NCBI GenBank assembly: GCA_018466975.1
Contig: CM031560.1
Location: 992,001-1,056,000, forward strand
Length of the DNA: 64,000 bases
Direction of reading: 5' to 3'
Origin: Sparassis latifolia
Taxonomy: Eukaryota; Basidiomycota; Agaricomycetes; Polyporales; Sparassidaceae
Part shown: piece after piece, positions 1-64,000 of the stretch
Position numbering within the stretch: position 1 is the stretch's first letter
Layout of the letters: each line of letters opens with the position of its first letter
The notes under the pieces: generated by a model
Seen by the model: the letters and a program-made list of their open reading frames with translations, nothing else
Told to the model about the DNA's origin: nothing
The model's database searches: none
Program-made: the position numbers and the translations under genes

Positions 1-1114
1 CTAAGACGTCTTCTACGAATTTCATCCGAGACTCTCTGAACTTCTTCAAGGCATCCTTGGCACCGGGCTTATGTATGTGTACATTCCTTTGGTACTGGCC
101 AAATTCTTGGGCCATCGGATAAATATCAGCTTCCCAGTAGAATTTGCTGGCCGAAGCATGACCATGGGACCAGCCTCCAACTGCTAGAAGTTAGCTTGCT
201 AGAAGTTAGCAAAAACTCGAGGATAACTGAACTGACAAACCATTTGTGTGCGGAATCAACTCAAGTATAGCAGTATCGAAATCTGGAAATCGCTTTGGAA
301 AGCTAACACTATACACTAAACTGTTCCGCACGGCAGCGATGAGAATTTCCTGCCGCGGTGAAGAGACAAAGCTCACTTCTTCTTTAAGCAACTGCTGCAA
401 ACACGGCGACGTAGTGCGAAGTCAATCTTTTGGATACTGCTCGCACCGCATTCCTTGTGCCAAATGACATATCAGTGGTTACTGAGGCCGAAAGATACAT
501 GAAACACACCTGGCATTTTGTTCCGCCGAACAGTAAGTTTGCCCAACGCGGCTCGGACATATCAGGTGGACATGCGGGAGCACCGTCTGAGTTGTACACC
601 CAAGCGTGCTTCCAAACGGTGATTGCTTTGCGAGTCATCAACGTATCTCTGAAGGCTTTGCTTGTCCGTGCAAGATTGAGAAGAGTGGCTGGATTCAGCA
701 GACAGAATATCTCAAGGTGCAGACGTGAGTAGAAATGGCAAACTCTAAGTAAACTTCGTCATTCACCTCAAAGAGAATGTCCAAAGACATCGTGGGCAGT
801 ATGGTCAACGCAGCGACATACTTCTGCTTAGGACTCTTTTTCAAATTCGGCGAAGTGACCTTAGCACGCTTCTTCTCAGGTTGTTTCCTTTGGACTCCTG
901 TAGAGACAGTTAGATTATGTTGCTCAACAGGCCCTAAATTCAACCGACGGCCACCATCCCAATCACTGGCGCTTTCGTCTTCATCTTCGTGTTCCAGATC
1001 AGTAACACTAGATTCAGTTCCGTCGGTGGTATCCGCATCAATGACAGATACGACTTGAAGTGTTCTCCGAATGGGTGGAGGTAGTCTTCCTGACTGGCGC
1101 CGAGTGACAGGCAT
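1..1114 (-). CDS. F-box domain protein (3' end beyond window)
   Basis: Agaricomycete F-box protein, probably a substrate adaptor of an SCF ubiquitin ligase. Exons read on the minus strand are 1114-767, 710-510, 453-377, about 330-250 and from about 188 to the left edge; the protein continues outside the window. A charged, basic leader (about 100 residues) precedes the F-box, which begins LTILPTMSLDILFE and continues across intron 1 as IFCLLNPATLLNLARTSKAF. Downstream come the family block WKHAW...CPPDMSEPRWANLLF and a CxxC...RRRVCSSC motif split by an intron, then PHTN/VGGWSHGHASASKFYW. Every intron has GT...AG ends and keeps frame, so the visible part looks intact. The substrate cannot be inferred. 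Confidence 0.85.
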
Positions 1115-1161
1115 GGTCTACAATAACTAGAGGTAAGGATAGGAATGGTGTGAGCGAGCGG

Positions 1162-1170
1162 CTTTTATAA
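1162..1170 (-). promoter_or_regulatory. TATA-like box of the F-box gene
   Basis: TTATAAAAG on the minus strand, about 50 bases upstream of the F-box start codon at 1114. The position suits a TATA element in a compact fungal promoter. The assignment rests on sequence and spacing only. Confidence 0.4.
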
Positions 1171-1485
1171 TAAAGTCGGGAGGACCGTATCAGTGTCGGC
1201 ACGGCGCTTTCCTTTTTTGGATTAACGCGGAGCGCCCACTTCATTGTGGCGTGTTTATTACACAACTTGGGACAAAATTTATGGTTTGCGTCTGTTGGTC
1301 AGAGAGCCGCTTTACAGAAATCCAGTCAATACACGAGAATTATTACGATGTTCCATGCTTGAGCAGAGCACCATGAAAATCTGGTAAGGCCAATGATGCC
1401 CGTTATTCATGAGGTACAACTGATTAGAATCCTTGTGATGGTACGTACAACGTACACAACGGCGCACACAAAAGGCCAACTCGCT

Positions 1486-3276
1486 TCAAGCCCGAGGCAA
1501 CCAGACAGGTTCGTGAACATTCAAACCCATCGGGGCCTGACCCTCCATGACAGGAGTTTTCGACAAAATCGCAGCATGCCTTATAGCTGTCATATCGTGG
1601 TGTTCAATCGCAGGTTTGTCGCTTGCTAACTGGATCACCGCGGTCGCCAAGACTGTAATCTCTGGATCCTGGGGGAGGGTGTGAGGGGGGAAAGGCCGGC
1701 CCACGCCGAAGGCCACCATTGGATCCAGACGGCCTAGAGAGCGAATCCATTGCCCTACAGCAGCAAGAGAGACGCGGACTTCCCAGGATCCTCCTTCCTG
1801 GACAAAACAAATTAGTGACGGCGATAATGGATGAGGAAATATGCCACAATATTTACCGTTATTGTTTTACACAGTGCTGCATTTATGCCGAATGCGAGAA
1901 GATAGCCTGCAGCATGATCCAACGCTTGCATGGGGAAAGCTCTCGGGATTACATGCGCTGAATCTTCCCCAGCGTAAGACGCGTGAGCCTCCGCCTCGCC
2001 TAGGTTGAAACCGGTAGCCGTTTGCACCAAGGACTCAAACTAGATGCATCTAGCCAGTCAATAAGAAGGGCAATGTAGCCATGGCATCTGCTCACGCCTC
2101 GTCGGTCCTTCCAGGGACCTTCCCAGCCATATGCATTCAGACTAGCATAAACGACGCCTGGGTGTCCAGTCATTACATTATCCACCCCGAAGCCTTTATC
2201 GTGCAGACTACCAGGGCGATAAGCCTGCAGATATATATCGGCTTCCTTGACAAGGCCAGCAAGCGTCTGTCGGTCCTCGAGACTAGCTAGATCGAGCTGT
2301 GTTGTCCGCTTTCCTCGCGACGTTTCAATATCGAGTAAGGGAAGGGCTGTAAGGCTGGGAGATGTGATCCACAGGACATCGGCACCATGACCTGCGAAAA
2401 CAGCTTTCAGGTTTCGCACGAGGGAGAGGTAAGTATTGGCCAACCGGCAAGAGTTCGTCCGCAGACAGGCCCAGCCAACACTCTCGTCAATTCTAACACG
2501 CGGATACCATCCAGAGGATGACCATGAGTTCCCGCTATCTTTCTCCTTGGTGCATCTGCAACTTTGATGAGTTGGACTGGAAGAGTATTTGCCAAGGCTC
2601 TTCCTTGAGGATGCTCGTCCCACTCTGCAAACGAGCGAACGGCCGTGGCGACCATCTTCCGTGAAGAGGCTTCAGTTTCGAAGTCAACAGCGTTCCACTG
2701 CAACAGAGCATTGGCGACTGCCTCCTTGGTTGGTTCACATCTGAGAATATCCAGGATGCCCTGTCGATGGCTAAACACAGGGATGGTCTGTATTCACATC
2801 ATCATGATCTGAGACGCGACATGGTGAACTCACTGAGGGAAATTGGTGTGCAGTCGCACGTAGCTGTTGTCTTTGGTCTTGTATAGACCTGCGAGATCGT
2901 CGAACAAAGAACCTGAAGGAAGCCTGCCGTTCACAATATACCAAGCTTCACTCCCTGGCAAATAATGGTTGGGGAAGTTGTGGATTGGATCATCACTGAA
3001 TCACGGACTGAATTCGAGTACGGCATGACGTGCATCAACCGCGACAGTCTGCTCTGTGCCAGATCGGAGTCGATGAAATTATGCGACAGACAAACCGGAG
3101 AGAGCTATTGCTGACTTAACAGAGTGTACTTGACTTGCCAGGGCAGCGCTTCCCAGCTTGAATGACGAGTTCACCGAAGGATCAGGGTCCTCGCTTAACA
3201 CCAAACGAGACAGAGCTTGAGAGGGTAAACTCGCACTCTCCCATAGATACCGTACAGCTTCTACAGGGTTGGTCAT
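1486..3276 (-). pseudogene. CaiB/BaiF family III CoA-transferase, pseudogene
   Basis: Family III CoA-transferase (alpha-methylacyl-CoA racemase/formyl-CoA transferase superfamily). From ATG at 3276 it begins MTNPVEAVRYLWESASLP and ends GLNVHEPVWLPRA at 1486. Characteristic segments are HPLDGIRVLELTRVLAGPVCGRTLAG, joined across a GT...AG intron (about 2447-2407) to HGADVLWITSPSLTALPLLD, then SRGKRTTQLDL and YGWEGPWKDRRG, and, after another intron, LVQTATGFNLGEAEAH. Two in-frame stops interrupt the reading: TAA at 3081-3079 (after SGLSVA) and TGA at 3003-3001 (after VDARHAVLEFSP). Homologous sequence continues in the same frame past both stops, and no intron of normal size removes them. Splice sites and frame elsewhere are intact, so inactivation looks recent; a sequencing error at two sites is less likely. 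Confidence 0.75.
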
Positions 3277-3643
3277 GTCTCAGATTGCAGAGGTGATAGC
3301 TTAAGCTTAAGGATCGACCGCTCAGAAGTCGATGCGACCGATGCGAGAGCCGCTCACTGGGCGGCAGGCACCCTCCCACAACGCTTCCTTACGATATGGA
3401 TGATGAAAATATGAGATTTTGGCGGCGTCTGTGCGCTGTTGACCTTGCCTTCAAAGCCGTCGAAGTTAAGGATCATAGAATTACACAGGAGGAGTCGTGC
3501 GAGCATCGACAGCCTGGCCAGTGAGGCCTGAGGGCTCGGAGGAGCTTTGAGCGGAGCTACGCTGAGCTTGAACCCAGCGCTTGCCCGACCGTAATTGTCC
3601 GAACAATTCTGTCACCGAAATAATCTTCGACTCCTCAACCTTC
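3277..3643. promoter_or_regulatory. Divergent intergenic region, CoA-transferase pseudogene / MPP-beta
   Basis: The 367 bases lie between start codons at 3276 (minus) and 3644 (plus) and must hold both promoters. No convincing TATA box or repeated operator was seen. Confidence 0.4.
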
Positions 3644-5233
3644 ATGGTTCCACGAGCCCTTCCTGCCTCGCTTGGGCGCGCTCTTCGCGGCGCTGCGCGG
3701 AGACCGGTACGTTCAACGTGTTACAAATTTGAACGGAGCTGTGAGCATTAGTTTTAGCGAGCATTGCGGTCATTTGCGACAGCAGTCAACATCCCTAGCC
3801 CGGTCACGGAGACGACCACGCTCCCTAATGGCCTGACTATCGCGACAGAGTCCAATCCGCACGCTCAGACTGCGACTGTGGGTGTGTGGATTGATGCCGG
3901 TTCGCGGGCGGAGACGGATGCGACGAATGGAACCGCCCACTTCCTCGAGCACATGGCCTTCAAGGGTACCAACCGTCGCACTCAGCACGCGCTTGAGCTC
4001 GAGGTTGAGAACCTCGGTGCGCACTTGAACGCGTACACTTCCCGCGAGCAGACGGTGTATTATGCGAAGAGCTTCCGCAAGGACGTCGGAATTGCAGTCG
4101 ACATCATTAGTGATATCCTGCAAAATTCCAAGCTCGAGAACTCGGCAGTTGAGCGTGAGCGGGATGTGATTTTGCGGGAGCAGCAGGAGGTTGACAAGCA
4201 GTTGGAGGAGGTCGTTTTCGACCACCTGCACTCTGTTGCGTTCCAAGGTGTGTCCATATGCCTTTGGGGGCGAGGTTCACACCTTTTAAAATCGTTATTT
4301 GCAGGCCAACCTCTCGGTAGGACGATTCTTGGGCCGAAGGCCAACATTTTGTCGATCAGACGTGATGACCTCGCGTCTTACATTAAGACGAACTACACCG
4401 CAGACCGCATGGTATTGGTGGGAACGGGAGGAGTTGATCATCACGAGCTTGTTAAATTGGCGGAGAAGCACTTCTCGAGTCTCCCGGTGTCTGTCAACCC
4501 CATTCCTCTTGGACGGCTAGCACACCCTAAGACGAACTTCGTCGGTTCTGAGGTTCGTGTCCGCGACGACGAACTGCCCACCGCGCACCTCGCGATCGCT
4601 GTTGAGGGTGTCAGCTGGAGCTCACCGGATTACTACCCAATGCTGGTCATGCAGTCCATCTTCGGCAACTGGGACCGTTCGCTCGGCTCGGCGGGCCTCA
4701 TGTCTTCGCGGCTGTCGCACATCATCTCCAGCAACAACCTCGCCAATAGCTTCATGTCGTTCTCGACGTCGTACTCCGACACCGGTCTCTGGGGTATCTA
4801 TCTCGTCACGGAGAACGTGATGAATATGGACGACCTTGCGCACTTCACCCTGCGCGAGTGGACTCGTATGTCCATTGCACCAACAGACGTTGAGGTCGAG
4901 CGCGCCAAAAGCCAGCTCAAGGCGAGCTTGTTGCTTACGCTGGACGGCTCGACCGCGGTTGCGGAGGATATTGGTAGACAGCTAGTGACAAGCGGTCGCC
5001 GCCTGACACCTCAGCAGATCGAGTATGCTGTTGACTCTGTCACTCCGGCAGACATCAAGCGTGTTGCACAGAAATACTTGTGGGATCAGGATGTAAGTCG
5101 TTTTGCCCGTATTTGTCGCATGCCGCTCACATCTAACTTCCTTCGCAAGATTGCCATCGCCGCCCTCGGCCCCATCGAAGGTCTGCTGGACTACAACCGT
5201 ATTCGTGCAGATATGTCGTCCCTACTCTACTAG
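3644..5233 (+). CDS. MAS1: Mitochondrial processing peptidase beta subunit
   Basis: Catalytic beta subunit of the matrix metallopeptidase that removes presequences from imported proteins; the family is M16, pitrilysin-like. Exons are 3644-3706, 3758-4247, 4305-5092 and 5150-5233; each intron is 51-57 bases and GT...AG. The first exon codes an Arg/Ala-rich mitochondrial leader (MVPRALPASLGRALRGAARR). The zinc motif HFLEH (HxxEH) follows GVWIDAGSRAE, and the downstream glutamate lies in ALELEVENLG. The glycine-rich region appears as LGPKANILSI, and the C-terminus is GPIEGLLDYNRIRADMSSLLY. The related complex III core 1 protein usually lacks a perfect HxxEH, so MPP-beta is preferred. Length, about 470 residues, is normal. 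Confidence 0.93.
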
Positions 5234-5831
5234 AGTCTTTGTGAGCGAAGCTTCGAGCCTTGCGTTTCGAGAATCTGCTCATGCTACTCTTACTCGGATA
5301 GGACGATCAAGTTGTCACTAAAAGTAGCTGCTTGCGTTGTCTTCCTAGATAGACTAAGTGGGGCTAATTTCCTCTGTGTGAATTCAGTGTTCACAAAGCC
5401 GAACGACACAACTGCAGTAGTTCCAATGCTCGTGCGTGGTCTGCAATACCGATGGATTCTGGACAGCTAGTGTATATATCCCAGACAATATTGCTTCCTG
5501 CATAATATTGTACAGTCGTGTACTCGCAAGTATGTAAGCAGGTGAAGCTTGGAACTTGAGTTCGAATCCTCACGATGAGTCCATAGGAGTGCTGTTCGTA
5601 GGGAGAGCCGCGACTACACAGCCAGAGCTCCAGATGGACTTGGGTTCAACCAACGAATTAGAAACACGGTTGAACCCCCAAGTGAGCCTGAGTCTAACCC
5701 GTGAATACCCTGAGTGCGAGATACTGCAAATGAGTTAGGCCTGCCCCGAGGGTTGACCTGGGTTGAACCCGGTCAAAACTTAGCCCCGGGCTCAATGTGC
5801 CATGATCATGTGACACGCGTTCCCATTGTAA

Positions 5832-5952
5832 GGGGAAAATTGGTCATACCAAGGCTTTTCCCCGGCGGGGGCGGGCCGCTGCGCTACCCAGGGTTTTTGG
5901 CGCGAAGTGCCAAAAGAGTACCCAGGATTTTCTCGCCGACGCGTCGGCGAGA
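5832..5952. repeat. Cluster of inverted repeats, including a perfect 22-bp palindrome
   Basis: Three hairpins follow each other: GGGGAAAA...TTTTCCCC (about 5832-5860), TTTTTGGC...GCCAAAAG (about 5894-5916), and a perfect 22-bp palindrome at 5931-5952 centred on GACGCGTC. GC content is higher than in the flanks. Function is unknown; a MITE remnant or a protein-binding palindrome is possible. Confidence 0.5.
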
Positions 5953-6767
5953 ACATCTTATTCTCAATCTTCTGGCTGACGGAAAGTCTACACCCTCCCG
6001 CACGAAGGCTTCTAACCCTTGTGTGTATGATTTTCCAACCTCCTCTCAATGCTTTAGGCTTCAGCGCTCGCACCAGCACGCGCTGTCGAACAGTAGTTCG
6101 ATGATGCACTCCATCAGCAGACACCAGGTAAGTAATTAAATGTCTTTTTCTTCGTTTCTCATGACGCTGACATTTACCGAGTCTGCCGCTACCCGCCTTC
6201 GCTCCCGCGCTAATGCGCCTGTATGCGTGCCTTTCTGTCCTGCGCCATCGCAAGCCCGATCCAGACCTCCTGCCTCATCGCGCATGCAGTAGGGCTCGAA
6301 GTGCTCCCTCTTGTCGAATGCAGTCCAAGTGTGCCCCCATGTGCTCCTCTTGCCCCTCAACCTGTGGTCAGAATGGCCCGAGCCTATTCCACACCATGTT
6401 TTCCACTCCAGGTCGACTTGCTCGGAAACATCTTGCCCTCTCCCGTACCTCCGTCGGTCCCCTAAAGTGATGGGCGCGCATGCGTGCTTATCACGCACGT
6501 CATCATTTGTATCCCGCGCGCCGCTCACAGTCTTGCGCGCATCATGCGCAGCCGCTGGTCACCGGTCACCAGTCATAATGATCACAATATTGGTGAGCAT
6601 TCATCTTTCCCTGCCTGCAACTGTGTTCCCCTCCCTTTTCCCCCTGTTTGGATTATATTCTGTATTGTTTTGTAGTATAAAATATATTTTTTGAATCATT
6701 GCTGGCTCGGATTCTTGAGGAGTTATGTGAATACTGCTGTGTGGGACTGGTCAGTTGGGGTTAGGGT

Positions 6768-6835
6768 TAATTGGTCCAAAGTCATGCGTAGGACCAATCC
6801 GACCAATCGGTCGACCAATTGGTCCGGACCCTTGG
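6768..6835. repeat. GGTCC / CCAAT palindromic cluster
   Basis: Alternating ATTGGTCC, GGACCAAT, GACCAATCGGTC and GACCAATTGGTC units form overlapping inverted repeats within about 70 bases. The origin is unknown. Confidence 0.4.
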
Positions 6836-7314
6836 TATGGCGTTGTTGCCTTGTAAGGCACGCGCGGCGGGATGAACTCACCCCAAGTTGTTCTCTCTGA
6901 CCCTGTTTGTCCCTCGTCCCACTCACCTCCCCTTCCCTTCTCACTCATGTTGTGTCTCTGCATATCTTAAGGTCTGCTGAAGACCTGTTTGCATGTATGC
7001 CCATCTGTCGGGCTTTCAACCGTGTTTTTTCTTTTCTCCGGTTCTTTTCCTGTGATGCTTGCATTGCCTGGTGTTCTGTACCAGTACCTCGATTTTATGC
7101 CATCGAGAGCCTGTGACCTCATGTTAATGAAGGAAGCACTATGTTGATTTACTGACCATGTCTGACCTTCAAGTAGATCGGAACTAGCCGCCATGGCTCC
7201 AAACATGTGCAGCGGCATCAACACCGTGACTCAACAACTCTCAGAGTGTGTATGTTTGGCGAGTGTGTTACAAGAGTCCTTTTCACCGGAGACGGGGACT
7301 AATATCTAAGTTCC

Positions 7315-7632
7315 TTACATTGTGGGAACATCCGGCCTAACATTGTACATGTATGACGGCCCGTATGTAGCTCCGACGGTCGAAAATATGATTACAATGT
7401 AAGGCCTGATGTCTGGGCATGCGATACCCAAATCACACATTGATAATGTGTGATATTGCGACATATACAATGTTCGCAAATGGCTATGTTACCATATAAC
7501 ATTCGTCCGAAAATTTTAGGTCTCGCTCGCATGTCCGCGGGAAGAAATTCTGATCGACATTATGCCTTTCAGGGCAGACAACAGATTAAATATCGAACTA
7601 GTATAAGGGCGACACAAAGTTACAATGTATGA
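7315..7632. repeat. Subterminal ACATTGT-type repeats (left end)
   Basis: Related motifs occur at 7315 (TTACATTGT), 7339 (AACATTGTAC), 7392 (TTACAATGTAA), about 7436 (CACATTGATAATGTGTG, itself palindromic), about 7467 (TACAATGTT) and about 7620 (TTACAATGTAT). The same set is present near the right end (about 35400-35720). CACTA transposases bind short subterminal repeats of this kind; that these are the sites is inferred. Confidence 0.55.
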
Positions 7633-7732
7633 TCATTTGACATTTGACATTAGAGTCTATATATGAGGTGAGATGTCAGGGCCTCACACCCTCGACCTAA
7701 TATTCAAACTGTAAGGAGGTCGGACACCCATA

Positions 7733-7815
7733 GCGCCGCTAAGCGGCTTGACGAGTGGCACACTCGATGGCCGCTTAGTGGTCATTGGATCGCCAAGTGT
7801 ACCGCTCAGCGGCTT
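7733..7815. repeat. GCCGCT/AGCGGC hairpin array in TIR
   Basis: Repeated GCCGCTAAGCGGC, ATGGCCGCTTAG and CCGCTCAGCGGC units form several small palindromes. They lie 3' of the Spt5-like gene and have a counterpart in the right arm at about 35218-35300. They may be a transcription-end or transposase-binding structure. Confidence 0.4.
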
Positions 7816-7986
7816 TTCAACTGGTCGTGGGAGATCGCACAAGCACAAGCACAAGTTCAATCAAAGGAAGTACATTAACTGTATATAATGAGAAAGCGGC
7901 AAACGACAGGACATCGACAAACAGCGCAGGATGCAACGACGAGGGGCAAGGGACAGGAACAGCACGTAAAATTATGAGGAAACCAC

Positions 7987-10340
7987 TTATTTGCACACAA
8001 GCTGGGCCAAGTCATCCCTATCCACCCTAAGCGTCCTGCCGCCTTCTTCCAGTACTAGAACAAGCGGGTCTGCCACGCCCCGCATCGTTTTGCCGTACGC
8101 TCCGAAGTTGGGGCCACGCTTACACACGATCGCATAATCGCCAGGGCCTGGTCGCAATATGGCGAGGTCTTGGAGAGAGACATCGGCATATTCCAGCTTT
8201 CGCGTCCGGTATTCGCATCACACCTTGCTGTCCACTGGGGAGGCTCCCTTCACCGTGGTCATCAGCTTGTCTCGGAGTTGACCGGCTGTGCACATGAACT
8301 TGAAGCGATAAGTATGGAACGCAGGTGCCACAGCCGCATCCAGCATCCATCCATTGGGTCCTGATGTGAATTCAGCGGACATTTTGTGTTGATGATGAGG
8401 CTACGCACCATTAGGTTCGACTGAAGACATCGATCCATCGGGTCCTAATGTGGATTCAGCGGACGCTCGGTAGTGGCGGCGCGGTTACGCACCATCAAGT
8501 TCCACCGAATACGCCCACGCCGAATCTGTGTCGTGTGACGCGGGTTCTAATTCGTGGCCCAATGGGGTCCGAGGCCGCTCAGGGAGCGGACCACGCTCCG
8601 CCGTGTCGATGTTGCCCCTGCAATGAGGCAGTTAGATATGACCAGAACTACAAGTAATGAATCTTACCTTTCTTCTGACCGGAATGCAATCTCGGGCTTT
8701 CGGAACAAGAGGACGCCCCTCGAGGTTAAAAGCTTGGCTTCAAGCTCAACCTCGTAATCGCCGTGGTACGTGACGTTTCGCAATGTGCCCACAAATCCCT
8801 TCAAAGGGCCTTTGATGACACGCACCGCTCGCCCGATGTCGGGATTCCGTCGGTCAGGATGCTTGAGGGCAAGCTCCATCTCCACCTCTTCCTCCGTTTG
8901 CGTCTCAGAGCGTGAGGGGCGCTGCTCTCCCGGCCTTGATACTGTCACCGACGGCTGTATCGAGGTCCATTCCGCCTCGGACTCTGTGAGTAAGAGATCC
9001 CAGGGTAACACATGATGCTATATCGAGTTTTGAGCATCGATAACGTCACAGGTGGTGGGACATACCTCAGAGGTTTCCAACACAGAAGAAGTATGAAAGA
9101 CTCCCGTTATTGGGTTTCTAGTTCGCTGAGAAAAGTTCAGTACTTGGAAGCATCGTCGTACGTAGAACATACATGCTGAGGAAAGTTCCGCTATTAAGGA
9201 TTGCAATTGCATGAGAAGTGCACAACGTACCTCGACTTTGTTCGCGTGAACAATCGTGACATCGAAATCATCCACAGCAATCACTTGCCCTTCCAAGCCC
9301 GCATGGAGGCCCGTCTTAACTTTGACCGCATCGCCAACTGCCCAAAGGGGGTGTAACTGAGTTACAGGTAGCACGAGAGACGAAAGTTCGTCATCCAACT
9401 TCTCGTGGTAGAGATTGGTTAGCGTAGCCTGTCCATTAATGACTGAATGCACAACACCGATGAGGCCGCATTGCTCGCCCTGTATAACGATCACACGCGT
9501 GCCTGCAGCCAGTTCGAAGTCAACACAGAATAGAATGAGCTTCGCTATCGCTGTCTTTGGCACGAATTTCGCGCATTAAAGACGAATACGCTGTTTCGAG
9601 TCGCGTGGACGTCGAAAGTCACCCGGTCCAAAGTGAGTTCGAGCTGCAGGAGGCCGCCTTTGAACTTCTTGCCCTTGAGAATATGTATCAGCCGATCACC
9701 TTCGCTTTCTGTCACAGCCTCTCCGAACAACTCCTTCAGTAATGCTGGCGGCATCGGTTGCTGAGAAGTTCTTCTGTGCTGCCGCTTTTTTGTAGTAGGC
9801 AAGCGCGGAACCACCCAGACGCGGAGGAGAGAGTCCTCTCACGACTCCACGAAGGCCACATCGTGCTTATATGTACCACGCGAGATGCACACCCAAGGAG
9901 AGAGGAAACCATTTTCCGTGGCTTGAAGGTGGATTCCATCGGGGGCAAGAGAGACGACTGCGCCACCCAACTGCGAGGCCCGCTGTGCACGTCTAGCCGC
10001 CATGTCTCTCTCCGTAATAGACTGGGCCATGGCTTCTGCATCAGCAGCATCGTCGCCGACACATGCATTATCAAGATGCGCCCGAGCTTGTTGAGTGCGT
10101 TGGACGTCGGTGAGCAACTCGGCTGGAAACAAGCTGTAAGATATATCCAATAACGCAGCTGAGACACTTACCCAGTTCCTCCTCCTCTTCTTCTTCTTCC
10201 TCCTCCTCCTCCTCCTCCTCATCGTTGTCGACGATAGCCTCGATATCCAAGTATGGGTTCTTGGCATTCCATGCATGAGGATTGAAAATGTAAGAACCGA
10301 CTGCAGTACTTACCGCTTTCCGCGCACGCTTTGAAGACAT
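7987..10340 (-). pseudogene. Spt5-like KOW-domain gene, left TIR copy (frameshifted)
   Basis: Left-arm copy of the gene at 32696-35047 with the same exon plan: MSSKRARKA, intron, NPYLDIEAIVDN plus a long glutamate run, then the KOW repeats. Near 9571-9574 it lacks one base present in the right copy (CGCGC against CGCCGC in plus-strand sense). This breaks the frame after VFVFNA and before FVPKTAIAKL. Downstream segments, including VGDAVKVKTGLHAGLEGQV and the C-terminus ending LVCK, are otherwise nearly identical to the right copy. It is therefore probably inactive unless the base is a sequencing error; the right copy may be the functional one. Confidence 0.75.
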
Positions 10341-11146
10341 GGCAGCGTCAGTGGTATCGAGAGGTCAGGATAGTGTCCGTTAGATTTGAGCAATCGTATC
10401 TTATGAGACATCGCTTGGAGTACATGAGGCTTCGACCACGAGGCGTTCATCACCAATCAGCCCACATGTACAATTACTTCCGAGTAACACGCGCAATGTC
10501 CTTCAATGTCGCACTGCTGGTGATGAGGTGTCACCGAGAAGATTTCCGACGTAGCGGCTGCTCCTGCAGTTGTGCGTGAGCATGCACAAGTGCCGCATTC
10601 TCCTATATATTGAGAAACATATCAGTATAGCTACACCGCCCTTCGTCCATATCGTGCACATACATTATTGTCAGCCTGTCAGCCTATCAACCTCAGCGTG
10701 TACAATCGACCTGGTGCGATCTGGCTGTAACCACACGGGTGCGTTAATGTCAAGGGTCTTCAGAAATTTTTACGCGTAAGGTAATCAATAACCAAATCGG
10801 CTGCAATTCGATTGTATCCCACTCTGGTATGCAACCGGCGCAAAAGGGCGATGAAACAAACCGTCCGGCAGCTTGGCTACCTATACTATAGCTAAAGATA
10901 ACGAGGACCCCACAAGAATAAATAACAATGAAACTACAAAAGAGAGCGAACTACACTACAACGTTACTAAAGGCTCCAGGCCACATAGCGAATGACAAGC
11001 GCTACGGCCGAGAGATGGTGGTGGAACGAGAACAAGAGGAAAGAAACGCCCATTCCACCTCCAGCGGAGTTTTGACGCATCCCGTCGCTTTGTCCCGCGC
11101 AAATAAGGCAGCCACACATCACGGGCCACTTGTCACGAGCCGCTTG
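10341..11146. other. TIR spacer upstream of the Spt5-like gene
   Basis: Promoter-side spacer of the Spt5-like gene, conserved in the right arm (31892-32695) and partly in the internal copy. It has only short frames with no recognisable domain. A 14-base unit with core TTGTCACGAGCCGC is tandemly repeated near 11131-11165. Confidence 0.4.
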
Positions 11147-11596
11147 TCACGAGCCGCTTCTCAGCCTCTGTTTGTCTCGCACAAATAGACCGCGTGCGCC
11201 ATCTGGCCGCTGTCCAGAATTTGGGCACCTTCTTCCTTGCCTTCGAATTTCCATCATCCCTGCGATATCGGCCAGTTCTTCCGTCGCCGTGTCTGCCTCC
11301 TCCTCCTCGCCCATGCCCTCCTTGCCATTGTCGTTGTCGACGCCATCGCCCTCTTCCGCTCCAGTGCCGTCGTCACCGCCCTTTTCCTCGCCCACTTCGA
11401 TGCCCTGAGGGCTTCCTCGTAACGCCCTCTTCTGCGCAGGTGCCCTCTTCCTCGCTGAGCCGTTCTCGTGCGCGCTGCCGCGCCTGTTTGAATTAGGGGC
11501 CGATAGTATACATTGTATTAGAACCTGTATCATAGCCATCCGAGCCACATCTCTGATGATTGAGCGCCATATCGGGTTTGTACCAAACATAAACAT
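11147..11596 (-). CDS. Glu-rich hypothetical ORF, left copy
   Basis: A 149-residue frame with a basic stretch (ARKRAPAQKRALRG) followed by an acidic tract (GMGEEEEADTATEELA). It is kept open in all three copies in this window (also 16468-16917 and 31445-31891), including across an in-frame 3-base indel. It could be a small nuclear-type protein or an exon, but both strands are open here and no domain is recognised. Confidence 0.35.
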   Translation of the reverse strand: MFMFGTNPIWRSIIRDVARMAMIQVLIQCILSAPNSNRRGSAHENGSARKRAPAQKRALRGSPQGIEVGEEKGGDDGTGAEEGDGVDNDNGKEGMGEEEEADTATEELADIAGMMEIRRQGRRCPNSGQRPDGARGLFVRDKQRLRSGS

Positions 11597-11748
11597 AAGA
11601 ACCGCGAAAATGCACCATTAATTGGCGCCTGAGCCGCTAGAACAACCCACAGGCCAATATTGGCTCTGCTTGAAAGCCCGGAACCGTACGTTGTTGCCCA
11701 TGGACGCATCGTCCACGGCTCACTCTGGCTATACAGATATTACAGATG

Positions 11749-12860
11749 CTACATAACGATCACTCGCAAATACCGGTCCTTCGTCAAGGTCTCGATGTCT
11801 CCGCTTTCTACAATACCTGGCGCGTATTCATGGAATGGTCGGAAATTACGAGGATCGACCACCTGAGCGTACCATGTGAGTGCTCTAGTCCCACCGCGAT
11901 GCACCCCACTTACACGACATTTGCCATGTACACCGAGCTGTGCTGCGACCTGAAGAAGATTCAGGCTTCCGTCTTGGGAGCAGTGGCATTCAATTTCCCG
12001 TATAGCTTTCCAGTCTTTAGCTTTCGCAAAGAGCTTGATATGAACGACTTTGGCCTGCTCATCGTTCAGCTTCCGTGCTGGGATCTTGATGCGCAGGACT
12101 ACGTTGGGCTTCTCCGCGATAGGTGAGTCAGTACGTTTTCTCGTCTCACCGCAATTCAAGAGGTCATACCTGATCTTCACAAGCCTTCTTGTTAGTTCTC
12201 GCATCTTTTTCCGTAAACTCTGCGGGAGCCAATCGTTTACTGATCGTGGAATAAATACACGAAGCGTCTCGGTCGCGAAGGCCTGAAGGGGCTGGAGGAG
12301 GCATGCCAGAGGGTTGCAGGTGAGCTCGTTTAGGGCTTTGCGATCACTCCCGATCTCCCGAGAGAGCACGTTTGCTGGCTGGCCGTGCCACCGTCCCACC
12401 GTCTGCGGGTGCATTTGACTATAACATTGGTCACCACATGGTTGAACGTTGCAATCATAGGCTTACATGCTTGTATGTCAGATGCACTCGTTTTGCTCGT
12501 CGCTCTGCGTTGCGCTCTTCGGGCGATTTACGCTTGCGTGCGATCTCCGACGTCGACTTCTCAAGAGGTGCTGAGGCCGCGGTATCCTCGTGTGCGTAAG
12601 GACCGAGCGTTGGAGCTGCAGGGGCATGTCGCTGACTACTGTAAGTGCCTTCTGCTATGTTCGCTGTGAGATTTACTCACATATTTCCAGAGTGCATCGA
12701 TGTAGTCCTGCTTTACTGCGTTTGACCGGCCAGTTGGTGTGACCGTTAAATTGTGCTTATTGCAGAGTTTCGTAAGTATGTCCACCGTGTACCTGCTGAA
12801 AGTTGATTTACTGTACTTTTTCTGTAGCAGTGTCTGTTCGGCTCGTTCGAGGTCGAACAT
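11749..12860 (-). CDS. SAP-like domain protein of the giant element
   Basis: Starts MFDLERAEQTLLQKKYSKS at 12860. The first exon holds a SAP-like helix pair (YTVDILTKLCNKHNLTVTP followed by KQDYIDALWKY), a fold often used for DNA binding. Further exons joined in frame give a basic region (ARKRKSPEERNAERRAKRV), then KPNVVLRIKIPARKLNDEQ and LLQVAAQLGVHGKCR. The last exon, VVDPRNFRPFHEYAPGIVES, ends at 11749 inside the left TIR. The intron before it contains the TIR boundary. It is divergent from the gene at 13025 with 164 bases between start codons. Splice sites were placed by eye; the role in transposition is unknown. Confidence 0.6.
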
Positions 12861-13024
12861 GGTCAGCGGTCTACGGTTGCCTGATTCTTTTGGATATGTC
12901 AGTCGCCTGCAATCCTTATGGAGTGTGCGACTTGAATTGGTAAGACTATTGTTCTATTGTCCACCGCGACTTAGCGCGAAGGCGCGACCTCTCCCGGCTT
13001 TGAGCTTCCCCATCCACGACCAGC
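12861..13024. promoter_or_regulatory. Shared divergent promoter region
   Basis: The 164 bases separate the start codons of the SAP-like gene (minus) and the RPGRGGY gene (plus), so both promoters must be here or overlap the genes. Confidence 0.4.
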
Positions 13025-13760
13025 ATGCCCCAACTGCCGATAAAGAAACATCGCATCCAGCGCCAGTACCAACCCTCATCGGGACGCGTGCGTTTCGATG
13101 CTGAATGCCTTCTCACTCCTCCTCCCTCATCGGCAAGGTCGAAATTCCACCTTATCAAGCCTCAATCAGATGTTCAGGCTGGCACACGCCAAAGCATTGC
13201 TAGCGACGCGCATTCCCCAGGAGCTGATGCAGCAGCATCAGAACCCGTCATCCCTAAGCCTGATGGCCAAGTAGGTCGCCCAGGCCGAGGAGGTTACACG
13301 CTTAGCGATGAGTTAGGGAGACACGGGTGGGATACCGCGAAGTATGACAAGTTTCTGGTATGAAGCATATCTTGCAATGTTTTCAAAGACTGTAGCTGAC
13401 TAGCAAGTACAGAAGGACATCGGTGACTTGGCAGTCAGGTATTTGGAATTGGACAAGACAATCTCGAAACAGAATCAGACGATGTTGGACGCAGTGTATG
13501 CCCAGGTACGTCGGGTAGTTGCATACGCGATCGGCACTGGCGGTTACAGAACTTCATCAGGCTACGAGCTCTATCCAGCTCGCGCACTACGAGAAGAGTT
13601 GGCCGGTCAGAGACGCTCTGAAGACCAAGTTAGGAAACACGACCTACATGACCAAGAAGGATAGGGGGAAGGAGCAGGAGGCTCGCGCATCTGTAAGTAT
13701 AGTTTGAACCTCAAATGACCGATGCTTATTTGTCTGCAGGTTGCACCGGCCGTGTTGTAA
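13025..13760 (+). CDS. Hypothetical 'RPGRGGY' family protein
   Basis: Exons 13025-13357, 13413-13505, 13561-13692 and 13740-13760 code about 192 residues in constant phase. The N-terminal 80 residues are low complexity, then comes VGRPGRGGYTLSDELG and a helical region with DIGDLAVRYLELDKTISKQNQ, followed by YEKSWPVRDALKTKL and a basic end. I recognise this as a recurrent uncharacterised family of mushroom genomes with the pattern RPGRGGY...W(D)...FPVRDALK; no function is known to me. It lies head-to-head with the SAP-like gene, which suggests co-expression. Confidence 0.65.
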
Positions 13761-14589
13761 AATATCCTGCATTGTTGTACTGCTCTCGATTTTAGTCATG
13801 AATGTAGACTCGATTGTTTGGATTCGAGCGGCGCCCTACATGCGCTCATGTAGCGTTATCCCATGTTGTTTCCAGATCTGCGCTGTACGAGTCGACCCCA
13901 TTTGCACCAATGGTCAGTAAAGTTATAAGTCGGCTGTCCCGGGCTGCTGCCTGAACGGGGGATACTAAGGCTCACAAGATCGTCAGCATGCCCAGTCGGC
14001 AGTAACGCAAAAGTAACGCATATGTCACAGACAGTAACGCGTGCCGTTTTGTTACTCCGCTCGGCAGCCTAATGCGCGAAGGTCGTGACCGTGTCGTTGT
14101 GAACGCCACCACTTGAAACCCCGCTGCCGACGCTCGCGGCAGACTTCGGCCAGTGACTAGCCAGCGTGAGTCTGCGTTACATTGGAGGTCAAGAAGGGAC
14201 TCCTCCAATACCGATCCGTTTGAGCTCGTTCAACCTCAAGAATGTTGTAGTACTATAAAATCATACATATAAGAGATAACTAAGTGGTAGAGGCAGGGGA
14301 AAGGGCTAATTGAGTGAGGTGCCGACTTGGGGGGCATGCCGACGATCTTGTGAGCCATAGTATTGATTGCAGCACACATTCACCTCCACCTTCACCGAGC
14401 TTCAGTCTTTCCACGACGGGAGCAGACGATACATTGAATTTATAAGTAGACAACAAACGCGACTGACAAGCTCCATACGGTCCCTCAGCAAAACGCCCCA
14501 CGCACAGCCGACTGCCTCCCAACAGCCTTATGGCACCTACATGCACATCTGATCAGTCAAGTAATGTACCGACTCGTCAAAGACTTATG
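13761..14589. other. Spacer in the element interior
   Basis: No gene I can support. AGTAACGC occurs three times at about 13997-14045. The segment from about 14400 onward resembles 29400-29530. Confidence 0.3.
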
Positions 14590-14863
14590 TTAGATGCCAG
14601 TAACATTGCAGGAGCGCGGCGCGGAGGAGAGCGATGTACCTTCCTTGCCGCTGACAGGGAAGACCTCGCGAACGAGCATCATGGACCGGTCTACATCCTC
14701 GACGAGCTGCTTGGTCCGATATACGCTGGCCCTAAGGGTCCGAACCTCCTCCTGTAAGTCACTAATGGAGGACACCGAGGCCATGTAAGTGCTCTCTGTA
14801 AACAATGTTAATATCGATTCAAGTCAAAATGTATAATCATCACTTACGACCACGACTAGCCAT
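14590..14863 (-). CDS. Small coiled-coil protein 1, internal copy
   Basis: Two exons: MASRG at 14863 joined across a GT...AG intron to STYMASVSSISDLQEEVRTL. The remainder is a predicted coiled coil ending in a Ser-rich tail (about 77 residues). The exon 1/intron sequence is nearly identical to the paralogue at 29845, while the coding part has diverged. No enzyme motif; it may be an oligomerisation or accessory protein. Confidence 0.5.
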
Positions 14864-15572
14864 GAGGATCAGTTTGGACAGCAGTGGGGGAATGGTGGTG
14901 GTGGTGGTGGTATGCTCCGAACGTGAGATGGGGAAAGACTCGGAGACACCGCAATATATATAGGCATAGTCATGAGACCCTATTATATAATTATAGGTGG
15001 AATACTATTAGTGACTGACATGCCCCAGAAGGGTGATACTTCGTTCTATGCAGTTTGAGCATTCCATATGCTACAGAAAAAATATCTGAAGCCGAAGACA
15101 GTCAGGCAACATGGCACAATATATTTCCTCCGATCATCGGCATGTCGCGACACTTTTAATACAAAATTTTATACAAAATCCCACTATCCCGATTCCTACT
15201 TAGCTGTGAAGCTTTGAAGGGTTCTAGCGATGACAGAAGCAGTGTGAAAATCTAACCCTTTTTTTCAATGGCCGGGAAAGAACTTGTTTTATAAATCTTT
15301 ACCTTAAATTCACAATGAATTGTGTGCTGGGTATGGGATAGTGGAAGAGGGTCCATATGCTTTCGAGTCTCACGCGCGAGCTTCGCAGGCTTCACCGGCG
15401 CCCACATGATGAAAGAACTTGATAACGAATACATACATTCTCCGATGACAATGCAGCGCAAGATAACAATGAATACATTCTCGGATGACAAACTATACAT
15501 GACCCAACACACGAACAGCTAACCCCTAAAGGTTGCTCAGCGAACTAGTGGAGGAAGTGAATAAAGACTACA

Positions 15573-15954
15573 TCAGTACAAGGTTGAACGCGTGTACGCA
15601 CTGTCGGCAATGACCTCTGCACAGAGAGAGTCCACGGCATCGGCTGTGGCATCTACTATTTGGCTGAGCTCCTCCGTGTCTTGTTCTGACTCGTCTAAAC
15701 ATTTCCGCATCGCACGAATATCTGCAACTAACTGCATTGCATTCGCTTGCGTACGCGCGTGCTCACGCTTCAGGTCCTCGATCTCCTTCAGTAAGGACGT
15801 GCGGGTGTCCGACGAAGGCGGATGGGATGTGCTCGCCACGTCCGTCTCGGTACTAGATTTTGGACATTGGACCGGGGACACGGAGACCTGTAGGCGAGTA
15901 ACGTCAGCAACTGAAATGTGGACAGCGAACTTCCGCATCCACCTTGTCTGACAT
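15573..15954 (-). CDS. Small coiled-coil protein 2, internal copy
   Basis: MSDKVDAE (15954) is joined across a 46-base intron to VSVSPVQCPKSSTETDVAS, then SLLKEIEDLKREHARTQAN and a long coiled coil ending at 15573, about 120 residues in all. The first 50 residues match the paralogue at 30931 almost exactly, but the coiled-coil part is completely different, so exon or segment exchange has occurred. Function unknown. Confidence 0.5.
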
Positions 15955-16093
15955 ATTTGCGGCCGACTTTTCGAAATTCTGAGGGAGTAGCGTGGACAGC
16001 GAAATCCGGGACGGATGGTGATGGGTTCGCATTATCAGCCTGGCAGCAGCAGGCAGGATATATAAAGGCAACATACCTGGGATTAGAAGCGTC

Positions 16094-16315
16094 GTGCCGG
16101 ATGGTTCCACGAATACCTGTCGCGGAAGTCAACGAGAAGCACGGCGTCAGCACGGAATTCATGTAAGCGATGTGCATAAAGCACTCACATGGTACGCTCA
16201 GGTGGTCGATCCTCGTAATTTCCGACCATTCCATGAATACGCGCCAGGTATTGTAGAAAGCGGAGACATCGAGACCTTGACGAAGGACCGGTATTTGCGA
16301 GTGATCGTTATGTAG
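16094..16315 (+). pseudogene. VVDPRNF last-exon fragment, internal copy
   Basis: Copy of the last exon of the SAP-like gene (VVDPRNFRPFHEYAPGIVES...RYLRVIVM) without the SAP-like upstream exons. A GT donor just after GIH at about 16163 could join a different, unrecognised upstream exon in phase. More likely a duplicated 3' fragment, but a chimeric gene cannot be excluded. Confidence 0.4.
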
Positions 16316-16467
16316 CATCTGTAATATCTGTATAGCCAGAGTGAGCCGTGGACGATGTGTCCATGGGCAACAACGTACGGTTCCGGGCTTTCAAGCAGAG
16401 CCAATATTGGCCTGTGGGTTGTTCTAGCGGCTCAGGCGCCAATTAATGGTGCATTTTCGCGGTTCTT

Positions 16468-16917
16468 ATGTTTATGTTTGGTACAAACCCGATATGGCGC
16501 TCAATCATCAGAGATGTGGCTCGGATGGCTATGATACAGGTTCTAATACAATGTATACTATCGGCCCCTAATTCAAACAGGCGCGGCAGCGCGCACGAGA
16601 ACGGCTCAGCGAGGAAGAGGGCACCTGTGCAGAAGAGGGCGTTACGAGGAAGCCCTCAGGGCATCGAAGTGGGCGAGGAAAAGGGCGGCGACGACGGCAC
16701 TGGAGCGGAAGAGGGCGATGGCGTCGACAACGACAATGGCAAGGAGGGCATGGGCGAGGAGGAGGAGGCAGACACGGCGACGGAAGAACTGGCCGATATC
16801 GCAAGGATGATGGAAATTCGAAGGCAAGGAAGAAGGCGCCCAAATTCTGGACAGCGGCCAGATGGCGCACGCGGTCTATTTGTGCGAGACAAACAGAGGC
16901 TGAGAAGCGGCTCGTGA
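16468..16917 (+). CDS. Glu-rich hypothetical ORF, internal copy
   Basis: A 149-residue frame nearly identical to that at 11147-11596, differing by a few replacements (APVQ for APAQ; ARMM for AGMM). No domain recognised; it may be non-coding repeat sequence that happens to stay open. Confidence 0.3.
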   Translation: MFMFGTNPIWRSIIRDVARMAMIQVLIQCILSAPNSNRRGSAHENGSARKRAPVQKRALRGSPQGIEVGEEKGGDDGTGAEEGDGVDNDNGKEGMGEEEEADTATEELADIARMMEIRRQGRRRPNSGQRPDGARGLFVRDKQRLRSGS

Positions 16918-17771
16918 CAAGCGGCTCGTGACAAGTGGCCCGTGATGTGTGGCTGCCTTATTTGCGTGGGACAAAGCGACGGGATGCGTCAAAACTCCGC
17001 TGGAGGTGGAATGGGCGTTTCTTTCCTCTTGTTCTCGTTCCACCACCATCTCTCGGCCGTAGCGCTTGTCATTCGCTATGTGGCCTGGAGCCTTTAGTAA
17101 CGTTGTAGTGTAGTTCGCTCTCTTTTGTAGTTTCGTTGTTATTTATTCTTGTGGGGTCCTCGTTATCTTTAGCTATAGTATAGGTAGCCAAGCTGCCGGA
17201 TGGTTTGTTTCATCGCCCTTTTGCGCCGGTTGCATACCAGAGTGGGATACAATCGAATTGCAGCCGATTTGGTTATTGATTACCTTACGCGTAAAAATTT
17301 CTGAAGACCCTTGACATTAACGCACCCGTGCGGTTACAGCCAGATCGCACCAGGTCGATTGTACACGCTGAGGTTGATAGGCTGACAGGCTGACAATAAT
17401 GTATGTGCACGATATGGACGAAGGGCGGTGTAGCTATACTGATATGTTTCTCAATGTATAGGAGAATGCGGCACTTGTGCATGCTCACGCACAACTGCAG
17501 GAGCAGCCGCTACGTCGGAAATCTTTGCGGATTTGATCATGAAGCAATTGAAAAAACTGCAACGCGGCCGCCATTTGTCTGAAATTGGTATAGACGTGTT
17601 CAGGTGATGTGATGCCTGTGCCTATTCATTCCAACGGCTTATTGTCTGAGTCGGTTTTATATCTAGGATGACGTGGAGTGCTTGCTGGTAACTATGCCGA
17701 TCTGGAGCGTGCTCTCCTCCAGTCGATCAGTGGTGTATATGGAGCAACTATCGCAGACCCGAGGAGGAGAG

Positions 17772-19409
17772 ATGGCTTTGGAAAGAACACTGTCTGGTCA
17801 TTCGAAACCAGTCAATTCTATGCTTGTCGCCCAGGATGGTAGTCTACTTCTCAGTGCCGGTACGTTGTGTGTTAGTGCATTTCTGGTATTCACTTATGTT
17901 GCTTCATTTGCAGGCGACGATGCTGTGCTGAAGATATGGAGTTTACGATCGGGAGAACAGCGGCAAGAAATTTTTTGCACGTTCCACCGGCCTATTGGGG
18001 CGATCGCGTGGGTTGATCTGGGGGGCGGATTGGATCGAGCCTTCATGTTCGGTTGTGGTGATGGGTCAATACATTTGTATGTGCGAGATGATGCGACTGT
18101 AAGCTATTCATGAAGTGTCTTTTCATCTGTTTCATCCGTTAGCAGGATGTCTTTCTTTTTCGTTCACTTGTGTGCACTCACGAGGGATACGTGGAGGATA
18201 TTCGATTTGATCCCAGCCATGGTCGACTAGTCACTATTGGACAAGGAGCAGTTCAAGTGTGGAGGTTTGAATCGGAAGGTATGTGGTACGATGTCATTCC
18301 AATGTCGTGCATTTTGACGGTGTGCGCAGGTTCGATATCTGCTGTATGGGCAACGAAGCCTCGTAAGGATTACATGGCTCGAGCAGTGCGCTTCTGTGAT
18401 GAAGGCGCAAGCGTTGTAGTTTTTTATGTGGAATCACATGAGATGTAAGTCACACTATTGCTTTTCGGGGAACGTATAATGATTGCAGTTAGTTGCTGCT
18501 ACTGCATAGAGCCGTTCGGATTAAAGTGGTCGAAGATCTTGCCCACTCGAATGTGAGTCTTAGTCCTCTGTTGGAGCATGGATTTAATACTTCATCAACG
18601 GCGGATATGCCGATTTATCCGTCGACGGAAGAAGTCTCTGGGTGACTAACCTATGTGATGGGCTCGACCAGTATCGATTTCCGTCTATGGAGCGTGTTCG
18701 CAGTTATCCCTACCGGATCGTGAACAATTATCCTGTGCATGTCGTGATACATGAATCGTCAGTTGTGGTAGGCGGCGATGACGGTGTCGTACGGATTTTC
18801 GACACAACGAACTATCACAACGTTGAGACGCTGCACCATGGTGCAGGTATGGCTTATTTTATTTTCATTGACATGTGACGTTAATCTGACGTTAGCAGGG
18901 CAATTGGTACAGGTAGTAACAGTGAGTGGCGTTGGGGAGGCATGAGGCTGCACTCATACTTGCAAAGGCTTATAGCACGGAGAGTGAATTCAAGGTAGCG
19001 ACAGCTTCTTCCGGTGAGGGTTCATGCTGTATCAAGATATGGCAGCGGAAGCAGGTGAGCTGTGCTGATTATCTCTAGCGGGCTCCACCAACAACATCGT
19101 TATTCACAGAAGGTCGCTCATCGTCGAGATGAGGCGCGAAGGCGTCAGACTGATGTCGGACTCGCATGGTGGCACCTCGTAATCACGGTCATCCTCACGA
19201 TTGTGGTTGTCAATGCAGCTAATTCTGTGAACTGGGAAGCTGTCATGGGTAGCATGTTTGACCAAGTCAGGTCGAAGTCGCAACTGGGAGCGTCTGTAGT
19301 GCCGACGAGCGCATTCAGCGGGGGGGCAACATCGGTAGTAAATTGCGATTGGTTAGATGCAGTGTGTGAAGACGAGGATGATGACGGAGACGGTGATGAT
19401 GACATGTAA
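17772..19409 (+). CDS. WD40-repeat protein with C-terminal membrane anchor
   Basis: From ATG 17772 the protein begins MALERTLSGHSKPVNSMLVAQ. Exons joined across short introns give a row of WD40-like blades: GDDAVLKIWSLRSGEQ, GCGDGSIHLYVRDDAT, GRLVTIGQGAVQVWRFES, VDGRSLWVTNLCDGLDQY and VVGGDDGVVRIFDTTNY. Near the end is a single hydrophobic segment (WWHLVITVILTIVVVNA) followed by an acidic tail (EDEDDDGDGDDDM). An in-frame ATG also lies 33 bases upstream. WD40 blades usually make protein-binding propellers; the anchor is unusual. It sits inside the giant element, convergent with the transposase gene. Confidence 0.7.
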
Positions 19410-19602
19410 TATTTGTAGCAGTGTCAAGTAGAATCACTCAAAGTGGATAGCGTGGAATGTATAGCATAATCATGAAAGTGCTATTCATAGGATGTTCACT
19501 GATGCGAAAGCATACCGCTTCCCGTCCCAAGTGGTTCAAAATCGGGCGATCCTGTCCGCACTGCATCGCCTCAATACTCCTGTGACCAGTGCATATGGTA
19601 CG

Positions 19603-22600
19603 TCAGCCTTCAGTTACACGCTGTAGATGCTGAGTTACCTTCTGCAGGGACTTGAACACATAGGTTTCCGTTGACCATTCCATCCAGATCGCGTGGTCAA
19701 CACGTTCTGATGCTGAGATGATGCTGACTTTCTCAGTACACGTTTTACTCCAGATACTTGCTCCAAAGTCTGGATATGCACGGAAAGGATCGAGCGCGGA
19801 ATCTGGCAAAGGTAAGTACTGGTGGATGGCCAGAAATGCGTGCTGAGAATCTTTCTTGTTACCATCATCTTCATTGTGACCGACGACCGAAAATATCTGC
19901 CGGATGACACCTGGTACTGGCGGCGCCGTGGGAGACGTTTGGAAGAACACGAGACTGTTCTTCTCGTTAGAGTGGACAGTCGAATATCGCGTGCTGCGGA
20001 TTGTGAGATGGCCATGAAGCAAGCAATGTCAGGTGAGTCGCCAGCCTGGGACCAGAATGTTCAGTTCTGCTGATCGGGCCACGAGGACATCGTAAAATTC
20101 GCGTTCCAATCGGCGGACACTAGTCCAGTCAACAGTTGCACCGGTGTCTGGCGAAGGGCCGTCAAGAATTTGTTCGCCCAAGGTACGGATGTCCGTCATC
20201 AATGTGCCTCGCTGATCGCCTCCGAAGCATGACTGGATGATGGGTGCGCAGTCCTTCAGAACTTTCGGGCAGTCATCCCGCTTCAGAAATGCCTTGACAT
20301 TGGCCGCGGCGCAGAAAGATTCAAGCATAGTCTTCTCGAATTGCCCTGCCAAACAAGTGAGTGGATATCTTATACAATTAAGAGGACAAATGCTCACCCT
20401 GCTTGTAGTTTGTATTCACTTGCTGCAACACTCCGATGAGGTGCTCGAAGGGGAACATCCACCAGCCATGGACTGGACCGAAGCGCATGAGGAAGTCACC
20501 GAGGTGAAGTGCATTGTGGTGATTGGGCACCAGGGTGAGCCCGGGCTTGAGCTCCAGGATGTCGGAGAGGTAAGCGTGCATATGGATTGTATATCTGGTG
20601 CGATGATTTTCTGTAGTCCGATATGAAGTGGCTTGATGAACTGCACAGGCCAGCCGCATCGTGCAGTGAGCGAGATCATGACGGTGCTTAGACTCGTCTG
20701 ATAAGTTGTCCAGTCGTTCGCGGTGCCAATGCTTCATGAGCGAGACAGGTAATTCGAATTCTATTGCAGCTTTCCAGTGATCGGCTTTGAGCTTGCCTTG
20801 GCCTTTCGTACCCATGTTCGCAGGTGGTCCAACGGAATAAACGGGGCGGGATGTCTCGGCAATGTCAGCCTGTACGTGTTTGAGATCTCATTTGCGAAAA
20901 GCCCGTATTGACAAGCTGTCAACTTCATCCTGTCTGTCTGCAAGCTTCGCTGTGGCTGCATGTTCAGCTGCACATTCTGCTGTGTACGCTTCTCCGATCA
21001 GAGTCTGAGGTGCAAGCTCTGCAGTATCGGGGGTGCTTGTCAGTGGGGCGCGGTCTGTAGCAGAAGCGGAAGGGCGAATCCAAACAGCAATGGTCGCATG
21101 CGTCTGTGTGTAACCCGTTCGCCGAGTCTGATGTGAGATTAGTGTTACCATTCGAGCTCAATGTGAGTGCATACCAACACATCGGCGAGCGCCGATTTTT
21201 TCATCTCGTGAACAGGGCGAGGTAACCAGAAGCTGAGCTCCCCGCACATGTGTCCCAGGGTGACTTTATTGAAGCGCAACAACAAGCGAGGCTCGGGGTC
21301 CTTCAGCAGGAGGCGTCGAAGGCTGATCAAGTCGTTCTCCTTGATTTTGCGCGAGTTTCCAGCATCCTCACAGTCCCCTATAGGTACGTCCATTCCAATC
21401 ACTTTTCTGCTGTGGAACTGGGTTACTCCGAGAAAGATGTTATGCATCCCGTCGATGACTATGCGCCGAATGGGATCCCAATATGGTAGGCGATTAAGTT
21501 CGGATCATCGAATGCCAAACTCCTTAAAAATGCGTTTTCGCTCTTCCTGCGTGTCAGCGTCGCGCCAGCGGACAGCGGCTTCCAAGATCTCTTCAGCCGT
21601 TTTCATCTTCCAAGTCGTCATGTCAATGTTATTGATACTCTGCTTCTTCAAATGGCACTGCGAGCAAAAGCACCCTGCGCTATGGCTGGCTAATCCGCCA
21701 ACCTTACGAGATCCTGGCAAGTCAGTGATGACGAGGGCGAGCGCTGAGCGTACACGGCGACCGCGAGGATAGTCGTAAGTTCTGTTGTACCAAATGCCGC
21801 GCTCCCAGGAGACTAACAGTTGGTCGACCAGCGGGCAGAGGAAGTGATTAGTGCGCTCGAGCTTGGGCTCCTTGGGTCCGGGAATAATGCCCGCGAGATA
21901 TAGATTATCGGTTTTGTATCGCATGCTCGGCGGAAGGTATAAACACGACATAGCCATCGACCCCGTCGAAATCGACAACCCTGCCATTTTGTTGAGATAT
22001 GGGTTGAACCAGTCCACCGAAAGGGCCCAAAGTAAGCGTAACTCGCCCTCAGCTGCATCGGCGAAGGGTTTTCCGTCCAGTCCCTGCATGTCGGCGACGG
22101 CGGATCCATCGGTGATGTCGCGTAGATTGTAGCGATCTCGTATTGCCTTCCCCTGTCGGAGGATCTCCTCCATCCCCGGTCAGCTGATAAGCCCACCCAC
22201 AAATGCATGGAAGTCTTGAATGACGAAAGGGCATATAGGAGAGCGAACGCTTTCGCCATCCAGAACGCGAGTAGTCGTCAATCGTGAGTTGCAAGGTTTG
22301 CTGCGTGGGCCGCTGCGATGCTGACAACGACTCGGATAAACAGGTATATCGTCTTGATATGAAGGCGCATATGTGCAGCAGCATGACGGACAAGTTGCGT
22401 AAACTATGACAACAGCCTCCAAATCGAAGGCTTTCCGCACGCCACGAATGTCGCGGGGGAAATGATCTAAAATCTGCTCCTCACGGTAGGATAATGACCG
22501 TGTGCCTTGGCGCAGCGCAGTGTCCAGCAAAACCTTCAACATCTGCAATGCGAAGTTACAAGTCGTTCGCGGCACCTGACCGAGCAGCTTCAGGATCAGT

Positions 22601-24602
22601 ACTATGAACACCGCCAAGAGCAGAAGGGGATCTCCGCGCTGCAGCGGGTGGTCGAAATAGCGACCTAACGTCGGTGAGTGATACTGGCTTGAGTGAGCAA
22701 GAGAGACCACTAACTTGTGGTGATCGCATCTGGCGGTGCTGCAGGGCCCTTCACCTTTTCAATCCATTCTTGCACATCTGAAATGTTCAAGGTGAGCCGT
22801 TCTAACATTGCATCGCGCAAAATGATCGTTAATTGGTCGCGCAACGTCAACTTCTCTAGCTTGGCGCAGGTTTCCTGAAACCAAGCCAGCTCCTCGCACA
22901 GTGTAGTGCAGGCAGCCGCAGCAGCTTTGCTGTCTTGGGGGGCCACAATACCCTCATCTTTTACACGCGAAGTGCTCAAGAAACAGTCTCGGATCTCGTA
23001 ATCGACAATCCAAAGCCCAGGTAGGGAAGTGAGCGGGGGTGGAATGGGTGGAAGGGGGGACACTGTAGGCTGGGAGGGGGGCACTGTTGAAGATGGGTGC
23101 CGGGCCGGTGGTGGGGGCGGTGGTGGCAGTGCAGACTCTGCGGTAGGTTCATCCGTGAGTGCGTCCTTCAAAGTTAATTCAAAGATCCGGTCTGCTAGTT
23201 CGTCGCCTTCGACAGTGATGTCAGTTATGAAAGATAATCTTTTCTATCAATAAGTAGCAAATTTTCATAAGAATTGCCACTTTTAAGTAGACTTATTTGT
23301 AGGTGCATAGATTAACTCAGGATAATCTTAATATAATCTTTCAGATAATCTGAGGATAATCTTTTGGATAATCTGAGAATAATCTGAAAATTAGCAACAA
23401 AATACAATTTTAACTTTGACACCAGCCAGGATTGAACCCTAGACCTTAGGTTGATTTTATAGAATATAATTCCAAGTGACACTTTAGACCACTTGACCAT
23501 TAGGCCATACATCACAACTATCTTATATTAAATTAGACATCTTTTTCTTGAAAAAGACTTAGCCAAATTCTGTCTATTAAAAAAGAGTAAGTAAAAGACA
23601 CTTGACTTTTATCATAGATAGACAAGACTTATAGACAAACAGTACTCTGCATCTTATTATAGTCTTGTTCTACAGCTTACAGTTTTTATAAACTATCATG
23701 CAGTATCATAGAGTGTCTTAATATAGTCATCTATAATATATAACAAGTTATTGAGAGACAGTATTTTATTTGTTCAATTTAGGCTTATACTCTAGAGTCT
23801 ATTATATTATAGACTGAGCACTTATATATACAAGATCTTTATAGCTATCTTCTAATTGTATAGCAAAGTTCTGTTTTGCTGAAGTAACTGTAGAAACATA
23901 TATTCTATTAATTACATATTATACTACATTATATGAAGGCTGCAAGCATTAGAAAAGACTATAAGACTCAGAGTAATGTTTGTTTATAAGTCTTGTCTAT
24001 CTATGATAAAAGTCAAGTGTCTTTTACTTACTCTTTTTTAATAGACAGAATTTGGCTAAGTCTTTTTCAAGAAAAAGATGTCTAATTTAATATAAGATAG
24101 TTGTGATGTATGGCCTAATGGTCAAGTGGTCTAAAGTGTCACTTGGAATTATATTCTATAAAATCAACCTAAGGTCTAGGGTTCAATCCTGGCTGGTGTC
24201 AAAGTTAAAATTGTATTTTGTTGCTAATTTTCAGATTATTCTCAGATTATCCAAAAGATTATCCTCAGATTATCTGAAAGATTATATTAAGATTATCCTG
24301 AGTTAATCTATGCACCTACAAATAAGTCTACTTAAAAGTGGCAATTCTTATGAAAATTTGCTACTTATTGATAGAAAAGATTATCTTTCATAACTGACAA
24401 AGATGCCTTCGAGCACAGAAGACGTCTGGTACTTTTGGAAGTAAATATTTCTTATGTGTTTTTGTTAATTGCTTACCTTCTTGCGTCTTCTGTCTGCTCT
24501 CTGATGCGCGCGGAGCATATTCCAATCTCTAAACTGACCCTGACAGTTGAACGTTTTGCAGTAGCATGGCCGTGCTCGGCCTGCACCCTTCGTCGCGGGC
24601 AT
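19603..24602 (-). CDS. Tnp2-family (CACTA/EnSpm-type) transposase, interrupted by an insertion
   Basis: The transposase most likely responsible for the 28-kb element. Exon 1 (ATG 24602) codes a Cys-rich start, MPATKGAGRARPCYCKTFNC, typical of the N-terminal zinc motif. Exon 2 continues LTDITVEGDELADRIFE, then a Pro-rich stretch. A second Cys cluster (YATCPSCCCTY) follows. The core (about 22173-21505) has VDWFNPYLNKMAGLS, YLAGIIPGPKEP, DLPGSRKVGG and FCSQCH. MHNIFLGVTQFHSRK, ELSFWLPRPVHEM, and a C-terminal half with NHHNALHLGDFLMRFGPVHGWW match the Tnp2 family. It ends around 19603. A 1.16-kb foreign element lies at the intron 1/exon 2 border (23228-24390). The rest looks open with ordinary introns, so the gene is probably disrupted but not decayed. 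Confidence 0.85.
23418..23514 (-). other. tRNA-like sequence with A and B boxes, left arm
   Basis: The inverted-arm twin of the tRNA-like sequence at 24104-24200, identical in sequence and on the opposite strand, so two potential pol III promoters face each other within the foldback element. Confidence 0.45.
24104..24200 (+). other. tRNA-like sequence with A and B boxes, right arm
   Basis: Contains an A-box-like TGGTCAAGTGG (24119-24129) and a B-box-like GGTTCAATCC (24180-24189), about 51 bases apart. GGCC/GGTC can pair as a D stem, and CTAGG/CCTGG as a T stem around a GTTCAAT loop. The acceptor stem pairs poorly and no normal anticodon arm is seen, so it is not called a tRNA gene. It may be a tRNA-derived pol III promoter. 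Confidence 0.45.
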
Positions 24603-25034
24603 GGGATCAGGGCTGGATCACTAAGGGGCAGATGCTCGTGATATTTATAGACACGTGTTTATAGACAGGCAGCAAATATAGCGTAAGTTTTACATGATTG
24701 CATTGTGATATGAAAATCGCTAATCTCGTTACATCCATTGTTCACGGAGCGGCTGAGAAGGTCGAATAGACATGCGAACTTCCGATAAGTTCCCCATTGT
24801 TGCATTGTAGTTTGACAGTCGCTGGTCACAAGGCACAGTGTTGTGGTGCGAGATATGAGCAGGCGAACGTGAGAGGACGGGCAAGTCACCTGCGATGTCG
24901 CAGCCTTCCAGTGTGCTCACTGCCGACAAGGACGGCTGGTATAGGCCAGCCGTCAATACAGACGCAGGAGTCCAGTCAACTTTGTGAGTGTAGTCGCATA
25001 TCGCGTGGGTACGTTGGCTTACATTCACGATAGT
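24603..25034. promoter_or_regulatory. Divergent region between transposase and MSSDETDGE gene
   Basis: The 432 bases separate the divergent start codons at 24602 and 25035. Imperfect repeats TGCATTGTGATATG (about 24697) and TGCATTGTAGTTTG (about 24801) resemble the subterminal ATTGT motif, so transposase autoregulation is possible. No coding evidence. Confidence 0.35.
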
Positions 25035-26753
25035 ATGGCTCTGCGGAATGACTTGGCAGAGGAATTCACCGTAGGTAAGAATATTTTTCTTCTACGACCT
25101 TGTCGAACTTAACGCTGTTCGCCCCTGGTGTAGAGAGAATGCTCTGTCCCCACCCTACAATTCCCGGGTCGTTCATAGATTCTCGCGAGGGACTCGCCAC
25201 CAGCACTCATATGGACGAAGTGCAGCCTGCTCCCCTTCAGGTGGACAAGGCACAAGGCGCTCCTCCTGGCTTGGATGGTTCAGTCCCTCAGCTAGGGTCT
25301 GTCGGTCCTAAATCCCTGCCTTTGCTTGCCCCTACGCATCACATTGAGCCGCGGCAACCTACTCCGCCCCCTGCGAACATTGGAGGAATGGCAAAGGAAT
25401 CCCTGGCACCTGCGCCGACAGTTGAGGTCACAGCCATGCAACAGCTGGTCGAATTTATCGGCCTCGCTGTCGATCAATCGGTGCAGAAGGCACTTTCCAA
25501 CTTCACTCCGGTACTCGAACGCCAGAACGAGATCATTAGGCAGTTGGCCCCTCTGGCTACGCTTTTACCGTCGGCGCGGGCATCGACATCTGCCAAGAAC
25601 GAAGGGCGGTCCACTGTCTCCCACTCCATGCCGAATGGTGAATATGATGGCGGAGAGGAGGATAACGACGATTGCGATGATGCGCCGATCTCGCGTGTCA
25701 AGCGCTCCAGAGGAGAACGTGATAACGTCTTTCATGTGAGTAGCACGCTTATAGCTTATTCTCATTCTGAATTAACCTACAGGATCGCTTTCGAGAATAC
25801 CTGAAGGTGAAAGGTCTTCTACCGAAGGCTCGAGACAGCCCCCTCTCTCCGGTCCCGAAGCCGGAAATCATGCAAGCATGGCACGATGGCGAGGGGGATG
25901 GTCCCGATGTCGCTGCTCCCCTGATCGAGTGGTCGTTGCCGCTGAGTTCTGCGTGGAACAAGGAGGTGATCCACATCGTCACTGAGGAGTTTCTCAAGCA
26001 GGTAGCAGGAGGCGAGCACCCACCGCTTGTGTCCGATCCAGCGTGGACAATCACGACGGCATCACAGTGTTGCCTGCGCAAGCTGCAGAATGGGCCTCAC
26101 AAGCGATTCACAGAAGTGGAATTAATGGAGGACGAAGAAGTGGAGTCAGCGAGGAACACTGCGAAGAAGCAACGTAGGAAGAACAGTCGCAGGGAGACGG
26201 TACGTCATCTCAGTCTTTGATTTCGATTTGACTTATATATATTTGAAGGTGTATAAACGGCGCGGTGACATCATCGAGGTCAACCTTCAAGACAATCCGG
26301 CAATCTGGGGAAAAGTCAAGATTATCCACATGGCCTTAGGTCAAGGAGGCATGAGTTCGGATGAGACCGATGGCGAGTATACTCGTCGCAACGACAAGAA
26401 AGTTCGACGTGTTTGCTTGCCATGGCGCCATCCCTCTCTTGCTGCATTTTACAGGAACGTCGATTCTTATGAGGATGTGCACCCACTTCATCTCACGGAA
26501 CAAGGCAATTACTCGCTGTCTCGCATCTTTGAAGCAAATGCGTCGTCATCGTCCAAGAGAAAGCCGATCACGCAGTTGCCGAAGAACTTCTACAACCCCG
26601 ACTGGATGAAGACTATCACTCGTGCTCAGCGCAGTACCCTACGGTTCAAACTGGCATTCGAAATACCTGACCTCGTAAGAAGCGTCTTTGTGTGTCGTCG
26701 TTTGCTGGCTCACGTGTGAACCATAGCCAGAATTCGCGGCGAGGAGAAACTAA
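25035..26753 (+). CDS. Hypothetical 'MSSDETDGE' family protein of the element
   Basis: MALRNDLAEEFTV is joined in phase across an intron to ERMLCPHPTIPGSF. A Pro-rich region, a helical region (LVEFIGLAVDQSVQKALSNF) and an acidic-basic patch (EEDNDDCDD...VKRSRGERD) follow. After two introns come VYKRRGDIIEVNL and GMSSDETDGEYTRR, then VRRVCLPWRHPSLAAFYRNVDSY and LPKNFYNPDW, ending PEFAARRN at 26753. The 'GMSSDE' block with a basic flank and an aromatic C-terminal motif recurs in uncharacterised mushroom proteins associated with repeats. It is divergent from the transposase, so it may be the element's second transposition protein, comparable in position to plant CACTA TnpA; that is inference. 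Confidence 0.65.
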
Positions 26754-27261
26754 TGATACGGACTTAGGCAAATTACCTTCCACGGTGATCGCGGATGCGC
26801 TGACAGATCACATCGGTTGTAGTAATTGATCGAAATACTATTGTCATGTGTAGCTCCGTGCAGAGAATTCTGAGTTCTGAAGCTTCCCGAGCTGCCAAGC
26901 TGATCCGACGGTCAATGATTCTGCGCGCATCGCCATCTCATTATCCCTTATCGGTCCCGTCCAGATATGCAGCGTTATTGTTCTCGTCATTGGCTGAAAC
27001 ACGATGGTGGATCCCCAGGTGAGCTGATGCGCCTGTTCACATGCTCTGTTCGTGAACTAATCATTCGGTGCCACCATGGGCACTGCTGGACCGGTTGTGC
27101 ATTGTCCGCGGTGAATCAATGGTAAGTCTTCCATTGTCCGCTTCAGATCTCCATTGTTCTCACTGCTTCGTCACTCACCCCGCTGAAGTCTCGGATGCGC
27201 TATGTGCTGGTCGCTCTCGAGCATATTTAACTTTGAAAGAATCTCCATCCCACACTGTCCC
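26754..27261. other. Spacer inside the element
   Basis: No gene I can support in these 508 bases; only short frames without recognisable motifs. Confidence 0.3.
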
Positions 27262-27680
27262 ATGGGCTCGAATTATAGCACGCTTCGCTCCGGTTCCCCA
27301 AGCATACTTGGGAAACGGTCTACTCTCGATGATGCTCTTGATGCACCGCCAGCGAAAAGGCTCATGTCAGAAGTAAGCTTTCTGCATCCTCTGACCTGCA
27401 AGCACATATACCAATGATCACAGTTCTTGCGCGCCTTGAACCGTTGCACAAAGCAACAGCGCTGTGGATTTGTCGAAGATGCCCAGGTACGAGTTCTATG
27501 CTTTTCATGCCGGTAGTGTACTCATTGTTTAACCTTTAGGTTTTGTCCAAGCGTCGCCATGAGGAGGACGATTCGCAGCGTCACAAGAAACTTAAAGAAG
27601 ACGATTCCAATTCACAGACTGATAAGAGGGTTGTTGTGCATGCGATACGGTCTGCATCGTGCAGTCAGTATTCAGACTGA
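27262..27680 (+). CDS. Small basic hypothetical protein
   Basis: Three exons joined in phase 0: MGSNYSTLRSGSPSILGKRS...AKRLMSE, then FLRALNRCTKQQRCGFVEDAQ, then VLSKRRHEEDDSQRHKKLKE...SCSQYSD with TGA at 27678-27680. The protein is roughly 100 residues, basic, with several nuclear-localisation-like clusters (KRRHEE, RHKKLK). No family recognised. The next start codon is only 55 bases downstream on the same strand. Confidence 0.5.
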
Positions 27681-27735
27681 TGCACTTTCTCAGACACATC
27701 GTCCAGTCAATTCAAAGCACGTATTTCCCTTTTTG

Positions 27736-29162
27736 ATGCTCCCGGTCGAGCTAGGCAATATCATTCTCCATATTTTGGCGAACGATCGTGACACGTTATA
27801 CACACTTTCACTTGTGTCTGGGCTTCTCCGAGTCTACGTACTGCCGCTCTATCTAAAGGCCGCAGGCTTCATTGATTCCTCGAACAATGTCAGTCCAGTC
27901 ATAACTTATGAGCACACACGGCCCATCATCGTGTGGCGCGGCATGCAAGGCCTTCCTACTCCCCCATCTATGTGGATCCGTATCATCGCGAATGCAGCAA
28001 TGGCCAAACGCCAGCTTTACGGGTTGGTGGGATTCTTCATCTCGAGTCGTACCCAGCTCGCTATATCCAACATTGTCATCGAGCTCCACAACGCGCGGCT
28101 CGCTCTAGCCACATGCAAGTTCCTACAGACCGTGGCCTCGTCAGGGGTGTCGCACCTATGTCTGAAGTCGCGCTTGTCTAGCGATCTTCGAGCTATCGAG
28201 TCTCCTGAAGACATCCCTGTCGTCAACTCCGGTCTATTTTATCCTCGTCTGCAGAAGATGCAGGTCAAATCTGCCGTATTCTTCTCCGCGGAGTACATTA
28301 GTTGGACGGTTCACACCCTCAACAGCGCAGCGCTCACTGCGCTCGATCTCCAGCTCGACAACAGAGGTTCACCATCGTGGCGTCTTATTTTACCTCACCT
28401 CCACATGGAGCATCTGGAAACCCTCTACATCGATGGTGCGCTACCCATCAACACAATTTTCCGTTTCCTCCTTCATCATCCCAGCATACGTGAGCTCCGG
28501 ATTGGTCGCTTTACTCGCCCTGGTTTCCTCCCCTACGCCGCCCGTCCACCTAATATGGACCACCTCGAAGTCCTCGCGGGTTCTCACGACTACATAATCC
28601 CCTTACTTGCGCGGGGTCTTCCTGCACTGCAGCGTCTTGCGGTCATACCGGATCATCCTTCCGCGATTGGCCTATTTCTCGATTCCGAGCTCCGAGGGGT
28701 GATAAACAGTGCTCGACGCTGTACGCGTCTCCAAGAGCTCGACATCGCCCTTCCCTGTGGTTACATCGCACAGCCAGAATCCGACTCGTTCTTCATTGTA
28801 GACGACCCACAACACCTTCGCACGGAACGCGGTCTTTCGAACGTGCGCACGATCACCATCCGCGCTACATGGGACGCAGACGAATTTACCTTATCTTCAA
28901 CTCATCTGAGTGTTCTTGTAAGTTGCCCATTTCATTCGTTGCTTCGCCGCCATTCACATCAGCACAGAACAGCTTACCGGGGTGGCTAGATCTCTTTCCT
29001 TCGGTACGACACTTGCGTATAGTCGAGGGGCGCAGCGTCAAGTTAGACGCCAATCGACGTGCACAAGTCACTCAATTGTATCGTGCTTGTCCTTACCTAG
29101 AAGATATATCGATGTATGCGGGGGATAGGCACCTGGCGGAGTGTTGGAAGCGCGAGATCTGA
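27736..29162 (+). CDS. F-box/LRR-like protein carried in the element
   Basis: Exons 27736-28917 and 28968-29162 code about 458 residues. The start MLPVELGNIILHILANDRDTL resembles a divergent F-box (LPxEL..IL). After it come leucine-rich segments such as LTALDLQLDN, HLETLYIDGALP, SIRELRIGRFTRP, MDHLEVLAGSHD and TRLQELDIALPCG, typical of mushroom F-box/LRR proteins. It may be a ubiquitin ligase adaptor. The 50-base intron has GT...AG ends. It lies between the transposition genes and the right arm, so it is either captured host DNA or true cargo. Confidence 0.75.
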
Positions 29163-29210
29163 TGTATTTCCATGTCATGTATGTGTAAAGAAGTCAATGC
29201 CATTGAGCTT

Positions 29211-29424
29211 GCCGACGATTGTCTTGCGAGATCAGCCTCCAACCTGAAGACTTTCCACGACTTCCGAAGGTCATTTCAGGCACAGTAAATAAAAGTACAA
29301 CAAATGCGGCCGACAATCACGACGATTGTCTTGCGAGATCAGCCTCCAACCTTAAGACTTTCCACAACTTCCGAAGGTCATTTCAGGCACAGTAAACAAA
29401 AGTACAACAAACGCGGCCGACAAT
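29211..29424. repeat. 107-bp tandem duplication
   Basis: Two consecutive units, 107 bases apart, both starting GACGATTGTCTTGCGAG and ending AACGCGGCCGACAATCA or a close variant, with only a few differences. They lie just 3' of the F-box/LRR gene and are non-coding. Confidence 0.75.
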
Positions 29425-29536
29425 CATACAGAACCCCCGCGGAATGCCCCACACCCGACTGCCTCCCAGTAACCTTGTGCACATCTGATCAGTCAGGTTA
29501 TCTACCGATATAAATCACTCATCTTAAGGACTTACG

Positions 29537-29845
29537 TTAGACCGCCTCAGTAACATTGGAGAAGGGCAGCGCAGAGGAGGGCGGCGCGGCGGAGGGCGGC
29601 ACGGTGGAGGGCGGCGCGGAGGGCGATGCCCCTCCGGTGTTGATACCAAGGGCCGCACGAATGATCTCCACGGCCCGCTGCACCTTCAGCGCGATAGCCT
29701 CAGTCTGACTTACGTCGGCGCTAAGGGCCCGAATCTGGTTCTGTAAGTCACTGATGGAGGGTGCTGAGGCCACAGCAGTGCAAACAATGTTAATATCGAT
29801 TCACGTCAAAATGTATAATCATCACTTACGACCACGATTAGCCAT
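29537..29845 (-). CDS. Small coiled-coil protein 1, right module copy
   Basis: MANRG at 29845 is joined across an intron to PPSISDLQNQIRALSADVS, then LKVQRAVEIIRAALGINTG and an Ala/Pro/Ser-rich tail built of repeated PPS units, ending at 29537. It is a paralogue of the gene at 14863 with shared exon 1 and intron, but a different tail. Length about 80 residues. Confidence 0.5.
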
Positions 29846-30435
29846 GAGGATCAGTTTGGACAGTAGTGGGGGGATGGTGGTGGTGGTGGTGGTGGTATGC
29901 TCCGAACGTGAGATGGGGAAAGACTCGGAGACACCGCAATATATATAGGCATACCCCTCATGGGTCCCACGTGCCACGAAATTTATAATCTGACAGATCC
30001 AAAACAATAGACGCATTTCCACGAATTTCGCATCACGTACTCTGGGGTAAGAGAGGGTTCCCCATAGTACGCCGAAATTCGTGGAAATGCTTATGTTTCC
30101 TCGAAAGGTAGCTCCAGACTTATGGCTTCAGACTTATGGTATAGTTATGTCCACTTCAAACGAATTTATTTTCAGCAAGGATTATAGAAAACTTATTTAA
30201 TCTATCTTTAAATGTCCACATCGCCGAGCGGCACTTTGCGCACGCATGTACCTCGCCTCGCCCGTCTTCTCGTCGCGAGTCACGCAGATGGCCTGGCAGA
30301 ATGAATCGACGAGGTCCTTCGTGGTCTATACTTATCCTGTCGAGTCTCACACGCGACCTTCGCAGCCTTCGCGGGTGCCCGCCTAACGGAAGGACTAGAG
30401 ATAATTCTCCGTCCGCAAACGGAGCGCAAGATACA

Positions 30436-30931
30436 TTAATATTGAGCGAGGTACACGACACGAACAGCGAAACCAACGCCCCCCGCAAGCAGCTCAGGCA
30501 CCTGGGAATAGTGAATACAGGTGTCATCAATAGGATTTTGATCCACGTACGCACCGTAAGGGGGAGGGGGAGGGGTGCTCAATGATCCTCGCTCGGCGCG
30601 GACCAGCGCAGCCAGGTCGGCTGTAGCCTCTGCAAACTCTCGAACATGAACTGCACGTCGTCCCGACTGTTCGACTCGGAGCTCCATGGTCTTCACCTCC
30701 TTCTCTAAGATAAGGATCAGCTGCATTAATTTTTGTTGTTCACGCTTCAGGTCCTCGATCTCCTCCAGTAAGGACGTGCGCGTGTCCGACGAAGGCGGAC
30801 GGGATGTGCTCGCCACGTCCGTCTCGGTACTAGATTTTGGACATTGGACCGGGGACACGGAGACCTGTAGGCGAGTAACGTCAGCAACTGAAATGTGGAC
30901 AGCGAACTTCCGCATCCACCTTGTCTGACAT
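30436..30931 (-). CDS. Small coiled-coil protein 2, right module copy
   Basis: MSDKVDAE at 30931 joined to VSVSPVQCPKSSTETDVAS, then LLEEIEDLKREQQKLMQLI and a different coiled coil from the internal copy, followed by a Pro-rich stretch (STPPPPPYGAYVDQ), ending at 30436 unless a late intron is present. Its N-terminal half is nearly identical to the gene at 15954. Confidence 0.5.
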
Positions 30932-31070
30932 ATTTGCGGCCGACTTTTCGAAATTCTGAGGGAGTAGCGTGGACAGCGAAATCCGGGACGGATGGTGATG
31001 GGTTCGCATTATCAGCCTGGCAGCAGCAGGCAGGATATATAAAGGCAACATACCTGGGATTAGAAGCGTC

Positions 31071-31292
31071 GTGCCGGATGGTTCCACGAATACCTGTCGC
31101 GGAAGTCAACGAGAAGCACGGCGTCAGCACGGAATTCATGTAAGCGATGTGCATAGAGCACTCACATGGTACGCTCAGGTGGTCGATCCTCGTAATTTCC
31201 GACCATTCCATGAATACGCGCCAGGTATTGTAGAAAGCGGAGACGTCGAGACCTTGACGAAGGACCGGTATTTGCGAGTGATCGTTATGTAG
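31071..31292 (+). pseudogene. VVDPRNF last-exon fragment, right arm
   Basis: Right-arm counterpart of the SAP-like gene's last exon (GIVESGDVETLTKDRYLRVIVM). Here it is preceded by the sequence found in the internal copy rather than by SAP-like exons. A donor after GIH could join an upstream exon in phase, but no complete gene is seen. Confidence 0.4.
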
Positions 31293-31444
31293 CATCTGTA
31301 ATATCTGTATAGCCAGAGTGAGCCGTGGACGATGCGTCCATGGGCAACAACGTACGGTTCCGGGCTTTCAAGCAGAGCCAATATTGGCCTGTGGGTTGTT
31401 CTAGCGGCTCAGGCGCCAATTAATGGTGCGTTTTCGCGGTTCTT

Positions 31445-31891
31445 ATGTTTATGTTTGGTACAAACCCGATATGGCGCTCAATCATCAGAGATGTGGCTCG
31501 GATGGCTATGATACAGGTTCTAATACAATGTATACTATCGGCCCCTAATTCAAACAGGCGCGGCGCGCACGAGAACGGCTCAGCGAGGAAGAGGGCACCT
31601 GCGCAGAAGAGGGCGTTACGAGGAAGCCCTCAGGGCATCGAAGTGGGCGAGGAAAAGGGCGGCGATGACGGCACTGGAGCAGAAGAGGGCGATGGCATCG
31701 ACAACGACAACGGCGAGGAGGGCATGGGCGAGGAGGAGGAGGCAGACACGGCGACGGAAGAACTGGCCGATATCGCAGGGATGATGGAAATTCGAAGGCA
31801 AGGAAGAAGGCGCCCAAATTCTGGACAGCGGCCAGATGGCGCACGCGGTCTATTTGTGCGAGACAAACAGAGGCTGAGAAGCGGCTCGTGA
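31445..31891 (+). CDS. Glu-rich hypothetical ORF, right copy
   Basis: A 148-residue frame, one residue shorter than the two other copies through a 3-base deletion (NRRGAHENG for NRRGSAHENG). The frame is preserved, which hints at coding, but the evidence is thin. Confidence 0.35.
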   Translation: MFMFGTNPIWRSIIRDVARMAMIQVLIQCILSAPNSNRRGAHENGSARKRAPAQKRALRGSPQGIEVGEEKGGDDGTGAEEGDGIDNDNGEEGMGEEEEADTATEELADIAGMMEIRRQGRRRPNSGQRPDGARGLFVRDKQRLRSGS

Positions 31892-32695
31892 CAAGCGGCT
31901 CGTGACAAGTGGCCCGTGATGTGTGGCTGCCTTATTTGCGCGGGACAAAGCGACGGGATGCGTCAAAACTCCGCTGGAGGTGGAATGGGCGTTTCTTTCC
32001 TCTTGTTCTCGTTCCACCACCATCTCTCGGCCGTAGCGCTTGTCATTCGCTATGTGGCCTGGAGCCTTTAGTAACGTTGTAGTGTAGTTCGCTCTCTTTT
32101 GTAGTTTCATTGTTATTTATTCTTGTGGGGTCCTCGTTATCTTTAGCTATAGTATAGGTAGCCAAGCTGCCGGACGGTTTGTTTCATCGCCCTTTGCGCG
32201 GTTGCATACCAGAGTGGGATACAATCGAATTGCAGCCGATTTGGTTATTGATTACCTTACGCGTAAAAATTTCTGAAGACCCTTGACATTAACGCACCCG
32301 TGCGGTTACAGCCAGATTGCACCAGGTCGATTGTACACGCTGAGGTTGATAGGCTGACAGGCTGACAATAATGTATGTGCACGATATGGACGAAGGGCGG
32401 TGTAGCTATACTGACATGTTTCTCAATGTATAGGAGAATGCGGCGCTTGTGCATGCTCACGCACAACTGCAGGAGCAGCCGCTACATCGGAAATCTTCTC
32501 GGTGACACCTCATCACCAGCAGTGTGACGTTGAAGGACATTGCACGTGTTACTCGGAAGTAATTGTACATGTGGGCTGATTGGTGATGAACGCCTCGTGG
32601 TCGAAGCCTCGTGTACTCCAAGCGACGTCTCATAAGATACGATTGCTCAAATCTAACGGACACTATCCTGACCTCTCGGTACCACTGACGCTGCC

Positions 32696-35047
32696 ATGTC
32701 TTCAAAGCGTGCGCGGAAAGCGGTAAGTACTGCAGTCGGTTCTTACGTTTTCAATCCTCATGCATGGAATGCCAAGAACCCATACTTGGATATCGAGGCT
32801 ATCGTCGACAACGAGGAGGAGGAGGAGGAGGAGGAAGAAGAAGAAGAGGAGGAGGAACTGGGTAAGTGTCTCAGCTGCGTTATTGGATATATCTTACAGC
32901 TTGTTTCCAGCCGAGTTGCTCGCCGACGTCCAACGCACTCAACAAGCTCGGGCGCATCTTGATAATGCATGTGTCGGCGACGATGCTGCTGATGCAGAAG
33001 CCATGGCCCGGTCTATTACGGAGAGAGACATGGCGGCTAGACGTGCACAGCGGGCCTCGCAGTCGGGTGGTGCAGTCGTCTCTCTTGCCCCCGATGGAAT
33101 CCACCTTCAAGCCACGGAAAATGGTTTCCTCTCTCCTTGGGTGTGCATCTCGCGTGGTACATATAAGCACGATGTGGCCTTCGTGGAGTCGCGAGAGGAC
33201 TCTCTCCTCCGCGTCTGGGTGGTTCCGCGCTTGCCTACTACAAAAAAGCGGCAGCACGGAAGAACTTCTCAGCAACCGATGCCGCCAGCATTACTGAAGG
33301 AGTTGTTCAGAGAGGCTGTGACAGAAAGCGAAGGTGATCGGCTGATACATATTCTCAAGGGCAAGAAGTTCAAAGGCGGCCTCCTGCAGCTCGAACTCAC
33401 TTTGGACCGGGTGACTTTCGACGTCCACGCGACTCGAAACGACGTATTCGTCTTTAATGCGGCGAAATTCGTGCCAAAGACAGCGATAGCGAAGCTCATT
33501 CTATTCTGTGTTGACTTCGAACCGGCTGCAGGCACGCGTGTGATCGTTATACAGGGCGAGCAATGCGGCCTCATCGGTGTCGTGCATTCAGTCATTAATG
33601 GACAGGCTACGCTAACCAATCTCTACCACGAGAAGTTGGATGACGAACTTTCGTCTCTCGTGCTACCTGTAACTCAGTTACACCCCCTTTGGGCAGTTGG
33701 CGATGCGGTCAAAGTTAAGACGGGCCTCCATGCGGGCTTGGAAGGGCAAGTGATTGCCGTGGATGATTTCGATGTCACGATTGTTCACGCGAACAAAGTC
33801 GAGGTACGTTGTGCACTTCTCATGCAATTGCAATCCTTAATAGCGGAACTTTCCTCAGCATGTATGTTCTACGTACGACGATGCTTCCAAGTACTGAACT
33901 TTTCTCAGCGAACTAGAAACCCAATAACGGGAGTCTTTCATACTTCTTCTGTGTTGGAAACCTCTGAGGTATGTCCCACCACCTGCGACGTTATCGATGC
34001 TCAAAACTCGATATAGCATCATGTGTTACCCTGGGATCTCTTACTCACAGAGTCCGAGGCGGAATGGACCTCGATACAGCCGTCGGTGACAGTATCAAGG
34101 CCGGGAGAGCAGCGCCCCTCACGCTCTGAGACGCAAACGGAGGAAGAGGTGGAGATGGAGCTTGCCCTCAAGCATCCTGACCGACGGAATCCCGACATCG
34201 GGCGAGCGGTGCGTGTCATCAAAGGCCCTTTGAAGGGATTTGTGGGCACATTGCGAAACGTCACGTACCACGGCGATTACGAGGTTGAGCTTGAAGCCAA
34301 GCTTTTAACCTCGAGGGGCGTCCTCTTGTTCCGAAAGCCCGAGATCGCATTCCGGTCAGAAGAAAGGTAAGATTCATTACTTGTAGTTCTGGTCATATCT
34401 AACTGCCTCATTGCAGGGGCAACATCGACACGGCGGAGCGTGGTCCGCTCCCTGAGCGGCCTCGGACCCCATTGGGCCACGAATTAGAACCCGCGTCACA
34501 CGACACAGATTCGGCGTGGGCGTATTCGGTGGAACTTGATGGTGCGTAACCGCGCCGCCACTACCGAGCGTCCGCTGAATCCACATTAGGACCCGATGGA
34601 TCGATGTCTTCAGTCGAACCTAATGGTGCGTAGCCTCATCATCAACACAAAATGTCCGCTGAATTCACATCAGGACCCAATGGATGGATGCTGGATGCGG
34701 CTGTGGCACCTGCGTTCCATACTTATCGCTTCAAGTTCATGTGCACAGCCGGTCAACTCCGAGACAAGCTGATGACCACGGTGAAGGGAGCCTCCCCAGT
34801 GGACGGCAAGGTGCGATGCGAATACCGGACGCGAAAGCTGGAATATGCCGATGTCTCTCTCCAAGACCTCGCCATATTGCGACCAGGCCCTGGCGATTAT
34901 GCGATCGTGTGTAAGCGTGGCCCCAACTTCGGAGCGTACGGCAAAACGATGCGGGGCGTGGCAGACCCGCTTGTTCTAGTACTGGAAGAAGGCGGCAGGA
35001 CGCTTAGGGTGGATAGGGATGACTTGGCCCAGCTTGTGTGCAAATAA
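32696..35047 (+). CDS. Spt5-like KOW-domain protein carried by the giant element
   Basis: Resembles transcription elongation factor Spt5 (DSIF large subunit). Exons include 32696-32722, 32777-32861, 32911-33803, a short one at 33859-33891, one from 34017, and more to 35047; the product is roughly 640 residues. An acidic run of about 15 glutamates follows DIEAIVDN, as in the Spt5 N-terminus. ISRGTYKHDVAFVESRE...LRVWVVPRLP resembles Spt5 KOW1 (GxYKGDLAxV...VPRI). Later KOW-like units are TRVIVIQGEQCGLIGVVHSV, VGDAVKVKTGLHAGLEGQVI and IGRAVRVIKGPLKGFVGTL. There is no Spt5 C-terminal repeat. The exons around 33804-34016 are uncertain. The gene sits wholly within the TIR; its left twin is frameshifted. 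Confidence 0.8.
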
Positions 35048-35753
35048 GTGGTTTCCTCGTAATTTTACGTGCTGTTCCTGTCCCTTGCCCCTCGTCGTTG
35101 CATCCTGCGCTGTTTGTCGATGTCCTGTCATTTGCCGCTTTCTCATTATATACAGTTAATGTACTTCCTTTGATTGAACTTGTGCTTGTGCTTGTGCGAT
35201 CTCCCACGACCAGTTGAAAAGCCGCTGAGCGGTACACTTGGCAATCCAATGACCACTAAGCGGCCATCGAGTGTGCCACTCGTCAAGCCGCTTAAGCGGC
35301 GCTATGGGTGTCCGACCTCCTTACAGTTTGAATATTAGGTCGAGGGTGTGAGGCCCTGACATCTCACCTCATATATAGACTCTAATGTCAAATGTCAAAT
35401 GATCATACATTGTAACTTTGTGTCGCCCTTATACTAGTTCGATATTTAATCTGTTGTCTGCCCTGAAAGGCATAATGTCGATCAGAATTTCTTCCCGCCG
35501 GACATGCCGAACGAGACCTAAAATTTTCGGACGAATGTTATATGGTAACATAGCCATTTGCGAACATTGTATATGTCGCAATATCACACATTATCAATGT
35601 GTGATTTGGGTATCGCATGCCCAGACATCAGGCCTTACATTGTAAACATATTTTCGACCGTCGGAGCTACATACGGGCCGTCATACATGTACAATGTTAG
35701 GCCGGATGTTCCCACAATGTAAGGAACTTAGATATTAGTCCCCGTCTCCGGTG

Positions 35754-36163
35754 TTTGCTATCTCCTGATGACTGACCATGGTCGTACTATATCACTCGCA
35801 GGGTATGGCGGTACCAGATCCCCGACACTTCGTCCTCGGCACAGACGAGTGCCTGCAGCGCTGCGGCCTCACTCGCGGCACCCAGCCGATGGCCAGCAGG
35901 AGCCGCGCGTCCCGGGGAACGCGTTCCCCTCCGGTGTGAGCGCGGCCGCCTCCTCGGCGTCGTACAGCGGCAGCATCATGCAGACCTCCGCGGACCTCGT
36001 CGCGGCGATTGAGAACCCCGTTGCACCGTCAGGCGCGCGCGGCGGCACGACGCAGCCCGTGACGATCGCCCTCGTCGTCGTCGTCAGCATCATGGGCGTC
36101 GACAAGATTTTTGCTATCTCCTGATGACTGACCGTGCTGATGGTCGTACTATATCACTCGCAG
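35754..36163 (+). repeat. Direct repeat pair flanking a GC-rich 308-bp segment
   Basis: TTTGCTATCTCCTGATGACT... at 35754-35801 (48 bases) recurs at 36110-36163 with a 6-base insertion. Both copies end ACTATATCACTCGCAG, like an intron 3' end. The segment between is GC-rich and could be an exon remnant. The pair starts exactly at the right end of the giant element. Confidence 0.6.
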
Positions 36164-36871
36164 TAGCAGTGAGCATGGTGCGGCTTCTCCATGTGTTTTC
36201 TCTCACATCTGTGTCACAGGTATCAGTGTTGATGTCTCTACAGAGGGTATGGACCACCATTTCGTCATGAACCCCCTCGGACATTTCTCCTTATCATCCG
36301 ATGCACCACCGCCCGCGACGGGATTTGCATGCCGTGCATGATCTGCATCTCTGCAACCGTGGCCTCCTCCGCGGACATTACAACATGCAATGAACTCGCG
36401 CGTGGCTTGGACATGGATACAGGGGTGCTGGGAACAACGGTTCTGCACGCAGTAGAGAATTTTGTACATATAGAACACAATATATTTATTTTGCATATAA
36501 GCATATTTCACGAGGCAATAAGTACAGAATGGACAAAATAAAAATTTTGTGAGCATGTGACCTAGCGACCGTTTAGGCCTGAGGCTCATTGTCAATGAGC
36601 CCCAGGTTAACCCGAGGGCCCGATAGACTGAGGTCCGCCCCTCCCTTTTCCACCCCAGGCTCATTTTGTTGAATACGGTGACCTGCCTGTGTAGTATTCA
36701 TAAGTAGGTGTGGGCGAGCATCTTGCACACTTGCCTGAAAAGGATGCACACATACCGATCGGAATCCGGGGTCGGCTTCCCCACACCCGGATTCTACTTG
36801 TTAATTTCATCGTTGCTTCTTGACTCCTTCACTCTCTGCTTGGGAGGATTCGTGACTTGCCTTCCGTCGCC
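36164..36871. other. Intergenic DNA before ETF-beta
   Basis: No supported gene. A 19-base inverted repeat, GGCTCATTG-T-CAATGAGCC, lies at about 36589-36607. The sequence just before 36872 should hold the ETF-beta promoter. Confidence 0.35.
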
Positions 36872-38024
36872 ATGAGACCTTCCGCAGTGCGCCTACTGAA
36901 CATTCTTGTTCCAATCAAGCGGTAAGTTCTGCATTTTCTGTTATATCACCCGATTGACTCGAGTGAGTCTGCAGGACTGTGGACTATGCGGTGAAGATTC
37001 GCGTGAATCCCGACCAGAAGGGAATTGATCTCAACGTCAAGCATTCAATGGTACGTCTGCACGCTGGAACCGTGGTCATGATGTATTTTTATGTTGTTCC
37101 AACGACGTGCAGAACCCCTTCGACGAGATCGGTTCGTAAGGCTATCCCGCTATTACCCATGGATAACGATGACATGGTCTACACAGCGGTCGAGGAAGCC
37201 GTGCGGCTGCGGGAGAAGCTCAAGGACGCGGTCAAATCCATTAAGGTCGTCACCATTGGTCCACCGAAGTCTTCGGAGACGCTGCGCACGGCTCTCGCAA
37301 TGGGTGCAGACTCCGGCATCCACGTGGAGATCCCCGACTCTGCACCTGCACCGGAGCCCCTTGGTATCGCGAAGGCTTTGCGTGCGGTCATTGAGCGGGA
37401 GCGCGAGAAGGGCGGTGTGGACCTCGTCATCATGGGAAAGCAGGCCATTGATGACGACGCCGGCCAGACGGGTCAGATGCTCGCCGGGCTGATGGATTGG
37501 TCGCAGGCAACGTTTGCCAGCAAGGTTGCGCTGGACGTGGAAAAGAATGAAGCGAATGTTACGAGGGAGATTGACGGCGGGTTAGAGGAGCTGCGGTGTC
37601 GGCTGCCGCTGGTCGTCACCACAGATCTCCGGTGAGTATTCACGTGCTATCAAGACAGTTTATGAACATCTGAATTGTATTTTACCAGGCTCAACGGTAA
37701 GAGCAGCACCACATTCACGGAGTGTGAGCGGCGATACTGACTCTCAGATCAGAACCGAGATACGCTTCGCTGCCCAACATTATGAAGGCAAAGAAGAAAC
37801 CCATCGAAAAGCTCACTCCGAAGGATCTCAGCGTGGATCTCGCTCCCCGGATAGAGACGCTGAAGGTGACAGAGCCTCCGAAACGCGTTGGTGGTGTAAA
37901 GGTGATGCTGCCTGCCTTCACAAGTGTCACCAGAATGCTTATGAATTCACGGTATTAGGTCGCAAATGTGGACGAGTTGATTGCGAAACTCAAGGAGGCC
38001 GGTATCACTGCTGTTAAATCATAA
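36872..38024 (+). CDS. CIR1: Electron transfer flavoprotein beta subunit
   Basis: Mitochondrial matrix protein that, with the alpha subunit, carries electrons from acyl-CoA dehydrogenases to ETF-ubiquinone oxidoreductase. Reading starts [17 protein letters not shown] and, across introns, continues [40 protein letters not shown] and [20 protein letters not shown]. The ETF-beta block [20 protein letters not shown] is present, then [20 protein letters not shown] and the C-terminal [15 protein letters not shown]. All introns keep frame; one exon between two introns is only 8 bases (GCTCAACG, near 37690). Length about 260 residues, normal for the family. Confidence 0.93.
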
Positions 38025-38229
38025 CTTGCGCCGTATGCCATGGTTACTCCCTCAACAGTGGACCATGTATATTATTAGTGACCACATCCGTTGTGATAAT
38101 ACATCAGGAACTCGGGATATCTCCGTAGCATCCATACTATGGGCTACCGGTCAACAGTGTCAAGCAGTTTGCATGGTGTCTCACGTGTGACAAAGCCGTA
38201 TAAGAGGATGAATGTAGTCATGAAAACGT

Positions 38230-41200
38230 TTACACGGCCGACCCACTATACTCCGGCTCTTCCTTCACAATGTAAGGACGCATGTCTCCCGTCCGTGTCA
38301 CCTGTATCCCCTGGTCACCCGCGAAACTCAGCGTCCTAGTACGTTCTCGCATCCCCACACTTTCTGGTGGGTCTTGTCCTTCCTGCGATGAATGCGACGA
38401 GCTCTCTGGTTCCTCCACTACCCGCGGAGTCTCTTCATTTTTTTCGCCCACTCCTGGCTGCGTGCGTGGCCGAAATTCATGTGGGAGGAGCACAGCGCGG
38501 TCGAGTGCGACAGGAAGACCACGGTGGCGCCCGCGGATCATCACGGCACACATGACGAGCTTGGACAATGTATGGAAAGCACCGGAAAGCGAGTAATTCG
38601 CCTACAACCACGATCTTTCATTCAGCTGCCTAGATGCGCCGAGCAGGAATTATTCACCGTTGGGATACCGAGCGAAAGCCCAACAGTCCCGTAAGCGGAC
38701 ACAACCTCAAAAACTGGAGTCAAGTCAGTATATCATCATCCTTGTGAAGACACCAGTGACCTACTACATGCGAAGACGTTGAACCATGTAGCGTTTGCGG
38801 TGTTCGTGAGACCTGGTCTCTATCATCACAAGATTATAAACGTTTCCGCATAATGAGTGGATATGTAATTACCTCAATGATACAGATCAGGAACACAGAT
38901 AGTGCAAGCCACCACATATCTACAAGTAGAAAGATTTAATTGGGGCGTAGCAGGTGGGGAAAGACATATTACCGAATGCAAGCTGTCTCCGCGCATGACG
39001 TAACAGGTACTTACCCCAGATCGAGACACGGGACTCAGCGGTAGACGTCAGTAGAGCCTCGTAGTCGCTTTCATCGTCATCTTCCTCGTAGATCCCAAGA
39101 GAATTCTCTTCGTACACGTTAGTCGACCGGACACTGTTCGCCTAACGGTTAGTATCACGCGACGACGAGGAAGGTACGATAGTACCTCATTGCGATAGGA
39201 TAGATAGCTATGTACATCATGATAACATACAGCACCCTATCGGGCAACGTAAGATTGGGCTCTGTACAAGAGGATGGGGCTTACTGGACGGCTGGCACTA
39301 GCGAAGACAGGGCGACAGATTGATATCCAGAGCTCCTGACTGCGACAGCCTGAAGAATGGCGTCGAAAATCCGCGTTCCGACTGGGATAACGTCCGTGAA
39401 TGGGTTATCGATGTTGAGTATTGGATCAAACATAAAGTCAATGACGCTGTACAGAAAGGTTAGGATTCCACAACATCTATCTACAAAGTGAAATGCACGT
39501 GCTTGAGAAGCATAGTGATGCCAAACAGAAGCCAGGTCTGGTGGGAGGGGAAGAGGTAGATGAAACAACGACGAGGATGATCCAGAAGGAATTGCATTGA
39601 TTCTTTGGTGCGAGAGTTATTGGGATAAAGTTTGGCCAGAATCCAACTAGATAAATGCCTGTTACACAGGATCTGTCTATAGTGAGCAGCTGAAACTTAC
39701 ATAGCCAAGCGAAATCTGTGATCTAAGATTGAGTGCTTTAGAAAGGAGGAAGATGAAGGGGAACTCACAAGACAGGCTAATAAAACATGCGTAGTTCAGC
39801 GGGAAGAGTAGGTAGACACCGTGCACGACTTACGAAAAGGGTATTGCCGGCAAGTACACAAAACACTAAGAATACAATCATGGGGTATGCGGTGCGAAAA
39901 GGCACCATGTTCTGGTCGACGAGAGACATTCCTGTGTTAGCCCATGCTCCAACGACTTGGAACGCAGAGAACCTGACATTATTAACGTCAGTGACGAGAC
40001 ATCTGACAAACCCATGACGCGCACCAGACAGGGTTAATTTTTTTATGCTGCTGTGGTGGTTCGAAATTGCTCCGCCAGCGCGATTGCACCATGGTGGGTG
40101 CTACCACAACGAAGGATATGGCCAACAATCCGAAGTAATACTGTACACCGGACATGAGCGCTGGGACGACCGTATTGCACTGAACTTACTAATGGTACGA
40201 TCCACAACAACGAAGTAAGAGCGCGATACTCCACGCCACCTAGCTCCTCAATATTCTCGCGAGACAGCCCTCGAAAAGCAGAGTTTCTGCCAACTATCGC
40301 TCGAAATGATATATAGGGAACGCGTTTCGCCACCTGAGGACCGGCAGAATCAACGAAATTGTCACCTCTGTGGGGCACCAGAGTCTCTGTTCTCGGCAGG
40401 GTCATCGTCCGGCGTAATTTGCTGTGCAACCGAGGGAACATCCGACGGAACAGCCGTGAGATGAGGTCGTAGACGCCCGGAAACCCGCCAAAATCACCCT
40501 TTGACGCATTGTCAGGAGGAGGGACGCGAATTATGGTGGACCTTCTGCTGGTTACCCGGGATAGCTGGTCAACCCCTGAGGCCTGCACGACATGCCGGGT
40601 CGCATGTGTATCGTCCTCGGCGGCTGGTTTTGACTGCATAGACCGCACGCCCGTCGGAGTGATCAAGTGCGGCGCGATGTCCACTCTGCGGACCATGCCA
40701 GGATGAAATTTCTTCAGTGGAGTACCGGACTTGTTCTTCCATTGCGTATCACCTTCACGAGCATTTTCACTATCCGGCCGATGCTGCTCCTCAACGGCCC
40801 CAAGGCGCAAAGACGGAGGATGTTCCCCAGTGGATTGCCACGTTGGCTTTCGATCTAGTTCAGCATTTACGATATGCTCCAGGCTGTTCAGGAAGTATAA
40901 TCTAAAAGAATATCGCGGTCACTCGAGCTCGAGGACGTCGGAACAAGTTCAAACCTTCGGACGAAGACGACCACCCATGCAACAAAGGCCTAACGCGAAA
41001 ACTTCACAGCTGAAATAAAAAGTATGATGTTGTCGTCAACGTACCTGATTTCCGATTAACTCCAAAATGACCAAGATTGTCTGTTGCCATATTGTCAAAG
41101 AGCTAAGGTCGATGGTCGTAAGCCCAGTACCAGTGACCCCACTGTAACAGACAAATAGAGCATCTATAAACTTTATTTTATACTCTCCGTTAGAAGCCCA

Positions 41201-41341
41201 GAAGATAACAGCAAAGAGAAGAGGGATTATGAGACTGCAACGTTCTTCAATAGCGACTCATGTTGGGTAAAGGGAACTGGCTCACAAAGAAAGTAGATGG
41301 ATGCGGAAGAAATTCAGGCGAGATTTGATATATGCCAACAT
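38230..41341 (-). CDS. TRK1: TRK family potassium transporter
   Basis: High-affinity plasma membrane K+ transporter of the fungal TRK type. ATG at 41341 starts MLAYIKSRLNFFRIHLLSF; introns join this to hydrophobic segments (LIIPLLFAVIFWASNGEYK). The four pore-loop regions can be followed: GVTGTGLTTIDLS, GAWANTGMSLVDQ, SSGYQSVALSSL and SAYGTVGLSLG. A long cytoplasmic loop after EHIVNAELDRKP is polar. The terminal signature SKLVMCAVMIRGRHRGLPVA is followed by a Ser/Glu-rich tail ending at 38230. It has about ten introns and is convergent with ETF-beta (205 bases apart). Confidence 0.9.
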
Positions 41342-42073
41342 CGAGAATCGTGCTCTGACAAGCAGTGGATGTTCCGGAGTCCTGAGTACTTCAATTCAGG
41401 ATCACTAATGAAATTCGGAAGTCACTGACTCCTTTCCTCAGCCATCGGTGTCTCGCATAATCTCTGAAAAGCTCACACCTCGGAATAACGCGTGTGCATC
41501 CGACCTGGGGACGACGTAGCGTTCTTGATAGAGAACATACGAGCAAGCCGAGGGTAGCTGATCAAAAGCTGAAGGTACGCTAAGATGCTTGGCATTCTAC
41601 TGAGTACATAAACCGGAATTAGCCCGGGCCGGCGCCGTTGGTTGCAATTGGTGCTCGACTTGACCGCAGCTGAGTCTGCAATGCACAACAACACCGGCGG
41701 TGTTTTCATCCTTGTTGGGGAACACGGACGCTAGTGTCTTCTGCATGGGGGATGTTGTCGAAGTCGGTGACATACTGGGTTTTCCCGAGGAGATGTCGTA
41801 ACGTCTGTACAAAGGCGTAGCACTGATCGATACTCATCCCGTAATAGCTGGTCAAATATGGATGTACATCCCGAGAGATTGATGCCACAGCTATGTCGGT
41901 ACACCTACGATAGCGTCTGTACATGCATGTATGATTCGACAAATACTAGGTAGAGAATGTCAAGGTGCTGTCCCGAATCCTTAGCTTCACGCAGCGTTCA
42001 GTCGGCCATTCGAATCGAACATATTCGAGTGTGGATTCAAGCGTCATGTGCGCTGCCTCAGGATTAGCATTTG
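41342..42073. other. Intergenic region between TRK and WDR7-like genes
   Basis: Short minus-strand frames (up to 78 codons) without recognised motifs. It should hold the TRK promoter and the end of the WD40 gene. Confidence 0.3.
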
Positions 42074-45000
42074 TTACAACGCTGCACATTCAAGTAACGG
42101 CTCACCCTCCTCCCCTACATTGAAATCAAGTCTCTTGAAAGGTTCGGAGCCTCCATGTCCCTGTCGTGGTGGTGCTCCAGGATTGAAGAAGCTCGTGAAG
42201 CTCGACCCGACTTTCCACACAAGTACAACAGACTCTTCGAGTGACATGGTCACCAAACGTCGCCCGTCAGGCGAGAAACTGCACGCCGTGGCTCTCTTCT
42301 TGTGTCCTTCCAGTACGTACAATCTTGTTGCTGTCTTGAGGTCATACATAACGACTGAACCTTCACTCGTTCCGACTGCAAGTCGTTGAGTGGCCATGTG
42401 GAAGTCCACCGTGGGAAAGCTACAAGTGGTTGTGAGCTCATGTAGACTCACATAGGTGACATATTCTGCTGACGTCTGTACGATATGACCCAAAATCTCC
42501 GTGGCAGAGTCCAGTACCGCATCTCGACTGGCTGTTGAGTTGGGATCAAGAGATTTGACAACTGCTTCCACCAGTCGAGGTAAGTTGCTGTACAGCACCA
42601 GAGGTTTCTGGAATGTAGGACTAAGCAGTGGTGTCCGCCCATCGATGGGTGGTCCCTACCTTGCGGATTAGGAAAATGACAAGTTGCAGTGTAGACCTGC
42701 GATGCTGAACGCTCCGAGGATGAAGGATATCAATGGTCAGTGTGGTCATGAAGAGCGGAGTATTACTCGACATGATTTGCAGAATTGCCGTGCGTGCCAG
42801 AAGCCAGACATTGTGCACAGAAATCGCTTCTTTCTTCGATGACATGGCCAGTGTGAATAGTGCGCGCAGCATCTCCACCGCGTCAACATATTGTTGCCAC
42901 ACAGGGAAGCCGCGAGAGCAAAGTTCAATGGCAAGTGCTCTATAGGGAGATGTATCATCGTGCAAATACAGAGCGATTGATCTTGAGATGTCAGCAAGAG
43001 AGCTAAGATGTTATGTGTTAGCAGGAACACGTTCGGGTTCCATAGACATACCTCGTGGTCAGAAAACTGTACTTCTCTACTGCAATGAAGCCGCAGATGA
43101 ATAGAGCCATCGCACTACTCACTGACTCGCGATCTGCTTCCAATTGCAAACAAGGAACTGAAGAGTATGACGTGAGGTCAGATACCCAGGCACAAAAGAT
43201 AGTATCCGTACGGGAACTTTGCCACTTTTCTACCATCTGGATTGTCTCGGCATCAGAACGTTGTGCGACTCCAGCGTCGAATAACACGCGATACGCATGG
43301 CGCAACTCTATCACTGGATGCTACTATTCGAACAGATGTCAGGATCGAAAACATCAGAACTTACCGGAGGTACGAAGCCAACGCTCAGCTAAAATGGAAA
43401 GGCAAGGCGGCCTGTACGAATTTCCAACAGCTTGTGCAAGAGAAGCCAGGTAGAAAGCGGCTACTGTGTTCGCATTTTGCATAAGGTCTACTTTTGACGT
43501 CAGTGAGTTATCTATTGGATGTGACGACATACCATCATCGTATGCCAATGCTCGTAAGACAGCCACGACGGCAGATGCTCTCATCGCCGAAGCTTCCGAA
43601 GAGATGCACCATGGACTGTGCGGTGCATGTTCAGAGAATATAGACGAAGCGTTGCATCTGTAAGAGTGCTCAATGAGCATCGTGTTCCATAACGACAAAC
43701 AGGAAACCAAAACCGACTCCGACGTCAAGCCAACACGGACGCGTGACGCATTGATGCCAAGTTTCGTCCGACATATTGCATCAATCTCCTCACTCAATCC
43801 GAAGGTGAGTAACGACGATAGTGTGGACCGGAGCTGCTGCTGCTTGTATGGACGCTCGCGATCCAAGTTGGTAGCAGAGGCTTTAGTTTCAGCTGAGTGC
43901 GGTCCATGTCCATATTGCTGCAATAGAGCCTCCACATCAAGTAGAAGCGTGGCCGCTGTGGGTATCACAACGTTCATTGGCACGACTCGCGTGTTTCAGG
44001 AGATATACTTACTGGAGTCGACTCCAGAAGCTCTTGGTAGTGCAGAGAGCACTTGCGAAGTCGAAGTCGAGGCTGCTGTTTCCAAGGACCTGGCGAGTAT
44101 GGTCAATTACCAATAGGTTGAAGATAAGGTCGGAATCACCAGTGATTCCAACCACCTTCTCTCAACAGCGCGTCAGCCTTGTCCGCGGCCATTGATCGCC
44201 AGAATTCTCGCGTTGTAGTGTCCCACAGGCGAGCTCGTCCATCTGCATACACAAGGAGCATATTTCCCTCTCCAAGACAAATCCGCCTTAAGGGCGCGAC
44301 CGACGCAGGCACTAAGTAAAGACTGCAACACAACTTCAGTAAACAGCCAGCGTGGCAGGTCGATGGACGTACAATTGGCATTCCGCGTCAACTGCGATAA
44401 CTGCGATGGCACCGTCTTGCGATATACAGAGAATGCAGTCTTGAAGACGTCCCACTTCTTCATCATGGAGCTGGATAACTTGCGCGAGAGGAGTAGTGAA
44501 GATTGTCCAGAGCGCGCAGAGCTTCAGAGAGCTATGCGCCAGTTAACTCATACCATCACGAGCGCTGGACGAAGAAGGAAAACTCACTCGAGCGTCCATA
44601 TTGCAACAGAGCCGTCGTCTCCGCCGCCCACAACAAATCGTCTCTTTGTTCGCTCGTTCTCGACCAGATGGAGTGCATGGATGTGATCAGACAGAGAAAT
44701 ATCGGACTTTTCTTCAGATGCCTGGGTACCCTGGCTACTGATCAAGCACCGGAAAGAGGTGCGGCCAAGCAGGCCGTCGCCTTAAACGTATCTGAGCGGA
44801 AGGCGCCAGGACATTCAATGGAAAACTTACTGTAACCTACGATGATGTGATTCAATTCAATGGGTAGCAGCGACGTCAGGCGGATTGCTGAGTTTATTGC
44901 GGACGGGAATATCCGAGATTTCCAGATAGAACGAGGCTTGGGATTTTCGCCGGCGTCAACTGACATGTATTCGAGTCTTCTCCTCCTATTCTTGACTCTT

Positions 45001-47160
45001 GTGAAAACCACATGTCCTTCTGATGGGATGCAATATGCATCTAACGGAGGAAGTAACGCAGACTGCAGCATCAATGGTCTGTCAGATGATGATTCAATGC
45101 GTGAGAAACGTTTAACCCAGATTTATCTACCAAAATGGTGAACTGACTGCATTAGTCCTTGTGTATCTGACACGGCTGCGTATGGCGAGCCGTTTGCATC
45201 CACCTCAATGAGGGAGATCGTCTCTATTCGATCCTGCATATCGTGCATCGAATCAACCCTTATGGGAAAGCGAGAATATGCGCCATACCGGCAGAACAAC
45301 GGTGCAGGACTCTTCATTGGTCCACTGTACGTCACGAATACCAGACAACGGTTGTGTGAATAGGTGTCTCAAGTCATGACCGTGCCATTCAAAAATCTGC
45401 GAATAGCGATCAGACACAAAGTACTTGCTGGGACAAAGGAGCCTACCGATAGCTCTGACTGGGACCAATAAATTGCGCGGACTCCCGCGCCACAAGAGGT
45501 GGCTCGCGATCCGAGAATCCTTCCCCGCAGCGGGATATCTCCGATATCAACCTCTTCGCTGACTTGGAAGTGACCCCGAAAGCTGCCCTTAGCGTCTTCG
45601 GGAGCGCCCGCCTTCGATAACGACTTGAGCACTTTGAAGGGGTTAGATAACGGAGGAGCGGCGGAAGAATCTGGCTCTTGCGAGCCGCTGTCGGCCGAAT
45701 TTACGGAAGGCGCCAAGGACTGTAACACGAGGCGGCGCGATGATAATACGTGGAACAAAGTCAGCTTGCCTACGGAGTAGTTCTTAGCATGGTGAAGGGT
45801 GCCAAAGGAGCCCACAGACTCACCATCTCCCTCATGCTGAAGGCCGACACCTTCCACCGGTCCAGCGACAGTCCAGTCACCTATCTTTTCAAGGCTCGCA
45901 CTATTTGGAGTCCTTTTGCACGTGGTTCGAAGTTCAAACATAACGATCCGTGTCTGGTCTTCGATGTCGATGTCAGCTTCATGCTGACTTCCAGAAAAGA
46001 GAACGTCGCGAGTTGCACAAGCGATCAAAACAAATGACTTCAGATTACATACAAGGAAATGACAGCAGACAGATTCAGAGAGTATGCAATGATTTATCGG
46101 AAATCCCTCGCACCTCGCCGCACACGGCAATGTTAAGACTTTTCCACACCCAGATAGCAGATGATGCTGGGCTGGCCTTACTGACGGAAGAAATTGGAAT
46201 ATCCCCGTCATCCAAGTGGACTGATGCAACGCACGACCCGTCTATCGTGGCGTATATAGCAATATCGCTGCAACAATCACAGTCAATCAGATAAGCGAAG
46301 GGAAGGCAATTTACTTGCCCTGTCTGTTGCAATGCAATGATATGACGATTGTTGTCGTAAACTCTAAGAGCTGTGATAGCATGCCCCGAACCGAATGACG
46401 GAGGTAAGATGTGATACTTGAGTGATAAAAGACATGGATAAGGAGCTTCTTGCAACTCTACATCGGGAGCTGGAGATGGAGGGCCCGACAGAGTTTTTGC
46501 TGAAGAGGCACCGGATCCAAGTACAGGCTTCAAGTTGTTTCCAGAAGAAGGAGATGGCCTTCCAATAGTACCCTTGTCGACATTGAGTGATGATGGGTCA
46601 TTAGGCTGCCTCTCTTTGACACCCCTGCCTTTGAGCATGCCTCTAAGCCTGTCCGGCTCCTCGTCAAAATCAACATAATTTTTGGGTGCCTCCACTTGCT
46701 CCTTAGAAACTGAGGACACTATACGAGACTGGGTGACAGGGAAGGGCAAGAAATTGGAATGTGTGGAAGACGGCGAAACGGAACGAGATGGGTGATGACC
46801 CAATCCAGTTACGTGGCTTCGGCTGGTAAGTCTCGGACTTCCAACAATCTCTTGGATATATCTGATACGCTCATGCTGGCCGACATGTGGGGACACGTGG
46901 AAGACATACAATGTGCCGTCTTCACAACCGAAAGCAGCCCCTTGTAGTGCACTGTCAGACTTGCCGTCTTGAGAAGCGGTAGATGAGAGTTCCCAGCAGG
47001 TAAGACATGATGGCGAGGCCGAGCAACAACTTAAATCCACGAAATCTCCGTCCAGTTCGCTTGTATCTTGGGTCGGGAACGTCAGAGGGAGTAAGAATGA
47101 GCTCCGAAGCATGGAACTGTGAGAGAGATGACCAGTGACTACTTCGTCAATCTTCGGCAC
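42074..47160 (-). CDS. WDR7 / rabconnectin-3 beta-like WD40 protein
   Basis: Large WD40 protein similar to WDR7 (rabconnectin-3 beta), which binds regulators of the V-ATPase. N-terminal part: SELDGDFVDLSCCSASPSC...FGCEDGTLYVFHV. A disordered Ser/Pro-rich region follows (about 46800-46500), then ALRVYDNNRHIIALQQTG. The middle has LLPIELNHIIVGYSKFSIE and helical repeats. The C-terminus is the best conserved: FPTVDFHMATQRLAVGTSEG, VVMYDLKTATRLYVLEGH, ATACSFSPDGRRLVTMSLEE and VGSSFTSFFNPGAPPRQGHG. Many short introns; the total is more than 1,300 residues. The true start is uncertain and may lie upstream of 47160. Family assignment is from the C-terminal motif. Confidence 0.75.
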
Positions 47161-47464
47161 CTTGCAACTGCAACTAGAGACTTGTTATGAGATGTGTATG
47201 TCGAAGTATGCTGACTCGAGAAGCGCCTTGAGGGGCCCGTTGCCGAATAAGGAAGTTGTGGTTTGTCTCATGAACTTGAACTTGTTCTTTCCAGCTTCTC
47301 ACCATCATGGGATATGTCTTCTGCGGTGTATTACTCACAGCTTCTAGGACGACACATAGTCTCCCCAGGCAGAATAGACACTCTGCTTCAATTTTCGTGC
47401 TGGCGACACCGATATTTATGGAATACTCCAGCCATCCAAGGAGTTTTGGTGTCACAGGCACTAC

Positions 47465-48101
47465 TACATCATCCGGGGCAGTACGATAGGAATGTCTGAA
47501 TCATGCTCGCCTGCTTCTGTTTCTCGTAGGAACAGAGACTGTTCTCCCTCAGTACTCGTCATCTGTGCGAGTACCCGGGTGACCACATCAAGCCGTTGAG
47601 CTTCAGACTGGCTATCTCGCCGTCTCGAGCTCGAGGCGCTGGTGTACGCATGAAGTTAGCAGTCTTCCAATCTTCATATAATCCTCGGCTTATTCATGAT
47701 TCCAATCGTCTGCATCCTGCACGCCCGAAGCTTTGAGCACATGCTTTGCATTCGGTCATCTTCTGTTGACTCGGGGCTCGCACATACCCAACAGATCAGC
47801 ATCCATGCAAAGTCGGCCCCCCAATCCTGAACTTTATGCAGGCTCCAGAACTTCAGATGGACAGAGCGGCGCCCTTGCCGACACTTCGATCGTTCATCCC
47901 GGACGTACATGGTCGATTCTCTGCAACTTTGTCGGAACAGCTCAGAAGTATCATGGTCTTGGCATTACGAATCTCATACTCGCGCACTAACGCCGCATGC
48001 CGGGTCAGTGTATGAGTATGTCGATAAGTAACTCACAACTCGTGATAGCCTGCTGCTCCGCGTGCTCTCGATCCTGCACCGCTCTCGTCATCTGAACCCA
48101 T
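47465..48101 (-). CDS. Hypothetical small protein
   Basis: Starts MGSDDESGAGSRARGAAGYHEL at 48101, then an intron, EYEIRNAKTMILLSCSDKVAE, further introns, and a last exon with SQSEAQRLDVVTRVLAQMTS...TEAGEHDSDIPIVLPRMM (TAG at 47467-47465). Family not recognised. Its start codon is 29 bases from that of the divergent gene at 48131. Confidence 0.5.
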
Positions 48102-48130
48102 CCTCTATCTGATAGTTTGGAGTGGCACTG

Positions 48131-49128
48131 ATGGCGGTCATTCCACGCGGGGCATCGGATGGTAAAGCGCAGGTGCAATCGTCGCGTATAACCATTAGCA
48201 CAGCGGTCGGGCTAATCATCGGTGTTCGTGAGTGATTTTTCTTCCGTACGGCGAGCACATTACGAATGACCGCGCCTCGTGTCTTCCCCTCTCATTTCTA
48301 GTGTGTCTTTTCGGCCTGATCATCAGTTACCAGCTACTATTCTGTAAACGGAGGCCTACTCTTCACACTAAACGCACACTACTCTCTGTTCCTCGACCTA
48401 TCCCCCGATCATCATCCACACACCCATCTACGTCCGTTTTGTCTGGATCTGCCTCATGTTTCGGTAGATTCAAGACTAAGACCGCCGGCGGTACACCTCC
48501 GAAGAAACGCGAAGTGTTACGGTCGTTGTATTTGCCCTCTACACGACACGTTGAGCTCCCAGTTACGCGACCGAAGGTGCTCAGACGGTCCCGGGTGAAT
48601 CAACGTCTCTGCGGGGCCACACGCATTAACTCTCCGCATACCCCTATCCACCGACGACACTACACGCAGCTGGACGAGAGCCTCTACTCGAGTCCTTCCC
48701 CTTCGAAGCACACGGAGAAACCTCCCGCTGCGTGGATCTCGTCTCGATCGCCGTCTTATGACGATGTGCCTCCCACTCCTACGTCCGCCAAGGCCAAGAC
48801 ACGGTGCACGTGGAGTGAAGCTTCTCCCGTGCCTCTTTCGCCACCTCCTGCATACGTTCGCGGAACACCTGTGCGACGTGTATGTCAGGTGATCGGAGAA
48901 AGCCGTACGATACCGCCGGCCTACAGTCGAGGAGATCGAGGGAACATCCCTGGAGCTGCCAATGACAACGATTCGAGAGGAGGGGGTGAGGGAGATCTTC
49001 CGGATGTTGTAGTCGAGGAATCACCCATTGTCCGATTCCATAGTACTTCAGCTGCGGCGAGCTCGAGTAGTGTTTTTGTGATTTTGGGTGATGGTGAATC
49101 GGACAGTGATAGCAACAGTATATTCTGA
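48131..49128 (+). CDS. Single-pass membrane protein, unknown
   Basis: Exon 1 (MAVIPRGASDGKAQVQSSRI...TAVGLIIGV) is joined in phase to exon 2 (about 48300 onward: LCLFGLIISYQLLFCKRR). The hydrophobic stretch across the junction is one membrane segment with a short N-terminal side. The rest is low-complexity, rich in Pro, Ser and Arg, with PPAY-type motifs (PPPAYVRG, PPAYSRG) that could bind WW domains of a Rsp5-type ubiquitin ligase. It ends GDGESDSDSNSIF. The layout resembles arrestin-adaptor-like fungal membrane proteins, but that is only a suggestion. Confidence 0.65.
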
Positions 49129-49609
49129 TAGGTTCATTTCGCGAGACCACGTCGAGTAGGCGTGCATCAATATGGATCGTTGTTCTAGAGAAGTCATTGT
49201 ACCACTGGCTATGGTGTGAGCGTGTCAGTCAATTTTTCCGCGGTGATAGATAGGTACTGGCATAAACAGAATGGATATGTACTGGCATTAAGACCAAAGG
49301 TATCTATGAATGGGCATAAGCGAGACGCAGCAGAAAACACAGTATCTGAGTGGCCACTGGTTGATCACGACTAATGACCGGTTCCTATGTACGTATGTTA
49401 TATATTCAAGGATCTGTTTTGCGTAGAAATGCATCACCAGGATGCGTGGACTAACAAGACGGAGTAAAAAGCTGATAAGACAAGTGTGAACACTTCGAGG
49501 TAGTATCGTTATGAAGGAATGACTACATCTGGTCTACACGTTAGAACATCTTGGAAAGAGGGGGGATGGAGCTACTCACTAGAAAGTGGTGTCAGGCTCG
49601 AGTATCCAC
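49129..49609. other. Intergenic DNA, nothing recognised
   Basis: No coding or structural signal seen between the convergent genes ending at 49128 and 49610. Confidence 0.3.
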
Positions 49610-50178
49610 CTATTGTTCTCCAAAGCGTGACAAGAATGACGATGGAACAGTATTCGGAGTATCTAGCCCGGTAAGGTCATCTAGGCTTGACGAAGCAGGT
49701 GCAGGATTAGTGCTTGGCGTGATGAGACCCCGAGGCACTGATGCAGAGGGCACGCCAGAATTCAACGGAGTGAACGCCATCTGAGGCATTGCCACAGAGT
49801 TGGAATATGAGGAAATATCCTCAATATGCCGCATACAGTGCATGCAAGACCTCGGCTCGTGACGGTCCATGGATTTCCTTGAGACACCTTCACCATGCAA
49901 GGATGATTGGTGAATGCTCCGCCTTTGCAAGAATGATTGACGAATGCTCCACAATTGCAAGCCGAAATTCGCTGTGGTGTTCATGAGTAATCGGAGCCCA
50001 GGAAGGGATTGTAAATCTTACCCAGAAGTCCTAACGTCCCCAGCACTAAAACCACGACATACAAAGGCGGTATGCCTGCGCTGGAAGTCGTACCTTCCGA
50101 GTTACAGGAAGGTATAGAGATGTCCATGTCCACAGCAGGCTGAGGATCGGAGTCTCCAATGGTAGGGAGGGGTGACAT
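49610..50178 (-). CDS. Small single-pass membrane protein, unknown
   Basis: MSPLPTIGDSDPQPAVDMD at 50178 leads to a hydrophobic segment PPLYVVVLVLGTLGLLA that runs across a 58-base GT...AG intron. Exon 2 (ANFGLQLWSIRQSFLQ) contains imperfectly repeated QSFL/QSSL units, a Cys pair (SCMHCMRH) and a Thr/Pro/Ser-rich tail ending at 49610. Length about 180 residues. No family recognised. Confidence 0.6.
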
Positions 50179-50344
50179 TGGCTTCAGCGTGCAGGGTATG
50201 TCAAGTACTACTCAGCGGGGAAAGTTATGCAGACTATCGTCCACTACAGCTCCTCTACTACACCTTAAATACCCAGTCGCAGCAACATAATGCGCATATC
50301 CATCCATAGCCATGGTGGTGAGGTACACGGCGGTGTGGTTATGC

Positions 50345-51098
50345 AGGACCCCCGACAATTGGCGGAAATGCCTGATCCTGAGAAGCCCAAAATGTCCGTT
50401 ACCAGAAGCCGATTTCTGGCCTGAAATGTCCGCAAAAAACCAGGCCTCCGGCCCTCGGAGGTCAAATTTGTCCGGGTTTTGGACCAGGCATCGGTTCAGC
50501 ACAGAAATGTCCGGGCTCCCAGATCAGGCCTCAGGAGGCTCCAATTTTTGTCCGTATTCACGAATCAGGCCTCGGGAGGCTCCAATTTTCAGAACTGCTT
50601 TCCGAGCTGCGAGAATGAAGGAATGAGCATGCCCCCTTGTGTAACACATTCTATCTATTACTTGAGATGGAATTCAAGGCTACTACGATAGTGACATCGT
50701 AAGGTAAGTACCTTCTACTGTTCTTTGTAGGTTTCCATCTTCAGGAAGACACTTATGTGAGGCCGCTGAGATATCAACTACAAACTTCGAAGCGGCGTGT
50801 CTGTGCGACCAGACAGCACCTAGAGAGCCTTTGAAGACAGTAGTAAGTCTGAGCCTGTCTGAGAGCCCCCTTCCGCCCCGGTGCCGGCCTCATACATAGA
50901 TAGGTTCGGCCGGGGTCGAACTTTGTCCGGAGGGGGATCAGGCATCAATGATTTCCGGTACGTCTGTCCGTGAAAAACCTCAGGCCGTCCACGGGTTGAC
51001 CCCCTGATTTGTCCGTGAAAAATCAGGGATGGCGCTCTCAAAAGTCCAAATTTTGTCCGAAATCGGCTCAGGGATCCTCCCCAATTGTCGGGGGTCCT
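50345..51098. mobile_element. hAT-like MITE (754 bp) with 8-bp target duplication
   Basis: Begins AGGACCCCCGACAATTGG and ends CCAATTGTCGGGGGTCCT, perfect 18-base inverted ends. Both ends are flanked by GGTTATGC (50337-50344 and 51099-51106), an 8-bp target duplication characteristic of hAT elements. It has no coding capacity and many TTTGTCCG/CGGACA motifs and GCCTCxGGAGGCTCCAATTTT-like units. It lies in the promoter region of ALG11, 128 bases from the start codon. Confidence 0.88.
50395..51068. repeat. TTTGTCCG / GGAGGCTCCAATTT repeats inside the MITE
   Basis: TTTGTCCG or AATGTCCG occurs at least eight times, and the CAGGCCTC-GGAGGCTCCAATTTT unit two to three times (about 50530-50595). They may be transposase-binding subterminal repeats. 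Confidence 0.55.
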
Positions 51099-51233
51099 GG
51101 TTATGCGCGATCGTGCAGGTCTTGCACCGATCGAGATAGATTCTCCGATAGTCTCGGAACCAGACGCATTATGGTCCATCGGCATTTACCGCTTAGCTGC
51201 CCAAGGCTATGTACTGCTGGGCACTCCAAGTCC

Positions 51234-53203
51234 ATGGCTATTTTCATTCTAGGATTGCTACTGCTGTTCGTATCAGCGACTTTCTTTGGTTTCATACGCA
51301 ACCTTCGCATAGAGAACAGCAGCCGTCGAAAACGTGTGCTCGGTGAACTCAGGCTATCCGGCAACCACATACTCGTGGGGTTTTTCCATCCGTATTGGTA
51401 AGATGGGTTGTGGTGTCCACTGAATGTGTCTCTGATCTTACCTAGTGCACTGAAGTAATGCAGGTGGAGGTGGAGAGCGCGTCTTGTGGACAGCGATTGC
51501 AATCTTGCAACGAACGGAGCCAGAAGTGGTGAGCGTGGTGTACACCGGAGATGTCGATGCCACAAAGGCGGATATCATTGCCAATGTTAAGGTTTGTCCT
51601 GTCTTCCGTGACTTTGTGGTGTCTCGACGAGCATCTTCCCAGTCTCGGTTCGACATTGACCTATCGCCACGAACTCTCCACTTCGTGTACCTTCATTCTC
51701 GCAATCTGGTCGAAGACTCGACATGGCCTCGATTCACCCTTCTGGGTCAAAGTCTTGGCTCCATGTTTCTGGCATGGGAGGCAATGTCCTCACTTATTCC
51801 GGATCTCTTCATTGGTATGTGGATATCCCTCAATGACCACGACATTGGTAGCTGAAGCCTTGTAGATACCATGGGATATGCCTTCACCTTTCACGTTGTG
51901 AAAATATTGGGCAATATCCCGATGGGTGCTTATGTGCACTATCCAACGATCAGCACAGATATGCTGGCTAGGGTGAAGTCACGCAAGAAATGGCATACGA
52001 ACTCGGACCACATCAGTTCTTCGAGTGTCCTTAGCCGAGGAAAGCTCCTGTGCGTCATGAGAACCAATTCCTGTCTTTTCTCCCCTTATCTTAATGCAGG
52101 TACTATCGCGTGTTCATGTATTATTATGCCTACTCTCTCCGGCAGGCGTCATTCCTCATGGTGAATTCGTCCTGGACCAAGAACCACGTTGACGCGATAT
52201 TGCAACATAGCGACCCACTCCTTGACGCCATTCATTTCTTTACACCAGTAACTCTGTTCCGGCTACTCTCGTGGGGACGGGCAGATCTACCGAAGTCTGC
52301 GCACATCGTCTATCCACCATGTGACACCTGCGAGATGGCCAAGTTCCCCCTCGAAGGGCGCGAACGTGTCATACTGAGCGTCGCACAGTTCCGGTCAGTG
52401 TCTTACGTGGCCGCTACAACATGTCCTAACGGGGATGTCTCTCGATAAGCCCGGAGAAGGATCACGCTGCGCAGTTGCACTCTTTCCATCAGTTGCTCAA
52501 AGCATACCCTGAGTACGGCATTCCTGGGGATCTGCAAGTCAAGCTTACCCTTGTCGGCGGGAGCCGCAATGCTGCAGACGCTGCGCGTGTGGAAGGCCTG
52601 CGCTCGCTCGCCGTCGAGCTGGGTATTGAGGTGTGTTTGTTACACCACCGCTTCGCCCCATTATACTCATTTCACGCTCTTGGCTTCCTGTACTGTCAGG
52701 AGCACGTGCGATTTGTGGTGAACGCTTCCTATGCAGAGATGCTCAATTGGCTCTCGCGTGCCAGCATCGGGCTTAGTACGATGGTGGATGAACACTTCGG
52801 CATCAATGTAGTAGAATACATGGTCAGTACGATAACTCCGCCGCCGCCAGGCAACTCTGCTGACGACGTCACCATCAGGCAGCTGGCGTAATCCCAGTGA
52901 CTCACGCGTCAGGAGGGCCCTTGAACGATATCGTAGTGCCGTTCAACGGCGAACCCACGGGTAAGATGGAGATAACTTACTTCGGATACTGAGTCAGCGT
53001 CTGACCACCCATTCATTGCAGGCTATCACGCAACCACCCCCGAAACGTTCGCACAGGCATTCCATACCGTGCTGACATTACCGCCTGAAGCCGAGGCTGC
53101 CCTGCGGCTTCGCGCGAGGACTTGGGCCGTACAGCGCTTCTCCGAGGAGGAGTTCGAGAAGGGGTGGAACGCGAGTGGGTGGAAGCAATGGGTATCTGCG
53201 TAA
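51234..53203 (+). CDS. ALG11: GDP-Man:Man3GlcNAc2-PP-Dol alpha-1,2-mannosyltransferase
   Basis: Adds the fourth and fifth mannoses to the dolichol-linked core on the cytosolic face of the ER (GT4 family). The N-terminus is a membrane anchor ([20 protein letters not shown]). [17 protein letters not shown] is joined over an intron whose acceptor is AAG. Then come [113 protein letters not shown] and the GT4 Glu motif [11 protein letters not shown] followed by [16 protein letters not shown]. It has about ten introns and ends WKQWVSA with TAA at 53201. Complete and typical. Confidence 0.93.
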
Positions 53204-53381
53204 GTGGTCATCCAAAGACATGGGTTTACCAGCATATCAGTCCCGCCACCTTTCCATCTGAATACGATTGTGAATATCTCGTGAAGGTGATGCGTAATCG
53301 AACAATTAATCGTATAGCATGTGTTTCAGACCGGACATCCAGAAATGCTGCCATCATGCTGCCACTCCAATTGTCTTCGGT

Positions 53382-55011
53382 TTACCCCAGCTTGACCATA
53401 ACCTTGTCAGCTTTCCCATGTATTTGCTGCAAACTCTCATAACCGCTAAGACCGAGAGTGATCTCAGTGTCGGCGAGAACACTTCTGAGAACGTTCTCGA
53501 CGCCCGCTTGGCCGCCAACTATGAGCCCGTAGATGTACGGCCTTGCATCTAAATAGAAGATATGAGAAGACTGTCATAAAAGATAGGAAGGGCGGGGCGC
53601 AAACTTACATAAAATACCTTGTGCGCCCAGCGCAATCGCTTTGAAGACGTCACTGCCGGTGCGGATGCCGGAGTCGAAGAGAATTGTCAACTTGCCGCTT
53701 GCCTGGGCTTCCTTCACCCTTGGGCTCTTCATGATTTGCTCGAGCGCATACAGTGCGGGAACGGCGCCGTCGACCTGACGGCCGCCTGCAGAGAACAAGT
53801 GAGACAGAATAATGGAATAAAGAACCTTTTTACTTGCCGTGATTAGACACGACGATTCCATCAATGCCATTGTCCATTGCAATCTCTGCATCCTGAGAAA
53901 TATGTCAAAGGTGGATTTGGGTGTCGATCTGTTCACATACTTCAACGGATAGGATGCCTTTCAAAATTAGCGGTCCATCCCAGTTATCACGGATGAACTT
54001 CAGGTCGTCCCAGCTTCTGAAAACGCCCGAAGCAGTCTCTCCCATGTACTTCACGCCCAAGTACGCGCGCTGCTTCAACGTCTCGTCCCCAGCCTTGATA
54101 CGCCTTTCCATCTCCTCTGGGTCATAGGGAAACGATGGTGCATCGTCTTCCGGGAACGGCTGGAGGCCATGCTTCGCCATGAACACCGGGTCCGTGAACC
54201 CAATCTGCGTGCCGACCCCGTGGAAGAAGGGTAAATAGGCGGTGTCAAGGTCATGTGGGCGCCAACCCAGAAGCATGGTATCGAGCGTAATCACGAGCGC
54301 ACTGAAGCCGTTCGCCTTTGCACGAGATATCAACGATAGTGTCAGATCGGGCGACACGGGCCTGCAAGGTGACATCGTAAGGCGGGGAGAACTAGAAGTT
54401 TAGTAATGGGAACTCACCAGTACAGCTGGTACCAGCGGGGACTGGACCCGCTGGCTTTGGCGACCGCCTCGATACTGCGGGTCGAAGCGGTGCTCATGAT
54501 GAAGGGAACACCGACTTGCGCCGCGGCTGCAGCAGAAGCAAGTTCTCCATCAGCATGATAAAGGGTTTGGACACCGATTGGAGATAGGAACAGAGGGGAT
54601 GGATATTTGACTCCAAAGATAGTGGTCTGTGGAGCGGAATCCTGATTCAACAACGTGTGAGATAGGCATGCGGATGATGTACTTGCCTCTAAATTGCGCA
54701 TTGTGACGTCGCGCAGCATTCGGGGTATGATCCTCCACTTAGTAAACTCTACTAAATTGGCGTCACACGTAGAACTCGTTCCTGCACTACCGAAGGCATA
54801 GAGAAATGCATCTGAATGGGGATTCGGAGTCAGTCAGCCGAGTAAGTTATTCAAGCATGGAATGATACGCACCTTGTCGATCCTTCAGCTTCTGTCGTGC
54901 AGTTTCTTCGAGCTTCTTGACATCAATTGTACCGCCAACAGGGATTCTGCGCTTGACATACGAGTCCCTCATGAACGCAGACCATTTCGACGAGGCAACA
55001 CGGTCAGCCAT
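53382..55011 (-). CDS. FMN-dependent alpha-hydroxy acid oxidase/dehydrogenase (lactate 2-monooxygenase type)
   Basis: TIM-barrel flavoenzyme of the glycolate oxidase/lactate monooxygenase family. MADRVASSKWSAFMRDSYVK begins at 55011. Then FTKWRIIPRMLRDVT, FLSPIGVQTLYHADGE (FMN-binding region), STASTRSIEAVAKASG and RWYQLYW. The active site SNHGGRQVDGAVPALYAL contains the catalytic His and substrate Arg, and DSGIRTGSDVFKAIALGAQG binds the FMN phosphate. It ends IHGKADKVMVKLG. There is no cytochrome b5 domain, unlike yeast Cyb2, so a soluble oxidase is likely. It is convergent with ALG11, 178 bases apart. The substrate is not settled. Confidence 0.88.
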
Positions 55012-55728
55012 AGCTTCTAGATAGTAGCTACCAGTGGCAAATAGTAGCGGGGGAAAAGCGGGAAAACGCCTTGGACCTGAGCATCCTGAACTTATTAGGT
55101 CTGATATACCGTGTGTATGGATATGCTATCATGATTATCCGCAGACACGATATAGGGGATTGGCACGACGCGGACGAAGTCTCCGCCGGATCTTTCTGAC
55201 TCTGGCGTATGAGGAACCATATTTCGCGTAGATACAGCATCCTTCACCGGCGATCTGTAATAGATAGTTCGCGGTTCGCCGACCATAACATGACCGGTCA
55301 AGTGCCGGTCTCGTGGCTTCAGGACTTCGGGCAGTAAGCTCCAAGTGTGTTGCGAAGGAGCCGCAGGCTTCGTCGCGAGCACATATACACCTTGTTCTCA
55401 TGCATCACGCTCACGACGTTTGAGGTGAACCGGTATTCATCATCACGTCATAGCATCAGTAAGACGAGTCTATCCAGCAGCAGAAATGCGGCTCAGCAAA
55501 TGACACACCGCAACCATCCATGTTGGTGGAATGAATAAATGTGCTCGGCGTGGAGAGCGCGAAGAAAAAAGGTAGATGACCTCACCGTCCGACTATGCCT
55601 TCCGAACGATCCAAAGACAGAGCCTGACGGGATTCCAAGGTTGGGAAACATCAAGACAGTAGGGGTATGCTGGAAATGCCACGTTGACATGTACACGCAC
55701 TTCATAGCACGTCGACAATCACATGAAG
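55012..55728. other. Intergenic region, nothing recognised
   Basis: About 700 bases between the oxidase start and the 3' end of the CCDC25-like gene. Frames on both strands are short and have no family motifs. Confidence 0.35.
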
Positions 55729-56773
55729 TCATCTTCCAACTCCCTCACAGACTTCTTTGGCCCAGATGACTCTTCATCACTTTCGGCTTCTTGGTTAAAC
55801 AGCGTGTCGTAGGATCGTGCTGCCTTTTCTGCTTCCCGTGCTCGAGCAAGCTCTACGTCGGCCTTTTCTACATGACCAGTCGACGAACGTCAGGAACAAG
55901 ATGTAGCGAGCACACGGTGTCAGCAGGGCATACCTTCTGCGCCGCCGCTGCCCTTCTTATCGCACTCTCCTGTTTGATACGCTCAACGCGCTCTTGTTCG
56001 TGATCAACCTCTCTCTCGACTTTTGTCTTGTTGAGCCGATTCACAATTGGATTTTCGCGCTTCGCGACGTGGACTGTTTCGCTGTCAGCCATACCATTGA
56101 CATAGATGCCGAAAACAATCGTACTTCGCTTCACCTGTTCCAGCGTACGTCAGTTTCATGGAGCGAGTAAAATAACAAGGTTTTAGCTTACCCGCTTATC
56201 GTTATGGAATGATACTTGGCCAACTGCCATGTCACCAGTTTTCTGTGGAGGACAGACTTTATATAGGAAGTGAAGGAGTGGTGTCCACACGAACCTTTAG
56301 GTTGTCCGCTGGGGTGTATATAATCGTAAGGTTGTCCTTCTTGTTCCCTGTATTCTGCGGCGTCAAATTCAAATCACACATCGCACGCTACTGCAAAACA
56401 TCAACCTACCTTCAATCGAGTTCGCCTTGACAAGCTGAGCACAATCTACGAGGAGGGGCTCTGGTATGTTCTCCCACGACATCCCCTCCGGCATTCGCAA
56501 GTACACATGGGCAGACGAGAGCTTGTCGACATGAAACCAAACATCTTGTGGCCATGCGTATTTGATGAGGTCTTCATCTGCGAGAGATCGACGCTGGATC
56601 TTGAGGATCACGACGAGAATCCATACAGTACATGCAGTCGATGCTTACTTTCGACCTTGTCCTTACCCATGTAGAGGACGACGGGAGGGTTCGCCGCTGC
56701 ACGCGTATTTAAGCCCAGGCTACTTCGCACCGCGGGAAGGTGACTCGCCTGTTGAACTGAAGAATAGAACCAT
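55729..56773 (-). CDS. CCDC25-like protein with NFACT-R domain
   Basis: Similar to CCDC25/yeast Jlp2 (DUF814, NFACT-R RNA-binding domain). Exons: MVLFFSSTA (ATG 56773), then [83 protein letters not shown] and [20 protein letters not shown]. After the charged coiled coil comes a tail, [18 protein letters not shown], ending LEDDFM. The first intron begins GC (CAG|GCGAGT) and ends GTGCAG, a non-canonical GC-AG intron. The gene is single and complete. Confidence 0.88.
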
Positions 56774-57023
56774 TACGATACAAATCGCAGGGCGAGGTAG
56801 AGAAACTGGAGCAGAGCAAGAGATGCCAGTGGTAAGGCAAGATGATCATCGTGGCTCATCGATCATCGTGCATCATGATCATGGCTAGTCACTGCACGAG
56901 CAGACAAAATTGGCAAGGGACTAGGTTCGAGTGCTGTCCAAGGCACATTACATTCCAGTACATTAATATTATAATGGTCCTGTCCACTAGATGGCACGAC
57001 AGAACGGAGATTATCGGTCTTCA

Positions 57024-57395
57024 TCATGAATTCCGTGTGCTGAATGCGCCGTAAGGTGACTCACTTGCGCGTCGACTGCCGAGAAACAGCCTGAAGATGT
57101 TGTCGCCCTCGCCCAGCTGTACTTGAGATGCGCCGTCAAATTTCAATCCGAATTCAAAGTTTTTCTGAGATAGATCATACTGCGTATGCCTTCCTTTCAG
57201 CTGTGGAACCCATGGATATTGGACACCTCCTAGTATAACGTAGGATACGGTGGTAACGATGTCCGTACGAGCTGACAGAGAAAAGGCGTAAGTCCGTCCC
57301 AACCGCGGAGATCGATACAACTTGTCGCAATCTATGGAAGCCTCAAGTAGCACTCCTAACGCCAACTTTTGAGGCAGGTGAGAAGCCAGCTTACC
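57024..57395 (-). other. Possible unassigned coding segment
   Basis: An open frame directly 3' of RAI1 with protein-like composition: KLALGVLLEASIDCDKLYRS, TYAFSLSARTDIVTTVSYVI, GGVQYPWVPQLKGRHTQYDL and NNIFRLFL-like ending (EGDNIFRLFLGSRR). No start of its own is seen and the frame runs back into the RAI1 exon. It may be a pseudogene fragment or an exon of an unseen gene. Confidence 0.3.
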
Positions 57396-57402
57396 CCGCA
57401 GA

Positions 57403-59076
57403 TTAGATCTGCCATCCCCGTGGCAGACTGACAGCAGGAGTCGCTGTCGTTCTCTCCAGATCCTGATTGTGCGGTTCCTCAGAAACATCTTCCTCTTTGT
57501 TGTGAATAGGATCAGGTACTTGAAGTCCGTCCCAATACCACTTCGGAAGAAACCCGACTCTGTCTTCGTCGCCCTCCACCTCGCCAACGCCAGAGTCGTC
57601 GAGTGGTGACACGCTGACGCCGGAACCCTGAACGAATTTGACTCGCCACACACGAGCTTTCGTATTTGCTTCCTCGGTGTTACCCTTACCCACAAGAATA
57701 GCGGTATCATCGTATCGCGGATGGATAACGGACTTGAGGAAAGACAGGAATCGGTATCCCCAGTCGAGACAGATCAGTGGATCCCAAGCACCCGGTTTAC
57801 CACGGACAAGGCGGGGAATCTCAATTGTTTTGAACGATTGTAACGTGGTCAGTTGACCTGAGGGTGTCCGGAAGCCGACAACAATTTCCTGAAAGCACAA
57901 AAATGAGATCACTGGTCTGAAGAAGAAGAAAATAAGATGGGAATGCTCACAGGAACGCCCAACAAGAACGACTGGAAGTAGAATTTGAGAAGCTTCCTAG
58001 TAGAGCAGTGAATTTTATAATTATATGAGCAGTATGTACAAACGGCATGAATGCTCACTTCTCGAATTTAGCTTCATCCTGAGGTCCTCTTATAGCCAGA
58101 GAAGTCTTCAGCTCGACGAACGTATCGGTCTTCCCCGTGAATGTACCTACGGCGTAAAATCATAAGCGTCCATGCTTCCCATGAAGAAAATTTGATTTTT
58201 ACCCCTCACACAATCCACCTCACCCCCTATGACTATTCGTGTCTCCCCCAGCTTGGTCTTGACAACACTACACCACTGCACGTTGGTGTCCACGTCTCCA
58301 CCCCATCCCGGAAGATGCCCTTCCACTGTTTCCCTGGGACCAGAATTGGATGAGGTTGACCAGGACTCGAACGAATACCCGTAGTAAGACTGTAATCGAT
58401 GGTGCGGCACAATATCGTTCCTGTATACATAGCGCTCAGTAACGGTTTGACAAGCCCGGGATGAGGGTGCATACTTCTCTGCAAGTCTGGCATCTGACAA
58501 ATGCTCTTCCAAATACAACGTGCCATTGACTTCCATCACATTCATCTCCCAGCCGTCTCGCTGTTCATATGGCGCTGTTAAAATTCTCTCTCACATTATC
58601 AGGGTGCCGTGGTAAGCTTTCGACAGTAGCGTTGGGGCTAGCATCACTCACTTAGTCATGACGCCTCTCCACGAGATGACGCCGATATCTCTGAGCCAGG
58701 CCCCACCGTCACTTCCACCCGCATCCATCCTGGTCCTCACTTTCGACACAGCCTTCAGCAAACCATCCAGCCTGCCCTTCTCCTCTGGCCGGCGAACCCA
58801 CCTCTCGTACCCATATCTGAGTTCCGCGTGCTTTGGAGGTTCGACGTAGTACCTCAACGCAGAATCGGTGAACTCCAGCAGTCGATCCGGGGTATACGAA
58901 AACGTCAACAAAGGAAGGGGTTGTTGGAATGGCACCGGTTTGGCCGACGCCAATATTGAAGGGTATGCTAACGAGTGATCGCGCACTGGCACAGTCTCCA
59001 CCGGTGCCCGACGTCGTGTCTGACGGTCAGAGTCATCTTCCAATACTTCAGAGACAGTGCGTTTTTTTGAAGACAT
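57403..59076 (-). CDS. RAI1: RAI1/DXO family decapping nuclease
   Basis: Nuclear 5'-end quality-control enzyme, pyrophosphohydrolase/decapping family, partner of the Rat1 exonuclease. MSSKKRTVSEVLEDDSDRQT begins at 59076; the N-terminal 60 residues are basic and disordered. PLLTFSYTPDRLLEFTDSAL and LRYGYERWVRRPEEKGRLD follow, then WEMNVMEVNGTLYLEEHLSD. The DXO motifs are visible: GYSFESW (motif II-like), GGEVDC (ExD type), FVELKTSL (ExxxK type) and EIVVGFRTPSGQLTTLQSFK. It ends AVSLPRGWQI at 57403. Five or more introns; length normal. Confidence 0.9.
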
Positions 59077-59741
59077 GACCAACAGAATGTGAGGCTTAAT
59101 ATAGACCGCGAGAGGTGAATTAGCCCGCGGGTGCGACGGGTCAAAAAGCCATCCGGTGACCGGGGTTTAGGGACTGGTCGAATCAGGAAGGATACTTTCT
59201 ATATTTGGTATATCTAAGTACCACCGTTTTCAAGCCGACTCGGTATCTCTTCAATATTCTACGATACCGAAACAGAAGGGAAGAGGCTGTGCATCGCATA
59301 TTTATTATTAACGGGGCTGTGGCCGCCAGCTGCGCTATCGACGAGATGCTTCACGGTGCGTAGGACGCGGTGGTACGACAAGCCGCGCACTTCGTAACAC
59401 TTAGAAAGACAGCACCAAGTACGAGCCCTCTAAAGGGGATGAAGATACCTAGTAGGGGTCAAAATAAATGATCACACGGGAGGCCAGTCGCATCCCATTC
59501 ACTCTTCCAACGTCGGACAGAGGTCGAACTACGGGGTATCCAAATCCGAAGGGGTTCCCAATACGGGGTATCCAAATCCGAAGGGGTTTCCTAAGGTGGC
59601 AGTCCAGAGAGGAGAAACAAAACTAATGGAACAATACGCTAAAGGGTGTTAACAGGCCAATAGCCTGGATAACGGATAACGGATTCCGCTGGCCCTGCCG
59701 TCCTACTGTATACGCCAGAGCCAGCAGTCGTGCTGCCTAGA
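59077..59741. other. Intergenic region with a short tandem repeat
   Basis: No gene seen. A 32-base unit (TACGGGGTATCCAAATCCGA...) is present twice in tandem from about 59530 to 59590. Confidence 0.4.
59530..59592. repeat. 32-bp tandem repeat, two units
   Basis: Two units of ACGGGGTATCCAAATCCGAAG... start 32 bases apart (59530 and 59562) with a near-perfect match. Confidence 0.75.
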
Positions 59742-60279
59742 TTATGACTTCGAATTTGCATCTACCTCCTCCATTTTTGTAGTAGATGGGCTGACCGCGT
59801 GATTCTGTATTCCCTCAACAGCTGTGGATCCCGAGAGGGTCGAAGGATGACGCGATACGGTGGTTACTGATGTCGCCAAGCTGACGTCGTCGTGTGCCTG
59901 AGCTTCATTATGATCAGACTCAGGGTCCCTGGGAGAAGTGTCGCGGTGAAAGGGTGCAACAATGGCAGCGATATTTATCCCTCGACACGGATGTGACGTC
60001 GCAGTGACGTCTGTCGATGGAGATGCGGAGTGATGACGAGAGGATGCGACGAAGACGAACGCAATAATAACCATGATAAAACAAACTGCGTGGAGACCGA
60101 AGACAACGTTAAGTCAGGCTTTCGGAGTGTACTTCAAAAAATACTGCTGCTCTGAGCGCACCTAATGCAGCAACCATGACGATCTCCACATTCGGCCGTA
60201 AGGCTGGTTTATCATCGCGGCTGGCAACCGAAACGTATGACATGTTCACCATCATGGTAGCGGTCGGAGAAGGAGACAT
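59742..60279 (-). CDS. Small single-pass membrane protein, unknown
   Basis: MSPSPTATMMVNMSYVSVAS at 60279 leads, across an intron, to a hydrophobic segment VEIVMVAALVCFIMVIIAFV followed by a Ser/Thr/His-rich tail ending EEVDANSKS (TAA at 59744-59742). The intron lies inside the membrane segment. About 150 residues. No family recognised. Confidence 0.6.
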
Positions 60280-61099
60280 GGCGGGGCGATGAGTAAGGGT
60301 TCTCTGCGAATGCACGGGAGGCTACTGGACAATGTGAGGTCGGGGAGCCTGGAAATCGAGGACAGTAGCGTTACTTAAATCTTGCGGTAAGACGCGCAGG
60401 AGAACGGATCCGCAGTCCAAGGCGCCTGGCACAAAATGACTTGGCTCTGGACAGTAGAAAATACCTCATTTCCTGAGCCAATCCGTGTTGTTGTCTCGCG
60501 TGTCCAGGCAGTGCAATACTGCAGAGACCCGTGACGTCAATGTTTTTCACCATCGCGAGCGCGCGTATACCCAGGTATGCCAGCATGCCGCGAGGGAGCA
60601 GGGTTCACTTATGAATGTATCTCGGAAGGTTAGGATCACCAAGAGGAAAAGCCGGAACAGAAGTACACAGCTGTGCTGGTCATGAAGTACTAGTGTCGGT
60701 CGGAGAGTCCGGTAGGCATTTTCACTATCCAGATGCTGTGCAAAGTCTGTTTGGAAGTCGTCGTACACAGCCAGCCATGGGTAGACAGCAAATGTACCTA
60801 GATTGCGGGGACATACAGGCACGGGACTACTTGGAGGATATGACGCATTTCTGTGGGCTGCCCTGAGTTTGGTGATAATGGCTGCATGGGCGTGGTCAAC
60901 TACCAGCTGTGGTTCTCGATGGAGGATTTGGTGGAAAGAAGGAGGATAAGATCTGATAAATTTGGTTGGATTCTGGCTCCGCGCAATAATCTTGCAACTC
61001 CGTCACCCTTCAGCCACATCTGGCTTCCAGACTCCAGAACGCGGCTCGCCGTCCCCACATACACCTATCTTTCGTTCACAACCCCTCAAAGTTGCATTC
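60280..61099. other. Intergenic region, nothing recognised
   Basis: 820 bases between divergent genes. Short frames on both strands have no recognised motifs. It should contain both promoters. Confidence 0.35.
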
Positions 61100-62778
61100 A
61101 TGTCTGGGATGGACTACGATCGTCGGTCCCAAGTGTCATCCTTCTATGGTGGTCGCAAAAGCTCAGATGCCCTCAATGCTGACTTCTCTCCATCGGCACC
61201 CCAGTACGGCCAGCCCCAGCACACAAGACTTGATTCTGCATCGTCCTTCTACAATGCAGATCCAAACCCTCGTACCAGCGTAGATGTGCACGGTGGTAAA
61301 CGTGGTGCCGGTTACAACCGCATGTCGTTCATTCACACTGGGAGAGAGGAACCCGTGAAGGGAGGCGCGGACGAGGAGAGCATGCTGTCGAAGGACGACG
61401 GTTGGGATATTTACGCGGACTTTAACAATGCCGGTCCCCGCTACTCTTCTGCTTTCGTCAGCAATGATTCTGGGTAAGTGACGTTGTACAACATGCCAAT
61501 TCGTCATTCATCCGTCCGTGGTAGATACCGCCAAGTTCCTTCACCGTCTCCCCTCAAGCTGGAAGAGAATTTAAACAGCGGGGCACCTGTTGAACTGGTC
61601 ACAGTTCCGGCGCTTGGTCCAGAATGGAAAGCCGAAGAACTTCGTGGCATGACGAAGGCGGCGCGGCGAGAGGAAGCACGAGAGTCGTTTGCGCAGAAAT
61701 GGACTGCCTGGAATCGGGGCGAGCGCGGATGCTGTGGGAGGTACGGCACAAGACGGTTCACGGTATACTTCGTATTTGGCTTGTGTATCGTGTAAGTTAG
61801 TGGTTACCTCGCTGCGGGTGCTCGCTGACAGCGGTCGTCCAGCGTTGGGATTATCCTTGCATTTACTATCCCAAGAGTACCAAGCTTCGCGTTTAGCAAC
61901 ACCACTCCATTGGGAAATGCTACTGCCCCATTCAACGAGACGATCCCTACGGAATTCTCGCGCTCTCCCGCCAATTTCAGTTTTCCAGCCGTTGCGAACA
62001 TACAAGTCAACACTCAAGGGAATTTCATCCCTTTACATATCTCGAGCATGAACGCGCTTGTCTACGACCTCACCACCGGCAGACAAGTCGCCACTGGCCA
62101 TACCGGTTCACTTACATTGCCAGCCAAGGCGTATCCGTATATCCAAGTTCCGCTTAATTTCTCGTATATTGCCTCAAACGACTCGGACCAGACCTGTACG
62201 TCCTCCGATATTCCAAATTAGAAACTCCATGGTAACCATTTAATCTAGGGGCAAATTGGTACAACGCGTGCAAGAACCCAGCCGCGATCACTGAAGGATC
62301 ACGCCCTCGTGAGTCTTGCGTCAATTGAGACGGCGAAGGAGCATCTAACATGTACCAGCCGTGCAATTCAACTTCTTTCTCGACATGTCGATTATTGGAC
62401 TGGTGGGTAAGAAGTCCACCTCGGCTGCGGTCACTGAAGCATCGTGTCCAATCACGTTATCGTTAAACTCTGTTTGAGGTTTCGCGGGTGAACTTTTCAT
62501 GTTTATCACGTTTAACATCTATCTTTACTCCCGCTTTATGGTTGCGAATGGACTGGTCGACGGACTTCTTACATCGTATTCGTGATATAGCTCATCCATG
62601 CATCTTCTGGACTTGCACTTTGATATTCCTATCCTATGGTTTTACTTGACATATCAGTACGTCTCACGTTGGCTTCTATGACATCGATAATGTGAACTGT
62701 GATGATCAACTCAACTATTCGGTCGAAGTATCATTACCCCAAGTAAATGTCCGCTTTATATCCCTTCCATCTGACTGA
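61100..62778 (+). CDS. Conserved fungal single-pass membrane protein, unknown
   Basis: MSGMDYDRRSQVSSFYGGRK begins at 61100; the N-terminal cytoplasmic part is Ser/Tyr/Gly-rich, with DGWDIYADFNNAGPRYS and, across an intron, YRQVPSPSPLKLEE. A membrane segment crosses another intron (FTVYFVFGLCIV/VGIILAFTI). The outer part has several N-glycosylation-type sites (NTT, NAT, NFS, NDS) and a beta-rich look (FPAVANIQVNTQGNF, LTLPAKAYPYIQVPLNFSY, ISTSHVGFYDIDNVNC). It resembles uncharacterised membrane proteins of mushrooms, perhaps with an LEA2-like outer domain. The last exon and stop at 62778 are uncertain. Confidence 0.7.
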
Positions 62779-62958
62779 CCACGAGATCGGCAGTGAATCT
62801 ATGAGCTGCAGCAGTGGAGCTCAGTTCAATTTGAGACATACCCAGGTCCCAGATTACTGTGGAATTTCGTTAAGTCGATTTCAAACCAGCCCGCAATGAC
62901 AGAAGGTGAGTATAGCGTGACACGTTGGCTGACACTTCACTCGTTCCTACACATCACC

Positions 62959-64000
62959 ATGGACCGCCGGTTTCCTTCGTCGTCCTCAGCACTGGCAAGG
63001 GACTCGTTCATCCGCCATCGCTCTGGCGCTTACAGTCCCAACCCAGATGGGTTGACGCCGCACTACACACCGCGTAGAGATTCTTTACTCCACGAAGGGA
63101 CACTTACCGTGCAAGTAGAAGACGCCGACGACCTCCGGGGCGAACCCACAATTCTGCTAGTGCGGCCTTCCAGAGTCTCACCGCCGCTGCCTAACCTACC
63201 CCCTTTGCAAGGGATCTCCAATGGATCGCCACTGCTGGCGGCTTCAGACTTTTCCCTTGACCCTCACCGGTCTTACGGAAGTGGTTTCCCCCCAAGAGCG
63301 CAGGCGGCGGGTGATGAAGTTTGCGATTCACCGGTGGCTTTTAGCCCGGTGCCTCTTACTCCGCGACCAGCAGCCCCACCAAGGAATGAATCCACGCGTA
63401 CTACGGATACGACGCAAACGTCCGTGTCCCAGATATCTAGATTGCCTACTCCAGACTTCACGTCTCGTACTAGTGGTGGTGTTATCCGATCGTTCCTTCC
63501 TCGGCTCTTCTCTGTGCGCGGAGTACAGAGCGCATCGACGGGTGCTCCTGCGGACGTGCGCCCACGAAACCATCGTAATGCGACCACGCTCTCTGATGTG
63601 TCGGAAGGCAGTACCGCCGTGTCCACTTGTTCAGGGGATTCAAGTTTGTCCACGGCAACTCTGCTTAAACGACCTGCACTGCTACCGTCATTAAGTACCA
63701 CCGACAGGTTCACACAGAAGTTTCCCAGGCCTCGCTCCATCAGGAATCCCACTTTCGAGGGCGGCCGGTCCGGGCACAAGTCTGCGTTCGCTGCGACTAT
63801 GCTGGAAGAAGGAGAGGGCCTTGGGATTGACCGAGTGGATCGGTGGCCGACACACAAATGGTGCTTGGTACTGTCCGTCAGTACAGTGTTCGTATATGGC
63901 CTCGCTGGCCTGGTTTGTGCGATCGTGACTTGGTGGCGAAGTGAGTCTTTCTTCTGTTCTCATACAGTGTCACTAGATAACGTGTCTGCAAGCATGGGAA
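62959..64000 (+). CDS. Putative membrane protein, 5' part (runs off the window)
   Basis: ATG at 62959 opens a frame with no stop for about 330 codons: MDRRFPSSSSALARDSFIRH, a Pro/Ser/Thr-rich region, and a single membrane segment near the window end (WCLVLSVSTVFVYGLAGLVC). A GTGAGT donor follows WW at about 63939, and the next exon starts in the final bases. It could be a fungal membrane protein with a long N-terminal tail; the family is not visible from this part. Confidence 0.6.
   Translation, partial: MDRRFPSSSSALARDSFIRHRSGAYSPNPDGLTPHYTPRRDSLLHEGTLTVQVEDADDLRGEPTILLVRPSRVSPPLPNLPPLQGISNGSPLLAASDFSLDPHRSYGSGFPPRAQAAGDEVCDSPVAFSPVPLTPRPAAPPRNESTRTTDTTQTSVSQISRLPTPDFTSRTSGGVIRSFLPRLFSVRGVQSASTGAPADVRPRNHRNATTLSDVSEGSTAVSTCSGDSSLSTATLLKRPALLPSLSTTDRFTQKFPRPRSIRNPTFEGGRSGHKSAFAATMLEEGEGLGIDRVDRWPTHKWCLVLSVSTVFVYGLAGLVCAIVTWWRSESFFCSHTVSLDNVSASMG

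Follow-up and report, generated by a model that had tools for sequence, protein, structure and literature searches.

The interval 7284-35753 of the window (the whole 64-kb stretch of Sparassis latifolia DNA that was analysed) is one mobile unit with ends CACCGGAGACGGGG and a TTT TSD, and we place at roughly 0.93 the probability that it represents a copy of a giant CACTA/EnSpm transposon behaving as proposed below. Full-length copies of this family measure 27.1-28.5 kb, with arms of 4.6-5.0 kb, and four further complete copies reside in the same genome (41.4 Mb). The element belongs to CACTA/EnSpm, where the variant is new and the type is known. The new class proposed in the initial annotation is therefore too strong a description, since the transposase, termini, TSD and subterminal repeats are all those of CACTA/EnSpm.

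The element is a single mobile unit

The borders and arms of the window copy are as follows.

7281..7283, no strand: left TSD, TTT; a 3-bp TSD likewise borders the four other complete copies
7284..11887, plus strand: left long inverted arm, 98.8% identical to the reverse complement of 31154-35753
15760..17525, plus strand: third, truncated arm copy, a direct repeat of 30737-32497 (98.5%)
31154..35753, minus strand: right long inverted arm, with homology extending to about 30737 in loop-inverted copies
35754..35756, no strand: right TSD, TTT, read at the right border

Alignment of the two arms (4608 columns, 98.8% identity, 12 gap columns), together with the TSDs and the other copies, upholds the boundaries, termini, TTT borders and arms first described for this locus. 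Further copies with these ends, for which the initial annotation advised a search, are present in the same genome, where the terminal pattern has 15 matches and a reversed control pattern has 0. Exact 3-bp TSDs flank all five complete copies and differ in each case (TTT, AGT, TGA, CCA and TTA). Two of these five, C3 and C4b, have empty paralogous counterparts holding one TSD: 2 places span the junction of the joined C3 flanks and at least 20 span that of C4b; all six empty sites read (2 for C3, 4 for C4b) contain a single TSD. The empty site also sought for the window copy itself did not emerge, as the joined flanks of the window copy, C4 and C12 match their own places only within the same genome. 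One short partial match to the joined flanks of the window copy lies 0.35 kb from that copy.

Chance is excluded because there is a family of copies with TSDs and empty sites. A nested insertion and the internal third arm copy could be taken as traces of a local pile-up, in which several separate insertions, or else an inverted duplication, built the interval and no mobile unit exists. However, the same architecture occurs elsewhere with different TSDs, and two copies have clean empty sites, such that a local composite or inverted duplication is ruled out and the pile-up reading is highly improbable. The single mobile unit of the initial annotation thus stands.

Termini and transposase are those of CACTA/EnSpm

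The features that bear on classification are given below.

7284..7740, plus strand: terminal region, with the CACCGGAGACGGGG end and 5 ACATTGT subterminal repeats
19606..23212, minus strand: Tnp2 (Transposase_21) gene body, with in-frame stops in the window copy
23213..24404, no strand: nested 1.19-kb palindromic insertion that splits the transposase gene; high-copy family in the genome
24468..24602 (about), minus strand: displaced N-terminal Cys/His-rich transposase exon, matching query 1-45

Assignment to CACTA/EnSpm follows from the Tnp2 transposase, the ACATTGT repeats clustered at the ends and the MITEs that share the termini. The termini read CAC..GTG, the TSD is 3 bp in all five complete copies and in the empty sites, and the subterminal repeats occur in both orientations, with 10 of the 22 ACATTGT occurrences in the window lying in the terminal kilobase at either end of the element. 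The motif was picked after inspection of the sequence; the first 456 bp contain ACATTG 6 times, a count reached in 0 of 2000 shuffles, and when any 6-mer was allowed, 3 of 500 shuffles attained the observed count for the window copy end, as did 267 of 500 for the MITE. MITEs of 250 bp have the termini of the element, where four of the six examined carry an exact 3-bp TSD and two do not. TIRs of tens of base pairs and one or two genes are typical of CACTA/EnSpm, although not defining, whereas this element has kilobase arms and several gene families; its arm length and size lie as far beyond the usual form as first noted.

The CACTA type and a Tnp2 transposase between the arms were likewise recognized at the outset, and Transposase_21 (Pfam PF02992) is found there on the minus strand with an E value of 8.9e-12. 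The residues D, D and E, which we take to be catalytic in the Tnp2 transposase, are conserved among relatives that span them. The C(2)C and H(3-4)H motifs defined for CACTA/EnSpm transposases in the available text of PMC12730594 correspond to FCSQC and HNALH in the alignment, and these zinc motifs are conserved in relatives covering them. Judging from the family, this DDE transposase would recognize the CACCGGAGAC termini and the ACATTGT repeats, excise the 27-28 kb unit and reinsert it with a 3-bp TSD.

The transposase of the window copy is broken. Its nested insertion (1,192 bp, with an 8-bp TSD, GCCTTCGA) is absent from C3, C4, C4b and C5. Among the core-bearing transposase copies listed, none is free of stops in all its exon matches, some of these stops being intronic, and no currently active copy was recognized among them. 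A related Tnp2 with 46% identity is located at C11:3756352, and the 30 kb read around it contain no long inverted repeat. A possible terminus beside this gene lacked a partner and was taken as chance.

Gene content

Beyond the transposase, the following genes were modelled.

8485..10340, minus strand: Spt5-like KOW gene of the left arm, with a stop and a frameshift; the mirrored right-arm model would extend to about 7990
11752..12860, minus strand: LOOP gene, with no family assigned; last ~45 codons inside the arm; split manually from a longer predicted chain
17694..19409, plus strand: WD40-repeat protein gene (gene model and Pfam)
25139..26713, plus strand: MID gene, of no known family, divergent from Tnp2, with matches in other core-bearing copies; cut by hand from a longer chain
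27707..29140, plus strand: F-box/LRR-like gene by eye, with no Pfam match; separated manually out of a longer predicted chain
30439..31008, minus strand: open frame at the right arm's inner edge, coiled coil-like by eye and without a Pfam match
32698..35047, plus strand: Spt5-like KOW gene of the right arm, with no stop inside predicted exons; manually split off a longer predicted chain

Gene-finding scores were relaxed because codon bias is weak. The gene finder chained separate genes into a 16-exon chain (left arm and loop) and a 34-exon chain (MID into the right arm), which were split by hand into KOW, LOOP, MID and F-box-like genes, where exon borders are predictions. Besides the arm genes, five or six genes could be modelled, short of the roughly ten initially counted, and further genes may exist. 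A complete gene had been ascribed to each arm, and this holds for the right arm only; over the stretch tested the KOW gene is open there and is interrupted in the left arm. The right-arm gene matches the Pfam models KOW (2.1e-8), KOW5_SPT5 (9.5e-8) and KOW2_Spt5 (3.4e-7). Protein searches with KOW, each scoring only the 7995-7997 candidates with most words in common, returned one weak match in the first run, a Coemansia Spt5 (probably swamped by a Glu run), and no match in the second.

The view of these genes as captured host cargo found no support in the genome. Among the best candidates scored outside the family and its remnants, there is no close host source for KOW, WD40, MID, F-box-like or LOOP, and capture of host genes was rejected, with only distant C11 matches to WD40 (40%) and MID (35%). 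All five look like resident genes of the element. A divergent relative may lie on C11, where the matches to WD40 and MID and the related Tnp2 all fall within 55 kb, but the 8 kb read between the WD40 and MID matches gave no match to the five queries used (Tnp2, WD40, MID, KOW and LOOP). A structure model of MID was set aside (pLDDT 30.8).

An invertible loop and a core-less copy

The third arm copy delimits an invertible segment.

11888..16176, no strand: invertible loop, between X (10539-11887) and X' (16177-17525)

Among the five core-bearing copies read, this 4.3-kb loop has the window orientation in two (the window copy and C3) and is inverted in three (C4, C4b and C5). C12 is 14.5 kb in length and has no core; its structure is arm-loop-arm, with both arms present. 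While these products are observed, the events behind them would be recombination between arm copies, which would flip the loop and could delete the core to give an arm-loop-arm element. An unlikely alternative is the ancestral fusion of arm-loop-arm and arm-core-arm elements, where C12 would be the older and simpler form and no deletion product. The arm-loop-arm form of C12 agrees with fusion, as does 14450-14968, an old diverged duplicate (69-87%) of 29404-29953 that adjoins arm sequence, but C12 would also result if the direct repeats 16177-17525 and 31154-32497 recombined once, which is the simpler route.

Decay among copies

Purifying selection was sought in the genes among copies and was not found, with N/S near 1 (range 0.76-1.53) after exon matches covering <85% of the exon or with <93% identity were dropped, each exon being read in the frame with the fewest stops and two left-arm KOW exons overlapping. 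CpG transitions account for 66-82% of derived changes per gene on ~13% of positions, a decay that would be expected from cytosine methylation. The copies would now decay neutrally, mainly via CpG transitions.

Maintenance and possible role of the long arms

The two arms of one element are sisters with support of 100/100 in four of the five complete elements, and changes common to both arms of one element and absent from other elements occupy 158 sites versus 16. Because the arms of one element share changes that others lack, the comparison points to gene conversion within each element, which would keep its arms alike. The window copy's own two arms form no supported pair (2 private sites shared versus 17 private to one arm), and in C4b single-arm changes (63) exceed shared changes (27).

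The arms, both of which carry an Spt5-like gene, are probably dispensable for recognition, because the 250-bp MITEs have the same ends. We lean slightly toward arms without a role, derived from one aberrant-repair inverted duplication in a progenitor and inherited as a passenger, where conversion acts merely because arms exist. In keeping with this, armless MITEs with the same ends move, no constraint is seen on any gene among copies and one arm gene is broken in the window copy; against it, the core-deleted C12 retained both arms, an argument limited in that the ends served to find the 'complete' copies and that selection cannot be proved from five copies of a single lineage. The passenger reading concerns the role of the arms only and is compatible with the giant CACTA/EnSpm explanation.

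It is possible, though we think it rather unlikely, that the arms are selected, such that two copies of an Spt5-like elongation factor and a template for self-repair would aid the element against silencing and mutation; a similar benefit has been proposed for the TET/JBP genes that other fungal transposons carry (PMC12730594, available text). Homogenized arms, the solved-structure matches of the multi-KOW protein, all SPT5 chains, and a CpG decay strong enough to imply probable silencing pressure would suit such a role. The lack of constraint among copies speaks against it, as does the absence of a transposon relative of the KOW gene elsewhere in the limited searches. More doubtful still is a self-maintaining giant CACTA class, in which the arms would serve as mutual repair templates and supply an Spt5-like anti-silencing factor in two doses, and the loop would act as a recombination switch that also yields smaller mobile derivatives.

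Relation to known systems

No Starship captain (tyrosine recombinase) was found among the proteins scanned, and a DDE transposase is present. PF18759, which we take to be the Plavaka transposase, is unmatched in the transposase, of whose 110 relatives 4 carry it together with PF02992; a TSD of 2-3 bp would be compatible with Plavaka. The termini differ from the TGT..ACA or CATCA..TGATG of Plavaka (PMC12730594, in part). Nor does the element resemble KDZ, as Transposase_21 matched, no KDZ model did and the TSD is 3 bp, against 7-8 bp (PMC12730594) or 4-8 bp (PMC12810828) in the portions of those sources that treat KDZ.

CNIRT6 and CNEST of Cryptococcus neoformans likewise belong to the CMC supergroup in a basidiomycete, have ends that begin with CAC and encode a DDE transposase, but measure about 7.5 and 7.2 kb with TIRs of 24 and 33 bp, and the available text of PMC12810828 describes no gene-bearing arms; CNEST has TA TSDs and is a distinct clade according to its authors (PMC12810828). 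Fungal EnSpm families with a TET/JBP gene share the 5'-CAC..GTG-3' termini, 3-bp TSDs and an extra gene (PMC12730594, in part), but no TET/JBP domain occurs among the proteins scanned here, and the terms KOW and WD40 are absent from the main text of that source. The Chondrus crispus EnSpm is similarly oversized with several genes, yet smaller (16-20 kb, 4-5 ORFs), and the passage citing it in PMC6431247 mentions no kilobase arms.

Outside fungal EnSpm, the available sections on Galileo (PMC3573991) describe very long TIRs, structural dynamism and recombination, but with TIRs up to about 1.26 kb, P superfamily membership, 7-bp borders and longest-TIR copies that are non-autonomous. Teratorn has long inverted repeats and subtypes differing by an internal inversion, but joins a piggyBac-type transposase to a herpesvirus at 41-182 kb (PMC6431247, in part). 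Coe1 of Beta vulgaris also has a Tnp2-domain transposase gene flanked by long repeats, which the consulted part of PMC2426827 describes as LTR-like (direct), in a plant host. Among the literature matches listed, as judged from titles and abstract openings, none is a CACTA element with kilobase gene-bearing arms.

A CACTA element can thus reach about 28 kb with ~5 kb arms and yet insert precisely, as indicated by the empty sites of two family copies. The family offers a natural setting in which to test for gene conversion between the inverted repeats of a transposon. The repertoire of transposon-borne genes gains an Spt5-like transcription elongation factor, and transposon-encoded anti-silencing becomes testable beyond TET/JBP.

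Architecture of the element in the window

The initial annotation described complementary ends with TTT borders, and inspection of the window's own copy (W, 7284-35753) bears this out: the 5' terminus is CACCGGAGACGGGG, the other terminus is the complement of CACCGGAGACGGGG, and TTT lies on either side. The inverted 4.6-kb arms are likewise near-identical, as had been claimed.

Features of W, in window positions
7284-11887: left arm, aligned with the right arm over 4608 columns at 98.8% identity
31154-35753: right arm, inverted relative to the left arm
15760-17525: third, truncated arm copy in the left part, a direct repeat of 30737-32497 (98.5%)
23213-24404: nested palindrome of 1,192 bp with an 8-bp target-site duplication (TSD), GCCTTCGA

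Part of the third arm copy (16177-17525) repeats 10539-11887 in inverted orientation at 99.2%, and a 4.3-kb loop lies between the two. The nested palindrome is absent from the relatives C3, C4, C4b and C5 elsewhere in the genome and belongs to a high-copy family with at least 33 near-full-length matches elsewhere, a lower bound from the best 40 of 60 candidates scored; from its 8-bp TSD we take it to be perhaps hAT-like. A 107-bp tandem duplication lies toward the right end of the core (29213-29426). Flanking host genes encode an M16 peptidase (1.1e-52; 3758-5233) and an electron transfer flavoprotein (2.2e-28; 36967-37635), and the right flank repeats its opening ~50 bases (35754-35803) ~0.35 kb downstream (36110-36165), as judged by eye and from a partial match.

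The giant element has moved as one unit

Within this genome (41.4 Mb, 22 contigs), of which the window is C9:992001-1056000, the 23-base terminus has 15 matches at up to 2 mismatches versus 0 for a reversed control. The search for further copies sharing these ends yielded five complete copies including W, each with an exact TSD (5/5).

Family copies
W: complete, 28,470 bp, TSD TTT
C3: complete, 27,166 bp, TSD AGT
C4: complete, 27,136 bp, TSD TGA
C4b: complete, 27,167 bp, TSD TTA
C12: complete, 14,534 bp, TSD CCA
C5: partial, left end ~0.5 kb short, rest full
C7 and C19: partial

A further copy of ~37.6 kb is indicated at C7:1735253-1772840 by end, Tnp2, MID and KOW matches, its right part having been read, and more diverged remnants occur on C11, C12 and C3.

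Empty sites were sought in the same genome with one query joining the flanks of the five large copies and four MITEs, the best 40 of 60 candidates being scored. On that basis, C3 has two places spanning the junction and C4b at least 20, but W, C4 and C12 have none, such that the proposed empty site was recovered for relatives of W and not for W itself. All six empty sites read (two for C3, four for C4b) carry a single TSD, that of L050 being judged by eye from the printed sequence line. The giant element has therefore transposed as a whole unit, at least in C3 and C4b.

The loop is oriented in C3 as in W and oppositely in C4, C4b and C5, while C12 consists of arm, loop and arm without a core. 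Recombination between arm copies would yield both the loop inversion and the core-less C12.

Arms evolve in concert within elements

Each arm had been credited with a complete gene. The right arm does encode an Spt5-like protein (KOW 2.1e-8, KOW5_SPT5 9.5e-8, KOW2_Spt5 3.4e-7; Spt5_N scores under the cut-off), which among solved structures matches SPT5 chains (best 1.6e-6), but the left copy carries one stop and one frameshift.

Comparison of 10 arms from 5 elements reveals 158 sites with changes common to both arms of a single element only (C12 71, C4 38, C4b 27, C3 20, W 2), and 16 with changes common to two arms from different elements. Another 124 sites are changed in a single arm only and 59 in three or more. 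In the tree, whose bootstrap is unsettled, the two arms of one element group together at 100/100 for C3, C4, C4b and C12 but not for W. That is to say, the arms undergo concerted evolution within elements, for which gene conversion is the likeliest cause.

CpG transitions account for 66-82% of derived changes per gene in predicted exons, with ~13% of element positions lying in CpG, which suggests methylation as the cause. CpG-corrected nonsynonymous/synonymous ratios of 0.76-1.53 reveal no constraint on the genes among copies. The decay is young, given that CpG observed/expected in W (1.03) is similar to that of the flanks (0.93, 0.98).

Transposase and probable resident genes

The Tnp2 transposase placed between the arms is confirmed by a Transposase_21 match (E 8.9e-12 for W, 2e-10 for the C3 model). 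Its nearest named relatives, P0001 (90%, covering 76% of the query) and P0003 (85%, covering 48%), come from Sparassis crispa, which places the host in Sparassis or near it. Alignment with 13 relatives chosen from 110 found reveals SVDWFNP, ITDLPG, FCSQC, HNALH and FPFE(R/H) as conserved positions wherever the models cover them; we take these to be D, D, C2C, H3H and E, partly on the family description in PMC12730594. The C3 model has a Cys/His-rich N-terminal stretch; in W this exon (24468-24602) is cut off from the transposase body by the nested insertion, and in-frame TGA stops lie beyond it. Since one or more exon matches carry a stop in every core-bearing copy listed, part of these stops being intronic, none is called intact.

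The other models are WD40, which Pfam recognises (6.9e-9), and four without a Pfam match: MID, LOOP, a coiled-coil-like frame and an F-box-like gene (labeled by eye). Gene borders are predictions, some cut by hand. Genome searches with WD40, MID, LOOP and the F-box-like gene match family copies and hardly anything else. The genes regarded earlier as cargo thus look, by sequence matches, like resident element genes rather than recent captures. Distant Tnp2, WD40 and MID relatives lie within 55 kb at C11:3756352-3811170 (L038, L053), possibly a divergent relative of the element.

Short elements share the termini

ACATTGT occurs five times near each end of W, or 10 of 22 occurrences across the window. 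ACATTG, chosen post hoc, has six occurrences within the first 456 bp, where shuffles average 0.44 and reach six in 0/2000, while any 6-mer reaches six in 3/500. Another 16 places carry relatives of the termini, 41-74 bp long, and C14 has one more of ~51 bp. Six of the 16 were read (L040-L045) and are MITEs of 250 bp, one of 249, with the left terminus of the giant element; right ends are changed in two and TSDs are exact in four. In the MITE, ACATTG occurs three times (reached in 8/2000 shuffles), but any 6-mer reaches three in 267/500. The exact TSDs indicate that short elements with these ends transpose, and the long arms are thus probably dispensable for recognition.

A variant of CACTA/EnSpm

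Animal and fungal CACTA relatives have been surveyed on the basis of the same Transposase_21 domain (PMC1636069), and plant CACTA elements have TIRs with subterminal repeats (PMC8978399). CACTA-type elements of Cryptococcus measure 7.2-7.5 kb, with 24-33-bp TIRs (PMC12810828). Enlarged red algal EnSpm extend to 16-20 kb and hold 4-5 ORFs; in Teratorn, an internal inversion distinguishes subtypes (both PMC6431247). Galileo TIRs reach ~1.26 kb (PMC3573991), in contrast to the 4.6-kb arms of W. Titles and abstracts, with incomplete coverage, yielded no CACTA element with kilobase gene-bearing arms. The initial annotation suggested a new class of CACTA element; its size and arms are indeed unusual, but every defining feature tested is that of CACTA/EnSpm. 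The element is therefore a variant, new within CACTA/EnSpm in its size, arms, loop and Spt5-like gene.
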